From positions 1-63,769 of the forward strand of contig NZ_WASO01000009.1 of the NCBI RefSeq assembly GCF_009712605.1: DNA of 63,769 nucleotides, read 5' to 3'. Position numbers and translations under genes: made by a program. This document shows, one piece after another, positions 1-63,769 of this stretch. Below the pieces are notes generated by a model, which ran no database searches, had not been told where the DNA came from, and saw nothing but the letters and a program-made list of their open reading frames with translations. Numbering within the stretch: position 1 is the stretch's first letter; every line of letters begins with the position of its first letter. Source of the DNA: Paludibacter sp. (lineage in GTDB: Bacteria > Bacteroidota > Bacteroidia > Bacteroidales > Paludibacteraceae).

Positions 1-2
1 AT

Positions 3-221
3 GGAATCTTAAAACAAGAGTTTTTATTGGAGGAATATCAGGTCGACATCCAAACGATGCAACTATTGGTAAAAGATGCTGTGCGAATTTACAATACGCA
101 AAGACCTCATTATTCTTGCCATATGAGGACTCCTGAGCAAATGCATGAACAGAAAGAGATTGAAATCAGAACCTATAAAAACAAAGATAGATGTCGGGCT
201 AGCCCGACATCTATCTCATAA
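3..221 (+). CDS. IS3-family transposase (OrfB) C-terminal end, partial
   Basis: The reading frame is open from the window edge (first full codon at 3) to a TAA at 219-221, so only the last 72 residues are visible. The visible part shows the end of an rve integrase core: a G-I-L-K-Q-E stretch followed by an internal segment ending in YNTQRPHYS and TPEQMHEQ. That pattern, with Y-N-x-x-R-P-H, is typical of the C-terminus of IS3/IS150-type OrfB transposases, which act as DDE recombinases on their own element ends. The catalytic glutamate should lie just outside the window. An ATG at 27 is internal and not a real start. Whether the whole element is intact cannot be judged. Confidence 0.8.
   Translation, partial: GILKQEFLLEEYQVDIQTMQLLVKDAVRIYNTQRPHYSCHMRTPEQMHEQKEIEIRTYKNKDRCRASPTSIS
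185..216. repeat. Perfect 32-bp palindrome over the transposase stop region
   Basis: Each arm of 16 bases (AGATAGATGTCGGGCT and its exact complement) meets with no spacer. It lies inside the last codons of the transposase frame. It could fold as a strong hairpin that stops transcription leaving the element, or be a host repeat into which the element end runs. No T-tract follows. Confidence 0.85.
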
Positions 222-249
222 AGCGTATTAATTTTGTCCTAGTAAAAAC

Positions 250-274
250 TGTAACGCTTTTTTAGGACTAGACA
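250..274. mobile_element. Candidate right terminal inverted repeat of the IS3-family element
   Basis: About 30 bp downstream of the transposase stop, the 25 bases beginning TGTAACGCTTTTTTAG end in ...GACA. On the other strand this begins TGTCTAGTCC, the TG...CA form usual for IS3-family ends. The left end lies outside the window, so the match between the two ends cannot be checked. Confidence 0.4.
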
Positions 275-293
275 AACCTGTCTCATAAAAAAG

Positions 294-365
294 TGATCCT
301 ACCGGGAATCGAACCCAGACCAACAGAACCGGAATCTGTCATTCTATCCATTAAACTATAGGACC
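294..365 (-). tRNA. tRNA-Arg, anticodon CCG
   Basis: The minus strand folds into a full cloverleaf. The acceptor stem pairs GGTCCTA with TAGGATC (one G-T pair), and the discriminator base is A. The T loop contains GGTTCGATTCC. The anticodon stem ACAGA/TCTGT encloses the loop TTCCGGT, which reads anticodon CCG for codon CGG. No CCA is encoded. The gene sits about 20 bp from the presumed end of an IS3-family element and is not damaged by it. Confidence 0.93.
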
Positions 366-462
366 AATCGGAGTGCAAAATTACACTTTTTCGTGGATAT
401 TTCCACTTTCCGGATGCAGATTCTATTCTGTTTTTTTACAAGACTTGTCTATTGTCAAAAAA

Positions 463-1074
463 TTACGGACGTAAGCTTTTCATTACGAAATCGATAATTT
501 CTTTTTCTCTTTTCTTGGCAAATTCAGGATAATCCATGCCATCCCAGTTGAAAATGTACTGAGAGAACGAACGGTTGATGAATACCGAGAACAGGAGAGA
601 GAATACGCTAAAGAGCAATTCTTTTGTTTCGATCGGACGAATAATGCCTTGTTCGATAGCTTCTTTGGTTTGTCTTTCAAAACGGATCAAAATTTCCTGT
701 GGGAAAAGAGAAATCTTACGTTTCAGGAAGTTCAAACGTTGAGGATTGTTCAAAAACTCATTAACGATAAACAAAGGCATTTTAGGACTTGAAATAAACA
801 ACTCAAACTGAGCAGCCATCATTTGATGAAGTCTGTCAAGATAAGGTTTTTCGCCGTCCACCGCTTCAGTAAGAACCACAAGTACTTGCTTGTACTTGTT
901 GATAAATACTGTTTCAAATAAATTTTCTTTAGATCTGAAATAATAATGAACCAAAGCGTGGTTCACTTCTGCTTTACGTGCAATTTCTGTAGTTTTTGCT
1001 GCGCTGAATCCTTTGTCAAGGAACACTTCTTCAGCAGCCATCAGGATACGATGCTCTGTATTAATTCCCTTCAT
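463..1074 (-). CDS. TetR/AcrR family transcriptional regulator
   Basis: A 203-residue regulator of the TetR fold. The N-terminal 55 residues hold the DNA-binding helix-turn-helix, with the family pattern TTEIARKAEVNHALVHYYFR followed by SKENLF. The rest is a helical ligand-binding domain that cannot be matched to a ligand. I chose the ATG at 1074 rather than the one at 1113, because homologues begin a few residues before the first helix (MKGINTEHRIL) and the upstream 13 codons are AT-rich leader. The gene is divergent from the metallophosphoesterase at 1349 and stands alone. Two overlapping inverted repeats lie in its leader and suggest autoregulation. Confidence 0.88.
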   Translation of the reverse strand: MKGINTEHRILMAAEEVFLDKGFSAAKTTEIARKAEVNHALVHYYFRSKENLFETVFINKYKQVLVVLTEAVDGEKPYLDRLHQMMAAQFELFISSPKMPLFIVNEFLNNPQRLNFLKRKISLFPQEILIRFERQTKEAIEQGIIRPIETKELLFSVFSLLFSVFINRSFSQYIFNWDGMDYPEFAKKREKEIIDFVMKSLRP

Positions 1075-1134
1075 TGTTGTGTAATTGATTTGGTTAGTTA
1101 AAATATAGCACAATTAAAATAAACTCTGTTCAAA

Positions 1135-1164
1135 ACGAATATATTTGTATTCGTATTTTCGAAT
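1135..1164. promoter_or_regulatory. Candidate TetR operator (two overlapping inverted repeats)
   Basis: ACGAATA-N6-TATTCGT spans 1135-1154, and ATTCG-N6-CGAAT spans 1149-1164. Both lie between the likely promoter box of the TetR gene and its start codon, in the divergent intergenic region. Binding here would block the regulator's own transcription; this is inferred from position and symmetry. Confidence 0.45.
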
Positions 1165-1180
1165 CAGGTTAAACACCTTA

Positions 1181-1188
1181 CAAAGATA
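1181..1188 (-). promoter_or_regulatory. -7 box of the TetR gene
   Basis: On the minus strand this reads TATCTTTG, a full match to the Bacteroidota -7 consensus TAnnTTTG. The start codon lies about 100 bp downstream. A second match, TATTTTTG, sits at 1238-1245 on the same strand. No clear -33 element is visible. Confidence 0.5.
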
Positions 1189-1348
1189 ACAATTAAATCT
1201 ATTTTTCGGTTTTTTTAAAGTAGATTTTCTTGGCCGACAAAAATAACAGATATACACCAATAAAACAACAAAAAAAAATATTTTTTTATTTCTATAACAC
1301 ATAAATGTTCAACCAACTCGGATTAAATAATTTTATAATTTCTTCACC

Positions 1349-2539
1349 ATGAGAAGCTCCATAATAATAATCATTATATTCTTGATTATAACCACTCTAC
1401 CCGACATCATACTTTTTAGACGATGGATAAAACCGACTAAAAAAGAGTGGCTCAAAAAATTACACTGGACTCTTTATGCCATTTTTATTGTCGGAATATT
1501 GGCACTTCTCTTCATTTTACCCAAAATTCAAAACGAAATTTTTCTTGAATTATTCATCTGGTTTAACTGGTTACTCTTAACTATATATATACCAAAATTC
1601 CTTTTAATTCTTTTTTTACTACTAAATGGAGCCATTTCTTCTCTTTTCAGGAAAAAGTTTCAAATTGTAACGTACGCAGGATTTTTTCTGGCCGGCATCA
1701 CTTTTGTCGGTTTTATATATGGCGCATTCATAGGCCGTTTCGACACGGAGGTAACTCATATCGAAATTAAAAGTTCATCATTACCAAGAGCATTCAACGG
1801 GCTGAAAATCGTACAACTGTCCGACCTACACATTGGCAGTCTTGGAGCCAACAGTTCTTACTGGAAAAAAGCCGTTGATTTATGCAACAAAGAGATGCCC
1901 GATGTGGTGGTAATGACGGGTGATATGATGGACAATTTTGCATCAGAACTCACCCCTGAGCTAATTAAAACGTTCCGTCAACTAAATGCGTGCACAGGCA
2001 AATATTCCATTCTGGGCAATCACGACTACGGAGACTATACCAAATGGAGTTCTCCGGAAGCAAAAAAGGCCAACCTCGACTCTTTAATACAACGCGAAAA
2101 ACAAATGGGATTCCGTCTATTAATGGATGAACACTTATTCTTAGCAAAAGACAAAGACACTCTGGTTATTGCTGGCGTCCAAAATTGGAGCAAACCACCG
2201 TTTCATTGTTATGGAAACCTTGCAAAAGCAATGAAAGGAACAGAACGTTATCCCTACGTTTTACTCCTATCTCACGATCCGAATCACTGGATGGCGCAAG
2301 TTGTAAAATATCCAAATATCCGACTTATGCTTGCCGGCCACACCCATGGAATGCAGCTTGGCATACGCAAATTCGGATTACACTGGTCGCCGGCACAATG
2401 GGTATTCAAGCAATGGGACGGACTCTACTCATATAATAATAAATCATTATACGTAAACAGAGGATTAGGTTATCTTGGGATTCCGATGCGATTGGGCATG
2501 CCTCCTGAAATAACAGTAATCACGTTAATTACAAAGTAA
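1349..2539 (+). CDS. Membrane-anchored metallophosphoesterase
   Basis: A 396-residue protein with three or four hydrophobic segments in the first 130 residues, followed by a calcineurin-like phosphoesterase domain. All metal-binding blocks are present in order: LSDLHIG near residue 157, TGDMMDN, GNHDYGD, LLSHDPN and AGHTHGMQ. The architecture matches YkuE-type enzymes, which hydrolyse phosphoester bonds at the membrane. The substrate is not predictable from the sequence; phospholipid or lipid A precursor cleavage has been shown for relatives. It is transcribed away from the TetR gene and may be regulated by it, but no promoter match to TAnnTTTG was found directly upstream. Confidence 0.87.
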   Translation: MRSSIIIIIIFLIITTLPDIILFRRWIKPTKKEWLKKLHWTLYAIFIVGILALLFILPKIQNEIFLELFIWFNWLLLTIYIPKFLLILFLLLNGAISSLFRKKFQIVTYAGFFLAGITFVGFIYGAFIGRFDTEVTHIEIKSSSLPRAFNGLKIVQLSDLHIGSLGANSSYWKKAVDLCNKEMPDVVVMTGDMMDNFASELTPELIKTFRQLNACTGKYSILGNHDYGDYTKWSSPEAKKANLDSLIQREKQMGFRLLMDEHLFLAKDKDTLVIAGVQNWSKPPFHCYGNLAKAMKGTERYPYVLLLSHDPNHWMAQVVKYPNIRLMLAGHTHGMQLGIRKFGLHWSPAQWVFKQWDGLYSYNNKSLYVNRGLGYLGIPMRLGMPPEITVITLITK

Positions 2540-2618
2540 TAAAATAAAACGAAACAAATCTTATCGAATCACAAGTAACAAACTCGCAGTACAACTTAAT
2601 TCTTTAGCATCATCACCG

Positions 2619-2650
2619 TTTTGCAATCCGCAAAAAATGCCCTATCTTTG
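2619..2650 (+). promoter_or_regulatory. Promoter of the nusB operon
   Basis: TTTTG at 2619-2623, a 19-bp spacer, then TATCTTTG at 2643-2650. Both parts match the Bacteroidota sigma-ABfr pattern (TTTG, 19-21 bp, TAnnTTTG). The start codon of nusB at 2680 follows after a short leader. Confidence 0.7.
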
Positions 2651-2679
2651 CATTAATATATAGAAGAAGCGCTACCATT

Positions 2680-3609
2680 ATGATTAATAGGATTTTGCTT
2701 CGTATCAAGATCGTCCAGATTGTATTTGCATACTACAAAAGTGGCGAAAAAGATTACGGAGTTGCCGAGAAAGAGTTATTTCACAGTATTGAAAAAACCT
2801 ACGACCTGTATTATCATTTGTTATTATTGGCCATCGAAGTTACCCGCTATTCTCGTAACAAAATAGATGCCGGATTACAAAAATACAGACCTACGGAAGA
2901 AGAGCTCAACCCTAACAGACGTTTTGCAGACAACCGCTTCATTGCGCAACTGGAAGCAAACGAAATGTTCGTTGAACGGGTTGAAGAGAAAAACCTTTCC
3001 TGGATTGACTCTCCGGACGTGTTAAAATCTTTGTATGATTCGATTGTATCTTCGGAATGCTACAAATCATACATGGAAAGTGAAACGAATGATTATGCCG
3101 CCGACAAAGAGTTGTGGCGTAAAATTTTCCGTAACGAAGTTCTGAACAACGAAGCATTAGCAGTTGCTCTCGAAGAACAAAGCATCTATTGGTGTGCTGA
3201 AGCCGATTTTGTGATAAGCTTCATACTGAAGACTATCAAAAAATTTGACGAAAGCAAAGGCGCTACTCAGGCATTGCTACCCATGTACAATCACGATGAG
3301 GACAAACGATTTGCTCAAAAGCTATTTTTTAATACTATCCGACACGGAGATGAATACAAGGCTCTCATTGAAGAGTTTACAAAAAACTGGGAATTAGACC
3401 GTATTGCTTACATGGATGTCATCATTATGATGGTAGCTCTCGGTGAGCTAAACGACTTTCCATCCATTCCGGTCAATGTAACACTAAATGAGTACATTGA
3501 AATAGCAAAACAATACAGCACTGATAAAAGCGGAACTTTCGTCAATGGAGTTCTCGACAAGATAGTATCCCATCTCAAAAAAGAGGGAACTCTCATGAAA
3601 GCAAACTAA
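2680..3609 (+). CDS. nusB: Transcription antitermination factor NusB (long form)
   Basis: NusB binds boxA RNA together with NusE and supports antitermination in rRNA operons. The protein is 309 residues, more than twice the E. coli length, which is normal for Bacteroidota. The first ~180 residues are a lineage-specific helical extension and the C-terminal third is the NusB fold, with DRIAYMDVIIMMVALGEL and the closing pattern GTFVNGVLDKI. It begins a tight gene run with yajC, the YbbR-like gene and coaE, the order commonly found in Bacteroidales. It has its own promoter at 2619-2650. Confidence 0.93.
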   Translation: MINRILLRIKIVQIVFAYYKSGEKDYGVAEKELFHSIEKTYDLYYHLLLLAIEVTRYSRNKIDAGLQKYRPTEEELNPNRRFADNRFIAQLEANEMFVERVEEKNLSWIDSPDVLKSLYDSIVSSECYKSYMESETNDYAADKELWRKIFRNEVLNNEALAVALEEQSIYWCAEADFVISFILKTIKKFDESKGATQALLPMYNHDEDKRFAQKLFFNTIRHGDEYKALIEEFTKNWELDRIAYMDVIIMMVALGELNDFPSIPVNVTLNEYIEIAKQYSTDKSGTFVNGVLDKIVSHLKKEGTLMKAN

Positions 3610-3652
3610 ATTATCGAATTAAACAAAACATAATCCAAATTAAATTCTAATT

Positions 3653-3976
3653 ATGAACACATTAGCTCTTATCTTACAAGCTCCTGCCGGGCAACCGGGC
3701 GGCATGGCCAACTACTCCGGTATCATCATGATTGTGTTATTATTTGTCGTTTTCTATTTCTTCATGATTCGTCCACAATCAAAACGTCAGAAAGAAATCA
3801 AAAACTTTCGTGCTGCAATGAAAGTTGGTGACAAAGTAATCACTTCGGGTGGCATCTATGGCCGCATCAAAGAAATCAGCGACGATACAATTTTGTTGGA
3901 AGTTGATGAAAACGTACGTATCCGCGTAGACAAAAACTCTGTTTTTGCTACTGTTGCCGATACTCAACAGAAATAA
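3653..3976 (+). CDS. yajC: Preprotein translocase subunit YajC
   Basis: A 107-residue protein with one membrane helix at about residues 20-42 and a small basic cytoplasmic domain starting at FFMIRPQSKRQKE, the family signature. The segment GDKVITSGGIYGRI is also characteristic. YajC associates with SecDF and YidC at the Sec translocon. It lies 43 bp after nusB and 12 bp before the YbbR-like gene, so it is probably cotranscribed with both. Confidence 0.95.
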   Translation: MNTLALILQAPAGQPGGMANYSGIIMIVLLFVVFYFFMIRPQSKRQKEIKNFRAAMKVGDKVITSGGIYGRIKEISDDTILLEVDENVRIRVDKNSVFATVADTQQK

Positions 3977-3988
3977 CATCGCATCAAT

Positions 3989-4981
3989 ATGTCTGCTAAA
4001 AAACCCATACGGCAGATAAAACGCTTAGGCAAAAAGACAAAAGCTCCTTTCCCAACGAAAGAGGCTTTTGTCTTTTTGTCTTTTCTGATCTTTTCGACCT
4101 TACTTTGGTTTCTTTATAAAGTTAGTCATGTACAAGAACTTAAAGTCAAAGTCCCAATTGAATATGTTGGCATTCCAAACAACGTAGAACTCGTTGGCAA
4201 ACTCCCCAAAACTCTCACCGTACAATTCAAGGATAAAGGGTCGGCTCTTTTCACTTACATCCTGAAACAGGAATTACCTCCTTTCAAAGTTGACCTGACC
4301 GGGCAATTCAAAGGAACAGGACGCATTTCCCTCCCGACCAGCAAATACGAAGGCCAGATATTCAACAAACTAAAACCGACCGCAACGCAAATACACATTG
4401 CTCCCGACTCGTTGATTATCCACTATTATTCTTTATACAAAAAGATTGTTCCGGTTCGGTTTTACGGTTCCATTCAACCTGCACAACAATTCATCCTCAC
4501 ACACGGCATTTCGGTTTCCCCGGCATTTTTGGAAGTGTATGGCAACAAGCAGAATCTCGATACACTCAAAATCATTTACACAGAACCAATACACCTTAAA
4601 GATGTCAAAGATTCCGTTAATTCGGATTTCTACCTTAAAGTTCCCAGAGGAATACACTTGTCACAACCCAAAGTAAGAGTGCATGCTGCGGTAGAACCAT
4701 TTACCGAAAAAACGCTGGAGGTCCCGGTAACCAGCATCAACCTTCCCGATCAATATTTGTTGCGAACTTTTCCTGCAACCGTTAAAGTAATTTGTCTGGT
4801 GGGTGTCTCTCATTTCAAATCGCTGACTTCCGAAAGCATTCAGGCTGTTGTCAACTACAATACTTTGTCTAGAATCAACGCCGGAAAAGCCAAAATTCAG
4901 GTATTTTCCACATCATCCGACCTTATCCGGTATCATGTGTCGCCCGAGACTGTAGATTTTCTTCTTGAAATAAAAAAATAA
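3989..4981 (+). CDS. YbbR-like domain protein
   Basis: A 330-residue protein with one N-terminal membrane helix (about residues 27-44) followed by an extracytoplasmic region made of repeated YbbR-like beta domains (YVGIPNNVEL, VPVRFYGSI, VPVTSINLP mark domain starts). In Firmicutes, YbbR proteins (CdaR) regulate diadenylate cyclase. Here no cyclase gene is adjacent, and the conserved neighbours are yajC and coaE, so that role is not supported by context. The stop codon is 2 bp before the start of coaE, indicating translational coupling. Confidence 0.85.
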   Translation: MSAKKPIRQIKRLGKKTKAPFPTKEAFVFLSFLIFSTLLWFLYKVSHVQELKVKVPIEYVGIPNNVELVGKLPKTLTVQFKDKGSALFTYILKQELPPFKVDLTGQFKGTGRISLPTSKYEGQIFNKLKPTATQIHIAPDSLIIHYYSLYKKIVPVRFYGSIQPAQQFILTHGISVSPAFLEVYGNKQNLDTLKIIYTEPIHLKDVKDSVNSDFYLKVPRGIHLSQPKVRVHAAVEPFTEKTLEVPVTSINLPDQYLLRTFPATVKVICLVGVSHFKSLTSESIQAVVNYNTLSRINAGKAKIQVFSTSSDLIRYHVSPETVDFLLEIKK

Positions 4982-4983
4982 TC

Positions 4984-5562
4984 ATGGATATTGTTGGTAT
5001 TACAGGAGGAATTGGATCTGGGAAATCAGTGATATCAAAACTACTGATTGCCATGGGTTATCCCGTCTATGACTCGGACGTGGAGGCCAAAAAGATTATG
5101 CAGTCTGATTTAGTTGTAATCAAGGAACTTCAGCTGGAATTTGGAGAAAACACATATATCAACGACCAGTTAAACAAACAACACCTTGCCAGCGAAGTGT
5201 TCGGGAATCCTGAACGCCTACAAGCGCTGAACGCAATTGTCCATCCCGCGGTCAAAAGACATTTCCAGGCGTGGGCGACACAACAATCAGGTTCGGTTGT
5301 GTTTCTGGAAACTGCCATTTTATTTGAGAGCGGATTTAATAGCGAAACACATAAAGTCATTTTGGTTACGGCGCCATTAGACATTCGAATAGAACGGGTT
5401 GTTCGCCGCGATCAGTGCACCCAAGAGCAGGTAATGCAACGCATAGCGCAACAATGGACCGAAGAAGCGAAGGCGCTTAAATCCGACTTTATCATCGTCA
5501 ATGACGGATTGCACTCTTTAATCAAGCAAACCGAGAAAATAATTTCGGAACTTACACAATAG
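4984..5562 (+). CDS. coaE: Dephospho-CoA kinase
   Basis: CoaE phosphorylates the 3'-hydroxyl of dephospho-CoA in the last step of coenzyme A synthesis. The 192-residue length is normal. The P-loop GGIGSGKS lies at residues 8-15, followed by the DSDVEAKKI segment that positions the substrate, the conserved VHPAVKR helix and the lid arginines in RIERVVRRD. It starts 2 bp after the YbbR-like gene and closes the nusB-yajC run; a HAD phosphatase follows 43 bp downstream. Confidence 0.95.
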   Translation: MDIVGITGGIGSGKSVISKLLIAMGYPVYDSDVEAKKIMQSDLVVIKELQLEFGENTYINDQLNKQHLASEVFGNPERLQALNAIVHPAVKRHFQAWATQQSGSVVFLETAILFESGFNSETHKVILVTAPLDIRIERVVRRDQCTQEQVMQRIAQQWTEEAKALKSDFIIVNDGLHSLIKQTEKIISELTQ

Positions 5563-5605
5563 CAGAACCTCCGGTTATTCTCCGGCAAACCGAATCACAA
5601 AATAC

Positions 5606-6301
5606 ATGTCCCAGTACAAACACCTCTTTTTCGACCTCGACAATACTCTTTGGAATTTTACGGAGAACGCCCGTTCAGCACTTTTTGACGTTTATACAAC
5701 TTACAACCTCAACCGGTATTATCCTGAATTCGACTCGTATTTCAACCAGTTCGAAGAAAACAACGTTGCGCTCTGGCGGCTTTACGGAGCCGACAAAATA
5801 ACCAAAGAATTTCTAAACACTGAACGATTTTTAGCTCCGCTGAGAAAATTTGGGATTCTAAATGAGCCGCTTGCCAGAGCAATGAGCACGTTTTACCTTG
5901 AGCAATGCTGCGAAAAGACAGCAGTCATGCCAAATACATTTTCTACTTTGGACTATCTGAAACCACATTACGATCTCTATATCATTTCGAATGGCTTCAA
6001 AGAAGTTCAGTACAAGAAACTAAAAAAATCGGGGTTATCCGGCTACTTCAACAAAATCTTCTTATCCGAAGAAGTAGGACACCACAAGCCCAAACCCGAA
6101 TTTTTCGCACACATGTTTTCAGTTTCGAATGCTCAAAAGAAAGACAGCCTTGTGATTGGCGACAATTTTGAAGCGGACATTGAAGGCGCCATGAATTTCG
6201 GCATCGATCAGGTGTATTATTCTGCCGATTCATCTCAAACGCTCATCAAGCAGCCCACATATACAATTCACAACTTATCAGAGCTTTGCTCTTTTTTGTG
6301 A
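5606..6301 (+). CDS. HAD-superfamily hydrolase, YjjG type (noncanonical pyrimidine nucleotidase)
   Basis: A 231-residue HAD phosphatase. Motif I is FDLDNTLW (nucleophile and acid/base aspartates at residues 10 and 12), motif II is IISNGF, motif III is the lysine in GHHKPKPEF and motif IV is IGDNFEADIEGA. Motif order and length match the YjjG/YfnB group, which dephosphorylates 5'-nucleotides and protects against noncanonical pyrimidines. Activity on a given substrate is inferred from the family only. It is probably in the same transcript as coaE. Confidence 0.87.
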   Translation: MSQYKHLFFDLDNTLWNFTENARSALFDVYTTYNLNRYYPEFDSYFNQFEENNVALWRLYGADKITKEFLNTERFLAPLRKFGILNEPLARAMSTFYLEQCCEKTAVMPNTFSTLDYLKPHYDLYIISNGFKEVQYKKLKKSGLSGYFNKIFLSEEVGHHKPKPEFFAHMFSVSNAQKKDSLVIGDNFEADIEGAMNFGIDQVYYSADSSQTLIKQPTYTIHNLSELCSFL

Positions 6302-6390
6302 ATTTATAAAAATCAATTAATATTTATTACTTTATTTAGATAATTCACACATTTTCACACTTATGTGGTTTCACTAAATAAAAGAATATG

Positions 6391-6398
6391 TATCTTTG
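6391..6398 (+). promoter_or_regulatory. -7 box of the NlpC/P60 gene
   Basis: TATCTTTG matches TAnnTTTG exactly. The start codon at 6425 follows 26 bp later. No convincing TTG at the -33 distance was seen. The 123-bp gap to the upstream gene is AT-rich and otherwise empty. Confidence 0.55.
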
Positions 6399-6424
6399 TG
6401 GATAATCGATCTAAAAACTAAGGT

Positions 6425-7198
6425 ATGTTTGGTATCAATCTCAACGGATTAATCCCGTTAAGAAGCGCTGCAGATGAGGCAAGCGAACAGCTCACACAGA
6501 TTTTATTTGGTGAATATTTCACTGTAGAAGAAGTCATTGAACGCTGGGTTCGGATTCATAACGTCCGTGATAACGAGACCGGATGGATCGACCGTAAAAT
6601 GATGACTCCTATTGATGAGCGATTATTCGACCAACTAAACCAACAGGAGCATGTCGTGGTCTCGAAACCTCTTTCGTATGCGACCCTTCAGGACGGAACA
6701 AAACAGCCTTTACCCGGCGGCAGCCTGCTTCCCTTCTATAACAAAGACAAACAGCAATTCTCAATAGGCGACCGCGTTTTCGGATTCTCCTCAGAAGACA
6801 CAAACATCAACACATCATCGTCCGAATTTGTAGAAAAGGCCTTAGCATACCTCCACGCTCCTTATCTATGGGGCGGCAAAAACATCATGGGAATAGATTG
6901 CTCGGGACTGGTTCAGGTGGCAGCACTCATGTGTGGAAAGCAACTAACGAGGAACGCCCGTCAGCAAATAGAATTCGGAGAACAGGTAAGTTTTCTGGCC
7001 GAAGCACAACCCGGTGATGTTGCCTTTTTTGACCACGACGACGGCTACATAAGCCACGTAGGGATTCTGCTCAACGATCACCAAATTTTGCACGCATCAG
7101 GCGAAGTACACATTGCCCCTATCGACAATCAGGGAATCAAATCCGTCATTACCGGGAAATATACTCACTCTCTTAGGGTTATCAAGAGAATACTATAA
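6425..7198 (+). CDS. NlpC/P60 family cell-wall peptidase with SH3-like domain
   Basis: A 257-residue protein. The first ~125 residues resemble bacterial SH3 domains, with RSAADEASEQ followed by GEYFTV and a GWIDRK motif. The C-terminal half is an NlpC/P60 (C40) papain-like domain with the catalytic cysteine in GIDCSGLVQ, the first histidine in SHVGILL and a third polar residue in HASGEV. Such enzymes cut D-Glu-diaminopimelate or related bonds in peptidoglycan stem peptides. No signal peptide is evident, so it may act on imported murein peptides in the cytoplasm, as known for relatives of YkfC. Confidence 0.88.
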   Translation: MFGINLNGLIPLRSAADEASEQLTQILFGEYFTVEEVIERWVRIHNVRDNETGWIDRKMMTPIDERLFDQLNQQEHVVVSKPLSYATLQDGTKQPLPGGSLLPFYNKDKQQFSIGDRVFGFSSEDTNINTSSSEFVEKALAYLHAPYLWGGKNIMGIDCSGLVQVAALMCGKQLTRNARQQIEFGEQVSFLAEAQPGDVAFFDHDDGYISHVGILLNDHQILHASGEVHIAPIDNQGIKSVITGKYTHSLRVIKRIL

Positions 7199-7230
7199 AT
7201 TCTGTCTTTTAATCACAAATAGCTACTACT

Positions 7231-8016
7231 ATGAATAGCCCCTACCCCGTGTTATTTGTCGGACATGGGACTCCGATGAATGCCATAGAAGAAAATGAAT
7301 TCACAACCCAATGGAAAGAGATTGGACGCCAGCTTCCGACGCCGGAAGCCATTGTATGCATATCTGCTCATTGGCTCACAAGTGGCTCATGTGTAACTCT
7401 TTCTCGCCATCCCCGTACCATTCACGATTTTGGGGGATTTCCGGAAAAGCTCCATGCTGTAAAATATGGCGCACCGGGGAATCCTGAATTAGCAAAAGAG
7501 ATTATCGATACTGTCAGGACTGCAAATATAATAAGTGATCTGGAATGGGGCTATGACCATGGCTGCTGGAGCATTTTAACGCATATGTTTCCCGAAGCAA
7601 CTATTCCTGTCATTCAGTTCAGTCTGAACGATACACTTCCCGAGAAGAAACATTTCGAACTCGCCAAACAATTAGCTTTTTTACGTAACAAAAAAGTGCT
7701 AATTTTGTGCAGTGGAAACATTATTCATAATCTTCGTTTGCTCGACTGGAGCAAAAAAGACGATGAAGAGTTTGGCTACGACTGGGCGAATGCTGTTAGT
7801 AGCCTGATGAAGAAATTGATCACTTCAAACAAGGTTGACGATTTGTGTAATTACCTCAAACTCGGACCTGACGTACAAAGGGCAATTCCAACCCCTGATC
7901 ATTTTTGGCCAGTGCTTTACGCTTTAGCATTGAAGCGCCCCGAAGAAACAGTCCGTTTTTTTAATGATAAATTAGTAATGGGTTCATTATCTATGACCTC
8001 ATTTATTATTCAATAA
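7231..8016 (+). CDS. ygiD: LigB-type extradiol dioxygenase, YgiD (4,5-DOPA dioxygenase) family
   Basis: A 261-residue member of the class III extradiol dioxygenases. The expected metal and catalytic histidines are visible in FVGHGTPMNAI, CISAHWLTSG and GYDHGCWSIL, and the GNIIHNLR and TPDHFWPVLY segments fit the YgiD group. These enzymes open catechol rings; the bacterial natural substrate is unknown, and the DOPA name comes from plant and E. coli homologues. The gene lies 32 bp after the NlpC/P60 gene and 28 bp before a HIT gene, so the three are probably one transcript with no obvious shared pathway. Confidence 0.87.
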   Translation: MNSPYPVLFVGHGTPMNAIEENEFTTQWKEIGRQLPTPEAIVCISAHWLTSGSCVTLSRHPRTIHDFGGFPEKLHAVKYGAPGNPELAKEIIDTVRTANIISDLEWGYDHGCWSILTHMFPEATIPVIQFSLNDTLPEKKHFELAKQLAFLRNKKVLILCSGNIIHNLRLLDWSKKDDEEFGYDWANAVSSLMKKLITSNKVDDLCNYLKLGPDVQRAIPTPDHFWPVLYALALKRPEETVRFFNDKLVMGSLSMTSFIIQ

Positions 8017-8044
8017 AATTGTTACAGCGAAAAATTATTATAGA

Positions 8045-8470
8045 ATGAAAACAAATCCGGCAGAATGCCTCTATTGCACTAAAAACCAGACGCAACAAGA
8101 CTTAATGATAAAAATTTGCGATCTTTCGGTTTCTGAACTTTTCCTTTTCAAAGAACAATCCTATCATGGCCGTACGTTGGTTGCCTACAAGGGTCATGTG
8201 GACGGGCTTTTTGAACTGACCGATGAAGAACGCAACGCTTTTATGGCTGATGTTGCCAAAACTGCTGCAGCAATGGACAAGGCATTCCATCCTGACAAAA
8301 TCAACTTCGGAGCTTATTCCGACACGCTATCTCACCTTCACTTTCACATTGTCCCCAAATATCAGGGTGCATTCGGCTGGGGCGGTGTATTCGAAATGAA
8401 TCCAAAACAGAAATATTTGAGCGATGCTGAGTATACTCAGGTAATCGATGCAATCAAAGCTGCTCTCTAA
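8045..8470 (+). CDS. HIT family protein
   Basis: A 141-residue histidine-triad protein. The active-site triad is HLHFHIVPK near residues 98-106, and an upstream GRTLVAY and KINFGAYSD help form the nucleotide pocket. HIT proteins hydrolyse nucleotide phosphoramidates, dinucleoside polyphosphates or adenylylated products. The N-terminal ECLYCTK resembles the zinc-binding start of HINT/Fhit-like members. A strong hairpin terminator follows. Confidence 0.88.
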   Translation: MKTNPAECLYCTKNQTQQDLMIKICDLSVSELFLFKEQSYHGRTLVAYKGHVDGLFELTDEERNAFMADVAKTAAAMDKAFHPDKINFGAYSDTLSHLHFHIVPKYQGAFGWGGVFEMNPKQKYLSDAEYTQVIDAIKAAL

Positions 8471-8529
8471 GAAAAAACACCTGAACATACATAAAGAACC
8501 GGAAGACCTTGTCTTCTATCTTTTTTCAA

Positions 8530-8566
8530 AGCAAAGGCTGATATTCTCAGTCTTTGCTCTGTTTTT
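8530..8566 (+). terminator. Rho-independent terminator after the HIT gene
   Basis: AGCAAAG/CTTTGCT arms with a further CTGA/TCAG pairing inside enclose a short loop, and GTTTTTAAT follows. It separates the housekeeping run from the large amidase gene. Confidence 0.75.
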
Positions 8567-8578
8567 AATACGGTTATA

Positions 8579-11500
8579 ATGAAACGATTAATATTATTTT
8601 TTTGCTGTATTTTATATATCACGAATGCCATGGCGTTGCGTCAACCCAGAGAAATGAAAACTCAGGTGGATTCTCTGTTGGCAAGCTATGAACGTACTTA
8701 CGCCGGTTTGGGAAGATTCCGCGTAAAAGAAATATCCATCAATGCAGCCGAAAAACGCGTTAACATTTACTGCAGCGAATCGTTATCGTATATTCCTTAT
8801 CGTCCGGCAGTGGTGTCAAAACTATACGCTCAGCTTGATTCATTAACCCACGCAGGGCAGCCCGACTACAAAGTACAGGTTTTTGCCGGAAGCAAAGAAC
8901 TCAGCGCCCTCATACCAAATATGTTCCGTCCTGATAAGAACGTAGACAGAAATAGATTCCCTAAAAAAGAATTTCAGGGAACACCTCTCATGACTCCATT
9001 GTCAAAGCCATACACTGTCACACAAGGACTGGGAAATCGTCATTTGGCTCTTTGGCAAAGTCACGGTTTATACTACCGCCTTCGCACCGACCGCTGGCTC
9101 TGGCAACGCGATCGGGTATTTCAGACCGTCGAAGACAAATACACCATGAGCTACGTTCTCCCTTATCTCGTACCAATGCTGGAGAATGCAGGTGCAAATG
9201 TTTTTTTGCCCCGCGAACGAGACACGCAGACCAACGAAGTGATTGTGGATAATGACGGTTCTTCCGGCTCTTCCATCTATCGCGAACGAGGCACAACCAT
9301 TGAAAATGGAGGTAATTCAGGTTTTGGATTCACAAAGAAACAACTTGAAAATACCGAAAATCCTTTTACTCTGGGAACCTACCGTAAATCCGGTGCACGA
9401 TCTACTGAAAATGTAGCATTCGAATGGATACCCGATATTCCGGAAGATGGTTGGTACTTCGTATCAATTGCATACAAAACCTTAGCAAACAGCAGTAAAA
9501 ATGCTCATTACACGATTTATCATACCGGAGGCCAAACCGAATTTTCGATAAATCAGCAAATGGGTGGTGGGACATGGATTTACCTTGGTAATTTTTATTT
9601 TAAGAAAGGAATACACTCCGAATCAGGCAGAGTAACTTTAACAGGTGCTACAAAAGGAAGAGGAACTGTAATCACGGCCGATGCCGTTCGTTTCGGGGGA
9701 GGAATGGGAAATATCGCCCGACCGGACTTCAGCTATGAAAAAATGCCTTCAAAACCCGCAGCTCCGGCTAAACCTGACACCACATTGCAGCACATACAGG
9801 AACCGAACATTACGAACAACAACATCATCACAGATGAAAAAATGCCTCAGGACAGTCTGAGTACCGACACCGTTCGCTACACAACCAAACACGTTTCAGT
9901 CAGCGGCCGAGCCCGTTATCTGGAAGGAGCCCGTTACTGGCTTCAATGGGCTGGCATGCCGTCAAATATCTATCATAAACGCAAAGACGAAGCGCCGAAT
10001 GATTACAACGAAGATATCTGGGCACGCCCTTATTGGGTGAATTATCTCAATGGCGGTTCTGTCTATTCGGGAAAAGATTCGGCTTCTACCGGTTTAAAAA
10101 TCCCCATAGATCTTTCAATGGCTATTCATTCCGATGCCGGAAGAGTAAAAGGAGATTCCATTGTCGGCACATTGGCAATTTACACAACATCTCTCAACAA
10201 CGGTCAGTTCAGCACCGGACAAACTCGCATGACCTCACGTGATCTGGCCGACATGATACAAACCCAAATTGTTGACGACCTGCACCAAAGGGGAGTAAAA
10301 AACTGGACGCGAAGAGGTTTATGGGATCGTTCATATGCCGAGTCCCGAGAAACAGATGTTCCTTCGGTGCTGATGGAACTACTGTCCCACGAAAACTTTG
10401 CTGACATGAAATACGGTCTCGATCCGAGGTTTAAGTTTACCGTCAGCCGGTCTATCTACAAAGCCATACTGAAGTATCTGGCCTATCAACATCATAGTCC
10501 GTTTGTCGTTCAACCACTCCCTGTCAGCCATCTTGCTTCGGAGTTTGTGGACGACACCCACATTAACCTCTCCTGGAAAGCAGAAAACGACTCACTGGAA
10601 CCAACGGCAATTCCAAACCGCTTTATCGTCTACACCCGTGTGGAAGGCGAAGGTTTCGACAACGGGCAGATTACGGAAGGTACATCCATGACACTTGCTG
10701 TTGAGAAAGGGAAAATCTACAGTTTTCGTGTAACCGCTGTCAATGATGGCGGTGAAAGTATGCCGTCGGAAACTCTTTCGGTATGTCGCAACTGGAAGAG
10801 CACACCTGTGGCGATGATCGTCAACGGATTTGACCGCATCTCTGCGCCCACATGGTTCGACACGCCTTCTTACGGAGGTTTTACCGACAACGGTGTGCCT
10901 GACAAAGCGGATATTTCATACACCGGCAAGCAGAACAACTTCAACCGACTGAATTTCAAAGGTCAGGAATCGTCATCCTTTGGTAACTCCGATGCCAATT
11001 TTGAAAATACCGCTGTTGCCGGTAATAGCTTTGACTTTCCGTACATTCATGGGCAGGCGCTTAAAGCTGCCGGATATTCTTTTGTTTCCTGCAGCCGGGC
11101 AGCAGTGGAAGAAAACGGGGAGCTGTTGAACGGCTATAAAATGGTAGATCTTATACTCGGAAAAGAAAAACAGGTTCCTTTCGGAGGAAATATCAATCAT
11201 GTAGCATTCAGAACATTTACCGATAAACTAAATGCGGCTTTACGCCGTTATTGCATTGCAGGGGGAAATCTTTTTGTTTCGGGCAGTTTCGTCGGATCCG
11301 ACTTATGGAATAACGGACAAGCAGATTCTACGGGCGTTAACTTTGCGACTTCGGTATTGAAATACAAATGGCACAACGAAAAAGCATCCGTTTCCGGGCA
11401 ATTGCAGGGCGTCACACTGCCCTACGCTACATTTGCAGGACAATGGAATTTTTGCACCCAGATCAACGACAAGCAATACGCCGTTGAGTCTGCCGACGGT

Positions 11501-11689
11501 ATAGATCCGGCTGACAATGCGCCGAACGCGCATACCATTGCTTTGTATCCCGAAAGCAATATAAGCGCGGCCGTAGCTTACAAAGGAAGCTATAAAACCG
11601 TGGTATGCGGATTCCCGTTCGAATCCCTCAACACTGAAGAACAGCGCAAAGATTGGATGCAGAAAGTAATACGTTTCTTTGAGAAATAA
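8579..11689 (+). CDS. Secreted N-acetylmuramoyl-L-alanine amidase-like protein with golvesin/xanthan-lyase-type insert and FnIII domain
   Basis: A 1036-residue protein with a signal peptide (about residues 1-19). Parts of an amidase_3-type zinc fold are split along the chain: an early segment with LWQSHGLYY near residue 160, then AIHSDAG near 517 and VLMELLSHEN near 600. These are the usual zinc histidines and catalytic glutamate. Between them, at about 265-375, lies a beta-sandwich resembling the golvesin/xanthan-lyase C-terminal domain (DGWYFVSIAYK, ADAVRFGGG). An FnIII-like domain covers about 650-735, and the last 300 residues look like a class I glutamine amidotransferase-like or unknown fold. 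Relatives in Bacteroidales are often labelled xanthan lyase without support. A role in peptidoglycan remodelling is the better guess. Confidence 0.75.
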   Translation: MKRLILFFCCILYITNAMALRQPREMKTQVDSLLASYERTYAGLGRFRVKEISINAAEKRVNIYCSESLSYIPYRPAVVSKLYAQLDSLTHAGQPDYKVQVFAGSKELSALIPNMFRPDKNVDRNRFPKKEFQGTPLMTPLSKPYTVTQGLGNRHLALWQSHGLYYRLRTDRWLWQRDRVFQTVEDKYTMSYVLPYLVPMLENAGANVFLPRERDTQTNEVIVDNDGSSGSSIYRERGTTIENGGNSGFGFTKKQLENTENPFTLGTYRKSGARSTENVAFEWIPDIPEDGWYFVSIAYKTLANSSKNAHYTIYHTGGQTEFSINQQMGGGTWIYLGNFYFKKGIHSESGRVTLTGATKGRGTVITADAVRFGGGMGNIARPDFSYEKMPSKPAAPAKPDTTLQHIQEPNITNNNIITDEKMPQDSLSTDTVRYTTKHVSVSGRARYLEGARYWLQWAGMPSNIYHKRKDEAPNDYNEDIWARPYWVNYLNGGSVYSGKDSASTGLKIPIDLSMAIHSDAGRVKGDSIVGTLAIYTTSLNNGQFSTGQTRMTSRDLADMIQTQIVDDLHQRGVKNWTRRGLWDRSYAESRETDVPSVLMELLSHENFADMKYGLDPRFKFTVSRSIYKAILKYLAYQHHSPFVVQPLPVSHLASEFVDDTHINLSWKAENDSLEPTAIPNRFIVYTRVEGEGFDNGQITEGTSMTLAVEKGKIYSFRVTAVNDGGESMPSETLSVCRNWKSTPVAMIVNGFDRISAPTWFDTPSYGGFTDNGVPDKADISYTGKQNNFNRLNFKGQESSSFGNSDANFENTAVAGNSFDFPYIHGQALKAAGYSFVSCSRAAVEENGELLNGYKMVDLILGKEKQVPFGGNINHVAFRTFTDKLNAALRRYCIAGGNLFVSGSFVGSDLWNNGQADSTGVNFATSVLKYKWHNEKASVSGQLQGVTLPYATFAGQWNFCTQINDKQYAVESADGIDPADNAPNAHTIALYPESNISAAVAYKGSYKTVVCGFPFESLNTEEQRKDWMQKVIRFFEK

Positions 11690-11711
11690 CAACCCGTTAA
11701 AATTTCGGCTT

Positions 11712-13043
11712 ATGAACATCGTTTTTTTATTTATCGGACTCATTATCGGTGCGTTGAGTGTTGCCGTATGGCTGAATAAACAATTATCGGCCACCCGCAA
11801 TGCGGCCACCGAAAGAGAGAAACAGTTCCTGTTGGATCAGGCTGAAACAGACCGTAAAAAATCGATCGTAGATGAAACATTGCGTATAAAAACCGAAGAA
11901 AATGCACGCCTGACGTCCGACTTGGAATCGGCCCGCAATTCTATTGCCGCACAGAGCGAACAAATTGCCCGTACCACTACGGAAAACAGCTATTTACGAG
12001 AACAACTCGATCAACAAAAGAGTGAATTGGCCGAATTGCAAAAGAAACTCCAGACCGAATTCGAAAATATTGCGAACCGCATTCTGAAAGAACGTTCGAA
12101 CGAATTTGTTCAGCACAACGAAAAGAATATCGGAGAGATCCTCAACCCGTTACGGGAGAAAATAGCTTCCTTCGAAAAGAAAGTGGAAGAAGCCTATGAT
12201 AAGGAATTGCGCGACAAAGTCAGCCTGCGGGAAGAAGTAAAAAAACTGACCGAACTAAACACCCGTGTAAGTGAAGAAGCCAACAATTTGACCCGTGCCC
12301 TTAAGGGTGATGTCAAGAAGCAAGGAAACTGGGGTGAAATTATCCTGGAACGCGTTCTCGAACGTTCGGGACTGACCAAAGGACAGGAATACGAACGTGA
12401 AGAGGTGGTTGAAGGTGCCGATATGTGTGTACAACGCCCCGACGTAATTCTTCACTTACCTGATAACAAACACATTATTGTCGACTCAAAAGTATCGCTT
12501 GTTGCGTATGAACGCCTGATGGCGGCAGAAACTGACGAGCAACGTGCTCTGTTTCAAAAAGAACACATCGCTTCACTGCGTAGTCATGTAAAGTTGCTCA
12601 GCGAAAAGAATTACCAAAACGCACACAACCTCAACACCCCCGATTTCGTGTTGATGTTCGTTCCGATCGAAGCCTCATTCTCTATTGCCGTTCAGGCCGA
12701 CAACGAACTATTTTCGTATGCCTGGGAAAAGAAAATCGTCATTGTAAGCCCCACTACTCTGCTGGCCACCCTGCGTACCATTTCGTCTATCTGGAAACAG
12801 GAGAACCAGAGTCGTAACGCACAGGAAATTGCACGCCTTAGTGGAACGCTGTATGATAAACTGGCCGGGTTTGTAACCGACCTCGGCAAAATCAAAGACA
12901 GTATCGACAAGGCAGGAAATTCTTACGACGAAGCAATGAAAAAACTCCAAAACGGGAACGGCAATATTTTCCGCACTGCTGAGAAAATCAAAGAACTTGG
13001 AGCCAAAAGCAATAAGCAATTACCGGAAGATCTGATCGGATAA
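11712..13043 (+). CDS. rmuC: RmuC family DNA recombination protein
   Basis: A 443-residue protein with an N-terminal membrane helix, a long coiled coil (about residues 35-190) and the RmuC domain, a PD-(D/E)XK nuclease-like fold. The domain is marked by GNWGEIILERVLE, RPDVILHLPD, IIVDSKVSL and FVPIEASFS. In E. coli RmuC lowers the rate of inversions at short inverted repeats. I chose the ATG at 11712, just before the membrane helix; an ATG at 11679 would overlap the previous gene and add eleven polar residues before the helix. A nearby abundance of inverted repeats is suggestive but may be coincidence. Confidence 0.9.
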   Translation: MNIVFLFIGLIIGALSVAVWLNKQLSATRNAATEREKQFLLDQAETDRKKSIVDETLRIKTEENARLTSDLESARNSIAAQSEQIARTTTENSYLREQLDQQKSELAELQKKLQTEFENIANRILKERSNEFVQHNEKNIGEILNPLREKIASFEKKVEEAYDKELRDKVSLREEVKKLTELNTRVSEEANNLTRALKGDVKKQGNWGEIILERVLERSGLTKGQEYEREEVVEGADMCVQRPDVILHLPDNKHIIVDSKVSLVAYERLMAAETDEQRALFQKEHIASLRSHVKLLSEKNYQNAHNLNTPDFVLMFVPIEASFSIAVQADNELFSYAWEKKIVIVSPTTLLATLRTISSIWKQENQSRNAQEIARLSGTLYDKLAGFVTDLGKIKDSIDKAGNSYDEAMKKLQNGNGNIFRTAEKIKELGAKSNKQLPEDLIG

Positions 13044-13079
13044 CCACCTCTCCATCAGAGATTACGTATTTAATAATTA

Positions 13080-13311
13080 GATAAGGAGCTTCCGCCCCTT
13101 TGACCCCGACTACCTTTTTGTCTTAAAACAAAAAGGTAGCAAAAAATTCAAGGCTATGCCCGCTTCGCTCAAAAAACCGGCGCTCGTCAAGCTAAATTGA
13201 CCAAACTTGCCCCTTCCTTTCGTCAGGAGCTTCAAACAATGGACAATTTTACGCTTGCCTCTCTTGTTTTTTGGCTCTCCGGACAAGGCCGGTCCCAATC
13301 TGACGTAGCAT
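13080..13311 (+). repeat. Dispersed structured repeat, copy A
   Basis: This ~230-bp element matches copy B at 32082-32313 over its whole length and copy C (reverse) at 37529-37712. It folds into a terminator-like stem (13110-13120 with 13129-13139), a long-range stem (13194-13202 with 13241-13249) and an inner hairpin (13209-13214 with 13225-13230) holding the 10-nt loop TCCTTTCGTC. Stem bases differ from the other copies mostly in compensating pairs. It fills the 332-bp gap between rmuC and the next small gene. Confidence 0.8.
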
Positions 13312-13375
13312 TCTTTACAAATTTAGCGTCTATTATTTACCAAAATTTTAAATACATAATCACTGACCTCTCACT

Positions 13376-13585
13376 ATGAAACTGCTTATCCTGATCACGA
13401 TATTTTGTCCCATTGCCCTGATATATCTGGTTCCCCGCTATATAAAACTGCGCGAGAAATATATCCGTCTTGAAGAAAACAGCGTCTCTCTCCAAAAGTA
13501 TAATGCCGTTCAAAACGAACTAAAGCGGCTTAAAAAGTTATTGGCTCAAAAGGAGCAGGAAACAGGACAAACTTCCGGCAAGTAA
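13376..13585 (+). CDS. Small membrane-anchored coiled-coil protein, unknown function
   Basis: A 69-residue protein with one N-terminal hydrophobic helix (about residues 3-20) followed by a charged heptad-rich stretch (KLREKYIRLEENSVSLQKY and onward), ending in a glutamine-rich tail. It resembles small Bacteroidota hypothetical membrane proteins but I cannot name a family. It begins right after repeat copy A and is followed by a short hairpin at 13613-13626, which could end its transcript. Coding is plausible but not certain. Confidence 0.55.
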   Translation: MKLLILITIFCPIALIYLVPRYIKLREKYIRLEENSVSLQKYNAVQNELKRLKKLLAQKEQETGQTSGK

Positions 13586-13964
13586 ACAAAACTTGACTAT
13601 TTTCCTGCAATCCGACCATGTTGTCGGATTTCCTCTTTTTTCTTTTTTATCGAATCATTCGCTCTCTTTTGTGGGCAAAACATCTTTTAGAACTCCAACT
13701 ATTTTGTCTCAATAGCAACCCTCAATCCGGCTTCATACAAAAAGCCGACTTTATTTTACCAGCGATCTTCATCAAGAATCTATCTGTAAAAATAACAAAA
13801 CAACCCCAAATAATTAAACAAACAGCTTCTCGCAAAGCCATTACCCGAAAAATATTCATAAAACAATAATATTCAAAACATTACCCTCAAAATAACAATG
13901 TAATATTTTTTTAAAATGCAACAAAGATCACAAATTCAGCAGCATCGATTCAATTCATAACGAC
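13586..13964. other. Long AT-rich gap without a supported gene
   Basis: After a CCGAC/GTCGG hairpin at 13613-13626 followed by a T-rich stretch, the sequence is AT-rich, and the only open frame (13618-13869, + strand) lacks protein-like composition. The right end leads into a promoter box and a candidate small RNA. Confidence 0.5.
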
Positions 13965-13972
13965 TAGATTTG
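13965..13972 (+). promoter_or_regulatory. -7 box of a candidate small RNA
   Basis: TAGATTTG fits TAnnTTTG exactly. There is no open frame for 300 bp downstream of it, but a strong terminator lies about 140 bp on. The -33 element is not convincing. Confidence 0.4.
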
Positions 13973-13977
13973 CATGT

Positions 13978-14118
13978 ATAGTATAACCACAAGAACCAAT
14001 ATAATTATACATTCCGAAGGAATGATTTTTCAGACAGCATATTGCTGTGCTACATTTAAGCCCAAATCTAAAGAGAAAAGCCGAGGTTAATTGATAGCCT
14101 CGGCTTTATTTTTTTGTA
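13978..14118 (+). ncRNA. Candidate small noncoding RNA of about 140 nt
   Basis: The stretch starts just after a TAnnTTTG box and ends in an ideal terminator. It contains two small hairpins, CATTCC-GA-GGAATG-like at about 14011-14023 and CAGCA-TAT-TGCTG at about 14036-14048, and the 13-mer ATCTAAAGAGAAA directly before the terminator stem. No gene lies upstream on this strand that would need the terminator within 480 bp. I know no family match, so this is an inference from promoter, hairpins and terminator. Confidence 0.4.
14077..14118 (+). terminator. Rho-independent terminator of the candidate small RNA
   Basis: The 10-bp arms AAAGCCGAGG and CCTCGGCTTT enclose TTAATTGATAG and run into ATTTTTTTTG. 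This is the strongest classic terminator in the region. Confidence 0.85.
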
Positions 14119-14133
14119 TTTTATTTTCAGATC

Positions 14134-14165
14134 TTGCAAATTCAATTTATTTTTTGATAACTTTG
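14134..14165 (+). promoter_or_regulatory. Promoter of the 7TM-AraC regulator
   Basis: TTG at 14134-14136, a 21-bp spacer and TAACTTTG at 14158-14165 match the Bacteroidota pattern. The predicted leader to the ATG at 14272 is about 100 nt. Confidence 0.6.
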
Positions 14166-14271
14166 TTTGCAGCGTTTTGAGAGAAATTTCAAGTATGTAC
14201 ACATACATGTATCTTCTTTTGAGTGTTGCTGACCGGACAAACCAATTGCAAACACAAGATCAAACTACAAT

Positions 14272-15459
14272 ATGGGACTCTATATTACCGGACTTGGAAT
14301 GTTACTTTCCTTCGTGTTAGCATTATATTCCCGCCTGCATTTCAGAGGGAATATCTATTTGGCTATATTCTTTTTCCTTTTTAATCTTGAAGAGTTTGCT
14401 ATTGATGCGCTGCATGTTGAGAAATATCCTGTCATAGCAGCAGTCATGTTATACCATTTTGCCCCCCTATTTTTCCTCATCGGCCCAGCTTTCTATCTAT
14501 ATTCCAGAAGTATAATCACGAACTCCGCCCGCTTGTACAAGAAAGACCTTTGGCATCTTCTGCCTGTTATTGTCACATTTATTGTTTTATGGAAGTATTA
14601 TTTTTGGAGTTTTGATCACAAGATTTCTCTGGCAGTAGAAATAAGCAAAGGAATACAAGCTTACCTCTTCGGTTTTCGTAGCATTATTCCGCAGGCATAT
14701 ATCAACCTGTTACGAGCAATTTCAATTCTTGGCTACATTAGTTATGCTGCATGGATTTTTTATAGGAACCTGCCTCAAATCAGGTCTCATTCGCTCTTAA
14801 GACCCAAACAACGGCAAAGTGTAGAGCTTTGGTTGAGAGTCACCTTTATATGCACTATCACGCTTTCCTTTATTTATCTGTTGGCTTCGATACAATTAGT
14901 TGCTTTCAACAAAATTGACATAGTCGGACCCAATCATTTCATAATTCCGTTGATTTACATGGCGCTCAATATAATTCTCTTGTTTTGTCCGCAAATATTG
15001 TATGGACTTCTCTCTCATGTGGCAAGCATCGATGATATTGAAGATCAATCCGTTGCCGAGAAACCCGAAAACACTAAGAATAATGGTACTCCCGATTTAC
15101 TTCTCTTTACTGACGAATATATTGACGAAATTGAAAGAAAACTGAAGAATGTTGTGATGCAGAAAGAATATTGTAACCTGGATTTGTCCCGTTCTAAACT
15201 GTCGAACCTAACGGGAATTCCCCTACATCATCTTTCCTATTATTTCTCCAATATTCTGAATATCAAATTCACAGACTGGAGAAATCAACTACGGGTAGAC
15301 CATGCTAAGAAGTTAATTTCATCTGAAACAATGAAAACCATGACGCTGGACGCAATAGCAAATCAATGCGGATTCGGAAACCGGCAAAATTTCATTGCAT
15401 CCTTTAAAAAAATGACCTCCATGACTCCGTCCGAATATCTGAATTCGACAAAGAAATGA
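14272..15459 (+). CDS. Membrane-integral AraC-family transcriptional regulator
   Basis: A 395-residue protein with seven or eight membrane helices in the first ~245 residues and an AraC-type DNA-binding domain at about 280-395. The C-terminal part shows the two helix-turn-helix units, LSRSKLSNLTGIPLHHLSYY and LDAIANQCGFGNRQNFIASF, and the closing MTPSEYL motif. Such membrane-AraC proteins sense a signal at the membrane and bind DNA directly. It precedes the convergent hemicellulose genes and could regulate them, but that is inference from position only. Confidence 0.85.
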   Translation: MGLYITGLGMLLSFVLALYSRLHFRGNIYLAIFFFLFNLEEFAIDALHVEKYPVIAAVMLYHFAPLFFLIGPAFYLYSRSIITNSARLYKKDLWHLLPVIVTFIVLWKYYFWSFDHKISLAVEISKGIQAYLFGFRSIIPQAYINLLRAISILGYISYAAWIFYRNLPQIRSHSLLRPKQRQSVELWLRVTFICTITLSFIYLLASIQLVAFNKIDIVGPNHFIIPLIYMALNIILLFCPQILYGLLSHVASIDDIEDQSVAEKPENTKNNGTPDLLLFTDEYIDEIERKLKNVVMQKEYCNLDLSRSKLSNLTGIPLHHLSYYFSNILNIKFTDWRNQLRVDHAKKLISSETMKTMTLDAIANQCGFGNRQNFIASFKKMTSMTPSEYLNSTKK

Positions 15460-15571
15460 AGGTCAAATATTAATTCAGGGTCTCTTCCGCTTAAATGTTG
15501 TCTTACCTCCAAACAACTTCAGGCTAATGCTATTCAATATTCAGCCAACCGGTTTCGTCAGGTGGAATGAA

Positions 15572-16267
15572 TCATTTTACCTGAAACACACCTACGGGCG
15601 ACGTAGAACTATTCCCCGCTTTATCTGTCGTTACCACCTTCCAGTAATAGGTCTTTCCACTTGACAAGTTCTGAGACAATGTCGTTGATGTTTGTGAAGC
15701 TACAACCTGAGTCGATGCATTGGTATTATCAAGATAGAACGCATAGCCGGCAATATCATTGTCAGGATCGGAGCCGCTCCATTGAAACGTAACCTGCGTA
15801 GTAGACGCACCTCCGGCATTGACTACCGCGCCTGAAGCCGGTGACGTCAAATCGGCAGGAAATGGTGCATAACTACCGGAGGCAACTCCCGACAAAAAGA
15901 ATTTCCACGCATTGCCGGAGGTTTTCCCTGAAGAATTTATAGCCGTCACGCTCCATGAATATGGGACATTAGCATCCAGACTTGCTGTATATGACACGTT
16001 ATTTGTGTTATAACTAACGGTAGCCTGAGTGTTCAGATTCTTAACATCTAAACGGTAGCTATCGGCATTGGTTGAGGCGCTCCACGAAAAAGTAACCGAT
16101 GCAGAACTTCCGCTTGCTGACGAACTTTTAAGACATGCTGTATTATCAGCTGGAGAAGATAATGTTACAGCACCCGGAACCGGCACAGGTGTATCCTTCT
16201 TTCCACAACCTGCAAGCAGGAACGTTGCTATCAAAGCAACAACAGAAAATAAATATTTTGATTGCAT
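15572..16267 (-). CDS. Lipoprotein with two fibronectin type III-like domains
   Basis: A 231-residue protein with a lipoprotein signal peptide (lipobox LLAGC, cysteine at residue 21). Two beta-sandwich repeats of about 90 residues follow, each with a V-T-F-x-W-S core (SVTFSWSAS, QVTFQWSGS) and a Y-x-W-x-V strand near the end (YSWSVTA, YYWKVVT). This is the SusE/FnIII-like style of surface lipoproteins in glycan loci. It lies downstream of the GH5-GH43 gene with an 88-bp gap containing a hairpin, so it is likely in the same transcript and may bind glycan at the cell surface. Confidence 0.75.
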   Translation of the reverse strand: MQSKYLFSVVALIATFLLAGCGKKDTPVPVPGAVTLSSPADNTACLKSSSASGSSASVTFSWSASTNADSYRLDVKNLNTQATVSYNTNNVSYTASLDANVPYSWSVTAINSSGKTSGNAWKFFLSGVASGSYAPFPADLTSPASGAVVNAGGASTTQVTFQWSGSDPDNDIAGYAFYLDNTNASTQVVASQTSTTLSQNLSSGKTYYWKVVTTDKAGNSSTSPVGVFQVK

Positions 16268-16291
16268 ATTAGTAGTTTCTTTATTTAGTAA

Positions 16292-16317
16292 TCTCTGCTA
16301 ATACAGGTTAGCAGAGA
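16292..16317 (-). promoter_or_regulatory. Intercistronic hairpin between glycan genes
   Basis: TCTCTGCTAA and TTAGCAGAGA form a perfect 10-bp stem with a 6-nt loop between the two minus-strand genes. No T-tract follows on the minus strand, so partial termination or mRNA stabilisation is more likely than full termination. Confidence 0.5.
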
Positions 16318-16355
16318 CTATTCTTGTTTCAATTATATATTTCCGAATCCGACCA

Positions 16356-19300
16356 TTATTTCTTCATCAGTCGCATGGTATCGTGGATTTGTGTTCCCTT
16401 AATATGGAGAATATAAATCCCGGCAGGAAGACCGGCAACATTGAGACGAATCAAACGATCGGAGGCTACCGCAACAGTTTGCTGAAATTGAATGCTGCCA
16501 TTCATAGTAGCGATTTCGACCTTGACAGCCTCATCCTTACCCGGCACTCCGATTAACAATGGTCCATCGGTAGGGTTTGGGAACACAGTGGCCTGGTTGT
16601 TTCCATCAAAATAGATGGTTTCCTGATAAATTCCCTGACAATCTTTATCGGTACGGATGCTTATGCGGTTCTCTCCTTTCTGCAATGGTATGTTCGCCAT
16701 TTGAGACTGCGTAGTTACTGTATTGTCATTTACCGTAATATAATAATTCTTGCCTCCATTCAGACTATATTGCGCAACGCCTTCCGATGCTTTCACCTTC
16801 ATCACGTTTAAATCCTGAGGTTGCGACACCACTATCGTGAAATTTTGCTTATAGCCGCTAATGTCTGCGGATGTAATTTCTACCGTGTATGTGCCGGGAG
16901 CCAAACCGGACAAACTATAGCCCGACGTAGCGGTAGCAGTTTTACTGTAACTTGTTCCCTTTATGTTCAATGAATAGCTGAACGGCAAAGTAAATGTAAT
17001 ATCAAGAGCTCCATCGTTGCTGTCGCGGCAGGTGCAATTGGATACTTTAAGCTTGCAATTGCTATTGCCGGGACAAAAACCTGCAACAAGCGTACGTGAT
17101 CCGCTGACGGTGAAAGTGTATGATGCATTTGAGGAAACCAAAACTCCGCCTTCCGTCCAACCGGAGAAGGCATATCCGGTTGCAGGAGTGGCTGTCAGGG
17201 TACATGAGGAACCATTGCTGTAAATACCGCCACCACTGACTTTTCCGCCGGCATTGTTATTGGACGAAATGGTTATGACCGGATCGTTTGCCGATGGCTT
17301 GGAAAAATCGCTGTTATTGGTTACATAAACATCATTAATGTTAATTGGAGAACCTCCGTTTGCCCACAATCCGACGATATAAACGTGAGACGATGTAAAA
17401 GCCGTCGTTGTGCCCGACTTCGTTGAGTTCGACAGATTAATAACCGCCCTGTTATTGGAGTCGAAAGAAGCTTCCGTCGGCTTGGTCCAATAACTATTTT
17501 CGTCAAACGCCCGCACAACGGTTCCACCCGGAGGAACAGCTCCAAGTTGTACCACCAGATATTTGTAGCCAGACAAATCGATTCCGTTGTTATAGCTCCA
17601 TCCCCCAAAACCCCACTGACCAGGCACAAACGTATGGGTAGTGGCATTAAAGGTACCCGTGGCGTAAATAGATGGATTGAACAGATCTGCCGTTAACGGA
17701 AAATAGGTAGAGCGGACGTTCAAAGTCAAACTTTTCGCACTGCCCATACCGCCCTGATAAGTAACTGTAACCGTTGCATCACCATTGGCTGTTGCAATTA
17801 AGAGTCCGTTTTTAATGGATAAAGTTGATGGACTTGAATTTGCATAAGTTGCACTCAGCGTTACATCTTCGGTATGACCGTCTTTGTATACGGCTGTTAT
17901 TACAAAGCTTTTATTAGTTCCGGTCACCATCGTAATATCAGTTGCATCTGTTTTCAGGTCACTCAGGGTCAATGCATCTTCGCTGTAGCCCACAAAGGAC
18001 TTATCGAAAAACGCATCCTCAGTAAAATCTTTCTCTGTGGAGAACCAGTCAACATCGACATAACCACCCGTGGCTACCGTGGAATAATTAAAAATCCCGA
18101 AACGATTACCGACGAACACCGATAGATTGTACTGCATAATCAAAGACCCTACTTGTGTATAAGTCTTATTATCTGTACTGTAATAAAAATCGGCCTGACT
18201 GGTAGCATAATTGGCAACTGTCCGCAGGTAGATTACACTATCGTTTACAGCCGCGCCCAGTTGCTGAGTTTTGGTTCCGGAATTCAGGAAAAGCAAGCGC
18301 TTTTGTCCGCTGACCATTTTCACTCCAAGAAAAGCGTACGGATCCTGGAATACGCACAAACCTGCCACGTCACCTTCCGCCATATTTGCTGTATGCAGCT
18401 TAACGGTGCCGTATGACAAATTCTGATTGGCCGGAAAGCCCAGAATACGTTGTGTCAGGGTATTTTTCGCTTTTGGAAGGCTATCTGCAACATTTGCCGC
18501 ATACAAGCGCAAAAATCCCGGACGCTTCACTAACGACCATTTTGAATTATCGGGATTATGATTCCATTCCCACTGAGAAGCCAGCTTGTAATCCCTGAAA
18601 TTATCATTAGTAGGCAAATTCGTAACTGCATACGACCTGCCGACGTTGGGTTTTTTATACGAAGTAACATCTTTTCCGCTCACCCCGACCATCGGCCAGT
18701 TGTCTACCCAGGTTACCGGTTCCAGATTCGGCAAACGCCCATAAGCACCTTTGTCGGCAAAGAGCATTGTCCACCATTCGCCGGTTTGTGTTTGAATCAG
18801 AGCTCCCTGATGAATGCGACTGCTGTTGAACACTTCTTTTTCATCGTACGGGCCAAAAATAGACGACGACCGGAATGCCACCTGAGTAGCATAATATCCA
18901 CCGGTTGTAGAATAGATGTAATAATATCCGTTTATTTTATACAAATGGCTTCCTTCTGTTGCCGCGTTATCAATGCCCGATGGAATATTTCCGAAGGTAA
19001 TTGCCTGATCTTTCACGACATTAAAATCGGCATCCAGTTGCGCAATATGCAACTTTCCGATGCCATAGACGATATAGATTTTATCGTCATCATCAAAGAA
19101 AAGGCCGGCATCATAAAAAGAAGAGGATAGTTTTTTCTTCGTCCACGGACCTGCGGGATTGGTGGCTGTCAGCAAGTAACTACCCTCGTCCAGCGTATTG
19201 AAATGAAGGTAGTAAGTGCCTTTATGATATTTCAGGCTGCTCGCCCATTGCCCACGGCTATAACGATTACAGCCATCTAAATTATAGCAATTCGTCGACT

Positions 19301-20696
19301 CGATTTTGTCCAGAGGATTGCTGCAATATTCCCAGTTCACCAGATCGTACGATTTTAATATGGTGGCTCCCGGGAACTGGTGCATGGTAGTAGTCGACAT
19401 GTAGTAAACATCCCCCACGCGAATAACATCAGGGTCAGGAAAATCGCCAAAAATAACCGGGTTTTTGAATGTACCGTCGCCGTTATCACTATTGGAAAGG
19501 TATGTAAAATCGGGTCGTGGACAATTATTGAGGGCATATTGCTGATACCAGTGAAAACATGACCATGGACATGCCTGCGGATCATTAAGGAAAACAGTAT
19601 CTTTAGGAGCTGCCACGTGGGTAGAGTCAAATTTTGCCAGCAAATCAGGGCCAGTAAACAGCAGCCAGCTTACATTTCCCGAATCGTCGGTAATCTTTTT
19701 GAAATTTGCCCCGAATCCGTTTCCACCCGCCGTTCCGGTACTGTCTTTCCCCCAGGAAGAATTATATTTTGCGGGAGCCCAGTCCATTTCGGTAACAACA
19801 ATCGGAGCTATGTTGGCCGCAGGTTTCACCTGCGTATCCCATCCTTTCTGAAAATCGGCATAGCCCTGACCGCTGTTAAACCATCCCGGGTACATGTGCA
19901 CCGCATAGCCGATATTCTTTCCCTCGATAGGATTTACAGCAAACCCCTGATACAAGGCTTGATATCCGAGGCCCGGAACCCAGAGAATATTGTCAGCGCT
20001 GGAACGGATGGTATCAACAACTGCCTGAAAATATTTTTTCAGATTATCGAAATGTCCCTGCGAACCGGCGCCGTAGGTGCCATCCGTTCCCTGGATAGTA
20101 ACCGGTTCGTTAGCCAGCTCAAACATTACATTGGAATTATTTTTTAATTTGGGATGCTGAGCAACATAACCCCAGACTTTAATCAAATACTGATTATAAG
20201 CATCTCCGACTGCAATTTTTTCGGGACAGACACCGGGAGGTCGCATAATGACATACAATCCTTTGGATATGGCGTATTCGGCCATCGGAATGAACACGTT
20301 ATCAAGAGCAGTTTTGAATCGGTCGAAGCTAAATGCGGATATGTCGTTTTCGCCTGTAACAGCAGCACCCGGAGTGTTCGACCAGTATGGATCCATGTGT
20401 AGGCGGATGAAATTCATTTTCCAGCCCGCTTTCAACATGTTATCAATCAAACCCTGATTATATTTCAAACATCCGGAGACATCATAATTAGTCCAGATTT
20501 TTCCCTGCTCGTTAAACCAGGGAGAATAAGTTTGAGCGAATCCATGCAAATTAACGATATTTCCATGGGTATCTTTCAGATAGCGCCCATCTACGTGCAA
20601 CCGCGGCATCGGTGACCCCACCCATGCACTGACATGAGAGGTAAAAGCCACAAGCCAGACCAGCAGCAGCAATGATTTCAGGTTCTTGTTTTTCAT
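16356..20696 (-). CDS. Secreted multidomain GH5-GH43 glycoside hydrolase with type IX sorting domain
   Basis: A 1446-residue enzyme. After a signal peptide (1-24) comes a GH5 domain (about 30-390) with acid/base E197 in FELANEP and nucleophile E303 in VVTEMDW. A GH43 domain follows (about 410-690), with the catalytic base in FPDPDVIR near D421, D529 in YDAGLFF and general acid E581 in ATEGSHLY. Then come a beta-sandwich typical of GH43 C-termini (about 700-895), a Big_2-like domain (about 920-995), a lectin-like sandwich (about 1000-1130), an InlB-type repeat (about 1140-1208), and a Por sorting domain at 1370-1446 (VFPNPTDGPLLI, GIYILHI). The two catalytic units fit endo- and exo-attack on xylan or arabinoxylan. 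Export through type IX secretion is inferred from the sorting domain. Confidence 0.88.
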   Translation of the reverse strand: MKNKNLKSLLLLVWLVAFTSHVSAWVGSPMPRLHVDGRYLKDTHGNIVNLHGFAQTYSPWFNEQGKIWTNYDVSGCLKYNQGLIDNMLKAGWKMNFIRLHMDPYWSNTPGAAVTGENDISAFSFDRFKTALDNVFIPMAEYAISKGLYVIMRPPGVCPEKIAVGDAYNQYLIKVWGYVAQHPKLKNNSNVMFELANEPVTIQGTDGTYGAGSQGHFDNLKKYFQAVVDTIRSSADNILWVPGLGYQALYQGFAVNPIEGKNIGYAVHMYPGWFNSGQGYADFQKGWDTQVKPAANIAPIVVTEMDWAPAKYNSSWGKDSTGTAGGNGFGANFKKITDDSGNVSWLLFTGPDLLAKFDSTHVAAPKDTVFLNDPQACPWSCFHWYQQYALNNCPRPDFTYLSNSDNGDGTFKNPVIFGDFPDPDVIRVGDVYYMSTTTMHQFPGATILKSYDLVNWEYCSNPLDKIESTNCYNLDGCNRYSRGQWASSLKYHKGTYYLHFNTLDEGSYLLTATNPAGPWTKKKLSSSFYDAGLFFDDDDKIYIVYGIGKLHIAQLDADFNVVKDQAITFGNIPSGIDNAATEGSHLYKINGYYYIYSTTGGYYATQVAFRSSSIFGPYDEKEVFNSSRIHQGALIQTQTGEWWTMLFADKGAYGRLPNLEPVTWVDNWPMVGVSGKDVTSYKKPNVGRSYAVTNLPTNDNFRDYKLASQWEWNHNPDNSKWSLVKRPGFLRLYAANVADSLPKAKNTLTQRILGFPANQNLSYGTVKLHTANMAEGDVAGLCVFQDPYAFLGVKMVSGQKRLLFLNSGTKTQQLGAAVNDSVIYLRTVANYATSQADFYYSTDNKTYTQVGSLIMQYNLSVFVGNRFGIFNYSTVATGGYVDVDWFSTEKDFTEDAFFDKSFVGYSEDALTLSDLKTDATDITMVTGTNKSFVITAVYKDGHTEDVTLSATYANSSPSTLSIKNGLLIATANGDATVTVTYQGGMGSAKSLTLNVRSTYFPLTADLFNPSIYATGTFNATTHTFVPGQWGFGGWSYNNGIDLSGYKYLVVQLGAVPPGGTVVRAFDENSYWTKPTEASFDSNNRAVINLSNSTKSGTTTAFTSSHVYIVGLWANGGSPININDVYVTNNSDFSKPSANDPVITISSNNNAGGKVSGGGIYSNGSSCTLTATPATGYAFSGWTEGGVLVSSNASYTFTVSGSRTLVAGFCPGNSNCKLKVSNCTCRDSNDGALDITFTLPFSYSLNIKGTSYSKTATATSGYSLSGLAPGTYTVEITSADISGYKQNFTIVVSQPQDLNVMKVKASEGVAQYSLNGGKNYYITVNDNTVTTQSQMANIPLQKGENRISIRTDKDCQGIYQETIYFDGNNQATVFPNPTDGPLLIGVPGKDEAVKVEIATMNGSIQFQQTVAVASDRLIRLNVAGLPAGIYILHIKGTQIHDTMRLMKK

Positions 20697-20853
20697 AGCA
20701 AAATATAGGTATTTAAGGTAATAGGTGTATTAGTAAGCCTTGAACTTACGGAGAATTCGTCACGAACTCTTTCTTCGCTCTATCAACTCTTTTCGGCATT
20801 CCGATGGTTGCGGAATATTGGTTCGTCTACCGATAGCGAACCTGTTTCATAAG

Positions 20854-21034
20854 GAAGTCGTCTTGACTTCGGAAGTTATGTAACTTACCGTTTATGTTTA
20901 CTCATCAACCCCTCCTAACCTCCCCTAAATGGGGAGGAACTCGTCTTTAAAACGAGCAAATTCTATTCATTTTGCAATGTTACAGCCCCCATTTTGGGGG
21001 TTGGGGGTCAAAATGAAAAAGTCAAGATGACTTC
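20854..21034. repeat. Nested inverted-repeat element (MITE-like)
   Basis: The outer arms GAAGTCGTCTTGACTT (20854-20869) and AAGTCAAGATGACTTC (21019-21034) match at 15 of 16 pairs. Inside lie C-rich and G-rich arms (about 20906-20935 and 20986-21010) and a central CTCGT/ACGAG hairpin. The AACCCCTCC/GGGGGTTGGGGG style arms are common in Bacteroidota intergenic regions. No transposase is present, so any mobility would need help from outside. Confidence 0.65.
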
Positions 21035-21402
21035 AAGGAATCAGTCTCCGGTATTTGTTCCTGACTTCTTCAAAAAAAGGCTTCATTCCCTTCTTTTTAG
21101 TCCGAAGAGTCTACGTAAAAACGAAAGACTACAAATGAGGCGGTAAAATTCAGAAAAAAAACAGTATCCAAATTCAATTTTTAGACATGAAATTTCTAAA
21201 AACAGACAGATATAACGGTCTATCACCGACTTTGGATGAAAAGAGCGGCTCCAACAAGGAAAAGTTTTGTTTCATGAGCATGCGAACATAGAGAAACCTT
21301 GCGGCTAAATTGCACACCGAGGAATCGAATCAATGATGATACACAAACACAATAAGTACAACTGTCTTATCAATCCAGATACCCATCAAGTCTTTTAAGT
21401 CC

Positions 21403-21443
21403 GCAAAAACAGAAAGTGGCGGACACAATGCCCGCCACTTTCT
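21403..21443 (-). terminator. Terminator of the GH115 gene
   Basis: AGAAAGTGGCGG (21411-21422) and CCGCCACTTTCT (21432-21443) form a perfect 12-bp stem with a 9-nt loop. On the minus strand GTTTTTG follows. It lies 70 bp beyond the GH115 stop. Confidence 0.75.
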
Positions 21444-21512
21444 TTACAAACTACTGCACCACCACAGAGCAGTAACATTCGACAATACTTTTGCCATACC
21501 ATAACAATTCCG

Positions 21513-23996
21513 TCAATCCATTGGAAATGAAATTCTATCAATAACTACTCCGGGATCGACGGCATATATTTTCAACGTATGTTTACCCGGAACAAGTCCT
21601 TTCAACTCTACTTTTGCCTGCACATAATTATTCATAATGCCGTTACTCCGGACAGAGCCGTTTTCGTCCTCTTTACCACTCGATCCGAGCACTTCAACCA
21701 CCTTTGAAATCTGGTTATCAATGCTCACATGCACCCTTAGTTGCATTCCGGGGCAAATTCTAAAAGAGGGCAGAAAGTCAATTAGTACATTATTATCTCC
21801 TCCTTTTGTCTGAAAATCATACTCAAGACAAGGTGCTGAATTGTCGCCCACATTCCATGAAGACTCTAAACCGGCAGGTTTTAAAGCCAACGCTTTTCCG
21901 GTAGCGCCCAAACCCTGGATCATCTTCCAGTTGGCTTTTCCCGAAGACGATCGGCGATCGGCAGAATTAGCATCCCGCCATTTACGATCGGGATTAGCAG
22001 TAACAGCTGAAGTGCTCCATCCCTTTTCGCCCCATGGCCAGCGCACCTGACTATTCCAATCCATCAGACTCTTAGCCGTTTCGGTCTCCTTGCCGGGCAT
22101 CATGTACTTCCATTTTCCACCCGCAACGTCGTTATTATAGGAAGCAACCTGTTCATCGATATACTGACACAGGCGGACAATCTCCTTTGTTGCAGCAACA
22201 CTGTCACTGCCCAACTGAATATCCCTGTCGGCCATAAAAATCAACCCCGCTGCACCAAGAACTCTTGCCGAAAATCCAACCATCTCAAAATAGGCATCTT
22301 TTGTTTTTCCGTCGATCTGAACAGCTATTTTTGCTTCGTTATCCAAAAGCTGTTGATAGTCGTGTTTCAGTTGTAGCGCCTCTTCCCGCGGCAGAGAGAC
22401 CGCCCACATACGGTTCATCTCCTCCGGTTTTCGGATAGTGCCCAACCGATAAAATTCACCCAACAAATCGGCTATCGGTTGTCCCTCATTTTCGCCAAAC
22501 TGCTTTTTAGCGAAGTCGCTTAAAAATTGAGGCTGCGAGTCAATATTTTTCTCGTTTATATTCCATGCAAAACGCGCAAAATAATCCATCCCGATCTCCA
22601 TCGGTTTAAGATCGCCCACATTGAGAACCCATATCTTTCGCGCATCGTTTTCCCATGCCTTATGCAACTCTTCCCACATCAAGGCCGGAGGTGTCGTATT
22701 CATCCACAAATAAGAATGAGGTCCGCCATAATAAGATAAATGCCAGTAAACGCCGGCTCCTCCCGATCGTGTGCGTTCGGCAGCAGCTCCCAATCGACGG
22801 ATATATCCAAAATTATCGTCTACCCACATAATCGTCACATCATCGGGCACTTTCAGCCCTGCATCATAAAGCGGCAACACCTCTTTGTACGGGACAAAAC
22901 ACTGAGCAACATCGCCCCACTCTTTCGTTACATTTTGATTGATCAAGGCTCTTTGATCGTCAAATACCTGTTGTACAAGATTAATTCTATCTGGAATTCC
23001 GACTGGCGGGGTTTCCATCCCCCGATCATGAATTCCTCTGATACCCAATGTCCACACAGCCTCTTCAGATCGGCGTTCCTTTACGCTTTGTGCCCAATAT
23101 GCATGTATCGTATCACGATTCAGGCTATAATTCCAGGGTCCTTTTGCCTTTTGGTCCCAATGAATATTATTGCACAGCATCGGTTCGCAATGCGACGAAC
23201 CCGCTACAATCCCATACCGATCGGCCATTGCAACATTTTCGGGCACCAACCCAAACTCCGTACTGCATTCGTGCATCGCCGGCCAGATATAGTTCAACCG
23301 AAGCCTGAGCATCAGTTCAAAAACCTTTTCGTAAGTCTTCGGGCCTATATTTCCAAAAGCGGGATCGAATGTCTGCTTTGCCCATTTATACATACCCCAA
23401 TCTTCATCATTAATAAAGATTCCCCGATATTTTACGGATGGAGAAGCCGATGTATAACTCAGATTTTTAATAGACAACGACGAGCGCTTAACGACCGGCA
23501 CGTCAGCCCACCAATACCAGGGAGAAACTCCAATGGCTTCCGACACCGAAAAAACGCCATAGGCTGTACCTCTGCGATCGCTACCCGCAATGACCAATGC
23601 CTTTTTCACTCCCGGAAAAGGATTCTCTACAGTTTTAATGACAAAACGTTCCCACTGACCGCGTATGGGTGCAACGTCCAGCTTCTTAGCTGTAACCAAC
23701 TGATTTATCAACCGGTTTTTCTCTACCGTACCGACAATAATCACCTCATCTGCCGGAAACGATTTGTCTGCAGCAATACATTGAGGCTTTTTACCGGTCA
23801 CCCGTTCAATATCGGAGGCAAGGAGATTTCCCGATTTCTTAACCACTTCATAATCGTTGACATCAAAACAAATCCGTGTGGCTTTTGATCCGGCAACTAC
23901 AGGAAACGAATTTTTATCCTGAGACTGGTGCAAAACTTCAATCTGAGCCCACAAAAGCTGAGGGAGACACAACACAAACAGTAATATTTTTTTCAT
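21513..23996 (-). CDS. GH115 xylan alpha-1,2-glucuronidase
   Basis: GH115 enzymes remove (4-O-methyl)glucuronic acid side groups from internal residues of glucuronoxylan. The 827-residue protein has a signal peptide (about 1-18), an N-terminal domain, the catalytic barrel and a C-terminal beta-sandwich. Family blocks include FINDEDWGMYKWAKQTF, RLNYIWPAMHECSTEF, GSSHCEPM, ADRYGIVAG and VYWHLSYYGGPHSYLW, which are very characteristic. It lies upstream of the GH5-GH43 gene on the same strand, though 816 bp apart with its own terminator. Together with that enzyme it forms a small xylan-degrading locus without a SusCD pair in view. Confidence 0.93.
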   Translation of the reverse strand: MKKILLFVLCLPQLLWAQIEVLHQSQDKNSFPVVAGSKATRICFDVNDYEVVKKSGNLLASDIERVTGKKPQCIAADKSFPADEVIIVGTVEKNRLINQLVTAKKLDVAPIRGQWERFVIKTVENPFPGVKKALVIAGSDRRGTAYGVFSVSEAIGVSPWYWWADVPVVKRSSLSIKNLSYTSASPSVKYRGIFINDEDWGMYKWAKQTFDPAFGNIGPKTYEKVFELMLRLRLNYIWPAMHECSTEFGLVPENVAMADRYGIVAGSSHCEPMLCNNIHWDQKAKGPWNYSLNRDTIHAYWAQSVKERRSEEAVWTLGIRGIHDRGMETPPVGIPDRINLVQQVFDDQRALINQNVTKEWGDVAQCFVPYKEVLPLYDAGLKVPDDVTIMWVDDNFGYIRRLGAAAERTRSGGAGVYWHLSYYGGPHSYLWMNTTPPALMWEELHKAWENDARKIWVLNVGDLKPMEIGMDYFARFAWNINEKNIDSQPQFLSDFAKKQFGENEGQPIADLLGEFYRLGTIRKPEEMNRMWAVSLPREEALQLKHDYQQLLDNEAKIAVQIDGKTKDAYFEMVGFSARVLGAAGLIFMADRDIQLGSDSVAATKEIVRLCQYIDEQVASYNNDVAGGKWKYMMPGKETETAKSLMDWNSQVRWPWGEKGWSTSAVTANPDRKWRDANSADRRSSSGKANWKMIQGLGATGKALALKPAGLESSWNVGDNSAPCLEYDFQTKGGDNNVLIDFLPSFRICPGMQLRVHVSIDNQISKVVEVLGSSGKEDENGSVRSNGIMNNYVQAKVELKGLVPGKHTLKIYAVDPGVVIDRISFPMD

Positions 23997-24418
23997 ACAG
24001 ACACACTTAAAACATGTATATCAGACAATTAAAAACACAAGTTTTCAACAACACAGCTTCAACGCCGGAATGCAATGTTCCGGTCTTCAAATTTAGGAAA
24101 AAACAGACATTCCTGAAAGCTACGTGCAAAACTACTGTCTTTCCATAGCTCATCGGCATCTCCCTGGCTTCTGGTTTGCAGGATGCTTAATGCTGATTAC
24201 CGCTTCGCCTTCATCCAAGCTATTCAATCTGCCATACCACACTATCAAAAGAATTATATTTAACCAAAAAACTATTTTATGAATTGTTTTTCGTAGTTTT
24301 GAAGCTGAATACCAATGAAAAAAGCGATGGGTAGAAGCGGATTAGCACAAATAAAGACTTAACCGTGATTAGAGCAGAGAAAACAACACAGACGCGATAG
24401 CCGATATAGGCAAATACT
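23997..24418. other. 422-bp divergent intergenic region
   Basis: The left part carries the GH115 promoter and a leader hairpin. The right part carries TAGTTTTG at 24294-24301 (+), a match to TAnnTTTG that could drive the AT-rich gene at 24419. Nothing else coding is visible. Confidence 0.5.
24065..24095 (-). promoter_or_regulatory. GH115 promoter box with a leader hairpin
   Basis: CAAATTTA at 24088-24095 reads TAAATTTG on the minus strand, matching TAnnTTTG. Immediately downstream, 24065-24083 forms CCGGAA-N7-TTCCGG, so the transcript would begin with or near this hairpin. It could be an operator or a 5' stabiliser. No clear -33 element. Confidence 0.45.
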
Positions 24419-25228
24419 ATGAAAAAACAAAATATCAATACAATAGATATTCTGATAGAAAGATTATCGGAAAATTTTTCCAAGGTAAAAAACTTTGATA
24501 AACTTCAAGAATCAGAAGAAGGACGAAAAATATTCGATTTTATTATTAAATCCATATCTGATATGGAAAATTTTCAATCGCTTTTTCTAAATTATTATAT
24601 TCCAGCTTCCAATAAATCAATAGTAGAAAGTTGGAATCAAGTTAGGAGTTCGAAATACAAGCATTTAATGAATGTTTCAAGAGAAGATCTAAAAGATAAT
24701 TTATACGAAACCATTAGGCTTGGATATATTGGACTGTTTCATAAATATGAATCATATCTAAAAGCTTTAGTTGACGCTGTAAATTTTTTATTTCGAGAGT
24801 TGAATGAAGAAAATAATCTTTTAAGTATTGAAGATTACTGCAAAAAAGAATTTCATGTCAATATCTATAAATCACATGATCTATTTTTAATCACAAAAAG
24901 AATTAATTATATTTCAAATTGCATCAAACATTGGGATGGTTACCCAATAAAAGAACCAATTCACCCTAATTTTAGATATTGTAGAACTGATAGAAAAATA
25001 GAAATTGAGAAAGAAGCTTTCAAAATGGATATTGATTTATTAAAAACGCATTGTCAGTTTTTAATGACGCAAATAATAATGATTGGATTTAAACAATATT
25101 TCGAACTCAATGATGAGATAATCAAAAAAAGTTTGACCCCTGAAGCATTAAAGGATCTTGATACTAATAAAAAAATGGGGCAAATTAAAGATAGTATCAA
25201 TATTATATTATCAGATTTTATTCAATAA
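24419..25228 (+). CDS. AT-rich orphan protein, possible HEPN-like fold
   Basis: A 269-residue, mostly helical protein with no signal peptide. Its base composition is much richer in A and T than the flanking genes, which suggests recent transfer. Around residues 161-171 the sequence RINYISNCIKH resembles the N-x-x-x-H end of the HEPN RNase motif (R-N-x-x-x-H), but the arginine is replaced by serine directly before the asparagine; another arginine lies six residues upstream. HEPN proteins often belong to toxin or phage-defence modules. No antitoxin-like partner is adjacent, so the assignment is weak and the gene may be an inactive or unrelated helical protein. Confidence 0.65.
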   Translation: MKKQNINTIDILIERLSENFSKVKNFDKLQESEEGRKIFDFIIKSISDMENFQSLFLNYYIPASNKSIVESWNQVRSSKYKHLMNVSREDLKDNLYETIRLGYIGLFHKYESYLKALVDAVNFLFRELNEENNLLSIEDYCKKEFHVNIYKSHDLFLITKRINYISNCIKHWDGYPIKEPIHPNFRYCRTDRKIEIEKEAFKMDIDLLKTHCQFLMTQIIMIGFKQYFELNDEIIKKSLTPEALKDLDTNKKMGQIKDSINIILSDFIQ

Positions 25229-25321
25229 CTAGCATCTAATTCATAACTCCGCGCCAGCGCGATTACATCGCGTGGGCAAACCATGTAGCTGAGAAACAAA
25301 ACAACCTGAAAGAAAAAATAT

Positions 25322-25957
25322 ATGACAGGAATAGTTCATTTTGAGACATTTTTATTGGCTGGTATGTTATTAAACTTAACACCAGGTAATGACACCATTT
25401 TCATCTTGACAAAAAGTATCGGACAAGGAAAAAAAGCTGGAATTATTTCAACTTTAGGAATTGCGACAGGAAGCGTTGGGCATACTATTCTTGCTGCATT
25501 TGGACTTTCCATAATTATTACGAAATCAATAATGCTCTTCAACATTATTAAATATCTTGGAGCTGCATATCTGTTTTATATAGGCTATAAAATGCTCACA
25601 AACAGAGCTCAACTTAATACTAACGGAATAATTGAGACAAAATCAGTCGACTACCTGAAGATTTACAGAGACGGCTTCTTTACTAACATTTTAAACCCTA
25701 AAGTTGCACTTTTTTTCATTGCATTTCTTCCTCAATTTATAGACCCTACATTTAGCAATACAGCTTTCCCATTTCTTCTGCTTGGCACAACATTTATAAC
25801 AACAGGAACAATTTGGTGTTTGATTTTAGCGGTATTCGCCTCCAGTATTTTTGCAAAATTGAAAAACAACAAAAAAGTTTCGACTTACATAAACAAGATT
25901 TGTGGACTAACAATGATTGGACTTGGGATAAAAGTCGCATTGATTGACAGGAAATAA
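25322..25957 (+). CDS. LysE/RhtB family amino-acid exporter
   Basis: A 211-residue protein with six hydrophobic helices. It has the family start FLAGMLLNLTPGNDTIFILT, the GxxxGxxxG-like stretch TLGIATGSVGHTILAAFGLS, YLGAAYLFYIGYKML and the NPKVALFFIAFLPQF motif. Members export amino acids or related metabolites (RhtB: homoserine/threonine). The substrate here is unknown. The gene follows the AT-rich orphan gene by 93 bp. It has a low GC content similar to that gene, so the two may have arrived together. Confidence 0.9.
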   Translation: MTGIVHFETFLLAGMLLNLTPGNDTIFILTKSIGQGKKAGIISTLGIATGSVGHTILAAFGLSIIITKSIMLFNIIKYLGAAYLFYIGYKMLTNRAQLNTNGIIETKSVDYLKIYRDGFFTNILNPKVALFFIAFLPQFIDPTFSNTAFPFLLLGTTFITTGTIWCLILAVFASSIFAKLKNNKKVSTYINKICGLTMIGLGIKVALIDRK

Positions 25958-26012
25958 AACTCTCCGGCTAGCGCAAATCTCCTTCTCTGTGCTATAAATT
26001 GTTCCATTAACC

Positions 26013-26669
26013 ATGCCCCGTTACAATCCCGAAATACATCATCGCCGTTCCATCCGGTTGAAAGGATGCGATTATTCGCAGGCCGGATTGTATTTTATCA
26101 CGATATGCGTACAGGATAGAATATGTTTGTTCGGCAAGGTGGTAAACGGTAAAATGGAATTAAACGAGGCGGGTAAAATCGCCGTTAGTTGTTGGTTGGA
26201 AATTCCCGCCCATTTTCCAAACGCAACGTTGCACGAATACGTGGTAATGCCCAACCACATTCACGGCATCATCGAATTATCCGGAACGTCCGTAGGGGCG
26301 AAAAACATTTCGCCCGAAATTGGGACGGAAAACGAAACGGTCAGGATAGGGGCGAAAGATTTTTCGCCCATTTATCGCGAAACCGGCACGCCGGATAATA
26401 AGGCGAAAAATTTTTCGCCCCAACGGCCGGAACCGTCGAAATCCGAATCGTCGAGACCGCGCGGAACATCACAAACCATCGGGTCGGTAGTACGAGGATT
26501 CAAAATCGGGGTAACAAAATGGCTGCGCCAAAATTCGAACGTACACCACGTTTGGCAGCGCGATTATTACGAACACATTATCCGCGACGAATTGTCGTAC
26601 ATCCGCATTGCCCGTTACATCAACGATAATCCCGCGAAATGGCAGGGCGATAAATTCTATGGCGTCTGA
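26013..26669 (+). CDS. REP-associated tyrosine transposase (RAYT, Y1 family)
   Basis: A 218-residue Y1 HUH-type transposase. The start RRSIRLKGCDYSQAGLYFIT and the metal-binding HUH motif in MPNHIHGII are typical, and the catalytic tyrosine fits YYEHIIRDE near the C-terminus. Such enzymes nick and move REP palindromes. Between the HUH motif and the C-terminal domain lies a stretch of about 55 residues made of three related peptides (GAKNISP, GAKDFSP, KAKNFSP). Each is encoded by a GGGCGAAA-type palindrome, so the gene carries in-frame copies of a REP-like sequence. The GC content is higher than in the two preceding genes. Confidence 0.87.
   Translation: MPRYNPEIHHRRSIRLKGCDYSQAGLYFITICVQDRICLFGKVVNGKMELNEAGKIAVSCWLEIPAHFPNATLHEYVVMPNHIHGIIELSGTSVGAKNISPEIGTENETVRIGAKDFSPIYRETGTPDNKAKNFSPQRPEPSKSESSRPRGTSQTIGSVVRGFKIGVTKWLRQNSNVHHVWQRDYYEHIIRDELSYIRIARYINDNPAKWQGDKFYGV
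26296..26419 (+). repeat. Three in-frame palindromes inside the RAYT gene
   Basis: The copies are GGGCGAAA-N4-TTTCGCCC at 26296-26315, the same arms at 26350-26369, and GGCGAAAAATTTTTCGCC at 26402-26419. Centres are 54 and 51 bp apart, both multiples of three, so the frame is kept and a K-N/D-I/F-S-P peptide is repeated. Confidence 0.9.
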
Positions 26670-26845
26670 AATAACCAATGGTTCGTAATGGTGATCAACC
26701 ATTCATAAATATATTCTGTCGTTATTTTCAGTTTTGTTTCGTCTTCCCCCTAAAAACGCCCATCCAAACCCATCTATTTTTTATAAAAAACTCACATAAT
26801 TAATAATTTTGGTAAATTTATACTGTTTCATGGGATTTCCGGTAT

Positions 26846-26853
26846 TAATTTTG
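26846..26853 (+). promoter_or_regulatory. -7 box of the ThrE-like operon
   Basis: TAATTTTG matches TAnnTTTG and lies 38 bp before the ATG at 26892. A second match sits at 26804-26811. The 222-bp gap holds nothing else recognisable. Confidence 0.5.
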
Positions 26854-26891
26854 CAGTCTGAAATCACCTTATTACAACCAAGACATTTTCA

Positions 26892-27638
26892 ATGGATCAA
26901 GTAAAATTTGTCGCTGAATATGCCGCCCACCTAATGGGCTGTGGCATACACACTTCCAGAGTGATCCGGAATACAAAGCGATTGGGCGACGCGCTGAATT
27001 TTGATGTCAATATCAGCGTATTCCAAAAGAGTATTATTCTGACTATTCAAAAAAACGAAACTCAACAGATCTTTAGTGAAGTAATTGAGATTCCGGCGCT
27101 ACCCATTAGTTTTGAGCACAACGCTGAACTCAGCGGCCTGAGCTGGGAAGCAGTGGACCGAAAACTCTCTTTCGAGGAGATCAAGGCAAAATACGACAAA
27201 ATTGTTTCTGCACCAAGGATGAACCAGTGGCTGGTATTACTGCTTGTCGGACTGGCCAACGCCTCTTTCTGTCGCTTGTTCGGTGGCGACTGGCTTTCGA
27301 TGTTCATTGTCTGCATTGCCACGTTTGCAGGCTTCTACACCCGACTGTTTCTTCAGGCGCGCAAGATAAACCATTACATCATCTTTATCGTTTCGGCCTT
27401 TATCGCCTCCATGCTGTCGTCGACGGCTCTGCTTTTCAACACCACTTCCGACATTGCACTTGCCACCAGCGTGTTGTATCTCATTCCGGGCGTTCCCCTC
27501 ATCAACGGCGTGATTGATATTATTGAAGGGCATACACTGACCGGTATCAGCCGTCTTACGAATGCCTTTTTGCTGATTATCTGTATTGCCATCGGCCTTT
27601 CTTTCACATTGTTCCTCTTTACAAACCGCTTAGTATGA
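26892..27638 (+). CDS. Threonine/serine exporter, ThrE N-terminal-type subunit
   Basis: A 248-residue protein of the ThrE family (former DUF1212). The cytoplasmic N-terminal part has the family stretch AAHLMGCGIHTSRVIRNTKR, and the C-terminal half contains five hydrophobic helices, including YLIPGVPLINGVIDIIEGH, the conserved exporter motif. In Corynebacterium ThrE is one polypeptide; here the second membrane half is the next gene, a common split arrangement. It overlaps the next gene by 4 bp (ATGA), so the two are translationally coupled. Confidence 0.9.
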   Translation: MDQVKFVAEYAAHLMGCGIHTSRVIRNTKRLGDALNFDVNISVFQKSIILTIQKNETQQIFSEVIEIPALPISFEHNAELSGLSWEAVDRKLSFEEIKAKYDKIVSAPRMNQWLVLLLVGLANASFCRLFGGDWLSMFIVCIATFAGFYTRLFLQARKINHYIIFIVSAFIASMLSSTALLFNTTSDIALATSVLYLIPGVPLINGVIDIIEGHTLTGISRLTNAFLLIICIAIGLSFTLFLFTNRLV

Positions 27639-28129
27639 TACTATTCGATATACTCTCCGACGGATTATTCGGTGCGATCGCTGCCATCGGTTTCGGCGCC
27701 ATCTCCAATCCCCCGAAACGGGCTTTTAAGTTTATTGCACTACTGGGCGCTATCGGTCATGCCTGCCGCTTTTGCCTGATGACTTACCTGCATGTCGATA
27801 TTGCTTCGGCTTCGCTGGTCAGCGGATTGATTATCGGCTTCGGCAGCCTGTGGCTCGGCAAACCGATCTATTGTCCCACCACGGTAATTTTCATTCCAGC
27901 GCTGTTGCCCATGATTCCGGGTAAATATGCCTATAACACCATTTTTTCTCAGATCATGTTTTTGCAAAATATTAATCAACCCGATTTAAAGGCAAAATAT
28001 ATGGAAATGTTTTTCTCAAATGGGATGGTTACCATCACGGTTATCTTTTTGCTGGCCATCGGAGCCACCCTTCCAATGTTCATTTTCCACTCCCGTTCGC
28101 ATTCATTGACCCGAAGGGCATATAAATAA
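27635..28129 (+). CDS. Threonine/serine exporter, ThrE C-terminal-type subunit
   Basis: A 164-residue membrane protein with four to five helices, equivalent to the second half of ThrE. Motifs include FGAIAAIGFGAISNPPKRA, FGSLWLGKPIYCPTTVIFIP and LPMIPGKYAYNTI. The start codon overlaps the stop of the first subunit. The complex probably exports threonine and serine at the inner membrane. A hairpin terminator that can act on both strands follows. Confidence 0.9.
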   Translation: MILFDILSDGLFGAIAAIGFGAISNPPKRAFKFIALLGAIGHACRFCLMTYLHVDIASASLVSGLIIGFGSLWLGKPIYCPTTVIFIPALLPMIPGKYAYNTIFSQIMFLQNINQPDLKAKYMEMFFSNGMVTITVIFLLAIGATLPMFIFHSRSHSLTRRAYK

Positions 28130-28167
28130 CAGTCAGGTTATTCTACAAGTTATCAGACCAAAAAATC

Positions 28168-28202
28168 AAAGGATTGCCTCCTCAATGGAAGCAATCCTTT
28201 TT
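28168..28202. terminator. Bidirectional terminator
   Basis: AAAGGATTGC (28168-28177) and GCAATCCTTT (28191-28200) form a 10-bp stem. T residues follow on the plus strand and an A-rich stretch precedes it, giving a U-tract on the minus strand. It separates the convergent ThrE operon and the methyltransferase gene. Confidence 0.8.
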
Positions 28203-28209
28203 CGTTGCA

Positions 28210-28982
28210 TCAGATTTTCCGACCGATATAGAATACGTAACCATAATAGGCTTTGTATTTACGATACAGTTCCGCTTCGTGCCGCTGATAGGCAACCAAC
28301 TCTTCGGCTGTAGTATTACCGGCATATTTTTTCAGAAATTCATCCTGCACGGCAGCCTGTTTTACGTAAAAATGATCTGTCCAGCAGGTTTCGGGCAGGA
28401 TAAATGTTGCCACAGGCATGTATCCAGCCTTCTGCATCTGAGCTGTCTTCACCGCAATGGTATCGATTTCGGGATATGCGTTCTTCCAGAAAGCGTTGAT
28501 CTCTTCAGGGCGTTCGTGGTAAACCACGATGCCTCGGTAACGGCCAGATAACCGCCAGTTTTAAGGAAACGACGCCATTCGTTCACGCCCCGTTCGAAAC
28601 CAATATTATAAATGGCGCCTTCCGACCAGATCAGATCCAGTTCTTCATCCTGAAAAGGCAGATTCTCCATCGAACCGACTATCCCCTTCACACGCTGTTG
28701 TAATTTCAGCGCTGCCGCGTTGGCATTGAAGAGGTCTACAAAGTGCAGAAAGAGGTCGATGCCGGTAATCTCTCCGGGAGCATACTGCGCCAGCACCATT
28801 GTCTGGCCTCCCGTTCCGCAACCGATATCGGCAATGCGCGAATGTTCGGTCAGGTTATCGACAAAACTCAACGCTTTCAGGGTCACTTCGGGACTGCCCG
28901 GCCCCTGACGGTCAATACTCGCAAAATATTCACAGATTAAATTAAAGTCGAAGTCGTGAATTGAACTATTTTCGTTACTCAT
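28210..28982 (-). pseudogene. SAM-dependent methyltransferase with a frameshift
   Basis: Two minus-strand frames together give one class I methyltransferase of about 255 residues. The first (from ATG 28982) has motif [27 protein letters not shown], and [16 protein letters not shown] up to LAVTEASWF. It then leaves frame and stops at 28449. The second continues with [18 protein letters not shown] and ends YGYVFYIGRK at 28210, exactly the expected C-terminus. The shift lies near 28517-28524, and one missing base, such as one C in ACCCAC, would restore the frame. The site is a CGTGGT-AA-ACCACG hairpin, which could favour a slip. It may be a true mutation or a sequencing error. Confidence 0.85.
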
Positions 28983-29196
28983 GATGTTTAAATGATTTGA
29001 ATGACTGCAACAACGGTAGAAATGAACAGGTTCATCTCATTCCGGCAGTCAGGTTGTTAAATAAAAGATACGATAAAGTTTCCCGGTCAGGAAAGAGTCC
29101 GGGAGAATTCGAGGGGATAACCGCAGAGTTTCAGTCCGGGGTTATTTACTTTACAATGTCCGTAGTAGATTTAAACATCCAACGATTTTAGTAATG

Positions 29197-29204
29197 CAAA
29201 GATA
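29197..29204 (-). promoter_or_regulatory. -7 box of the methyltransferase gene
   Basis: CAAAGATA reads TATCTTTG on the minus strand, an exact TAnnTTTG match. The start codon is 214 bp downstream, implying an unusually long leader. Confidence 0.55.
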
Positions 29205-29265
29205 AGGATTTTATGAACAATTATTTCCGAATCGGCCTGAAAATTAAGCACCAATATGTAATACT

Positions 29266-29438
29266 GCTGATTCATAACCCCGACTTTTAAGTCGGGGATA
29301 ATACTATATCAAAGATGATTGGCTTTAGCCATAACTTTTATTCATCCAGTATTTCATCAGTCTGTTTTCATGGCTAAAGCCGGAAAGCACTCAATTCCAA
29401 GCCTGCTCCGCCCTAAAGTGGCGGAGTTATAATAATCA
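29266..29438. repeat. Nested palindromic repeat of about 170 bp (REP-like family, copy 1)
   Basis: The outer units (GCTGATT..ATAACCCCGAC..GTCGGGG on the left, its counterpart CTCCGCC..GGCGGAGTTAT..AATCAGC on the right) are inverted copies. The inner units GGCTTTAGCCATAA and its complement near 29370-29384 are also inverted. The same size and architecture appears at 39891-40060, and a single half at 53979-54048. Confidence 0.75.
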
Positions 29439-29445
29439 GCCTTAT

Positions 29446-29490
29446 ACAAAAAAGCCCGTCGTTACTCTTCATGAGCAAGCGACGGGCTTT
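29446..29490 (-). terminator. Terminator of the sigma-factor operon
   Basis: AAAGCCCGTCG (29451-29461) and CGACGGGCTTT (29480-29490) pair fully, and the minus strand continues with TTTTTTG. It lies 18 bp after the end of the membrane gene at 29508. Confidence 0.85.
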
Positions 29491-29507
29491 TACGTCGAGC
29501 AAGACGA

Positions 29508-30086
29508 TTATTCGTTGTCAAACGCTTTCAGATCTTTATAACTTTTTATCAATGAGTCGATATCCTTCATTTTTTTGAAGAAAAGCAATAAACCAATGCT
29601 TAAACCAATACAGGCTCCCACTACCACCCCTGTGATGGCCGCGGTGTTATTCAGGTTTTTATCGAGCACCACCAACAGCACAAACAGCGGCACAATCAGT
29701 ATAAGTCCCACCACAGTTCGCATTCGGGTAATTACCTTGTAACGGATCGCCTTTTGAAGTAGCTCTGCTGTTGAGCAGGTATCAATTTGCATCCGGTTCA
29801 GTAAATAAATTTTATACACCTGCCATAATCCGCACAATACAAACACCGAGGACAGGATGATAATTGAGGATAAGGCATAAAAACCGGAAAACCAGGTCAC
29901 CACAGTAAAGCCTGTAAAGAAAATACACAGAATAAGGAAAGCCACTTCGAAACGCATCAATTTATCCTTCGCCGATTGATGACGCGTATTCAACATTTCA
30001 TTAATTAATCGTTTGTTCAGCACCTCTGTTTTTTCGAGACGCTGGTTCAGTTCGCTCCATGATTTTTTTATTTCGTCAAGTTCCAT
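29508..30086 (-). CDS. Membrane protein cotranscribed with an ECF sigma factor
   Basis: A 192-residue protein with four hydrophobic segments (about residues 48-66, 70-90, 120-140 and 145-168) after a charged N-terminal 45 residues that begins MELDEIKKSWSELNQRLEK. It starts 12 bp after the sigma-factor gene on the same strand. The arrangement suggests an anti-sigma or accessory role, but it has no zinc-binding anti-sigma motif, so that is only inference. Similar small membrane proteins follow ECF sigma genes in other Bacteroidota. Confidence 0.75.
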   Translation of the reverse strand: MELDEIKKSWSELNQRLEKTEVLNKRLINEMLNTRHQSAKDKLMRFEVAFLILCIFFTGFTVVTWFSGFYALSSIIILSSVFVLCGLWQVYKIYLLNRMQIDTCSTAELLQKAIRYKVITRMRTVVGLILIVPLFVLLVVLDKNLNNTAAITGVVVGACIGLSIGLLLFFKKMKDIDSLIKSYKDLKAFDNE

Positions 30087-30098
30087 AATAGTTGTTTG

Positions 30099-30578
30099 TT
30101 AATGATTCGACATTTGAGACAGCTTCTCTTTGATACGGTTGATGCGCACACCAACATTATTGCGGGTAATCCCTACGATTTGAGCAATTTCATCATACGA
30201 ACGCTCTTCGAGATAGAGCAATACAATTGCCTTTTCAATTTCGTTCAGGCGGTTAATCAGCGTGTAGAGTTCCTTGATTTGCGAGGTATCGATAGAGTCA
30301 TCGTACACAATCAGATCCTCCGACAAAGCCGTAGTTTTGGGCCTCGATCCTGATTTGCGCATAAACGTCACGCAGGTATTCAGAGCAATACGATATATCC
30401 AGGTCTGCACCTTGCAATCGCCCCGAAACGTCGGGTACCCCTTCCATAAATTGATGATCACCTCCTGAAAAAGATCCTGCGGAGTATCGGCTTCGTTGGC
30501 GTACATATAGCAAAACTTGTATATCAACGCTTTGTTTTGCTCAATCAGTGACACAAAATATTGTTGTTGATCTTCCAT
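30099..30578 (-). CDS. ECF-type RNA polymerase sigma factor
   Basis: A 159-residue sigma-70 family member with only regions 2 and 4. Region 2 includes DTPQDLFQEVIINLWKGY and TWIYRIALNTC; region 4 has the helix-turn-helix RSYDEIAQIVGITRNNVGVR. The short linker and length fit extracytoplasmic-function sigma factors, which direct RNA polymerase to a small regulon. It is the first gene of a two-gene operon. The upstream region holds perfect palindromes that may be control sites. Confidence 0.92.
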   Translation of the reverse strand: MEDQQQYFVSLIEQNKALIYKFCYMYANEADTPQDLFQEVIINLWKGYPTFRGDCKVQTWIYRIALNTCVTFMRKSGSRPKTTALSEDLIVYDDSIDTSQIKELYTLINRLNEIEKAIVLLYLEERSYDEIAQIVGITRNNVGVRINRIKEKLSQMSNH

Positions 30579-30697
30579 TCAAATAATAGTTGTTTTTAAT
30601 GAGTTGATCCGTTGGATTCGAGCTGGCCCGGCTACGAACTCCGGCACGGTTGCATGCATGCTAACTCTTGTGTTTGTTCTATTAGTCGCATAAACGA

Positions 30698-30711
30698 CTG
30701 TAATATTACAG
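30698..30711. promoter_or_regulatory. Operator-like palindrome upstream of the sigma operon
   Basis: CTGTAATATTACAG is a perfect 14-bp palindrome about 120 bp before the sigma-factor start. It overlaps a second inverted pair at 30684-30699. Function is unknown. Confidence 0.35.
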
Positions 30712-30816
30712 CTTTTCGGAAAATAATTAACATAAACCAGAATCTTCTTTCTCTGTCGTTATGTATCTAATTAAAAATCATGAAATAACGGTCGAAACCT
30801 TTATCGTTCGGGTTAC

Positions 30817-30853
30817 GCAAAAAATGCTGCAAAAGACTCTCTCTTGCAGCATT
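30817..30853 (-). terminator. Terminator of gpmA
   Basis: AATGCTGCAA (30823-30832) and TTGCAGCATT (30844-30853) pair perfectly, and the minus strand then reads TTTTGCG. It lies 27 bp beyond the gpmA stop. Confidence 0.8.
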
Positions 30854-30879
30854 CAAATCCAATCAATCAACTTATTTTC

Positions 30880-31554
30880 TTACATGACTCGTTTTACAAC
30901 GCCATCATTGTATTCGAAATAGAGGGGAACGCCGGTCGGAATTTCTAGTTTCAGTACTTCTTCTTCCGACAGCCCGTCGATGTGCATCACAATCGAACGC
31001 AAACTGTTACCATGCGCCGATACCAACACATTTTTCCCGGCTTGCAACTGCGGTAGAATTGTGTCGGTAAAAAACGGAATGGTTCGTTCTGCCGTATCTT
31101 TCAAACACTCACCGTCAGGAGGAGCCACATCGTAACTGCGCCGCCAGATATGCACCTGTTCTTCGCCGTACACCTCCGCTGTTTCGGCTTTGTTCTTTCC
31201 CTGAAGTTCTCCGTAATACCGTTCGTTCAGGTGCCAATCGCGATACACCGGAATCACGTTCCTGCTCATGGCATCGTTGTAAATAGTAGTCCATTCAGCC
31301 ATTTTTCCTTCGGTATGAATCACCACCGGAGTCTTCTGGCTATTGTTGGCCGCCATGGCGATCATGGCCGTTTCGATGGCGCGTATCTGCACCGAAGTAA
31401 ATATCACATCGAATTCGATGCCGGCAATCTGTTCTCCGGCTTTCAATGCTTCGCCCACACCTTCGCGGGAGAGAGGCACGTCCACCCATCCCGTAAATAC
31501 ATTCTTTTTGTTCCAGACCGACTGTCCGTGACGTATCAATATCAGTTTTGACAT
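30880..31554 (-). CDS. gpmA: 2,3-bisphosphoglycerate-dependent phosphoglycerate mutase
   Basis: GpmA interconverts 2- and 3-phosphoglycerate in glycolysis and gluconeogenesis. The catalytic LIRHGQSVWN lies at residues 5-14, with FTGWVDVPLS, the NERYYGELQGKNKAE substrate loop and SAHGNSLRSIV completing the active site. At 224 residues it is slightly shorter than E. coli GpmA. I chose the ATG at 31554 (MSKLILIRHG), the usual start just before the first strand; an ATG at 31581 adds nine residues with no homology. A well-formed promoter lies just upstream. Confidence 0.93.
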   Translation of the reverse strand: MSKLILIRHGQSVWNKKNVFTGWVDVPLSREGVGEALKAGEQIAGIEFDVIFTSVQIRAIETAMIAMAANNSQKTPVVIHTEGKMAEWTTIYNDAMSRNVIPVYRDWHLNERYYGELQGKNKAETAEVYGEEQVHIWRRSYDVAPPDGECLKDTAERTIPFFTDTILPQLQAGKNVLVSAHGNSLRSIVMHIDGLSEEEVLKLEIPTGVPLYFEYNDGVVKRVM

Positions 31555-31590
31555 AATATTCTCAGTTTTCATGTTGAACATTTTGATTCC

Positions 31591-31621
31591 GAAAGTTACA
31601 ACATCAAAAAGGGCTTGTCAA
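31591..31621 (-). promoter_or_regulatory. Promoter of gpmA
   Basis: On the minus strand TTG (31619-31621), exactly 20 bp, then TAACTTTC (31591-31598), one base off TAnnTTTG. The leader to the ATG at 31554 is about 30 nt. Confidence 0.6.
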
Positions 31622-31826
31622 GAGAAAAGTGAACCCGAACGAGGGAAGCAATTTCAGGGCTTTTCCCGGACATTTCGGTAAGGTGTCGCAATAAAAGTTA
31701 CATAAATGTAGCTACGGCAACTCATCACTCCAATGTACCATGCTAGTTATTAATAAATTGAATTACTGGCACACTTTTTATTACACAAACTAATGAAGAA
31801 CAAGTTATCACGCGGCAACAAATAAG

Positions 31827-32042
31827 ATGAACAACGAATCGACCGAAATATTGACCCTGATAAAGATCAGCAGCTTTGAAAATACTCCCTTCTATATTTT
31901 CATGAACGAAGAGGGAGAATTCCGTTCGCTGGAAGCCAACAAATCTGCGCTAATGCTCGAACCCGGAGCGATAGTCAAAGCCAGCATTCGTAAAAAAGGG
32001 TGCGCCGGCAGAGAAATTACCGCACTTTGTTCTCTACCGTAA
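31827..32042 (+). CDS. Small hypothetical protein
   Basis: A 71-residue acidic-to-neutral protein with no signal peptide or membrane helix. It shows a beta-rich pattern (LIKISSFENTPFYIFMNEEGEF) followed by EPGAIVKASIRKKG, and the composition and codon use look coding. I do not recognise a family. It stands alone between gpmA and repeat copy B, with no TAnnTTTG box seen upstream. Confidence 0.5.
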   Translation: MNNESTEILTLIKISSFENTPFYIFMNEEGEFRSLEANKSALMLEPGAIVKASIRKKGCAGREITALCSLP

Positions 32043-32081
32043 TCAAGCACTTCTTCTCCGGAATTACACCTTTAAGATGTT

Positions 32082-32313
32082 GATAAGGGGCTTCCGCCCC
32101 TGTGCCCCCGACTTCCTTTTTGTCTTAAAACAAAAAGGAAGCAAAAAATTCAAGGCTATGCCCGCTTCGCTCAAAAAACCGACGTTCGCCAAGCTAAATC
32201 GCCCAAACTCACTCCTTCCTTGCGTCAGGAGTTTCAAACAGTGGGCAATTTTACGCTTGCCTCTCTTGTTTTTTGGCTCACCGGACAAGGCCGTTCCTAA
32301 TCTGGCGTGGCAT
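32082..32313 (+). repeat. Dispersed structured repeat, copy B
   Basis: Full-length relative of copy A. The stems are at 32112-32122/32131-32141, 32196-32204/32243-32251 and 32211-32216/32227-32232, with loop TCCTTGCGTC. It fills most of the 381-bp gap before the metal efflux genes. Confidence 0.8.
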
Positions 32314-32385
32314 TATTAGCATATTTTGTATCTGTTTTTTCCAAACTTCTTAAATGCGTAATCCCTGCACTTCTTCTCTTTTGGC

Positions 32386-32416
32386 TTGCATAGTTCCTCA
32401 TCTCTGCCTATCTTTG
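32386..32416 (+). promoter_or_regulatory. Promoter of the metal-efflux genes
   Basis: TTG at 32386-32388, a 20-bp spacer, then TATCTTTG at 32409-32416. The start codon follows only 7 bp after the box, so the mRNA would have almost no 5' leader. Confidence 0.55.
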
Positions 32417-32423
32417 CAAACCG

Positions 32424-32738
32424 ATGATGAAATTGCTGGCTTACATATTATCCATTTATGTTGTACTGCTGACGCTGATGCCCTGCGTGGATCTGCCACA
32501 GGACAACCGTCTGCATCAACAGGAAATGACTACTCAAACCGGCAGCACTCATCAGGATTGTCTGGATGTGTGTTCTCCTTTCTGTACCTGCAATTGTTGC
32601 TCCGTTCCGGTGGTATGCGTTGCTGCAAAAACCGAAATAAAAGGTGCAATGGCGGAACCTCGCAGATTCTCGAGCTATCTTCCGGCATCCGAATTCAACC
32701 TCTACTGTTCGATCTGGCAACCTCCCAAGCTGGGTTAA
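32424..32738 (+). CDS. Small cysteine-rich secreted protein preceding a metal efflux pump (DUF6660-like)
   Basis: A 104-residue protein with a signal peptide-like hydrophobic start (MMKLLAYILSIYVVLLTLMP). A cysteine cluster follows (DCLDVCSPFCTCNCC, with CVAAKT just after), and the tail ends in LYCSIWQPPKLG. Small proteins of this pattern commonly precede CusA/CzcA genes in Bacteroidota and carry the label DUF6660. The seven or more clustered cysteines suggest metal binding in the periplasm, perhaps sensing or delivering metal to the pump, but no function is proven. The start at 32424 or the ATG one codon later is equally possible. Confidence 0.7.
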   Translation: MMKLLAYILSIYVVLLTLMPCVDLPQDNRLHQQEMTTQTGSTHQDCLDVCSPFCTCNCCSVPVVCVAAKTEIKGAMAEPRRFSSYLPASEFNLYCSIWQPPKLG

Positions 32739-32889
32739 TCACTTTCCTTTTTTAATTCCGGATTCTTCCGGAAACTCCTTTTGTATCCACAAGTCATTTG
32801 CGAATACAATTTCCCAACATCTGTAACCGAACGGTAATGCGGCATTATGTCCGTCATTATTCCGTTACTCATTACCCGTTCCTAACATT

Positions 32890-35800
32890 ATGATCGAACG
32901 CATTATCCAATTTTCAATCAAAAACAAATTCATCGTGGGGCTGTTTGTGTTGGCTCTTATCGGCTGGGGAACCTACTCCCTCACCCGACTGCCCATCGAT
33001 GCAATACCTGATATCACCAACAATCAGGTACAGATCATCTCCTTAGCTCCATCGTTGGCGGTACAGGAGGTGGAGAGTTCCATCACGGCGCCCATCGAGG
33101 TGGCCGTTGCTAATATTCCCGACATCGTGGAGTTGCGCTCCATTTCGCGACTCGGATTGTCGGTGGTTACCGTTGTTTTTAAAGACAACACCGACATTTA
33201 CTGGGCACGTCAGCAACTATCCGAACGCCTAAAGGAGGCCGAAGAGGCAATTCCTCCCGGCGTGGCAAAAACCGAACTGGCTCCGATATCTTCGGGCCTG
33301 GGTGAAATTTATCAGTATCGACTTGCCGTAACTGCCGGATTTGAACAGAAATATTCGCCAATGGAGTTACGCACCCTTCAGGATTGGGTGGTACGGCGCG
33401 AAATGCTCGGAACGCCCGGCGTGGCCGACATCAACAGTTACGGCGGCTATGTAAAACAATACGAAGTGGCCGTCAACCCCGAACGTTTACGGGGCATGAA
33501 CCTCACGCTGACCGACATTTTCACGGCACTCGAAAAGAACAACGAAAACACCGGCAGCGCCTATATCGACAAAAAACCGAGCGCTTACTTTATTCGTGGA
33601 ATCGGCTTGGTGAAATCACTGGACGATATCGGAAAGATTGTGGTAAAGACCACCGCTTCAGGCATTCCGGTATTAATCCGCGATGTGGCAACCGTCCAAT
33701 ACGGCAGCGCAACCCGTTACGGCGCTTTAGTCATCGACAACTCGGAAGCCGTGGGCGGCGTGGTGATGATGCTGAAGGGAGCCAATGCCAACGAGGTAAT
33801 CAAAAACGTGGAAACCCGCATTGCCGAAATACAAAAATCATTGCCTCAGGGGGTAAAAATCGAACCGTTTCTCAACCGTTCCGATCTGGTGGGACGTGCC
33901 ATCGGTACCGTTTCGCGCAACCTGATGGAAGGTGCGCTGGTGGTGATCTTTATTCTGGTGCTCTTCCTCGGCAACCTTCGCGGCGGCCTGATTGTGGCTT
34001 CGGTTATTCCGCTCTCCATGCTCTTTGCCATTTCGCTGATGAATCTCTTCGGGGTATCTGGCAATTTGATGAGCCTCGGCGCTATCGACTTCGGGCTGAT
34101 TGTAGACGGAGCCGTGATCATCGTGGAAAGCGTCGTTCACCGCATTACACAGAGCAAAACGCATCATCAGGGCATTACACGTTTGTCGCAACAACAGATG
34201 GACGAAAACGTATTCGAATCAGCCAAACGGATGATGAGTTCGGCCACCTTCGGACAGGTCATCATCCTCATCGTTTACCTGCCCATTATGGCATTGGTAG
34301 GCATCGAAGGCAAAATGTTCCGTCCCATGGCGCAGGTGGTTGCCTTTGCACTGATAGGAGCCGCGATCCTTTCGCTCACCTACGTTCCGATGATTTCGGC
34401 GCTCTTCCTCAATAAAAATACGGAGCACAAACGAAACTTCTCAGACCGCATGATGGAGAAACTGCACGAATGGTTTACTCCGGTCATTCATTGGGCTTTG
34501 AATCACAAAAAGAGCGTGATCGGGGGAGCTGTCGGAGCTTTCATCGTATCACTCTTCTTCTTTACCCGTTTGGGTGGCGAATTTATTCCACAACTCGAAG
34601 AGGGCGATTTGGCAGCCGGAGTCATCACGCTTCAGGGAGGTTCGCTGTCGAACACTATCGACATGGTAGAAAAAGCGAACAAAATTCTATTGACCAATTT
34701 TCCGGAAGTGAAACATGCAGTCTGCAAGATCGGAGCCGGAGAAATTCCAACCGATCCGACTCCCATGGAAACCGGCGATTACATTATCACACTGAAAGAC
34801 AAAAACGAGTGGACATCGGCCAAAACCCGCGAAGAGTTGGTGGAAAAGATGCAGGAAGCGTTGATTCCGCTAGCCGGAGTAAAATTTGAGTTTCAGCAAC
34901 CTATCCAGATGCGTTTCAACGAACTGCTTTCCGGATCAAAACAGGACATTGCCATCAAACTTTTCGGCGACAACCTCGATGTGCTCGCACAGAAAGCTTC
35001 CTCAATTGAACAAATAATCAAAAGCGTGGAGGGTGTGGAAGATATCAATGTGGAGAAAGTTACCGGATTAGCGCAGGTTCAGGTAAAGTACAACCGCGAC
35101 CGCCTGGCGCAATACGGTTTGTCGATTGAAGAAGCTAACCGCATTTTACGCGTGGCATTTGCCGGCAGTCAGGCAGGCGTAGTGTTCGACGAAGAAAAAC
35201 GTTTTGCGCTGGTAGTTCGTCTCGAAAAGGATTACCGCCAAAGTCTCGAAGATGTCAAAAATATTTCCGTTGCCCTGCCCGGAGGAGGACAAATTCCTTT
35301 TGAACAACTGGGCGAAATATCGATTCAGTTGGGACCGGCGCAGGTATCGCGCGAAAATACCAAACGCCGCATCACCATCGGATTCAACGTGCGCAACCGC
35401 GACATCGGCAGCGTTATCAACGAAGCGAACCACAAAATCGACCAACAGATCAAACTGCCGACCGGTTATTACGTTTCGTATGGCGGACAGTTCAAAAATC
35501 TGGAAGCAGCCAGCAACCGACTGGCGATTGCCGTTCCGATAGCGCTTTTACTGATTTTCGTGTTACTTTACTTCACCTTCCATTCGGTAAAACAGAGCCT
35601 GCTCATCTATTCTGCTGTTCCGATGGCTGCCATCGGCGGAATTATTGCGCTTTGGTTGCGTGGAATGAATTTCTCCATCTCGGCCGGAGTAGGATTTATC
35701 GCCCTCTTCGGGGTAGCAGTTCTGAACGGCATCGTGCTGATAGCAGAGTTCAACCGACTGGAGAAAGCCGGTTACACCGACATCACCGAACGGGTGATTA

Positions 35801-37272
35801 AAGGATTGCAAACCCGGTTACGCCCAGTATTGATGACGGCTGCCGTCGCCTCCATGGGTTTCCTACCAATGGCGTTGTCGACCTCAGCGGGAGCCGAAGT
35901 GCAAAAGCCCCTGGCGACCGTAGTCATCGGCGGACTTATCACTGCTACAATGCTAACTTTGATTATTCTACCTGTGCTCTACATCATTTTTTCGACGAGG
36001 AAATTTTCGTTTTTCAAAAGGAAGAAAAAAGCCGCTGCACTTGTAACAATAGGATTCTGTATGATATTTTCCGGTCAGCTTCAGGCGCAAACGCCCCGAA
36101 AAATCACACTGGATCAGGCAATTCAACTGGCGCTCGATAGCAATCTCTCGGTACGCTCTTCGGCTTACTCCGTCGATGTGCAAAAGGCAATGAAAAGTGG
36201 GGCATGGGATTTACCCAAAACCAGCATCGAAGGGCAATACGGACAGATGAATTCCTACCGAAAGGACAACAGTTTCACGGTAAGCCAGTCGTTCGCCTTT
36301 CCGGGACTTTATATCAACCAAAACAAGTTGGCAAAAGCAAATATCAAAAGCAGCGAATGGCAATTGAAAAGTACCCGTTTGCAGATTGCTACAGAAGTAA
36401 AGCAGCTTTATCAACAACTGATCTATCTCGACGCAAAGCTGAAATTGCAAAGCTATCAGGATAGTCTTTACGGCAATTTCTCCAAAGCAGCTGAACTGCG
36501 CTCAAATACCGGAGAGACCAACCGACTGGAGATGATCTCAGCACATTCGCAAAATATGGAGATTCAAAATCAACTGAAGCAGACACGTGCCGACATAGAC
36601 ATTGCCACTCAAAAATTGACTCTGATGCTGAATATTAACACGCCAGTCGCTCCGTCCGACGCGGTTTTGAAACGACTGGAATGGTTACCGACTTCGAACG
36701 AAAATGCCATTATTGATAATCCTTCGCTCGGCATTACGGCACAGCAGGTAGAAGTCTCCCGTTTGGAGAAAGCCGTTGAGAAAAGCAAGTTGATGCCCGA
36801 CTTTTCGATCGGTTATTTCAGTCAGACAATGCTTGGCACACAGGATGTGAACGGTACGCAACGTAATTACACTGTGGCCAATCGTTTTACGGCAATTCAG
36901 GCGGGGATCTCCATTCCCCTTTGGTTTGTGCCCGGCAATGCAAGGGTAAAAGCAGCCCGTTTCAAAGAGAAAGAGGCGCAAGCTACACACGAAGCCTGGG
37001 CGAAATCGCTGACCGGCAACTACCGATCATTATTGCTTAAACTGGAGAAAGATCGCAACAGCGTAGATTACTACGAGAAACAGGCCATTCCGGAAGCAGA
37101 TCTGATTATCAAACAATCTACGCAAAGCTATCGAGCCGGAGCCATGGATTATCTCGACTATCTTCAAAGTCTCGGCAGGGCGCTAAGCATCAAACAGAAT
37201 TATCTGGAGGCGTTGAATGAATACAATCAAACGGTAATTGCCATCGAAGCCATTACCGGGAAAATAAAATAA
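32890..37272 (+). CDS. CzcA/CusA-type heavy-metal efflux pump fused to a TolC-like outer-membrane domain
   Basis: A 1460-residue protein. Residues 1 to about 1045 are a heavy-metal RND permease with twelve membrane helices and the family blocks RLPIDAIPDITNNQVQI, GAIDFGLIVDGAVIIVES and ALFGVAVLNGIVLIAE. It drives metal cations out using the proton gradient. After a basic linker (KRKKK) comes a hydrophobic segment ending in QLQAQ that looks like a signal peptide, then an outer-membrane efflux (TolC/CzcC) domain at about 1070-1460 (ITLDQAIQLALDSNLSV, YRAGAMDYLDYLQSLG). The pump and the outer channel thus form one chain. The adaptor is the next gene. Confidence 0.92.
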   Translation: MIERIIQFSIKNKFIVGLFVLALIGWGTYSLTRLPIDAIPDITNNQVQIISLAPSLAVQEVESSITAPIEVAVANIPDIVELRSISRLGLSVVTVVFKDNTDIYWARQQLSERLKEAEEAIPPGVAKTELAPISSGLGEIYQYRLAVTAGFEQKYSPMELRTLQDWVVRREMLGTPGVADINSYGGYVKQYEVAVNPERLRGMNLTLTDIFTALEKNNENTGSAYIDKKPSAYFIRGIGLVKSLDDIGKIVVKTTASGIPVLIRDVATVQYGSATRYGALVIDNSEAVGGVVMMLKGANANEVIKNVETRIAEIQKSLPQGVKIEPFLNRSDLVGRAIGTVSRNLMEGALVVIFILVLFLGNLRGGLIVASVIPLSMLFAISLMNLFGVSGNLMSLGAIDFGLIVDGAVIIVESVVHRITQSKTHHQGITRLSQQQMDENVFESAKRMMSSATFGQVIILIVYLPIMALVGIEGKMFRPMAQVVAFALIGAAILSLTYVPMISALFLNKNTEHKRNFSDRMMEKLHEWFTPVIHWALNHKKSVIGGAVGAFIVSLFFFTRLGGEFIPQLEEGDLAAGVITLQGGSLSNTIDMVEKANKILLTNFPEVKHAVCKIGAGEIPTDPTPMETGDYIITLKDKNEWTSAKTREELVEKMQEALIPLAGVKFEFQQPIQMRFNELLSGSKQDIAIKLFGDNLDVLAQKASSIEQIIKSVEGVEDINVEKVTGLAQVQVKYNRDRLAQYGLSIEEANRILRVAFAGSQAGVVFDEEKRFALVVRLEKDYRQSLEDVKNISVALPGGGQIPFEQLGEISIQLGPAQVSRENTKRRITIGFNVRNRDIGSVINEANHKIDQQIKLPTGYYVSYGGQFKNLEAASNRLAIAVPIALLLIFVLLYFTFHSVKQSLLIYSAVPMAAIGGIIALWLRGMNFSISAGVGFIALFGVAVLNGIVLIAEFNRLEKAGYTDITERVIKGLQTRLRPVLMTAAVASMGFLPMALSTSAGAEVQKPLATVVIGGLITATMLTLIILPVLYIIFSTRKFSFFKRKKKAAALVTIGFCMIFSGQLQAQTPRKITLDQAIQLALDSNLSVRSSAYSVDVQKAMKSGAWDLPKTSIEGQYGQMNSYRKDNSFTVSQSFAFPGLYINQNKLAKANIKSSEWQLKSTRLQIATEVKQLYQQLIYLDAKLKLQSYQDSLYGNFSKAAELRSNTGETNRLEMISAHSQNMEIQNQLKQTRADIDIATQKLTLMLNINTPVAPSDAVLKRLEWLPTSNENAIIDNPSLGITAQQVEVSRLEKAVEKSKLMPDFSIGYFSQTMLGTQDVNGTQRNYTVANRFTAIQAGISIPLWFVPGNARVKAARFKEKEAQATHEAWAKSLTGNYRSLLLKLEKDRNSVDYYEKQAIPEADLIIKQSTQSYRAGAMDYLDYLQSLGRALSIKQNYLEALNEYNQTVIAIEAITGKIK

Positions 37273-37292
37273 CACGTGAACATCTTTAGTTT

Positions 37293-37462
37293 GCCTGCGG
37301 CAGGCCTTACTTTTTGGCGCAAAAAGTAAGCAAAAACATTGACGGAAAGAACTCGTTCGCTCGGCCATGAAACATTTTCTCATTACAAAACGTCTGTTAC
37401 TGGCCTACTCACTCAAACAGCTTTCCGTCGGTTTGGTATTCTTGTTTGTCCCTTCGGGTCTG
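37293..37462 (+). repeat. Dispersed structured repeat, divergent copy D
   Basis: It begins with a GCCTGCGGCAGGC hairpin, then a terminator-like stem CTTACTTTTTG/CAAAAAGTAAG (37306-37316 with 37320-37330). A long-range stem GACGGAAAG/CTTTCCGTC (37341-37349 with 37421-37429) follows, flanked inside by AACTCG and TCAAACA as in the other copies. Elsewhere the sequence differs strongly. Confidence 0.6.
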
Positions 37463-37528
37463 ATTTAGCAATGATTATGACAATACTCCTGTTCTATTAT
37501 TATAAAACTTGCTTATGCAGATTCAAAT

Positions 37529-37712
37529 GGCCTTGTCCGGTGAGCCAAAAAACAAGTGAAGCGACGCAAAAATCGTCCTTGTTTGATGTTATCGACGATA
37601 GGAGATAACGAGTTTGGACGATTTACGTCGTTGAACGCCCGTTTTTTGAGCAAAGCGGGCATAGCCTTGACCTTTTTGTTTACTTTTTGTGTCAAGACAA
37701 AAAGTAAAAGGA
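37529..37712 (-). repeat. Dispersed structured repeat, copy C
   Basis: Read on the minus strand it shares CAAGGCTATGCCCGCTT and the GGCTCACCGGACAAGGCC end with copies A and B. The stems are 37698-37708/37679-37689, 37616-37624/37570-37578 and 37604-37609/37588-37593, with loop TCCTATCGTC. The inner stem is GTTATC/GATAAC, quite unlike the ACTCCT/AGGAGT of copy B, yet still fully paired. Confidence 0.78.
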
Positions 37713-37831
37713 TAAATAAGACTCAGTTTACACACGAATTTAATCATGTCATATTTCACTAAACTATCTAATTTACAGACTATTAACAGCCTGAAAAAGT
37801 TAAATTAATTAACCAAAACTCATATACACTT

Positions 37832-39013
37832 ATGCAACGATATAAATTTCTATTTATTACAGCCATTTACTCCATTGCCCTGATTATTTCATCGTGCAGC
37901 GGAGGTAAAAAAGAGGCAAACGCCAAAGAAGCGGAAAACCTGCCTGAAGATATTGTGGAGATGCGAGACGATCAGATCAAACTGGCTGGCATCGAAACCG
38001 GTTTAATTGAAGAACGCACTATGAGCGGAACCCTGAAAGTAAGCGGAACCATTACCGCATCGCCGCAGGATATGGCATCGGTAAGTATGCCCATGGGGGG
38101 GTTCGTCAAATCTACTTCGCTTCTGCCGGGAAGTTCCGTCCGGAAAGGTCAGGTACTCGCGATTATAGAAAACCCGGAATTTATCGATATTCAGCAAAAC
38201 TATCTCGAAGTGAAAAGCAAACTGGAATATACTGAAGCGGAATACAAACGGCAATCGGAACTCTACAAAAACGATGTGGCTTCGAAGAAAAACATTCAGT
38301 TGGCAACCTCCGAATTCAAAGCACTGAAAGCCCAGCAACGGGCACTGGAACAAAAGCTTTTGCTGATTGGAATCAATCCTTCACGATTAAGTGACGACCG
38401 CATCAGCCGTTCGGTAGCACTCACCTCGCCCATCTCGGGGTATGTAAAAACAGTCAATGTCTCTATCGGAAAATCGGTTGCTGCTACCGACGTACTGTTC
38501 GAAATTGTAAACACCGGCCATCTCTTGCTCGAACTGACGCTGTTTGAAAAAGATGCCGACAAGGTAAAAGTTGGCGAAACCATCCATTTCTACATCAACA
38601 ATGAGACCGAACAACACGATGCGAAGGTGTACCAAACCTCTAAGTCGGTCGGTAGTGACCGGAGTCTGAAAGTATATGCTTCCATACAAGGCGAATGCAA
38701 AAATGTTCTTCCCGGCATGTATGCCAATGCACTTGTGAAAGCGACTGGAAGTAAGGTAACAGCCGTACCTTCGGATGCTGTGGTCAGCTTCGACGACAAA
38801 GACTATATTTTCGTATTTGACCGCAACAAAACAGAGAATGGACGAGCCTTCTGCGAATACCGTATGGTTCAGGTGCACAAAGGCGTTTCGGATGATGGAT
38901 TTATCGAAATTGTGTTGCCAAAGCAAATCGATCCAACCAAAGTAAAAGTGGTAACGAAAGGAGCTTACAATCTGTTGGCGGCAAAGAAAAATGCAGGAGA
39001 GATGAGCTGTTAA
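37832..39013 (+). CDS. RND efflux periplasmic adaptor lipoprotein (CusB/CzcB family)
   Basis: A 393-residue membrane-fusion protein with a lipoprotein signal (IISSCSGG, cysteine at residue 22). The order is a beta-barrel edge, a lipoyl-like half (MGGFVKSTSLLPGSSVRKGQ), an alpha-helical hairpin (about residues 125-175), the second lipoyl half (ALTSPISGYVKTVNVSIGKS) and a membrane-proximal domain. It should bridge the CzcA pump to the outer-membrane channel domain fused to it. The pump gene lies 559 bp upstream across a repeat pair, so a separate promoter is possible. Confidence 0.9.
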   Translation: MQRYKFLFITAIYSIALIISSCSGGKKEANAKEAENLPEDIVEMRDDQIKLAGIETGLIEERTMSGTLKVSGTITASPQDMASVSMPMGGFVKSTSLLPGSSVRKGQVLAIIENPEFIDIQQNYLEVKSKLEYTEAEYKRQSELYKNDVASKKNIQLATSEFKALKAQQRALEQKLLLIGINPSRLSDDRISRSVALTSPISGYVKTVNVSIGKSVAATDVLFEIVNTGHLLLELTLFEKDADKVKVGETIHFYINNETEQHDAKVYQTSKSVGSDRSLKVYASIQGECKNVLPGMYANALVKATGSKVTAVPSDAVVSFDDKDYIFVFDRNKTENGRAFCEYRMVQVHKGVSDDGFIEIVLPKQIDPTKVKVVTKGAYNLLAAKKNAGEMSC

Positions 39014-39035
39014 CGAATTCGTAGCAACAAACCCG

Positions 39036-39043
39036 TACATTTG
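39036..39043 (+). promoter_or_regulatory. -7 box of the following hypothetical gene
   Basis: TACATTTG matches TAnnTTTG, and the ATG at 39066 follows after 22 bp. No clear -33 partner. Confidence 0.45.
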
Positions 39044-39065
39044 TAGACCTTAAACAAACAACGTT

Positions 39066-39677
39066 ATGCGAATACTATTATTTATTGTCGGACTAATATT
39101 TATTTCTTTACAAACCAAAGCTTTGACTCCCGATATTATCAAAGACGGCGATGTAAAAGGAATCTATGCCACCTTGTCCGACTTTCGACACAATACGCCC
39201 TATTTAATTGACGGAAAGCATAGTGGAGACAAAGTCAAACTCAATCAGTTTTTCTTTTCGTCTACGATCAATTGTATGGAAGACGGTCAATCGAAGCTCT
39301 TTTACAAAGATTCTATCTTTGCCATTACATTGAAAGACGGGAGGAATTTCCGCTTTATCAACCGCGAGCCCTATTTGATCGCCGACACTTCCTGTCTTTA
39401 TATTTACTCCAGAAGAACGATTGTCAGTGAGCGCAAACAGGAAGGACCGCACACCCGTACGATCAATAAAGTCGTGACCGGATATTTCTTCTCGACCGGT
39501 AATCATTCTTCCGTGATTCCATTGTCAATAATCAATCTCAGGACTCACTTGAACATAAGCAAAACTGCATTCGATCGTTTGGATAAAGAGTTTATAACCG
39601 ACGAAGCGCTGACCAAAACCAACAAACAAACCGGTAGGTTCCGCATCAATGAGTTGCTTTTAACCGGAAAGAAATAG
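39066..39677 (+). CDS. Secreted hypothetical protein
   Basis: A 203-residue protein with a signal peptide (about residues 1-20, ending near TKALT). The mature part is beta-rich and charged, with a patch RRTIVSERKQEGPHTR near the middle and a final RFRINELLLTGKK. I recognise no family. It lies 52 bp after the adaptor gene, has its own likely promoter and is followed by a clear terminator, so it is a single-gene unit or the last gene of the efflux operon. Confidence 0.7.
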   Translation: MRILLFIVGLIFISLQTKALTPDIIKDGDVKGIYATLSDFRHNTPYLIDGKHSGDKVKLNQFFFSSTINCMEDGQSKLFYKDSIFAITLKDGRNFRFINREPYLIADTSCLYIYSRRTIVSERKQEGPHTRTINKVVTGYFFSTGNHSSVIPLSIINLRTHLNISKTAFDRLDKEFITDEALTKTNKQTGRFRINELLLTGKK

Positions 39678-39703
39678 TCAAGACGACAAATTCAATTGAG
39701 TGT

Positions 39704-39752
39704 AATAGCCAACCAGACTGTTTTAGAGCAGCACGGTTGGCTATTTCTTTTT
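39704..39752 (+). terminator. Terminator after the secreted hypothetical gene
   Basis: AATAGCCAACC (39704-39714) and GGTTGGCTATT (39735-39745) form an 11-bp stem followed by TCTTTTTA. Confidence 0.85.
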
Positions 39753-39890
39753 ACATGAGTATCTGATTGTTTGCCTTTTGGTTTGAAAAACCTTATTTTC
39801 ATAACCGCAAATCTATAGCATGTAAAAAGACAAACCTTAGCCAATGCGACCTAAAAAGTCGGAGAAGGCTCACAATTATACATTTCTGAA

Positions 39891-40060
39891 AGGGGCGTTA
39901 GCCCTATTTTCTTGGTAGATGATCTCGCTGAGAACAAAAAGAGGGGTGTAGCCCTGACGTCTGAATGCAGTATAAAATTTTGATATGAAAGACATCAGAG
40001 CTACGCTCCTTCGGTATCATGCAATATCAGGTCTACCTAGAAAATAGGGCTACGCCCCTA
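39891..40060. repeat. Nested palindromic repeat of about 170 bp (REP-like family, copy 2)
   Basis: The outer arms AGGGGCGTTAGCCCTATTTT (from 39891) and AAAATAGGGCTACGCCCCT (ending near 40059) are inverted copies with few mismatches. Inner units GAGGGGTGTAGCCCTGACGT (39941-39960) and the complementary stretch near 39991-40012 pair as well. Each unit is itself a GGGC-N-TAGCCC hairpin. The structure could extrude as a cruciform. Confidence 0.8.
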
Positions 40061-40175
40061 TAATTTGCTTTAATGAACATCAGGAAGTTTGGTTTAAAAA
40101 ACACAATTTTACAGTCGTGGAGTGACTTGTGCGTAAAAACAAAACCCACCAATTATAACATAACCTGCAATCAAC

Positions 40176-40239
40176 AAACCATTAAGAAATTAAGATTGTT
40201 AAGGAAGTTTCTTCATGCTCCTTATTGCCTTAATGGTTT
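40176..40239 (+). terminator. Long terminator-like hairpin without an obvious upstream gene
   Basis: AAACCATTAA (40176-40185) and TTAATGGTTT (40230-40239) pair fully, with further AAGGA/TCCTT pairing inside, and TGTTTG follows. The nearest plus-strand gene already has a terminator at 39704. Confidence 0.5.
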
Positions 40240-40292
40240 TGTTTGATAGCACAAATGACAGATATAAAATCACAAAATCATTCCAGATATGC

Positions 40293-40300
40293 TATATTTG
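40293..40300 (+). promoter_or_regulatory. -7 box of the beta-helix protein gene
   Basis: TATATTTG matches TAnnTTTG. The ATG at 40319 lies 18 bp downstream, which supports that start over upstream in-frame codons. Confidence 0.5.
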
Positions 40301-40318
40301 AAACATTTATAAGACATT

Positions 40319-41545
40319 ATGTCCACCTGCAAAAACACATTACTGGCAGTTGTCTGTTTTTTGTCTCTTCAATTTACAGACAATCTATTCGGAACAGTCT
40401 ATTACGTTTCAAAGTCCGGAAATGACGCCTTTAGCGGTTTTGCCGCTCAAAACAAAACCACCCCAAAACAAACTATTGCAGCCGGCATCCGTTGTTTATC
40501 AGCAGGAGATACACTTTACATACGTGAAGGAATTTACAACGAAGCAATCAACGAATACAGGATAAAATTTCCAGGTGGCAGTTCATGGCAAAAGGCAGTC
40601 ACCATTGCAGGCTATCCCGGAGAGAAGATTATTATCCAGCCCAGGACTGGTGAATCGGAAGTACTGCGATTGATGGGATCTTCCGGCGGAACATGCTATG
40701 TGGTATTTGATAATCTGATTTTAGATGGAATTAATATCACGTCCAACATTGTGAAGATAACCTACACAGGAACCAATCCAAACAACACGGCTCACCATAT
40801 CAGAATACAAAATTGTGAACTTAAACATGCCAAAACCAATGGCATATTTGTCGATGCGGAATCCGATCATAATGAATTTATCAACTTAAAAATACACGAT
40901 AACGGAACCTCTGATTTCGATCATGGTATGTATATCACAGGCAGCAACAACCTGATTGAAAAATGTGAGATTTACCGGAATGCCGGTTGGGGAATCCATA
41001 TTTACACGGAACATAAGCCCGCAAGAGCCAATTACAATATTGTTCGGCGCAACAATATTCATAACAATGCACGAGCAGGAAACCGTGGTTTTGGAATTAT
41101 CGTTTCGTCAGGCACAGAAAATACCGTCTATAACAATCTGATATGGAGCAATAACGGTGGCATTCAGATTGATTATCATGCAGTCAACGCCAGCATTTAC
41201 AACAACACCATCTGGTCGAATAACAACGGTAAAACTCACGAGTCAGGAATCAAAGCTGGAGCCGGAAGCATCAATGCAAGAATCGTGAATAATATTTCCT
41301 GGGACCACAAGGCAGGCAACATCTTTAATGCCGGAATAAATACATATCTCTCCAATAATCTCACCGACAAATCTCCTCTGTTTTTAAATAGTTCTACATT
41401 AGATTTTCGCCTTCAAAAAGAATCTCCGGCCATCAATGCAGGCAAAAATCTTTTTCCCCTGATAACTGACGATTATAACGGGATTCGTCGCCCGCAAGAT
41501 TCCGCGTATGATATTGGTGCTTTCGAATACAGAACTCGCAAATAA
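40319..41545 (+). CDS. Secreted right-handed beta-helix repeat protein
   Basis: A 408-residue protein with a signal peptide (about residues 1-23). The mature part opens with YYVSKSGNDAFSGF and AGDTLYIREGIYNE, the usual entry to parallel beta-helix (DUF1565-like) proteins. Regular coils then contain repeated N-x-I-x-x-N patterns (NNIHNNARAGN, NTVYNNLIWSNNGG, NASIYNNTIWSNN). It ends in AYDIGAFEYR, typical of this group. Related folds include pectate and alginate lyases and epimerases. Catalytic residues are not obvious, so a polysaccharide-active role is inference. It lies directly before the exopolysaccharide operon. Confidence 0.82.
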   Translation: MSTCKNTLLAVVCFLSLQFTDNLFGTVYYVSKSGNDAFSGFAAQNKTTPKQTIAAGIRCLSAGDTLYIREGIYNEAINEYRIKFPGGSSWQKAVTIAGYPGEKIIIQPRTGESEVLRLMGSSGGTCYVVFDNLILDGINITSNIVKITYTGTNPNNTAHHIRIQNCELKHAKTNGIFVDAESDHNEFINLKIHDNGTSDFDHGMYITGSNNLIEKCEIYRNAGWGIHIYTEHKPARANYNIVRRNNIHNNARAGNRGFGIIVSSGTENTVYNNLIWSNNGGIQIDYHAVNASIYNNTIWSNNNGKTHESGIKAGAGSINARIVNNISWDHKAGNIFNAGINTYLSNNLTDKSPLFLNSSTLDFRLQKESPAINAGKNLFPLITDDYNGIRRPQDSAYDIGAFEYRTRK

Positions 41546-41650
41546 GACGTAACGTCATACCGTAAACGCCTCAACAGTTCTGCAATAGCCAACAAATTAT
41601 ATTTCGTTTTCATTTCTATTGTTTATTTTAAATAATTAACGGCACATCCC

Positions 41651-41681
41651 TTGCTTTTAGTTGCAATTGTTTATACCTTCG
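41651..41681 (+). promoter_or_regulatory. Candidate promoter of the exopolysaccharide operon
   Basis: TTG at 41651-41653, a 20-bp spacer and TACCTTCG at 41674-41681, one mismatch from TAnnTTTG. It implies a leader of about 185 nt before the first start codon. Confidence 0.4.
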
Positions 41682-41861
41682 TAACAGATATATTAACTCT
41701 TATTGTATAATATGCGAACCATAAAGATGGTTTAAAAAATTTATCCCGGACACGTCGTAAGACCTAATGTACATGCCACAACTGTGATTCAGAAACCAAG
41801 TAAGATATTGTGGTATTGATGATCTAAAGAGAAAGTAGTTCGTATCGCTAAAGAGAAATAC

Positions 41862-41867
41862 GGGAGG
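41862..41867 (+). promoter_or_regulatory. Shine-Dalgarno site that fixes the first start of the operon
   Basis: GGGAGG lies 5 bp before the ATG at 41873. It overlaps an in-frame GTG at 41867, which is therefore not the start. Such a strong site is unusual in this window. Confidence 0.65.
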
Positions 41868-41872
41868 TGTCT

Positions 41873-43804
41873 ATGCTCAAAAAGACACATAAATTTTGGG
41901 ATGTTATTGTACATCGTATAGTAAGTTCCAAATACGTCAGCAGATGGACTATTCTGGGAATTGACCTTATATTATCCGTTATTTCTCTTGTTTGGTGCTA
42001 TCTATTCGACTCAAGCCTGCATTTCAACGATGCCGTCTCTCTCCCCAAAGTCGAATATCTTATTATTGGCAGCCTCTTTATTTGCCCCTGGTATTTTCTA
42101 TTCTTCAAAACTCATACAGGAATTATCCGTTACTCTTCCTATCACGAAGTCGGGAGAGTGTTAGTTGCCGTTGTATCCATCAACCTCACCTATTACATTG
42201 TCGGCTTACTCAGCGGATATGGTTATTCTGCCATGTTCATCTCTTTGATTGTAAAAAACACCACTCTCAACTTTATCATTCTCATCGCCTTCCGGTTTGT
42301 GGTAGTCAGTTTCTATCGCTTCCTTACCACTTACGTAGCCGGCCGCTATCGGCAAAGAAGCCTTGTATATGGTGTTAGTCGCCAAAGCATAGCACTGGCA
42401 AGCCTTTTCCTGACAGACGGATATAAAGGCTATAGAATCGTCGGCTTCCTGACACACGACAAACACATGATTCATCAACGAATATTCGATTTACCGGTTT
42501 ATTATGCTGACGACAACCTCGACCATGTAATCAGAGAATACAAAATCAGTGCTTTATTCCTTGTGAAAAAACAGCCGATAGAGATTCCTGACAAGAAAAT
42601 ATTACGGCAGTGCATTGACCTTCACATCAAAATATTATCCCCCGATCAGGCTCAGATGTTTCGGGATTTGATACCTCAAAAATATTACCTGAATCCTCAA
42701 ATCAAGGATTTGCTCGGGAGAGACGAAATCCAGATTGACTTTGAAAAAATCAAACATCAGGTTGAAAACAAGACAGTTATGGTCACAGGCGCTGCCGGTT
42801 CAATTGGTTGCGAAATGGTGAGACAACTGGCAACATTCAAACCTCAAAAAATCATCTTATTCGATTCGGCCGAAACTCCGCTCAACTCACTGCTGCTGGA
42901 GATGGATAAATATTACCCCAATGTTTGTGAAGCCATATTGGGAGACATCCGCATCAGAAAACGCCTTGAATTTGTTTTCAGAAAGTATCATCCGAGCATT
43001 ATTTATCATGCAGCGGCGTATAAACACGTACCAATGGTTGAACGGAATCCGTGTGAAGCCGTACTTACCAATGTGTTGGGAACCCGCAACATTGCAAACT
43101 ACGCACTGAAATTCAGGGTTGAAAAATTCATCATGGTATCAACGGACAAAGCTGTCAATCCGAGCAATGTGATGGGTGCTTCAAAACGCATTGCAGAAAT
43201 ATACATTCAATCGTTGGCGAATCATCTGGATGGAAAATCGGCGACCAAATTCATAACCACGCGGTTTGGCAACGTACTGGGTTCAAATGGTTCTGTAATT
43301 CCTCTATTTAAAGAACAAATAGAAAACGGAGGTCCTGTAACAGTCACCCACCCCAACATCATCCGTTACTTTATGACCATTCCCGAAGCATGTCGCTTGG
43401 TGCTTGAAGCCGGAGTGATGGGACATAACGGCAACATTTACATATTCGACATGGGCAAACCGGTTAAAATTTCAGACTTAGCAAAGAAAATGATTGAAAT
43501 GGCAGGCCTGATTCCCAACCGTGATATTCGAATTGTATACACAGGATTACGGCCGGGAGAAAAACTGTATGAGGAGCTGTTAAACGACAAGGAAATTACT
43601 CAACCCACGACAAATCCCAAGATTAAAGTGGCGAAGGTGCGAAAATACAAGTTATCGGTGGTTGCCAAGCTGATAAATGAACTGATTATCAAAGCGATGT
43701 TATTTGACACACGGGAAACTGTAAAGAAGATGAAAGAAATCGTACCTGAATTTATAAGCATGAATTCAGCATATGAACGATTTGACAAAAAGCTTCCTGA
43801 TTAG
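41873..43804 (+). CDS. Membrane nucleotide-sugar 4,6-dehydratase (CapD/PglF/WbpM family)
   Basis: A 643-residue protein with four N-terminal membrane helices (first ~150 residues), a CoA-binding-like middle domain and a C-terminal SDR dehydratase. The NAD-binding MVTGAAGSIGCEMV is near residue 303, and STDKAVNPSNVMGASKR carries the active-site lysine. The family converts UDP-GlcNAc (or a related sugar) to a 4-keto-6-deoxy sugar. With the DegT aminotransferase, an acetyltransferase and the PglC-like transferase in this operon, it could make a bacillosamine-type sugar. The start is set by the GGGAGG site rather than the upstream GTG. Confidence 0.9.
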   Translation: MLKKTHKFWDVIVHRIVSSKYVSRWTILGIDLILSVISLVWCYLFDSSLHFNDAVSLPKVEYLIIGSLFICPWYFLFFKTHTGIIRYSSYHEVGRVLVAVVSINLTYYIVGLLSGYGYSAMFISLIVKNTTLNFIILIAFRFVVVSFYRFLTTYVAGRYRQRSLVYGVSRQSIALASLFLTDGYKGYRIVGFLTHDKHMIHQRIFDLPVYYADDNLDHVIREYKISALFLVKKQPIEIPDKKILRQCIDLHIKILSPDQAQMFRDLIPQKYYLNPQIKDLLGRDEIQIDFEKIKHQVENKTVMVTGAAGSIGCEMVRQLATFKPQKIILFDSAETPLNSLLLEMDKYYPNVCEAILGDIRIRKRLEFVFRKYHPSIIYHAAAYKHVPMVERNPCEAVLTNVLGTRNIANYALKFRVEKFIMVSTDKAVNPSNVMGASKRIAEIYIQSLANHLDGKSATKFITTRFGNVLGSNGSVIPLFKEQIENGGPVTVTHPNIIRYFMTIPEACRLVLEAGVMGHNGNIYIFDMGKPVKISDLAKKMIEMAGLIPNRDIRIVYTGLRPGEKLYEELLNDKEITQPTTNPKIKVAKVRKYKLSVVAKLINELIIKAMLFDTRETVKKMKEIVPEFISMNSAYERFDKKLPD

Positions 43805-43873
43805 TTTCATTATGTATTCCAGGGAAAAACAAAACGACATCTTTCAGATTCAACATATTAATAGCATATTACG

Positions 43874-44680
43874 ATGAAGACAATTCTTGTTATTTTATTC
43901 AGTATTGGCCTGTTGCTATCGTGCAGCTCATCCAAGAACATAGCCTATTTTGAATACACAGGGAATAGGCCCGCTTTTTCGGATTCTTCGGCAACATCCG
44001 AAACCAAACTGAAAGCCGGCGATTTGTTAATCATAACGGTCAATTCCACGTCGCCCGAAGTTGCAGTTCCGTTTAACCTGCCAACGGTACCCTTACCTGC
44101 AAGTAGTTCATCAACCACAGCAAATCCCGTGGCTACAGGTACGATTGCGTTACAAAATTACCTGATCGATAAAGACGGCACCATTACATTTCCGGTATTG
44201 GGTAAAATAAACGCAGCGGGGATGACCAAACTTCAATTGGCAGAATACATCAAAAACAAAATATGTCCCCACTATATTAAAGAGATGCCGATTGTAAACA
44301 TCCGGTACACCAATTATAAGATTTCAGTATTGGGCGAAGTAAACAAACCAGGCGTTTATACCATTGATAATGAAAAGATAAACCTTTTGGAAGCAATTGC
44401 ACTCGCCGGAGATCTCACCATATTCGGCATCAGAGATAACATTTTGCTTATCCGGGATAACGACAAAGGCCAGAGGGTAACATTCGAAATTGATTTAAGA
44501 GACCGGGACATAGTCAACTCGCCACTTTATTACCTGCATCAGAACGACATACTATATATTCAGCCTAACAAACCGAAAGCGCGTTCCGCTTCTTTCAACA
44601 CCGGAGAATCAATGACGGTTTCGGTAGTAGGCATACTCATTTCCGTTGCGTCTTTGGTAACGCTGTTAGTCAAGAAATAA
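43874..44680 (+). CDS. Polysaccharide export outer-membrane lipoprotein (Wza family)
   Basis: A 268-residue protein with a lipobox (LLLSCSSS, cysteine near residue 17). A polysaccharide-export domain follows (LKAGDLLIITVNSTSPEV, YLIDKDGTITFPVLGKI), then an SLBB domain (ISVLGEVNKPGVYTI, NLLEAIALAGD). A C-terminal membrane helix (about residues 247-265) fits the Wza octamer, which forms the outer-membrane channel. It works with the Wzc-like protein encoded next, 36 bp downstream. Confidence 0.92.
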   Translation: MKTILVILFSIGLLLSCSSSKNIAYFEYTGNRPAFSDSSATSETKLKAGDLLIITVNSTSPEVAVPFNLPTVPLPASSSSTTANPVATGTIALQNYLIDKDGTITFPVLGKINAAGMTKLQLAEYIKNKICPHYIKEMPIVNIRYTNYKISVLGEVNKPGVYTIDNEKINLLEAIALAGDLTIFGIRDNILLIRDNDKGQRVTFEIDLRDRDIVNSPLYYLHQNDILYIQPNKPKARSASFNTGESMTVSVVGILISVASLVTLLVKK

Positions 44681-44716
44681 AGCGTCGCAATCTAGCGGCT
44701 CATAAAATAAAACGGT

Positions 44717-47068
44717 ATGCAATCCAGAATTCAAAATATCACTGACAAATCCGTCAATTTTCGGGAGTCGATTGACAAATACCTGCGCCACTGGCCGTGG
44801 TTTGTCGTCTCTGCCATTTTAGCTTTGATAGCAGGTTTTCTGTATGCCCGTTCGCAACCCGACACCTACGAAACCACAGCTTCAATAATGGTTCTTGATC
44901 AGAGCAAGAACGGCGCTACAAATCAGGCCAACCTCATCAGCCAGCTAAACAATATCGGCCTGACCACTTCGCCAACCATGACAAATGATGAAGCAAAGAT
45001 GATCGGCTCAACGGCTTTGATGAAAAAAGTGGTATACCGGCTGGAATTATACACCTCCTACTCTCACCGATCATTCCTTAAAAGCGAGGATCTTTATGAT
45101 TCTTCGCCGCTCTATGTCCGTTTAGACATGGATGCACTTGAACACATAAAAGGCAATATAATGCTTACCGCACGTTACGACAGCGGAAATATTGTAATTG
45201 ACGGAGAATACATGGGTCACCATTTTGTACTACATCCCAACAATTTACCGGGCTACTACGCCACACCGGCAGGCAGCTTATATATTGCTCAAAACAAAGG
45301 TTACACTACCGATAAATTTCCGTTGACCATAAAGATTACCAATCCTTCAAAAGTTGCCAAGTTTATTGCTTCAAGCAGCCTTCTAACGCTGGTTAATAAA
45401 GAAGCCAATGTTATCGATCTCACGCTACAGACCTCGAACATCAAAAAAGGACAAGACATTCTGAAAACACTGGCAACAGTCTATAATGAAGATGCGGTAG
45501 AACAAATTAACCATTCAGCAATGAGTTCCGCCAATTTTCTGGATGGAAGAATTAAACTGCTAACCGGAGAACTAAGCACCGTAGAACGCAATGCAGAAGA
45601 GTATAAACAGAGTAACAACCTTACAAACATTGACGCTGACGCACAGATGTATTTAGGCAGAAGCAGCGGATACATCACGCAACGCAGTACAGTTGAAAAC
45701 CAACTGAACCTGATCTCGTATGTAAAAGATTTTTTGCGCAACCCGGCCAACAAATCGGCTTTAGTACCCAACCTTGGACTGACAGACGTGGGACTTGTAA
45801 ATGTAATCCAAAAATACAACGACCTCGTAATTAACAGAGAACAAATTGCTCAGGGATCATCCGAAGATAATCCGGCTCTGAAAGCAATTAATCTGCAAGT
45901 GCAAACAGCGCGTAAAGCAATTCTGGAGAGCATCGAAAGCACCCACAAAGGACTTCAAATCACCAATCAGGACCTAAACGCTCAAAACTCGATGGTATCG
46001 TCGAAGCTCCGGCAAATACCCAAGCAGGAAAGAGAATTTCTGGAAATAAAACGGCAACAACAGGTCAAAGAATCATTGTACCTATTCCTGCTTCAGAAGC
46101 GTGAAGACGCATCTCTCAGCATGGCCGTTACCATTCCCAAAGGAAGGCTCATCAATACACCCGACACATCAAAACAGGTAGCTCCACGGACATCGGTCAT
46201 CCTGTTTGTGGCATTTTTATTAGGACTCGCACTTCCGGCCTCTTCCATTCAGATTAAAAATCTGATGCATACCAAAATCGAGAATCGCCAGGATGTGGAA
46301 AAAATTACCCAGGTGCCTGTTTTAGCCGAACTCGGACACATCAGCACGGACGAAATAATATTGAACCACAAGACTGCCATTAGTCCTAACTCCGAACTTT
46401 TCAGGCTCTTGCGATCGAACCTGCAGTTTGTGCTTGATGCTTCCTCTCAAAAAGTAATTGTTATTACTTCAACACAACAGGGCGAAGGCAAAACTCTGGT
46501 CAGCATCAATCTGGCAGCTATCTTATCGTTAGCCGACAAAAAAGTATTGCTCGTTGAACTGGATTTACGTCGACCACGGTTATCAACATACATGGAGATT
46601 GAAGCCAAGAAAGGTATAAGTTCTTACCTTATGGGCGAAGATACGGATATGCAGGAAATCATTAAACCGGTTCCTGACTATCCAATGCTGGATATATTGC
46701 CCACTGGAATTATTCCACCGAATCCGAATGAACTGATACTGAAAGATCGTCTTGATATACTGATTTCCAGACTAAAAGAAGAATACGACTATATAGTAAT
46801 CGACTCGGCACCGGTAGGAATCGTATCGGACACGTTCCTGATAAACCGACTGGCAGACATCAACCTGTATGTTTGCAGATCGAGGTATACAGACAAGCGT
46901 AACCTGGTGTACATCAATCAAATTAACCAGGAAGGACGGTTAAATCACCTTTACATTGTGATTAATGATGTTTCGCTTCAAAACCACAGCTATTCTTACC
47001 ACCGAAAATATGGCTATGGTTATGCACAGGAAAAACATAATGACAACACTAAACGTAAATCGTCATGA
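44717..47068 (+). CDS. Wzc-like chain-length determinant and tyrosine autokinase
   Basis: A 783-residue inner-membrane protein. An N-terminal Wzz domain lies between two membrane helices (about 28-46 and 490-512), with a coiled-coil region between. A BY-kinase domain follows, with Walker A STQQGEGKTLVS (about residue 585), Walker A' LLVELDLRRPRLS and Walker B DYIVIDSAPVG. The C-terminus carries the tyrosine cluster YSYHRKYGYGYA used for autophosphorylation. It controls polymer length and links Wzy polymerisation to export through Wza. The last four bases overlap the next gene. Confidence 0.93.
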   Translation: MQSRIQNITDKSVNFRESIDKYLRHWPWFVVSAILALIAGFLYARSQPDTYETTASIMVLDQSKNGATNQANLISQLNNIGLTTSPTMTNDEAKMIGSTALMKKVVYRLELYTSYSHRSFLKSEDLYDSSPLYVRLDMDALEHIKGNIMLTARYDSGNIVIDGEYMGHHFVLHPNNLPGYYATPAGSLYIAQNKGYTTDKFPLTIKITNPSKVAKFIASSSLLTLVNKEANVIDLTLQTSNIKKGQDILKTLATVYNEDAVEQINHSAMSSANFLDGRIKLLTGELSTVERNAEEYKQSNNLTNIDADAQMYLGRSSGYITQRSTVENQLNLISYVKDFLRNPANKSALVPNLGLTDVGLVNVIQKYNDLVINREQIAQGSSEDNPALKAINLQVQTARKAILESIESTHKGLQITNQDLNAQNSMVSSKLRQIPKQEREFLEIKRQQQVKESLYLFLLQKREDASLSMAVTIPKGRLINTPDTSKQVAPRTSVILFVAFLLGLALPASSIQIKNLMHTKIENRQDVEKITQVPVLAELGHISTDEIILNHKTAISPNSELFRLLRSNLQFVLDASSQKVIVITSTQQGEGKTLVSINLAAILSLADKKVLLVELDLRRPRLSTYMEIEAKKGISSYLMGEDTDMQEIIKPVPDYPMLDILPTGIIPPNPNELILKDRLDILISRLKEEYDYIVIDSAPVGIVSDTFLINRLADINLYVCRSRYTDKRNLVYINQINQEGRLNHLYIVINDVSLQNHSYSYHRKYGYGYAQEKHNDNTKRKSS

Positions 47069-48873
47069 TTGAACTGCTTCACAAAGAAGATTGTAACGGC
47101 TGTTGTGCCTGTGTTGACATTTGCCCTGTAACGGCAATAAAACTCCACACCGACGAAGAAGGTTTCTGGTATCCGGAGACCAATAAAGACGTATGCAATG
47201 AATGTGGATTATGCAACAGTGTATGCCCCGAATTACACGTCGCAGAGGTAAAGAAAAATGATTTTGAAAAACCATTTGCATATGCCGCGGTGCATAAAAA
47301 TCTTGATGTCAGATTCAACAGCACATCCGGCGGATTGTTTTCCGCAATGGCCGAAATTATGTACAAAAACGGAGGAAATATTGCCGGCGCTGTGTACAAT
47401 GAAGATTTTTCGGTTAAGCATTACATCTCAAATACCAAAAGCGATCTACTGAAAATTCGCAGTTCTAAATACCTGCAAAGCAATATGAGCGGGATGCACC
47501 GGGAGATCAAACAGCATTTGGATGACGGCGAAAACGTGCTTATTTGTGGCACACCCTGTCAGATGGCGGGATTAAGGCTATTCCTTGGAAAAGATTACGA
47601 GAACCTCATCATTCTGGACTTTGTTTGCCGCGGAGTGAATTCACCCATGGTTTTTCAGAAATATCTGCAATCACTTGAGGAAGCCAACGGAGCAAAAATC
47701 ATTGCAGCACAGGCAAAAAACAAGGAACTGGGATGGAGAAGCCTCACCTTCAAGATGACTTTCGACAATGGCAAATCCATTTACCAAACCAAAGAATCGA
47801 ACCTGTTTTTGCGTGGTTATCTGAGTGCAAACGCTTATTGCCGACCTTCTTGTTACACCTGCCAATTCAAGGGATGGCCGAGAATAGCCGACATTACGCT
47901 GGCCGATTTTTGGGGCATCGAACATGTGGATGCATCGCTCGATAATGATCTGGGGACTTCGATGGTGCTGATTAACTCAAAAAAAGGAGCCGCATTCTTT
48001 GAAAACATAAAGGAGAAAATCGACGTTAAAGAAGTAAGTCTTGCGCAGGCATCTGCAAACAACGGCGCGTTATTAACCCCCTTAAAAAAGCCGACAATAG
48101 ACAGAAAACAGTTTTTCGCCGAGTTGCAAACGTCATCGTTTGAGAAAGTGGCGACTAAATATTTTCCGCCGCCTGCTGTTCCTGCAAAAGAAAAGATTCG
48201 GGAATTTTTAGGCACCATACTAACGATTGCTCAAACAACACGCTTACACCCCAAAGCGCTTTACCAGTTTGTGAAATACAACTTTTTGTCCGGTAAAATA
48301 ACGACAAATATCAGAAAACAGGGATGGTTGATAACATCGCCACACTCGGTTTTGGAGATACACAAAAGAGCAAAAATCGACTGTAAAGGCACTCTTTATC
48401 TGGGAATGAAAAGAATTAAAAAGTCCAGACTGGAAAGCCGCCTGTTGGTAGACCCAGGAGGAGAAATAGTGGTGAACGGAGATTTTATATTTGGATATGG
48501 ATCTGATATAGAAGTATTTAAAAACTCAAAACTCATCCTAAACGAAAACGGAGCAACTAATATCTCCACTACCATTATTTGCGCCGAACGAATAGAGATA
48601 GGCAAGCATGTCAGGATGGGGCGCAATGTCACCATCAGAGATACTAACGGAAATCACTTTCTGGCACTTCAGGGATACAAACCATCGCGGCCAGTAATCA
48701 TCGGCGACCACGTATGGCTTTGCGAAGGTTGTACTATTTTACCCGGAGTGAAAATCGGCGATGGAGCCATCGTCGGGGCATGTTCAACAGTCGTTTCCAA
48801 TGTACCGGCCAATGCCATTGTGATGGGAAACCCGGCCAAAGTGGTGGATGAAAACATTTTATGGAAATTCTGA
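47065..48873 (+). CDS. FrhB-like iron-sulfur protein fused to a hexapeptide acyltransferase
   Basis: A 602-residue fusion. Residues 1-60 hold two 4Fe-4S ferredoxin motifs (CNGCCACVDICP and CNECGLCNSVCP). Residues about 70-340 are the coenzyme F420 hydrogenase beta-subunit-like N and C domains, with TSGGLFSAMAEIM, LICGTPCQMAGLR and CYTCQFKGWPRIADITLADF. After a linker, residues about 430-602 form a left-handed beta-helix acyltransferase (WLCEGCTILPGVKIGDGAIV, VPANAIVMGNPAKVV). FrhB-like proteins are frequent near polysaccharide pyruvyl transferases, as here, but their reaction is unsettled. F420 use is unlikely in this organism. The acyltransferase part may O- or N-acetylate a sugar. Confidence 0.87.
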   Translation: MIELLHKEDCNGCCACVDICPVTAIKLHTDEEGFWYPETNKDVCNECGLCNSVCPELHVAEVKKNDFEKPFAYAAVHKNLDVRFNSTSGGLFSAMAEIMYKNGGNIAGAVYNEDFSVKHYISNTKSDLLKIRSSKYLQSNMSGMHREIKQHLDDGENVLICGTPCQMAGLRLFLGKDYENLIILDFVCRGVNSPMVFQKYLQSLEEANGAKIIAAQAKNKELGWRSLTFKMTFDNGKSIYQTKESNLFLRGYLSANAYCRPSCYTCQFKGWPRIADITLADFWGIEHVDASLDNDLGTSMVLINSKKGAAFFENIKEKIDVKEVSLAQASANNGALLTPLKKPTIDRKQFFAELQTSSFEKVATKYFPPPAVPAKEKIREFLGTILTIAQTTRLHPKALYQFVKYNFLSGKITTNIRKQGWLITSPHSVLEIHKRAKIDCKGTLYLGMKRIKKSRLESRLLVDPGGEIVVNGDFIFGYGSDIEVFKNSKLILNENGATNISTTIICAERIEIGKHVRMGRNVTIRDTNGNHFLALQGYKPSRPVIIGDHVWLCEGCTILPGVKIGDGAIVGACSTVVSNVPANAIVMGNPAKVVDENILWKF

Positions 48874-48912
48874 GTCCTGAACATTTATATTAACCCTTTA
48901 ATAACAAAGTAT

Positions 48913-49143
48913 ATGGAACTGCAAGATTACATCAGCAAATTCGCTTCCAGGTTTGACGAAACACCTGCTGAAAAATTTACCGCCGATACTGAATTTAAGG
49001 CGTTGGACGAATGGAGTTCTCTTTCTGCATTAACCATTATTGCAATGGCTGATGAAGAATATGGAGTCAAAATCAAAGGTGAAGATATCCGCAATTCGGA
49101 TACCATTAAAGATTTGTATGCTATTGTAAAATCGAGAGCCTAA
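48913..49143 (+). CDS. Acyl carrier protein of the exopolysaccharide locus
   Basis: A 76-residue four-helix carrier protein. The phosphopantetheine attachment serine lies in LDEWSSLSALTIIAM near residue 36; the usual D-S-L is altered to a W-S-S-L form, as seen in specialised carriers. It is 40 bp downstream of the FrhB fusion and 28 bp before a ketoacyl-ACP synthase III gene. It is probably a dedicated carrier that supplies an acyl group for decorating the polysaccharide, distinct from the housekeeping fatty-acid carrier. Confidence 0.85.
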   Translation: MELQDYISKFASRFDETPAEKFTADTEFKALDEWSSLSALTIIAMADEEYGVKIKGEDIRNSDTIKDLYAIVKSRA

Positions 49144-49170
49144 GCAACTTTCACAAAAAACACGTGCCCT

Positions 49171-50175
49171 ATGAACCGAAGCTACATAAAAGCGCTAACA
49201 TACTACCTCCCCAAACAGGCACTCACCAACGAAGACCTGGCGAGAGAGTTTTCCGATCCGAATGTTGAAAAAACAGCGGGTAAGGTCGGAATAGATGTAA
49301 GGTACATTGCGGCCGAAGATGAGACTGCGGGAGACATGGCAGAACAGGCCGCACGAAATCTGTTTCAGGAGTATAACATAGCTCCTGAAACGATAGATTT
49401 CCTGATACTCTGCACAGAAAGTCCTGATTATTTTTTACCAGCCACTGCCTGTGTTTTACAACACCGGCTTGGGATCCCCACAAACGCAGGCGCTCTCGAT
49501 TTCAATCAGGGATGCTCCGGCTACCTGTACGGACTCGCCCTTGCAAAAGGCCTGGTTGCAGCCAATGTAGCCAAAAACATTTTGTTACTGACGGCTGAGA
49601 CTTATTCCAAACATATTCATCCACAGGATAAAGCAAACCGGATTTTATTCGGAGATGCAGCCTCGGCTACACTTATCTCCAATGAAGGTTTTGCTGCAAT
49701 CGGAGAATTTAGCTTGGGAACAGACGGAGCCGGAGAAAATAATTTAATTGTCAAAACCGGAGGCATAAAGCACAAAAATGCGTTGAATGATTTCTCAATA
49801 GACGAAAATGGCGCTGTTATTTCATCCGACCATCTGTTCTTAAATGGCGCTGAGATCTTCTCTTTTACTCAAGAGAAAGTTCCTCTGCTGATAAAAGATA
49901 CTCTGTTAAAGAATAAATTGGAACAAGAGCAGATCGACCTGTTTGTCTTTCATCAGTCCAACCGATTTATGCTCGACTTCCTGCGAAAGAAAATCAAAAT
50001 CGACGAAGAGAAATTTTATTATTGCTTATCCCGCTTCGGAAATACAGTATCATCCACCATACCAATAGCTTTGAAAGAAGCCATGGCCGACAACACGATA
50101 AAGATCAACAACAAAATACTTCTGGCAAGCTATGGCGTAGGTTATTCCTGGGCAGGAGTTGTTCTTAATTTTTAG
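49171..50175 (+). CDS. 3-oxoacyl-ACP synthase III family protein (FabH-like)
   Basis: A 334-residue thiolase-fold condensing enzyme. The catalytic cysteine is C115 in NQGCSGYLYG, the histidine lies in FVFHQSNRFML and the asparagine in FGNTVSSTIP, so the Cys-His-Asn triad is complete. It resembles KAS III proteins found in polysaccharide clusters, which can condense or transfer acyl groups on a partner carrier. The partner here is very likely the carrier protein encoded immediately upstream. Whether it extends a chain or only transfers an acyl unit cannot be told. Confidence 0.88.
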   Translation: MNRSYIKALTYYLPKQALTNEDLAREFSDPNVEKTAGKVGIDVRYIAAEDETAGDMAEQAARNLFQEYNIAPETIDFLILCTESPDYFLPATACVLQHRLGIPTNAGALDFNQGCSGYLYGLALAKGLVAANVAKNILLLTAETYSKHIHPQDKANRILFGDAASATLISNEGFAAIGEFSLGTDGAGENNLIVKTGGIKHKNALNDFSIDENGAVISSDHLFLNGAEIFSFTQEKVPLLIKDTLLKNKLEQEQIDLFVFHQSNRFMLDFLRKKIKIDEEKFYYCLSRFGNTVSSTIPIALKEAMADNTIKINNKILLASYGVGYSWAGVVLNF

Positions 50176-50265
50176 ATTAGGAAAAGCGTAAACATCTAAA
50201 AATATACACGTACGACATCATGAAGAAAAGACTAACAATTTCCAATACGGCAAATTATAACGTCC

Positions 50266-51810
50266 ATGTCAACCGCTTCAAATACACGAATAGCAAAAAA
50301 TACGGCAATGCTCTATTTTCGAATGCTATTTACAATGGGTGTCACTCTGTACACATCCCGAATTGTATTATATGTACTTGGTGTTGAGAACTATGGAATC
50401 TACAATGTCGTAGGCGGAGTTGTTGTACTATTCACTTTTCTGAATGGTGCCATGTCGGCAAGCACGTCACGGTTTCTTACTTTTGAATTGGGCAGACACG
50501 ACACGGAACAACTAAAGAAAACCTTCAGTGCCGCATTAACACTTCACATCATCATCGCGTTTATCATTCTGCTGCTGGCCGAAACTGTCGGTTTATGGTT
50601 TGTTCTGAACAAATTAGTAGTACCGGCCGCACGCATGAACGCGACCATCTGGGTTTACCAGTTATCGATCCTGACGTGCGTCGTTAGTTTGATACAGGTT
50701 CCCTACAATGCAGCCATCATTGCCCACGAACGCATGAGCGTCTACGCCTATGTCAGCATTATCGACGTATCACTGAAACTGGCCGTTGTATTCCTGCTGA
50801 AATGGTTCGTTCCTTTTGACAAATTAGTATTCTACTCATTCTTAATCTTTTGTTCAACCATCATAATAGTTGCTATTTACCAAACATACTGCAAAAGACA
50901 ATATGAAGAATGCGTCTATCACATTTGTTGGGATAAACCGACCTATCAGAAAATGATCAACTTTTCGGGGTGGAGCCTGTTGGGAAACTTCGCCTGGATT
51001 ATGCTAACCGAAGGTTCCAACATTTTGATGAATCTCTTTTTCGGACCGGTGGTTAATGCCGCTCAGGCGGTTACAATGCAGGTAAATGCTGCAGTAACCA
51101 GTTTTGTGAACAATTTCCGGACGGCAGTTAATCCACAAATAATCAAACTGTATGCTTCCGACAGAAAAAGCGAAATGTTCAATCTGGTATTTCAAAGCGG
51201 GAAGTACTCTTATTTCATTCTGTTCGTTTTGGTCTTACCCATCCTGCTCGAAACAGAATTTATCCTCAACCTATGGCTCAAGGTTGTACCGCAGTACACC
51301 GTATTATTAGTGAAGCTTGCACTCATCAACTCTTTGGTGTCGACGCTGGATATAAGTGCATTTATTGTTTTACAGGCAGTCGGAAGATTGAAAGAAAGTG
51401 CACTGATCGGCTCATCATCCATTTTGTTATTTGTGTTACCTCTGTCATACATTCTATTCCATTTCGGCTTCGCACCCAGTATTTTTTACTACGTGATGAT
51501 TATCAATTCGTTTCTGTTTTCTTTTGGTATCAGACCATACCTGCTACACAAAATTGCAGAAATGAACATCAAAGAATACTTTACTCATGTAGTATTTCCT
51601 GTTGCGAAAGTGACTGTGGCTGCGGTAATCGTCCCAATCGGAATAGCATTATACATGCCGGACAGCATATTACGATTCTTCTTGATTTGTCTTGTATCGG
51701 TAATCTCAGTTGGGTTCGGAGTATATTATTTAGGCATGGATAGCATGACAAAAAAAATGCTTGGTATTTGGATAAAAGCGAAGCTCTCGAAGTTGCCAAC
51801 TAAACAATAG
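50266..51810 (+). CDS. Oligosaccharide flippase (Wzx-like)
   Basis: A 514-residue protein with twelve to fourteen membrane helices of the polysaccharide-biosynthesis MATE-like family. The opening RIAKNTAMLYFRMLFTMGV, the SRIVLYVLGVENYGIYNVVG segment and the GALNPQI-like segment TAVNPQIIKLYA are typical. It should flip the lipid-linked repeat unit across the inner membrane. It lies between the KAS III gene and the pyruvyl transferase gene, in line with the biosynthetic order. Confidence 0.9.
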   Translation: MSTASNTRIAKNTAMLYFRMLFTMGVTLYTSRIVLYVLGVENYGIYNVVGGVVVLFTFLNGAMSASTSRFLTFELGRHDTEQLKKTFSAALTLHIIIAFIILLLAETVGLWFVLNKLVVPAARMNATIWVYQLSILTCVVSLIQVPYNAAIIAHERMSVYAYVSIIDVSLKLAVVFLLKWFVPFDKLVFYSFLIFCSTIIIVAIYQTYCKRQYEECVYHICWDKPTYQKMINFSGWSLLGNFAWIMLTEGSNILMNLFFGPVVNAAQAVTMQVNAAVTSFVNNFRTAVNPQIIKLYASDRKSEMFNLVFQSGKYSYFILFVLVLPILLETEFILNLWLKVVPQYTVLLVKLALINSLVSTLDISAFIVLQAVGRLKESALIGSSSILLFVLPLSYILFHFGFAPSIFYYVMIINSFLFSFGIRPYLLHKIAEMNIKEYFTHVVFPVAKVTVAAVIVPIGIALYMPDSILRFFLICLVSVISVGFGVYYLGMDSMTKKMLGIWIKAKLSKLPTKQ

Positions 51811-51853
51811 AAGTGCGATTTTATTATTGCCTGAACCAATAAATAGAATTTCT

Positions 51854-53050
51854 ATGAAGAAGATACTTATTACACACGTGTCCAACACATTAAACTACGG
51901 TAGCGCCATGATGGCCATCAACCTGATTTATTATCTGCGCAAAAGAATGCCGGAGGTTGAAATATGGTGTGAATGTGATCAATATCATCTTGATCGGCTT
52001 AAGAAAGCAACAGGAGATCACGACCTTAACGCATACCAAAGCAAACCTGTAAAACGCAGCAACATAATAATGAAGATATACAGGTTTTTGTCCGGTAACC
52101 GTGAGGACATACTTCATATAAGCTACCAGTTTGATTTAATGATTGTTCTGGGCGGCGATGACCTGTCGGAAGTATATCAAAGCAATGCCATGTCGAATGC
52201 TTTGTTCTATTACCACATCAACCGGCGTAAATGTAAGGTCATCTTATTGAATCAAAACATCGGGCCTTATACCGGCATCTACAAAATAATCAACGGATTG
52301 TTATTGCACAAGCTGATTATTTCCACCAGGGATCAGCGCAACTACGAATACCTGACACGCAAGCTGCATCTGAAAAACGTGCAGGCAACCCGTGACCTTG
52401 CCTTTTTGCCGCTTCCCAATCAGGAAGAAACGATAAAAGAAATGCACGACAACTTTATTCATGACAGGTACATCGTGGTGGTACCTTCCGGAGTATTTGT
52501 TCATTACGGACTCAACCAGATGCAAGCCGTAAGAGTTTGGGCAACCATTACCAATCTATTGCTATCCAAATATAAATCACACATCATCGTGCTTTTGGGT
52601 CATGTATTAGCCCCACCCACATCCAATGACCGGCAAATTATAGATCCGTTATCGACAATGTTCAAAAACGATCCGAGGGTAATAACGGTAACAAGCGTAT
52701 TGCAACCTGCAGAAGCAAGAGCCATCATCGCAAACAGCGAACTGGTATTTACCGGCAGGATGCATGCGGCAGTTTCCGCCCTTGCAACCGGAACCATTCC
52801 TCTGGCATTTGCATACAGTGAGAAATACTTTGGTGTGGTGGCAAGAGGATTCGACATTCAGGAACTGGTAATCGACTGCCGAAACGGAGTGATGAATCAG
52901 GTCAATTTTATAAACACCGTGCAGGAACATGTCCAGTTCATCAACAGAACAAAAGCTGACCTTGAAAGCAAAATCAGATATGAACTAAACAAAACCAGAG
53001 AGCTGGCAAATAAAAATATTGACATTGTGGTACAACATCTGACTAAGTAA
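51854..53050 (+). CDS. Polysaccharide pyruvyl transferase family protein
   Basis: A 398-residue protein of the CsaB/WcaK family, which adds ketal-linked pyruvate from phosphoenolpyruvate to sugars. The N-terminal ITHVSNTLNYGSAMMAINLI, the LGGDDLSEVY block and the C-terminal GRMHAAVSALATGTIPLAFAY are characteristic. I chose the ATG at 51854 because it opens on the first beta strand; the TTG at 51827 would add nine residues of no fit. Pyruvylation would give the polymer an acidic group. The FrhB-like protein upstream belongs to a family that often occurs with this one. Confidence 0.87.
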   Translation: MKKILITHVSNTLNYGSAMMAINLIYYLRKRMPEVEIWCECDQYHLDRLKKATGDHDLNAYQSKPVKRSNIIMKIYRFLSGNREDILHISYQFDLMIVLGGDDLSEVYQSNAMSNALFYYHINRRKCKVILLNQNIGPYTGIYKIINGLLLHKLIISTRDQRNYEYLTRKLHLKNVQATRDLAFLPLPNQEETIKEMHDNFIHDRYIVVVPSGVFVHYGLNQMQAVRVWATITNLLLSKYKSHIIVLLGHVLAPPTSNDRQIIDPLSTMFKNDPRVITVTSVLQPAEARAIIANSELVFTGRMHAAVSALATGTIPLAFAYSEKYFGVVARGFDIQELVIDCRNGVMNQVNFINTVQEHVQFINRTKADLESKIRYELNKTRELANKNIDIVVQHLTK

Positions 53051-53061
53051 CAGCGCTTAAA

Positions 53062-53937
53062 ATGTTTTCGGTAATAATTCCTCTATATAACAAAGAAAAC
53101 AATATCGCACTTACCATTGATTCCGTTCTGAATCAGGATTTTCGTGACTTTGAAGTGCTTATTGTTAATGACGGATCGACAGACAACAGCCTTTCGGTGG
53201 TAAAAAAAGTTGCAGACGAAAGAGTCCGGGTTATTGATAAGTCGAACGGAGGAGTTGCAAGTGCCCGAAACATGGGAATAAAAGCCGCCACATACGATTG
53301 GATTGCTTTTCTTGACGGCGACGATCTATGGAAGCCGGATTACCTGTCGAAGATGAAAAAGTTAATAAACGATTTTCCCGAAGTCTCCTTCTTTGGCTGC
53401 CAGTTTATCAAACAGGAAAAAGGACACGACAGGATTATTAATTCAATTCACAGCAAACGAGGATATGTCGACGATTTTTTCCAAAAGCAAACCGAGGCGT
53501 TGTTGATTTCGTCTTCCAGCGTAATCGTCCGAAAAGATTGTTTTGAGAAGGTCGGCTATTTTAATGAATGCTATACAAGAGGCGAAGATTTGGACATGTG
53601 GTGCCGGCTGGCAAGAAATTACAAATTTGCATTTGAGCCAATACCTCTTTGTTACTATCTCCTCGATGGAGAAGACAGAGCGTGTAAAAAAAAACAGCCG
53701 CTCAACCAATATTATCTCGAATTTCATTTATCCGGCAAATCGCGTTACGAAAAGAAGTTTCATTTACAAATAGCCGAGGTTCACCTTATAGAAATGCTAA
53801 GCAGCAGAAGGTATGCGGATTTTTTCCGTCTAGCCCTGAGGTATAACATTTATCTGGTTGTTATCCTTCTGAATATCATCAAAAGGCACCTATCAAAAAT
53901 AATAAAGCATCATTATTTCAATTTGAGAATTCTTTGA
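53062..53937 (+). CDS. Family 2 glycosyltransferase
   Basis: A 291-residue GT2 enzyme with a GT-A fold. VIIPLYNKENNI opens the nucleotide-binding site, VNDGSTDN supports it, and FLDGDDLWKPDYL carries the metal-binding D-x-D-like acidic motif. EDLDMWCRLAR fits the catalytic ED region. It adds one sugar of the repeat unit from a nucleotide-sugar donor on the cytoplasmic side. Donor and acceptor are unknown. It follows the pyruvyl transferase gene by 11 bp. Confidence 0.9.
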   Translation: MFSVIIPLYNKENNIALTIDSVLNQDFRDFEVLIVNDGSTDNSLSVVKKVADERVRVIDKSNGGVASARNMGIKAATYDWIAFLDGDDLWKPDYLSKMKKLINDFPEVSFFGCQFIKQEKGHDRIINSIHSKRGYVDDFFQKQTEALLISSSSVIVRKDCFEKVGYFNECYTRGEDLDMWCRLARNYKFAFEPIPLCYYLLDGEDRACKKKQPLNQYYLEFHLSGKSRYEKKFHLQIAEVHLIEMLSSRRYADFFRLALRYNIYLVVILLNIIKRHLSKIIKHHYFNLRIL

Positions 53938-53978
53938 AAGCATTAGAGTTTAAATCGATTAGGCCTGTATCAAATTAT

Positions 53979-54048
53979 CAATAACTCCGCTCTGAAGGGC
54001 GGAGGCAAAAACAGGCTGATTTTGAAAGGGCTTTAGCCCTGAAAGAAA
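53979..54048 (+). repeat. Solo half of the REP-like family inside the operon
   Basis: ATAACTCCGC..GGGCGGAG and, after CAGGCTGATTTTG, AAAGGGCTTTAGCCCTGAAA match the right half of the palindrome at 29266-29438 (reverse orientation). It occupies the 146-bp gap before the Wzy gene. Confidence 0.7.
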
Positions 54049-54083
54049 TACAAAGAGAAAAGATAACAAGAAATAACTTACAC

Positions 54084-55292
54084 ATGAACTGGGAGAAGCT
54101 ACATATTATCATCCTGTATTGCTTCGTTTTCCTGTTGCATTTTGAATACTGGAGCGTATTCGGAAAAGACGAGGATAACATGACAATCACCAAATTTGTC
54201 GGTTACCTGTACTTTATTCTGGCGCTTCGTGACGTGGAACGATTCTTCCTGTTCTCCAGAATTAAGACCTTTTTAATTCCGGTTCTGGCTTTCTTCGGCA
54301 TGCTCACCATCATCTCATATGCCAATTACAATTCACTATACCAGCAATTTGCGAATGTCATTGATTTTTCCGCTTTACAATGTATCCTTATGTTCTGGAT
54401 CGTTTGTAATCAGCTGAACGGGCAACCCAAAGTAATTTACCGCACGTTAGTCGCGTTTGTAGCCGGGGCCGTTGTGATGGGTATCCTTTACAAGATGGGC
54501 GTGGGTGTCACAATCACCGACGGACGGCTATCCATGTTTGGTGATGATGAAAATGCGGTAGGAATCCGCATGGCATTGGCAATTGTAGTTGTGTTGAGTT
54601 TGATTTTTGAGAATCCGTTAAACTGGAAAACACCACGATTCCTCCTACTGCTGGCATTGCCGTTCCTGTTTCCCGTACTGGCGCTTTCGGGTTCACGCAC
54701 TGCGCTTATCTGTATGGCAATAGGACTGTTAATTTTCATTCTGCTTATCAGGCTCAAACCTTTGTACAAAGCCGGATTTCTTGTTATAGCCGCTGCCGGA
54801 GTCATACTGATGGTGAACTATTTCTCCCACTACGACACGCTACAACAACGTCTTGTCAATTCAATTTCATATGGAGACACGGCCGGCAGAACGTCCATTT
54901 GGAAACACATTCTCCCCATTTTTTACGAATCGCCGATAGTAGGCGTTGGCACCACCGGCTATGCCAAACGGGCAATTCCTGTTTTCGGCGTATTCAAGGG
55001 CGGCCACTATCGCAGTCCGCACAATGTCTACCTCGAAATGCTCTGTTATACAGGCGTTGTCGGGCTGGGATTATTCCTGCTGTTCTTAGGCAGGGTCTCT
55101 TTCAAAAGTGTACAACTCTACTTACGTAACAACTATATAGTCACTGGAATATTGATACTGATTACAATGATTGACATGTTTGTTGGCCAGGGGTTATACA
55201 ACAAGATTTTCTGGTATTTCTATGCCGTCATTGTGGCGCTACAACTGAATGAAGAAACTGAATTGTCCAATGAGCCGATAGTAAGCACTTAG
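54084..55292 (+). CDS. O-antigen polymerase/ligase-like membrane protein (Wzy-like)
   Basis: A 402-residue protein with about ten membrane helices and the Wzy/WaaL-type C-terminal loop. This loop shows GVGTTGYAKRAIPVF, the HNVYLEMLCYTGVVG segment, and an earlier LSGSRTALICMAIGLL. It should polymerise the flipped repeat units in the periplasm. A REP-like sequence lies in the 146 bp before its start. The neighbourhood (flippase, glycosyltransferases, Wza and Wzc) supports polymerase rather than lipid A ligase. Confidence 0.85.
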   Translation: MNWEKLHIIILYCFVFLLHFEYWSVFGKDEDNMTITKFVGYLYFILALRDVERFFLFSRIKTFLIPVLAFFGMLTIISYANYNSLYQQFANVIDFSALQCILMFWIVCNQLNGQPKVIYRTLVAFVAGAVVMGILYKMGVGVTITDGRLSMFGDDENAVGIRMALAIVVVLSLIFENPLNWKTPRFLLLLALPFLFPVLALSGSRTALICMAIGLLIFILLIRLKPLYKAGFLVIAAAGVILMVNYFSHYDTLQQRLVNSISYGDTAGRTSIWKHILPIFYESPIVGVGTTGYAKRAIPVFGVFKGGHYRSPHNVYLEMLCYTGVVGLGLFLLFLGRVSFKSVQLYLRNNYIVTGILILITMIDMFVGQGLYNKIFWYFYAVIVALQLNEETELSNEPIVST

Positions 55293-55315
55293 ATTGTTTC
55301 AAAAAACTATTCACC

Positions 55316-55936
55316 ATGCAGAACGGTTTCATCAAGATATTAGCCAGAAAAATCATCGATGCATATTTTCGGTGTTATACCAATTTCATTTTCCGGATGA
55401 ATCGTGTAAAGCACGGAGCCAATTGTACCGTGAAAGGGAAAATCTATATCCGGAATTTAGGAACAATTGAAATCGGCGACAACTTCAGAGCCAACTCCGG
55501 AAACCGTTTCAACCCGATAGGAGGCGATACTTTACTGAGGCTCAACGCTGACGAGAATGCAATCATTACCATCGGAAATAATGTAGGGCTTTCCAATTCC
55601 ACCATCTATTCCACGCGAGCCGTTATCATAGAAGATGATGTGCTGGTGGGAGGCAGTTGCAAAATCTACGATTCCGATTTTCACTCTAAAGACTTTGCAG
55701 AACGACGAAATTCATTCTTTCATGGCAATGATGGCACTCACATAGCCGCCTTGCCGGTGATTATTAAGAAAGGAGCCTGGATAGGCGGTCATTGCATTGT
55801 ACTAAAAGGAATTACCATTGGGGAACATTCGATTATCGGCGCGGGAAGTGTGGTTACCAAAAGTGTTCCTCCCAATGAGATATGGGCGGGCAACCCAATA
55901 AAATATATAGGAACAGTAAATCAACGTACGGAATAA
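55316..55936 (+). CDS. Hexapeptide-repeat acyltransferase
   Basis: A 206-residue left-handed beta-helix enzyme of the CatB/WbbJ type. Hexapeptide turns begin near NCTVKGKIYIRN, run through ITIGNNVGLSNSTIYS and the loop with the catalytic-style DFHSK, and close with GAWIGGHCIVLKGITIGEHS and VPPNEIWAGNPIKYI. It could acetylate a sugar using acetyl-CoA and may serve as the 4-amino acetyltransferase of a bacillosamine-type pathway. It equally could modify another residue of the unit. Confidence 0.87.
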   Translation: MQNGFIKILARKIIDAYFRCYTNFIFRMNRVKHGANCTVKGKIYIRNLGTIEIGDNFRANSGNRFNPIGGDTLLRLNADENAIITIGNNVGLSNSTIYSTRAVIIEDDVLVGGSCKIYDSDFHSKDFAERRNSFFHGNDGTHIAALPVIIKKGAWIGGHCIVLKGITIGEHSIIGAGSVVTKSVPPNEIWAGNPIKYIGTVNQRTE

Positions 55937-55963
55937 ACAACTCAACATTTATTTCGATTCACG

Positions 55964-57064
55964 ATGAACGACAAGCCCAAAATAATGCAGCATTGCGTAG
56001 AGGCCTACCTGAATATCGGAGGTCCCGCAACGGAGTACCTGTTATTGATGAACTCTCCTCTGAAAGATAAATTTCAGTTTGATCCATTGTTACAGAGAGA
56101 AGCTCCTCATGGCATTAACCTGGCATTATTGAGGGATATGATTGCCCAAATAAAAAAAGTAAAACCCGATATTGTACACGTGAGAGGATTACACAGCGAA
56201 GGATTTTACGGTTTACTGGCTGCCCGTTTAGCCGGTGTAAAGAAAGTGGTACTCTGTGTTCACGGCACTTATACCGATTCTCTGAATGTAGGAGTTTTCA
56301 AAAAATTTATCTACGGCAGAATCATAGAACCATTTACGCTCCGAAATGCAGATCTGGTGTACTGCGTTTGTGACTTTGCAGCCAGAAGACCCTACATCTA
56401 TCAACACACCAACCGTTTGTACGGGTTTATTCACAATGCAGCGCCCGATTATTCCATGTACAACAAAGAGGAAAGCCGGCAAAAAATCCGCACTGAGTTA
56501 GGCATCAGACCCGACGAAATTGTTGGCGTCACGGTGGGAAGAGTCACCTTCGGCAAAGGGCACAAAACACTTATAGACGCGATAAAATTACTTGAAACGC
56601 GAAACTACAACATACGGTACCTGATTGTAGGTGAAGGCGATTACCTCGACGAACTGCAAACACAACTGGCCGACGAAATAAAATCGAAACAGGTAATATT
56701 GCTTGGTCAGCGCTCGGATGTGAAGGATATATTGTTTGCCAGCGACATTTTTATTCTTCCTACGTTGCATGAAAATCTGTCCATTGCACTGCTGGAGGCC
56801 TGCGCAGCCAAACTTGCAATCATTGCTACCAATGTAGGGGGAAATCCGGAGGTAATTCAGCATGGGAAAACGGGAATTATGATTCCCCCACGCAATGCAG
56901 AGAAACTGGCAAATGCCATACTTGCACTGGTAAGAAATCCGGAAAAACGGGAGAGATTAGCAGTTCAGGCACAGAAAAATGCAAGAACCGATTTCAGTCA
57001 GGAAAAGATTTTCAACGAGATAGAAACGATGTATAATTTGGTATTGATGCAGAAGAAAACGTAG
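55964..57064 (+). CDS. Family 4 glycosyltransferase
   Basis: A 366-residue GT-B enzyme. The N-terminal domain is the acceptor-binding half (HCVEAYLNIGGPATEYLL, DIVHVRGLHSEG). The C-terminal domain binds the nucleotide sugar: VTVGRVTFGKGHKTLIDAI, the ASDIFILPTLHENLSIALLEA segment with the E-x7-E motif, and TNVGGNPEVI. It probably retains configuration and adds one sugar of the repeat unit. It sits between the acyltransferase and a GT2 gene. Confidence 0.92.
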   Translation: MNDKPKIMQHCVEAYLNIGGPATEYLLLMNSPLKDKFQFDPLLQREAPHGINLALLRDMIAQIKKVKPDIVHVRGLHSEGFYGLLAARLAGVKKVVLCVHGTYTDSLNVGVFKKFIYGRIIEPFTLRNADLVYCVCDFAARRPYIYQHTNRLYGFIHNAAPDYSMYNKEESRQKIRTELGIRPDEIVGVTVGRVTFGKGHKTLIDAIKLLETRNYNIRYLIVGEGDYLDELQTQLADEIKSKQVILLGQRSDVKDILFASDIFILPTLHENLSIALLEACAAKLAIIATNVGGNPEVIQHGKTGIMIPPRNAEKLANAILALVRNPEKRERLAVQAQKNARTDFSQEKIFNEIETMYNLVLMQKKT

Positions 57065-57093
57065 CGATTGTCATTCTGATTAAAGATTATCAT

Positions 57094-58011
57094 ATGCGAA
57101 CTGCTTCCTTTGTCATTCCCACCTTCAGGGAAACGGACAAAATCAAAGCTCTGATTCATAGTTTCGACAACATCAGAGACGAAAACATTGACATCATCAT
57201 TGTGAATGGCAATCCCAATGATGAAACCAGTCAGTGGTTAAGGGATTGCAGTGACTCGCGAATCATCGAAAAAGCAGGCAATCCCTCTCTTTACTGGGCT
57301 GGATTGGTAAACGTTGGTTTGCGGCACATTCTGGAATCAGAACCTCGTCCGGCATACGTTTTCCTGATGAATGCCGACATCGTATTTTCATACGACATTC
57401 TCCAATCATTCCTGAACGAAGCTAAGATTTTACCCCCTTGCCAACTTGGAGTGGTGACGGTCTCCAACGGCAAAATTATTTCAAGCGGAGTACAGGTGAT
57501 CTCGTGGAGTTTTACACAAAACCGGCATCCACTGGCAGGCAGCGATGTTTCACTATTACCAAAAGATCGATTAATCCCGGTCGACTTTTTGCCAACACGT
57601 TGTATCATGTTTCCGTTTGAAGCTTTGCAACAAGCCGGAATTACGTCAGAAGAAAAGTTGCCGCACTACTGCAGCGATTACGAGTTTACGGCAAGGCTGA
57701 GTCGTTTCGGTTATAAGGCATTTATAGCAACAAATATTACCGTTGAAGTTGACACGCAGAACACTGGCAACGATGTTTACTACAAAAAAACAAGCCTAAT
57801 GAAACGTGTTAGGTCTCTCTTTTCGGTCAAGTCGCCCTCCAATCCGGTTTATTTGACACGCTTTATCTGCATGGCATATCCGTGGTATGCAAAGCCAACA
57901 GCCATACTGCTGTATCTATTGCGGAGTCTATTGGAAATTGTATTGGGAGGTACTGCTGTGAAGAAGTTATTTCATCGTGCAGAATCAGGTTTTTCAGGCC
58001 GGCAGGTTTAA
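57094..58011 (+). CDS. Family 2 glycosyltransferase (second)
   Basis: A 305-residue GT2-like enzyme resembling rhamnosyltransferase-type members. It has FVIPTFRETDKIKAL, IIVNGNPNDETS, SLYWAGLVNVGLRH and FLMNADIVFSYD, the last holding the D-x-D-like acidic site. The CSDYEFTARLSRFG stretch is the expected catalytic region. The C-terminal 60 residues are hydrophobic and basic, suggesting membrane contact. The deacetylase gene starts 11 bp downstream. Confidence 0.87.
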   Translation: MRTASFVIPTFRETDKIKALIHSFDNIRDENIDIIIVNGNPNDETSQWLRDCSDSRIIEKAGNPSLYWAGLVNVGLRHILESEPRPAYVFLMNADIVFSYDILQSFLNEAKILPPCQLGVVTVSNGKIISSGVQVISWSFTQNRHPLAGSDVSLLPKDRLIPVDFLPTRCIMFPFEALQQAGITSEEKLPHYCSDYEFTARLSRFGYKAFIATNITVEVDTQNTGNDVYYKKTSLMKRVRSLFSVKSPSNPVYLTRFICMAYPWYAKPTAILLYLLRSLLEIVLGGTAVKKLFHRAESGFSGRQV

Positions 58012-58022
58012 GCTTTACTGTT

Positions 58023-58781
58023 ATGAAAACGATTGCTCTCATGTATCACGATGTTTACCAGGAGACACCACTCGAAAGCGGATTGCAAAACGCGGGGTCT
58101 CAAAAATACAAGGTAAGCCTGTATGATTTTGAGAAGCAGGTGAAAGCAGTTGTGCATCATTGCCGGGTGAAAGAAATTCCGCTCTCCAGAGTCTTATTCA
58201 CATTCGATGATGGAGGAAGTTCATTCAGCAAATTCATTGCACCTGTACTGGATGCCAACGGGCTGAAAGGATACTTTTTCGTTTCCACACATTATCTCGA
58301 CACCAACGGATTTATGACCCGGGAAGATGTAGCAGATCTGCATCGCAAAGGACATATAATTGGCACTCATTCGCATACCCACCCTGCCAACTTATCGAAA
58401 TGCGATGAAAAAACAATAGAACAGGAATGGGAAATGTCCATTAGGTGTCTGCAGGAAATCATCCAGGGTGCGGTTGTTTACGCATCATTACCGGGCGGTT
58501 ATATTTCCGAACCAATAATCAAGCAGTTGAGTTCATGTGGAATACACAAGGTCTTCACATCAATGCCAACGACACGGCAGGATGCTATTGCTGGCATGAC
58601 ATTCATTGGTCGGTATCCGGTTACGTGTAGCATGAATGAACGGCATGTTATCAATATATTTCTAAAACACTCTTATGTACGTTGTCTGAAATCGGTTAAA
58701 TGGCACATCCTCACGGTGGTAAAAAGTCTGTTAGGCGATAACTACCTACGTATCAGGTCGAAAATATTGTCAAGGATGTAA
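58023..58781 (+). CDS. Polysaccharide deacetylase (NodB-type, CE4)
   Basis: A 252-residue carbohydrate esterase family 4 enzyme. The metal-binding and catalytic blocks are RVLFTFDDGGSS, GTHSHTHPANLS (H-x3-H) and a later LPGGYISEPI. These enzymes remove N-acetyl groups from sugars. I chose the ATG at 58023 (MKTIALMYHDVY), the normal start of the first strand; an upstream ATG at 57882 would overlap the glycosyltransferase gene by 130 bp. It may deacetylate a sugar of the polymer or intermediate. Confidence 0.87.
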   Translation: MKTIALMYHDVYQETPLESGLQNAGSQKYKVSLYDFEKQVKAVVHHCRVKEIPLSRVLFTFDDGGSSFSKFIAPVLDANGLKGYFFVSTHYLDTNGFMTREDVADLHRKGHIIGTHSHTHPANLSKCDEKTIEQEWEMSIRCLQEIIQGAVVYASLPGGYISEPIIKQLSSCGIHKVFTSMPTTRQDAIAGMTFIGRYPVTCSMNERHVINIFLKHSYVRCLKSVKWHILTVVKSLLGDNYLRIRSKILSRM

Positions 58782-58785
58782 CATT

Positions 58786-59802
58786 ATGGAAACCATTTCT
58801 GTTATATGTCCCACGTATAACGAACGACAAAACATCACACAGTGCATTGAGTCGATCGTTTCTTCCTCTTACGAAAAAGACAAGATGGAGGTTGTGTTCG
58901 TTGATGGCATGAGTAACGACGGCACGAGAGACATTATTATCCGATATACCCGTCAATACCCATATATCAGTATGCTCGACAACCCGAAAAAAAGCGCACC
59001 GTCAGCATTGAATATCGGCATTCGGGCAACAACGGGTAACATTATTATCAGACTGGATGCACACGCAACATATCCACCGGATTATTTCGGCATACTGGTT
59101 ACCTGTTTAATCAACATGAAGGCCGACAACGTTGGCGTTACAATCAAAAGCCTTCCATTAAACAACTCATTAACAGCAAATGCCATAGCAATGGCGGTCA
59201 GTTCCCGCTTTGGCGTAGGCAATTCGTACTGCCGCATAGGAACCGACAAATTGATGGAAGTAGACACGGTTCCGTTTGGATGTTTTCACCGCGAACTGTT
59301 TAGCCGGATCGGCATGTTTGACGAAGAATTGATTCGTAATCAGGATGATGAATTTAACGCCAGAATCATCAAAAACGGCGGAAAAATATTTTTGATACCC
59401 GATATAAAAGTCATTTACTACCCTCGAGACGAAGTAAGTAAAATCGCGAAAATGTTTTACCAATACGGCTTATTCAAACCATTGGTTAATAAGAAGAACG
59501 GCAAGCCGGCTACCATCCGACAGTTTTTCCCGTTGCTATTTCTTTTGGGATTACTATTTGGTGGTGCAATGGCTTTTCAGACAAATACTTTTTTGTGGAT
59601 TTATATCTGTTTCATTGGATTATACTTTACGACAGCTGTTGGTTTTGCACAAAACAAGATAGAAAAGCACCAGCCGAAAGGACTATTACTTATGCTTCCT
59701 TGGGTATTTTTTGTTATGCACATCAGCTATGGATGGGGATATCTGGTTGGCATGTTGAAACTGCTTGTTCATAGCAATTTTTACGCATTAGTGAACCGAT
59801 AA
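58786..59802 (+). CDS. Family 2 glycosyltransferase with C-terminal membrane helices
   Basis: A 338-residue enzyme of the succinoglycan ExoA-like GT2 group. VICPTYNERQNI, VVFVDGMSNDGTRDI and IIRLDAHATYPPDY hold the nucleotide-sugar site. EELIRNQDDEFNARI is the catalytic ED-type region. Two or three membrane helices occupy about residues 243-330. It probably extends a lipid-linked intermediate at the inner membrane. It starts 4 bp after the deacetylase stop. Confidence 0.9.
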   Translation: METISVICPTYNERQNITQCIESIVSSSYEKDKMEVVFVDGMSNDGTRDIIIRYTRQYPYISMLDNPKKSAPSALNIGIRATTGNIIIRLDAHATYPPDYFGILVTCLINMKADNVGVTIKSLPLNNSLTANAIAMAVSSRFGVGNSYCRIGTDKLMEVDTVPFGCFHRELFSRIGMFDEELIRNQDDEFNARIIKNGGKIFLIPDIKVIYYPRDEVSKIAKMFYQYGLFKPLVNKKNGKPATIRQFFPLLFLLGLLFGGAMAFQTNTFLWIYICFIGLYFTTAVGFAQNKIEKHQPKGLLLMLPWVFFVMHISYGWGYLVGMLKLLVHSNFYALVNR

Positions 59803-59891
59803 GACACGTAACGGGCAATAATAGCTATGCGATTTAGCTATCTGGATAAAATTACGACTCAGACCGATCAATTAATCTAAAGAGAAAAAAC

Positions 59892-61136
59892 ATGAAAGTC
59901 CTATTTTCACCCCCGTACATCGACCAGGATGTAATTACGGAAGTGGTCGATACTTTGACATCCGGATGGATTACCACCGGGCCCAAAGTAAAAGCTTTGG
60001 AAGAAGCCTTTGCAAACTATGTCGGAGTGACACATGCTGTTGCCGTCAATTCATGGACATCCGGCACCATTATGGTATTAAGGTGGCTGGGATTAAAACC
60101 GGGCGATGAAGTCATCGTTCCGGCCTACACCTATTGTGCAACGGCTTTGGCCGTTTTAGAAGCGGGAGGAACTCCGGTAATGGTTGATATAGACTCCGAT
60201 CTTACTATTTCAACCGAAGCCATATCAAAGGCAATCACTCCACGTACAAAAGCCATTATTCCTGTTGATATCGGAGGCTGGGCCTGCGATTACGAAGCCA
60301 TTCAACACTACATAAACGAAGATTGGGCAAAAGCAATTTTCACCCCGACATCGCCTGTACAACGACTTTTGGGGCGCATTATGATTATTGCAGATGCGGC
60401 ACACTCTCTTGGCGCTACTCTGGAGGGTAAACTTGTCGGTTCTTTGTGCGACATCACTATTTTCTCGCTACATGCCGTCAAAAATATCACTTCCGCCGAA
60501 GGTGGCATGATTTGCCTCAACTTACCGGAGCCTTTTAATAACGACGAGCTGTACAAGCACTTTCGCATCATGACTATCTACGGGCAGTCGAAAGATGCTT
60601 TGGCTAAAACTCAGCCCGGATCATGGGAATACGACATTTTATTTCAGGGCATGAAAATCAACATGCCCGATGTAAATGCAGCTATTGCTCTTGCACAACT
60701 TCGCAAATACGACGCTTTATTGGCTGAACGCCGCCGGATATATGTACGGTACAACATGTTGCTCCAACCGTATGAATGGGCACTTCCGCCTCCATTCGAC
60801 AATGAAGTACAAACTTCGGCTTATCATCTGTATCCGCTGCGAATACGGGATATCACCCTGCAACAGCGCAATAAGATAATAGCCGAAATTGCAATTCATG
60901 ATGTGGCAGTAAATGTGCATTTCATTCCAATGCCCATGTTAACGGTGTTCATGCACCTGGGGTATAAAATCCGAAATTACCCTGAATCATACGACAATTA
61001 CACGCGAGAAATCTCATTACCGGTTTATCCGCAACTCACAAACGATCAGATAGATTTTGTAGTCGCCACTCTTGTTGACGCATACAACAAAATTGTACAC
61101 AAATGGCACCCGCAACCCATCGTGAATATTATCTGA
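59892..61136 (+). CDS. DegT/DnrJ/EryC1/StrS-family PLP-dependent aminotransferase
   Basis: A 414-residue sugar aminotransferase. The PLP-binding lysine is K197 in TIFSLHAVKNITSAEGG, and WTSGTI, PAYTYCATAL, DIGGWACDYEA and IIADAAHSLGA are typical blocks. It should convert a 4-keto sugar, such as the product of the operon's dehydratase, to a 4-amino sugar (PglE-like role). A length insert near residues 145-160 (FTPTSPVQRLLGR) is longer than in most relatives and is seen in a subgroup. It overlaps the sugar transferase gene by 34 bp. Confidence 0.9.
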   Translation: MKVLFSPPYIDQDVITEVVDTLTSGWITTGPKVKALEEAFANYVGVTHAVAVNSWTSGTIMVLRWLGLKPGDEVIVPAYTYCATALAVLEAGGTPVMVDIDSDLTISTEAISKAITPRTKAIIPVDIGGWACDYEAIQHYINEDWAKAIFTPTSPVQRLLGRIMIIADAAHSLGATLEGKLVGSLCDITIFSLHAVKNITSAEGGMICLNLPEPFNNDELYKHFRIMTIYGQSKDALAKTQPGSWEYDILFQGMKINMPDVNAAIALAQLRKYDALLAERRRIYVRYNMLLQPYEWALPPPFDNEVQTSAYHLYPLRIRDITLQQRNKIIAEIAIHDVAVNVHFIPMPMLTVFMHLGYKIRNYPESYDNYTREISLPVYPQLTNDQIDFVVATLVDAYNKIVHKWHPQPIVNII

Positions 61137-61720
61137 AACGGAAAGTTGATATTGTTCTGTCTCTTTTAGGAATCATACTGTTAAGCCCGCTGTTTCTGAT
61201 AATCGTCCTGCTAATCCTGACCGATTCGGGGAGACCTGTATTATACCGGCAAGCCCGAACCGGCAAAGGCGATATACCATTTGACATACTCAAATTTCGC
61301 ACCATGATTGTCGACGCTGATAAATCGTCGTTACTGACAATTGGATTGCATGACAACCGGATAACGCGAGTAGGTTATTATCTCCGCAAATATAAAATCG
61401 ACGAATTTCCACAACTAATCAACGTCTTGAAAGGAGAAATGAGTCTGGTTGGACCACGTCCTGAAGTGACGAAATACACACAGCTATACACACAACAACA
61501 AAAAGAAGTGCTATCGGTTCGTCCGGGGATTACGGATCCTGCATCCATTTTACTGAAGAATGAAAATGAAATGATAGCGGCTTCTCCTGATCCCGAGAAA
61601 TTCTATATCGAGAAACTCATTCCCGAAAAGGTATCGATTAACCTTCAATACATTGAACGAATGTCACTAAAAAATGATCTGAGGATTATTATCAAAACGC
61701 TCTTCGCCATCATCCATTAG
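61103..61720 (+). CDS. Undecaprenyl-phosphate sugar phosphotransferase, short PglC-type
   Basis: A 205-residue monotopic phosphoglycosyl transferase. It has one N-terminal membrane segment (about residues 14-40) and the catalytic core with KFRTM, the [20 protein letters not shown] motif (Asp-Glu dyad) and SLVGPRPEV. It loads the first sugar-phosphate onto undecaprenyl phosphate and so starts the repeat unit. Lack of extra N-terminal helices makes it a short PglC/WbaP-core form, fitting a di-N-acetylated or similar amino-sugar substrate. It is the last recognisable gene of the operon. Confidence 0.93.
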
Positions 61721-61833
61721 AATCATTTTGCCATTAATGATTGCAATAAAAGCATTAAAAACGGACAATTCACCTGTATCTGACAACGAACTGCATCTTC
61801 ATACTTAGCATGAAGAATCTAATACTTAAAGCT

Positions 61834-63769
61834 ATGAAAAAAATAATATTTCTCCTTTTTAGCATTGGTTTTGCTATAGGAATCAACGCACAAGTCTATA
61901 AGACTGTTACGATAAGTGCCGGAGAATTGAATAAAGCATTAACGGCTGAGGAACGTACTACCGTTACAAACCTCACCATCAATGGATCAGTCAATGCCAA
62001 TGATTTTCTCACTATGAGAGATACACTCACCGCCCTATCGGTCATCGATTTAAGCGGTTCCATTATCGATACAAACAAAATACCCGATGAAGCTTTTTAT
62101 TTTTCCGCCACCAAAACAGGCAAGTTGAGCCTGACACAAGTGATTTTGCCAACCTCTGTGACGGCATTAGGCGACTATGCTTTTTACGGTTGCTACTATC
62201 TTGCAACAATTAACTTTCCGGCTTCGTTACAATCAATTGGAAGCTGGACATTTGCCGATTGCCACTCGTTGATCTTCGACCCGAACCTTCCTTCGTCTCT
62301 GACCTCAATGGGTGTAGGTGCTTTTGTGCATTGCCACAGTTTGCCAGCTGTAAATATACCATCTTCAATCACCTATATCGACAACTGGACATTTGCCGCA
62401 TGTTTCAACCTTGTTTCTATTACTATTCCACCTTCGGTAACGGCAATATATAACAACGCTTTTAAAAATTGCCAGCATTTACCTTCCATTACAATTCCAT
62501 CCGCAGTAAATTATCTTGGATATGATGTATTTTACAATTGCTATGCATTAACCACGGTAGATCTGAGCCAAACATCGGTCACCGCACTTTTGAAAAACAC
62601 GTTTTATAATTGCAACAATCTGCAAACTATCAAAATACCATCCACCGTTACTACCATCGGGGATTCTGCTTTTTACCAATGTTCAGCGCTAACGGGACTG
62701 TATGCCTACCCTCAAACTCCGGCAGACCTGAGCGCTTCAAAAGACGTTTTTCTGGGAGTGAGCACCTCTGGGTGTACGCTCTACGTTCCTCCGTTCAGGA
62801 AAAACGACTATCAAAATGCACTCCAATGGAAAGACTTTCTGAATATCGCTGTCATGAAGTTACCTTCAACGATAACAGCCACCGGAGAAACTTCCTATAC
62901 ATATAACAACTTACCACAGGGACCTGCTTCTGCTGATGTAACCGGTTCGACAGGCTCTAAATCGTATAAATACAGCGGAACCGGATCGACCAGCTATCCG
63001 GAAAACGCAACAGCTCCTACCAATGCCGGAACATATCAGGTAGTAGCAACTGTTGCCACCGATGAAAATTATCTGGAAGCATCATCTGCTCCGCTTGCCT
63101 TTACCATCAACAAAAAAGATGTAACCGTAACTGCAGATCATCTCTCTAAAACCTACGGTGACGATAACCCGACACTCACGGCTGTAGTTACAGGCACTGT
63201 AGACGGTGGTGATGCTGTAAATTATTCACTAGCTACTACCGCAGTAAAACTGTCCAATGTTGGTGATTATCCTATCTCAATAACGTTAGGAAGCAATCCG
63301 AATTACAACATAACGAAGACTGACAATACGTTGACAGTAAACATAAAAGACGTAACCATCGCAACAGACCATCTGTCCAAGACCTATGGTGATGATAATC
63401 CTACGCTGACGGCTGTGATGACAGGTGCTGTGGAAGGCGGAGATGCTTTGAACTATTCACTGGCTACTACCGCCGTAAAACTATCCAATGTTGGTGATTA
63501 TCCGATTTCGGTAACGTTGGGAGAGAATCCGAACTACAACATCGCCAAGACAGACAATACACTGACAGTAAACACTAAAGAGACAACCGTAACAGCAGAT
63601 CATCTTACAAAAACTTACGGAGATGATAATCCTACGCTGACGGCTGTTGTGACAGGTGCTGTCGAAGGCGGAGATGCTGTGACATATTCGCTGGCTACTA
63701 CCGCCGTAAAACTGTCCAATGTTGGTGATTATCCTATCTCAATAACGTTAGGAAGCAATCCGAATTACA
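61834..63769 (+). CDS. Secreted leucine-rich-repeat and MBG-repeat protein, truncated by the window end
   Basis: The frame is open from an ATG at 61834 to the last base with no stop. A signal peptide (residues 1-20, ending in GINAQ) opens the protein. Residues about 30-310 are BspA-type leucine-rich repeats (LRR_5), with units of the pattern A-F-x-x-C-x-x-L-x-x-I-x-I-P, such as FKNCQHLPSITIPSAV. Then come one MBG-like domain and three tandem MBG repeats of 77 residues that start at VTVTADHLSKTYGDDNPTLT and continue past the window end. BspA-type repeats bind host or surface ligands in relatives, so a surface adhesin-like role is plausible. An in-frame ATG at 61810 is possible, but the signal peptide favours 61834. 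Confidence 0.87.
   Translation, partial: MKKIIFLLFSIGFAIGINAQVYKTVTISAGELNKALTAEERTTVTNLTINGSVNANDFLTMRDTLTALSVIDLSGSIIDTNKIPDEAFYFSATKTGKLSLTQVILPTSVTALGDYAFYGCYYLATINFPASLQSIGSWTFADCHSLIFDPNLPSSLTSMGVGAFVHCHSLPAVNIPSSITYIDNWTFAACFNLVSITIPPSVTAIYNNAFKNCQHLPSITIPSAVNYLGYDVFYNCYALTTVDLSQTSVTALLKNTFYNCNNLQTIKIPSTVTTIGDSAFYQCSALTGLYAYPQTPADLSASKDVFLGVSTSGCTLYVPPFRKNDYQNALQWKDFLNIAVMKLPSTITATGETSYTYNNLPQGPASADVTGSTGSKSYKYSGTGSTSYPENATAPTNAGTYQVVATVATDENYLEASSAPLAFTINKKDVTVTADHLSKTYGDDNPTLTAVVTGTVDGGDAVNYSLATTAVKLSNVGDYPISITLGSNPNYNITKTDNTLTVNIKDVTIATDHLSKTYGDDNPTLTAVMTGAVEGGDALNYSLATTAVKLSNVGDYPISVTLGENPNYNIAKTDNTLTVNTKETTVTADHLTKTYGDDNPTLTAVVTGAVEGGDAVTYSLATTAVKLSNVGDYPISITLGSNPNY
63121..63769 (+). 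repeat. Tandem 231-bp repeats in the MBG region
   Basis: Repeat units begin at 63121, 63352 and 63583 (the last is cut by the window end). They share long nearly identical stretches; for example, the end of unit 1 and the visible end of unit 3 are identical over more than 40 bp. Recent duplication or gene conversion is likely. Confidence 0.9.

Follow-up and report, generated by a model that had tools for sequence, protein, structure and literature searches.

Gene-free dispersed repeats of Paludibacter as candidate mobile elements with a putative structured RNA

The stretch of Paludibacter sp. DNA analysed here (the window: 63,769 nucleotides of contig NZ_WASO01000009.1) contains three dispersed copies of a repeat, whose stems stay matched while their letters change. 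Which molecule is being kept folded, RNA or DNA, and how did the repeat reach its sites? The reading that we consider rather probable, from sequence comparison, is that the copies are non-autonomous, gene-free mobile elements carrying a putative free-standing structured RNA, on the strand opposite to the orientation in which a sequence-only reading of the window had presented copies A and B.

Copies, strand and fold

Copies A (13080-13310, forward), B (32082-32315, forward) and C (37520-37720, reverse) have about 230 bp in common, with a mean column identity of 84% in their alignment. The 15-mer CAAGGCTATGCCCGC, allowing up to 2 mismatches, is found three times in the window, where 0.04 occurrences would be expected. 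The length of about 230 bp given by the sequence-only reading holds for this alignment, but the true elements are longer, about 310 bp for A and B and about 420 bp for C. The same genome has about 21 copies and 2 fragments, A, B and C included, as merged by eye from 29 BLAST pieces, one of which is the hairpin of copy B itself, read backwards. With matches in all 8 Paludibacter genomes examined (this one counted), the repeat extends well beyond the three copies first described. The RNA is also present in further families of the order, and type 2 copies, such as C, are a further context for it. Plasmid, phage and viral collections searched for the element gave no matches.

The inner hairpin, the long-range stem and the first hairpin change in step across A, B and C, just as had been described, and larger sets of copies, with slid partners and shuffles as controls, support the proposal that selection acts on the folded form, whether RNA or DNA substrate. 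Of the 2992 cells in 75 distinct rows, 96.1% are paired, and 33 of 41 pairs have changes on both sides; the covariation score is 0.444, and slid partners reach at most 0.102. In 97 distinct rows these values are 94.6%, 28 of 38 pairs and 0.453, against at most 0.094. Under a tree-aware null, 16 of 41 pairs are significant in structure mode in 72 rows of an alignment fitted to the covariance model, and the all-pairs mode on those rows finds 4 significant pairs, all 4 within the structure; on a plain MAFFT-only alignment of 55 rows, 1 pair is significant. Covariation of the kind expected of a structured non-coding RNA is thus present beyond the three copies, and is weaker on the plain alignment. 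Neither outcome that the sequence-only reading had named against itself, a lack of more copies or of covariation past these three, occurred. Since the first model, R1, contains one doubtful helix (pairing UUGUUUGA with RAGUUUG), a second, R2, was built with its structure set by hand.

The strand had been taken the wrong way round: the selected one is the reverse of the earlier A/B orientation. RNAalifold gives -12.0 on the strand first chosen versus -32.8 on the opposite one; the intermediates of the fold predicted on the former are 3 G.U and 19 A.C, and on the latter they are G.U. Single-stranded DNA that serves as a substrate in one strand only would fit this tolerance too, as G.T.

The fold on the RNA strand is a long stem interrupted by conserved internal loops and closed by a GNRA-like apical loop (GACGNAAGGA), followed by a 3' hairpin; the core measures about 150 nt and the whole about 200 nt. 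The apical loop, reported as a fixed 10-nt loop, does have ten letters in 47 of 55 aligned copies, but about three of its positions vary; among the ten-letter loops (n = 46), 35 are GNRA and 39 GNNA. The loop of the 3' hairpin is complementary to an upstream CUUGAN, with which it covaries as a predicted pseudoknot: the two words are Watson-Crick in 106 of 117 copies (2000 shuffles: mean 41.6, maximum 58), and in 51 of 168 distinct copies they were not found within the stretch scanned.

In copy A the core lies at 13145..13293 on the minus strand (R1 model 1-149, 172.7 bits) and the 3' hairpin at 13109..13140 (minus), its loop complementary to an upstream CUUGAA with one G.U as a putative pseudoknot. 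Copy B has its core at 32147..32295 (minus, 174.3 bits) and its 3' hairpin, with the putative pseudoknot partner in the loop, at 32111..32142 (minus); a distal hairpin, GGGGC-GGAA-GCCCC, lies on the RNA strand at 32087..32100 (minus) and recurs, as GGGGC..GCCCC or GGGGT..ACCCC, in 33 of the 38 copies grouped with type 1. The core of copy C occupies 37526..37673 on the plus strand (163.6 bits; 1501-1648 of locus L018), and its 3' hairpin, at 37679..37708 (plus), exposes a GUCAAG loop complementary to an upstream CUUGAC. A protein-coding reading was rejected: the frames that recur lie across the fold, and do so on both strands.

Element ends and routes of spread

Type 1 copies, to which A and B belong, are bounded by inverted ends of CAGGG type, flanked by target repeats of about 10-12 bp, about 310 bp long and free of genes. 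Copy A extends from about 13056 to 13365 (RNA strand minus) between the ends CAGAGATTACGTATTTAA and TTAAATACATAATCACTG. Its left target repeat, ACCTCTCCAT (13046..13055), agrees in 8 of 10 letters with the right one, ACCTCTCACT (13366..13375), which adjoins an ATG (13376) conserved in three relatives. Copy B, with inverted ends at about 32058..32366 (RNA strand minus), is flanked by exact repeats, both GCACTTCTTCT, at 32047..32057 and 32367..32377. Empty sites, which the sequence-only reading had proposed to seek in relatives, were found for both: G005, G002 and G006 lack copy A at the orthologous site, and copy B has an empty site in G005. The empty sites themselves, the inverted ends, the target repeats and the putative pseudoknot had all escaped that reading.

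An end scan shows both inverted ends in 16 copies, 10 of which have exact target repeats of 7-12 letters as judged by eye (loci L031 and L003 being one insertion). In a further family, f64, the ends are similar on three copies, and a 10-bp repeat is exact in one and agrees at 9 of 10 letters in another. Locus L156 is an ISAs1 insertion sequence of the genus (NF033564, 372.9 bits; TTATGAATCA repeats) that resembles type 1 copies in its CAGGGAAAACGCTTTTA ends and 10-bp repeat. Compared directly, the ends read CAGGGATTACGCATTTAA in type 1 and CAGGGCAAACGCATTTAA in f64, versus CAGGGAAAACGCTTTTAR in L156 and CAGGGCAAACGCATCTAA in L187; the type 1 ends match those of L156 imperfectly, and we counted them as ISAs1-like. 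Target repeats of the ISAs1 family are about 8-10 bp long, a length also found here (10 bp in L156 and L158, both exact, and 9 of 10 letters in L169). A search for a source transposase gave a PF13808 match in one of 8 genus genomes and none in the genome of the window or in G082; a decayed remnant with similar ends, L146, has no NCBIfam match. An ISAs1-family transposase that recognises the CAGGG-type ends may have mobilised type 1 copies as miniature elements. The ends, target repeats, length and lack of genes of these copies are those of ISAs1 miniature inverted-repeat elements, from which the copies differ by an interior that is a conserved structured RNA, also found without such ends in type 2 copies.

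Copy C is of type 2 (37290..37715, about 420 bp) and places RNA 1, on the plus strand, head to head with a second structured module on the minus strand. This module (37306..37429) consists of a GACGGAAAG..CTTTCCGTC stem and a CTGTTTGAGTGAG/GAGCGAACGAGTT loop, then a hairpin, CTTACTTTTTGCGCCAAAAAGTAAG; it is found in 31 distinct copies over all contexts, some of them without RNA 1. A terminal hairpin, GCCTGCGGCAGGC (37293..37305), is also present in G005, otherwise without copy C. None of ten aligned type 2 copies has CAGGG-type inverted ends; such copies would have spread by another route, with their two hairpin modules joined head to head.

The selected molecule and its rivals

Among the 38 copies grouped with type 1, 8 have TAnnTTTG upstream of the RNA (mean 1.6 and maximum 6 in 300 mononucleotide shuffles); it is found in none of 11 type 2 copies, 7 of which have TAnnTTGY instead (shuffles: mean 1.3, maximum 5). 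These counts, from copies that are not independent of one another, are modest evidence for a putative promoter. Frames lying up to 2.5 kb from 172 copy records (some records being one copy present in two loci) were compared all against all, and no recurrent neighbour gene was found beside the copies. A linked protein was accordingly rejected: of the 14 clusters shown, the three large ones (69, 44 and 7 loci) are mostly frames overlapping the element, with 12 of 100, 7 of 48 and 0 of 7 members beside it, and the rest reach at most 4 loci. The molecule under selection may be a transcript that acts in trans, with a protein probably binding its conserved internal loops. This is the part of the reading of which we are least sure; its grounds are that copies face either way relative to adjacent genes and that no neighbour gene recurs.

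It is unlikely, in our estimate, that the fold is instead selected as single-stranded DNA, as a long REP-like substrate on which a Y1 (HUH) tyrosine transposase, for example one of the REP-associated enzymes of Bacteroidetes (subclass 2.6), acts on one strand only. The genome does contain five Y1 matches, three of which read YIHNNP (L058 broken, L059 and L060 open), and L059 and L060 exceed the cut-off for REP-associated transposases. Of 30 Y1 loci of the genus, 6 have units resembling ATCAGCGAAGCTAA nearby; the unit is also found inside some element copies, and this at first made such an enzyme attractive as the cognate one. REP, BIME and REPIN sequences are likewise dispersed modular hairpins, sometimes in head-to-head pairs, and this genome has both REP-associated transposase genes and short REP-like units. 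The Y1 enzyme was nonetheless dropped as the main reading because the RNA occurs at none of 60 Y1 loci (out of 71 hits, in 18 genomes; up to 1.5 kb on each side) and G082 has 5 RNA copies without a Y1 match. The element is, moreover, several times longer than REP units and has an RNA-like fold with a predicted pseudoknot. Its type 1 copies are unlike Y1 products, since Y1 enzymes are not known to make inverted ends or to leave target repeats such as those of about 10-12 bp seen here. The REP element of a Y1 REPtron has a GTAG or GTGG foot before a hairpin of 20-65 nt, and no such foot was noticed at the fold of about 200 nt, but REPs of subclass 2.6 are said in one study to lack the GT[AG]G foot (PMC6006769). 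The same study describes subclass 2.6 genes as flanked by atypical structures with copies elsewhere, a precedent that we count for the Y1 rival.

Improbable as well is a role in cis, in which the RNA would belong to adjacent transcripts and terminate them or stabilise mRNA ends as BIME/REP units do. Copies contain strong hairpins with T-rich tracts and adjoin genes, and copy A occupies a gap of 10 or 11 bp in relatives. Against this, the orientation of 84 copies is unbiased (upstream frame on the same strand in 37 and the opposite in 43; downstream, 42 and 40), and the conserved internal loops, GNRA-like loop and putative pseudoknot exceed the needs of a terminator. Consensus scans for terminator-like sites are weak: copy A has no such site, the RNA strand of copy B has none, and that of copy C has one, which lies upstream of the RNA; such sites are about as frequent in shuffles. 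Matching of the stems without selection, by hairpin-templated (quasi-palindrome) correction or gene conversion between arms during spread, is very improbable: stem alleles recurring in different copies would fit conversion, but correction should also remove the conserved internal loops and mismatches, and G.U is kept while A.C is not (the pseudoknot weighs less here because its words are a short inverted repeat).

Wider reach and known systems

The sequence-only reading knew no described family with this form, and the Rfam scans agree. At the gathering threshold Rfam 15 finds only a tRNA in the window and no family at the element; at the elements, lax scans of 25 loci give nothing beyond chance-level overlaps (for example tsr24, 17.1 bits versus 50, E 4.4). 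No description of the element was found in the literature searched, whose scope excluded supplements and preprints.

Gene-free mobile elements of bacteria are usually seen as transposase parasites that make nothing themselves. The cargo of these elements is an RNA fold that is conserved and covaries, occurs in several families of one order and has no Rfam family; if transcribed, it would be an RNA gene that moves. Sequences resembling its 3' end are present elsewhere in the phylum Bacteroidota. It is possible, though we would stop short of calling it probable, that a Bacteroidota-wide superfamily of mobile structured RNAs exists: gene-free elements similar in life style to eukaryotic SINEs, with unrelated transposon ends and an RNA cargo recognisable by a conserved internal loop, CUGUUUGA/GAGUU, and by a pseudoknotted hairpin at its 3' end. 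Several carriers are isolated strains, so that the partner protein and the effect are open to direct test.

Two other Bacteroidota repeats invite comparison. Flavo-1 RNA (RF01705), according to parts of one report, is likewise a dispersed structured RNA of the phylum, sense and antisense of transcripts (PMC9723704); it has no match at an element in the scans made, and one sub-threshold match elsewhere in L160. The BrickBuilt/MITE repeats of Porphyromonas gingivalis, as characterized in sections of another that state no RNA fold, are also non-coding dispersed elements of a Bacteroidales genome, a likeness by description only (PMC5771137).

Two types of a dispersed element

All three copies reported from the sequence alone lie at the positions given there and can be aligned across some 230 bp; 0.04 occurrences of their 15-letter core would be expected in the window, and three are present. 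Further copies exist. With copy B as query, the whole genome (G000; 3.70 Mb, 15 contigs) yields 29 pieces, one of them copy B's own hairpin read backwards, which we merged by eye into 21 copies and two fragments. Matches occur in 12 of 31 genomes searched (own included), among them all eight of the genus; in G020 and G024 the match is restricted to a hairpin of about 40 bases.

The copies in the genome form two groups. Type 1 (copy A at 13056-13365, copy B at 32058-32366, and others) measures about 310 bp and is bounded by inverted ends CAGGGATTACGYATTTAA: the shared stretch of some 230 bp stands, with borders that had been drawn too short. Type 2 (copy C at about 37290-37715, and nine more) measures about 420 bp and is devoid of these ends. 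The second half of copy C is a second hairpin module (37306-37429, minus strand), also found alone, with 31 distinct copies over all contexts. Because this module has the words CTGTTTGAG and GAGTT in common with RNA 1 (the structured core and 3' hairpin of the element) of some relatives, copy C looks, from its sequence, like a pair of RNAs placed head to head. The module was also read at loci L133-L145; it is solo in many places, and its stems are highly similar between copies. Loci L008 and L116 combine features of both types.

Extra pieces of about 20-64 bases lie within the hairpins of some copies, including L010, L013, L015, L019, L021 and L023 of the own genome; some resemble the REP-like unit described below, others are CCCCGTCGCTTCGGCCGGGATGTTCCA or AGCTTACGCTGACCGTTGGTTGG. 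In G007 (L129, L044, L052) a different hairpin replaces the 3' hairpin, and L129 holds two equal-scoring copies in tandem (606-753 and 1056-1203), 450 bases apart.

Fold, strand and covariation

A pattern search returned 64 copies, of which nine longer than 205 bases were excluded and 55 aligned. The folded form proposed earlier is supported, on the opposite strand from the one assumed: alignment folding gave -12.0 kcal/mol on the strand of the sequence-only reading versus -32.8 kcal/mol on the other. An A.C pair on one strand is a G.U pair on the other. The structure predicted on the first strand contains 3 G.U and 19 A.C, that on the opposite strand 301 G.U and 5 A.C; 221 of these 301 come from one doubtful helix, leaving 80 G.U versus 5 A.C.

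On the favoured strand the ten-letter loop reads GACGNAAGGA. It had been described as fixed, which is not fully so: such a loop is present in 47 of the 55 copies, and the eight without it are seven from G007 or G008 and L109. The loop is one letter shorter in L109 and L129, the other exceptions having a shorter apical part. Counting only the loops of exactly ten letters (46), GNRA is found in 35 and GNNA in 39. Further downstream, 33 of 38 copies assigned to type 1 have a distal hairpin, GGGGC-GGAA-GCCCC or GGGGT-GGAA-ACCCC, whose loop is again GNRA on this strand and whose stem shows a compensating change.

Covariation extends past the three initial copies. Covariance model R1 was built from the 55 copies; for R2 we took 22 type 1 copies that align well and set its structure by hand. 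Alignments fitted to these models, a procedure that favours the structure, have standard pairs in 96.1% of cells for R2 (75 distinct rows, three of them antisense; both sides change in 33 of 41 pairs; covariation score 0.444, versus at most 0.102 with slid partners and 0.187 shuffled) and in 94.6% for R1 (97 distinct rows, mostly from other genera; double changes in 28 of 38 pairs; 0.453 versus at most 0.094 in controls). Since the copies are related, we also used a null inspired by R-scape: tree and per-branch substitutions are preserved, and the substitutions are moved between columns. For 72 rows, likewise fitted to the model, four pairs had E<0.05 when all pairs were scored, all four within the structure, and 16 of 41 were significant among structure pairs alone. 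With the 55 rows aligned by MAFFT alone, one pair, in the apical stem, was significant; five of the next nine ranked pairs counted as stem pairs.

A pseudoknot is predicted: CUUGAN, with which the core ends on its 3' side, would pair with NUCAAG in the loop of the next hairpin. From 168 distinct copies scanned, 27 without CTTG and 24 more without CAAG in the scanned stretch were set aside; the other 117 have A-T (39), C-G (47), T-A (20) or another combination (11) at the variable position. The two letters are Watson-Crick partners in 106, or 109 including wobble, versus a mean of 41.6 and a maximum of 58 in 2000 shuffles that ignore relatedness. Both A-T and C-G are found inside each type in the own genome, T-A in other families. 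Exceptions include GGCAAG in four G005 copies (L030, L096, L097, L102), GACAAG in L101 and an inverted loop in L123.

The copies are neutral in orientation: over 84 of them, the upstream frame is on the same strand in 37, opposite in 43 and unknown in 4, and the downstream frame in 42, 40 and 2, respectively. A putative frame of at least 90 aa runs across the element in about 23 of the 84. From the strand asymmetry, the GNRA-like loops, the pseudoknot and this neutrality, we take the RNA to be the molecule under selection; selection on a strand-specific DNA substrate is a possible alternative. Promoter words are mildly enriched upstream of the copies; for Flavobacterium psychrophilum, part of one study gives TAnnTTTG as the main and TAnnTTGY as an alternative word (PMC9723704).

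Insertion sites and a candidate carrier

Relatives were compared for occupied and empty sites, as had been suggested: the insert is missing from site A in G005, G002 and G006 and from site B in G005. Copy A follows the stop codon of one gene and precedes a conserved ATG; in the three genomes with an empty site A, this stop codon and the ATG are 10 or 11 bp apart. In G002 (L090, G002:C268), about 1 kb of other DNA stands where the window has copy B. Site C is without the RNA in G005, G002 and G003; G005 retains the terminal hairpin GCCTGCGGCAGGC there, and since it sits amid other repeats, its state may reflect excision, deletion or separate insertion alike.

A fuzzy scan found both inverted ends in 16 copies. 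By eye, ten of these have exact direct repeats of 7-12 letters at their junctions, two of the ten being one insertion common to G000 and G002; the ends of L032 and L108, which belong to the remaining six, are poor. An ISAs1-family insertion sequence of G004 (NF033564, 372.9 bits versus a cut-off of 70) is bounded by CAGGGAAAACGCTTTTA, with TTATGAATCA as its 10-bp repeat; a second, in G364, has ends CAGGGCAAACGCATCTAA. In G082, of another family, CAGGGCAAACGCATTTA-type ends surround three RNA copies; a repeat of 10 bp is exact in L158 and agrees at 9 of 10 letters in L169; among distant and named copies, none besides those of G082 passed the two-ended test. The own genome holds a decayed element (L146, 450-876; G000:C11:19450-19876) whose inverted ends are similar and whose two fragments match the transposase of the genus's ISAs1-family element L156 (36% over 42 and 65% over 17); a PF13808 search of this genome gave no match. 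On the likeness of ends, the direct repeats, the G082 copies and this decayed element, type 1 fits an ISAs1 miniature element, its ends serving as the putative vehicle of the selected RNA. A search for a carrier of type 2 found none.

Units resembling ATCAGCGAAGCTAA (at most two mismatches) lie near genes for Y1 tyrosine transposases in L058 (1112), L081 (1169), L082 (1209), L083 (2057), L084 (1341 and 2001) and L085 (2001 and 2938); the L058 gene was read as YIHNNP type. Their core, GCGAAGC, is a very stable DNA mini-hairpin. They likely represent the REP of subclass 2.6 in Bacteroidetes. Passages of two papers describe atypical flanking structures for this subclass (PMC6006769) and GTAG and CGTC palindromes (PMC3733652); the element's fold is absent from the descriptions in those passages.

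Distribution and neighbours

Across the order, R1 matches (E<=0.001) occur in at least 11 of 393 genomes, own included, and at least 7 of 207 genera, lower bounds because seven candidates were scored per genome. A 20-letter pattern hits at least 112 stretches of the named genome collection; among the matches listed (80), all titles are Bacteroidota, including Paludibacter, Plebeiobacterium, Perlabentimonas, Carboxylicivirga, Maribellus, Marinilabilia and Prolixibacteraceae, and 73 of the 80 loci match R1 at E<=1e-5. Searches of plasmids, phages and viral contigs gave no match.

At phylum level, a pattern for the 3' end, with at most three mismatches, is found in 18 of 395 genomes (own included), versus 2 of 395 for the same pattern reversed. 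Of 18 loci read, nine have a loop that by eye complements the upstream word, six contain CTGTTTGAG and two more a one-letter variant. These loci are likely homologous to the window's RNA; two, L304 and L320, look like coding DNA and chance.

No neighbour recurs among the frames near 172 copy records. In G009 (L036), the RNA element (1526-1666) lies about 200 bases from a tmRNA gene (1872-2270).
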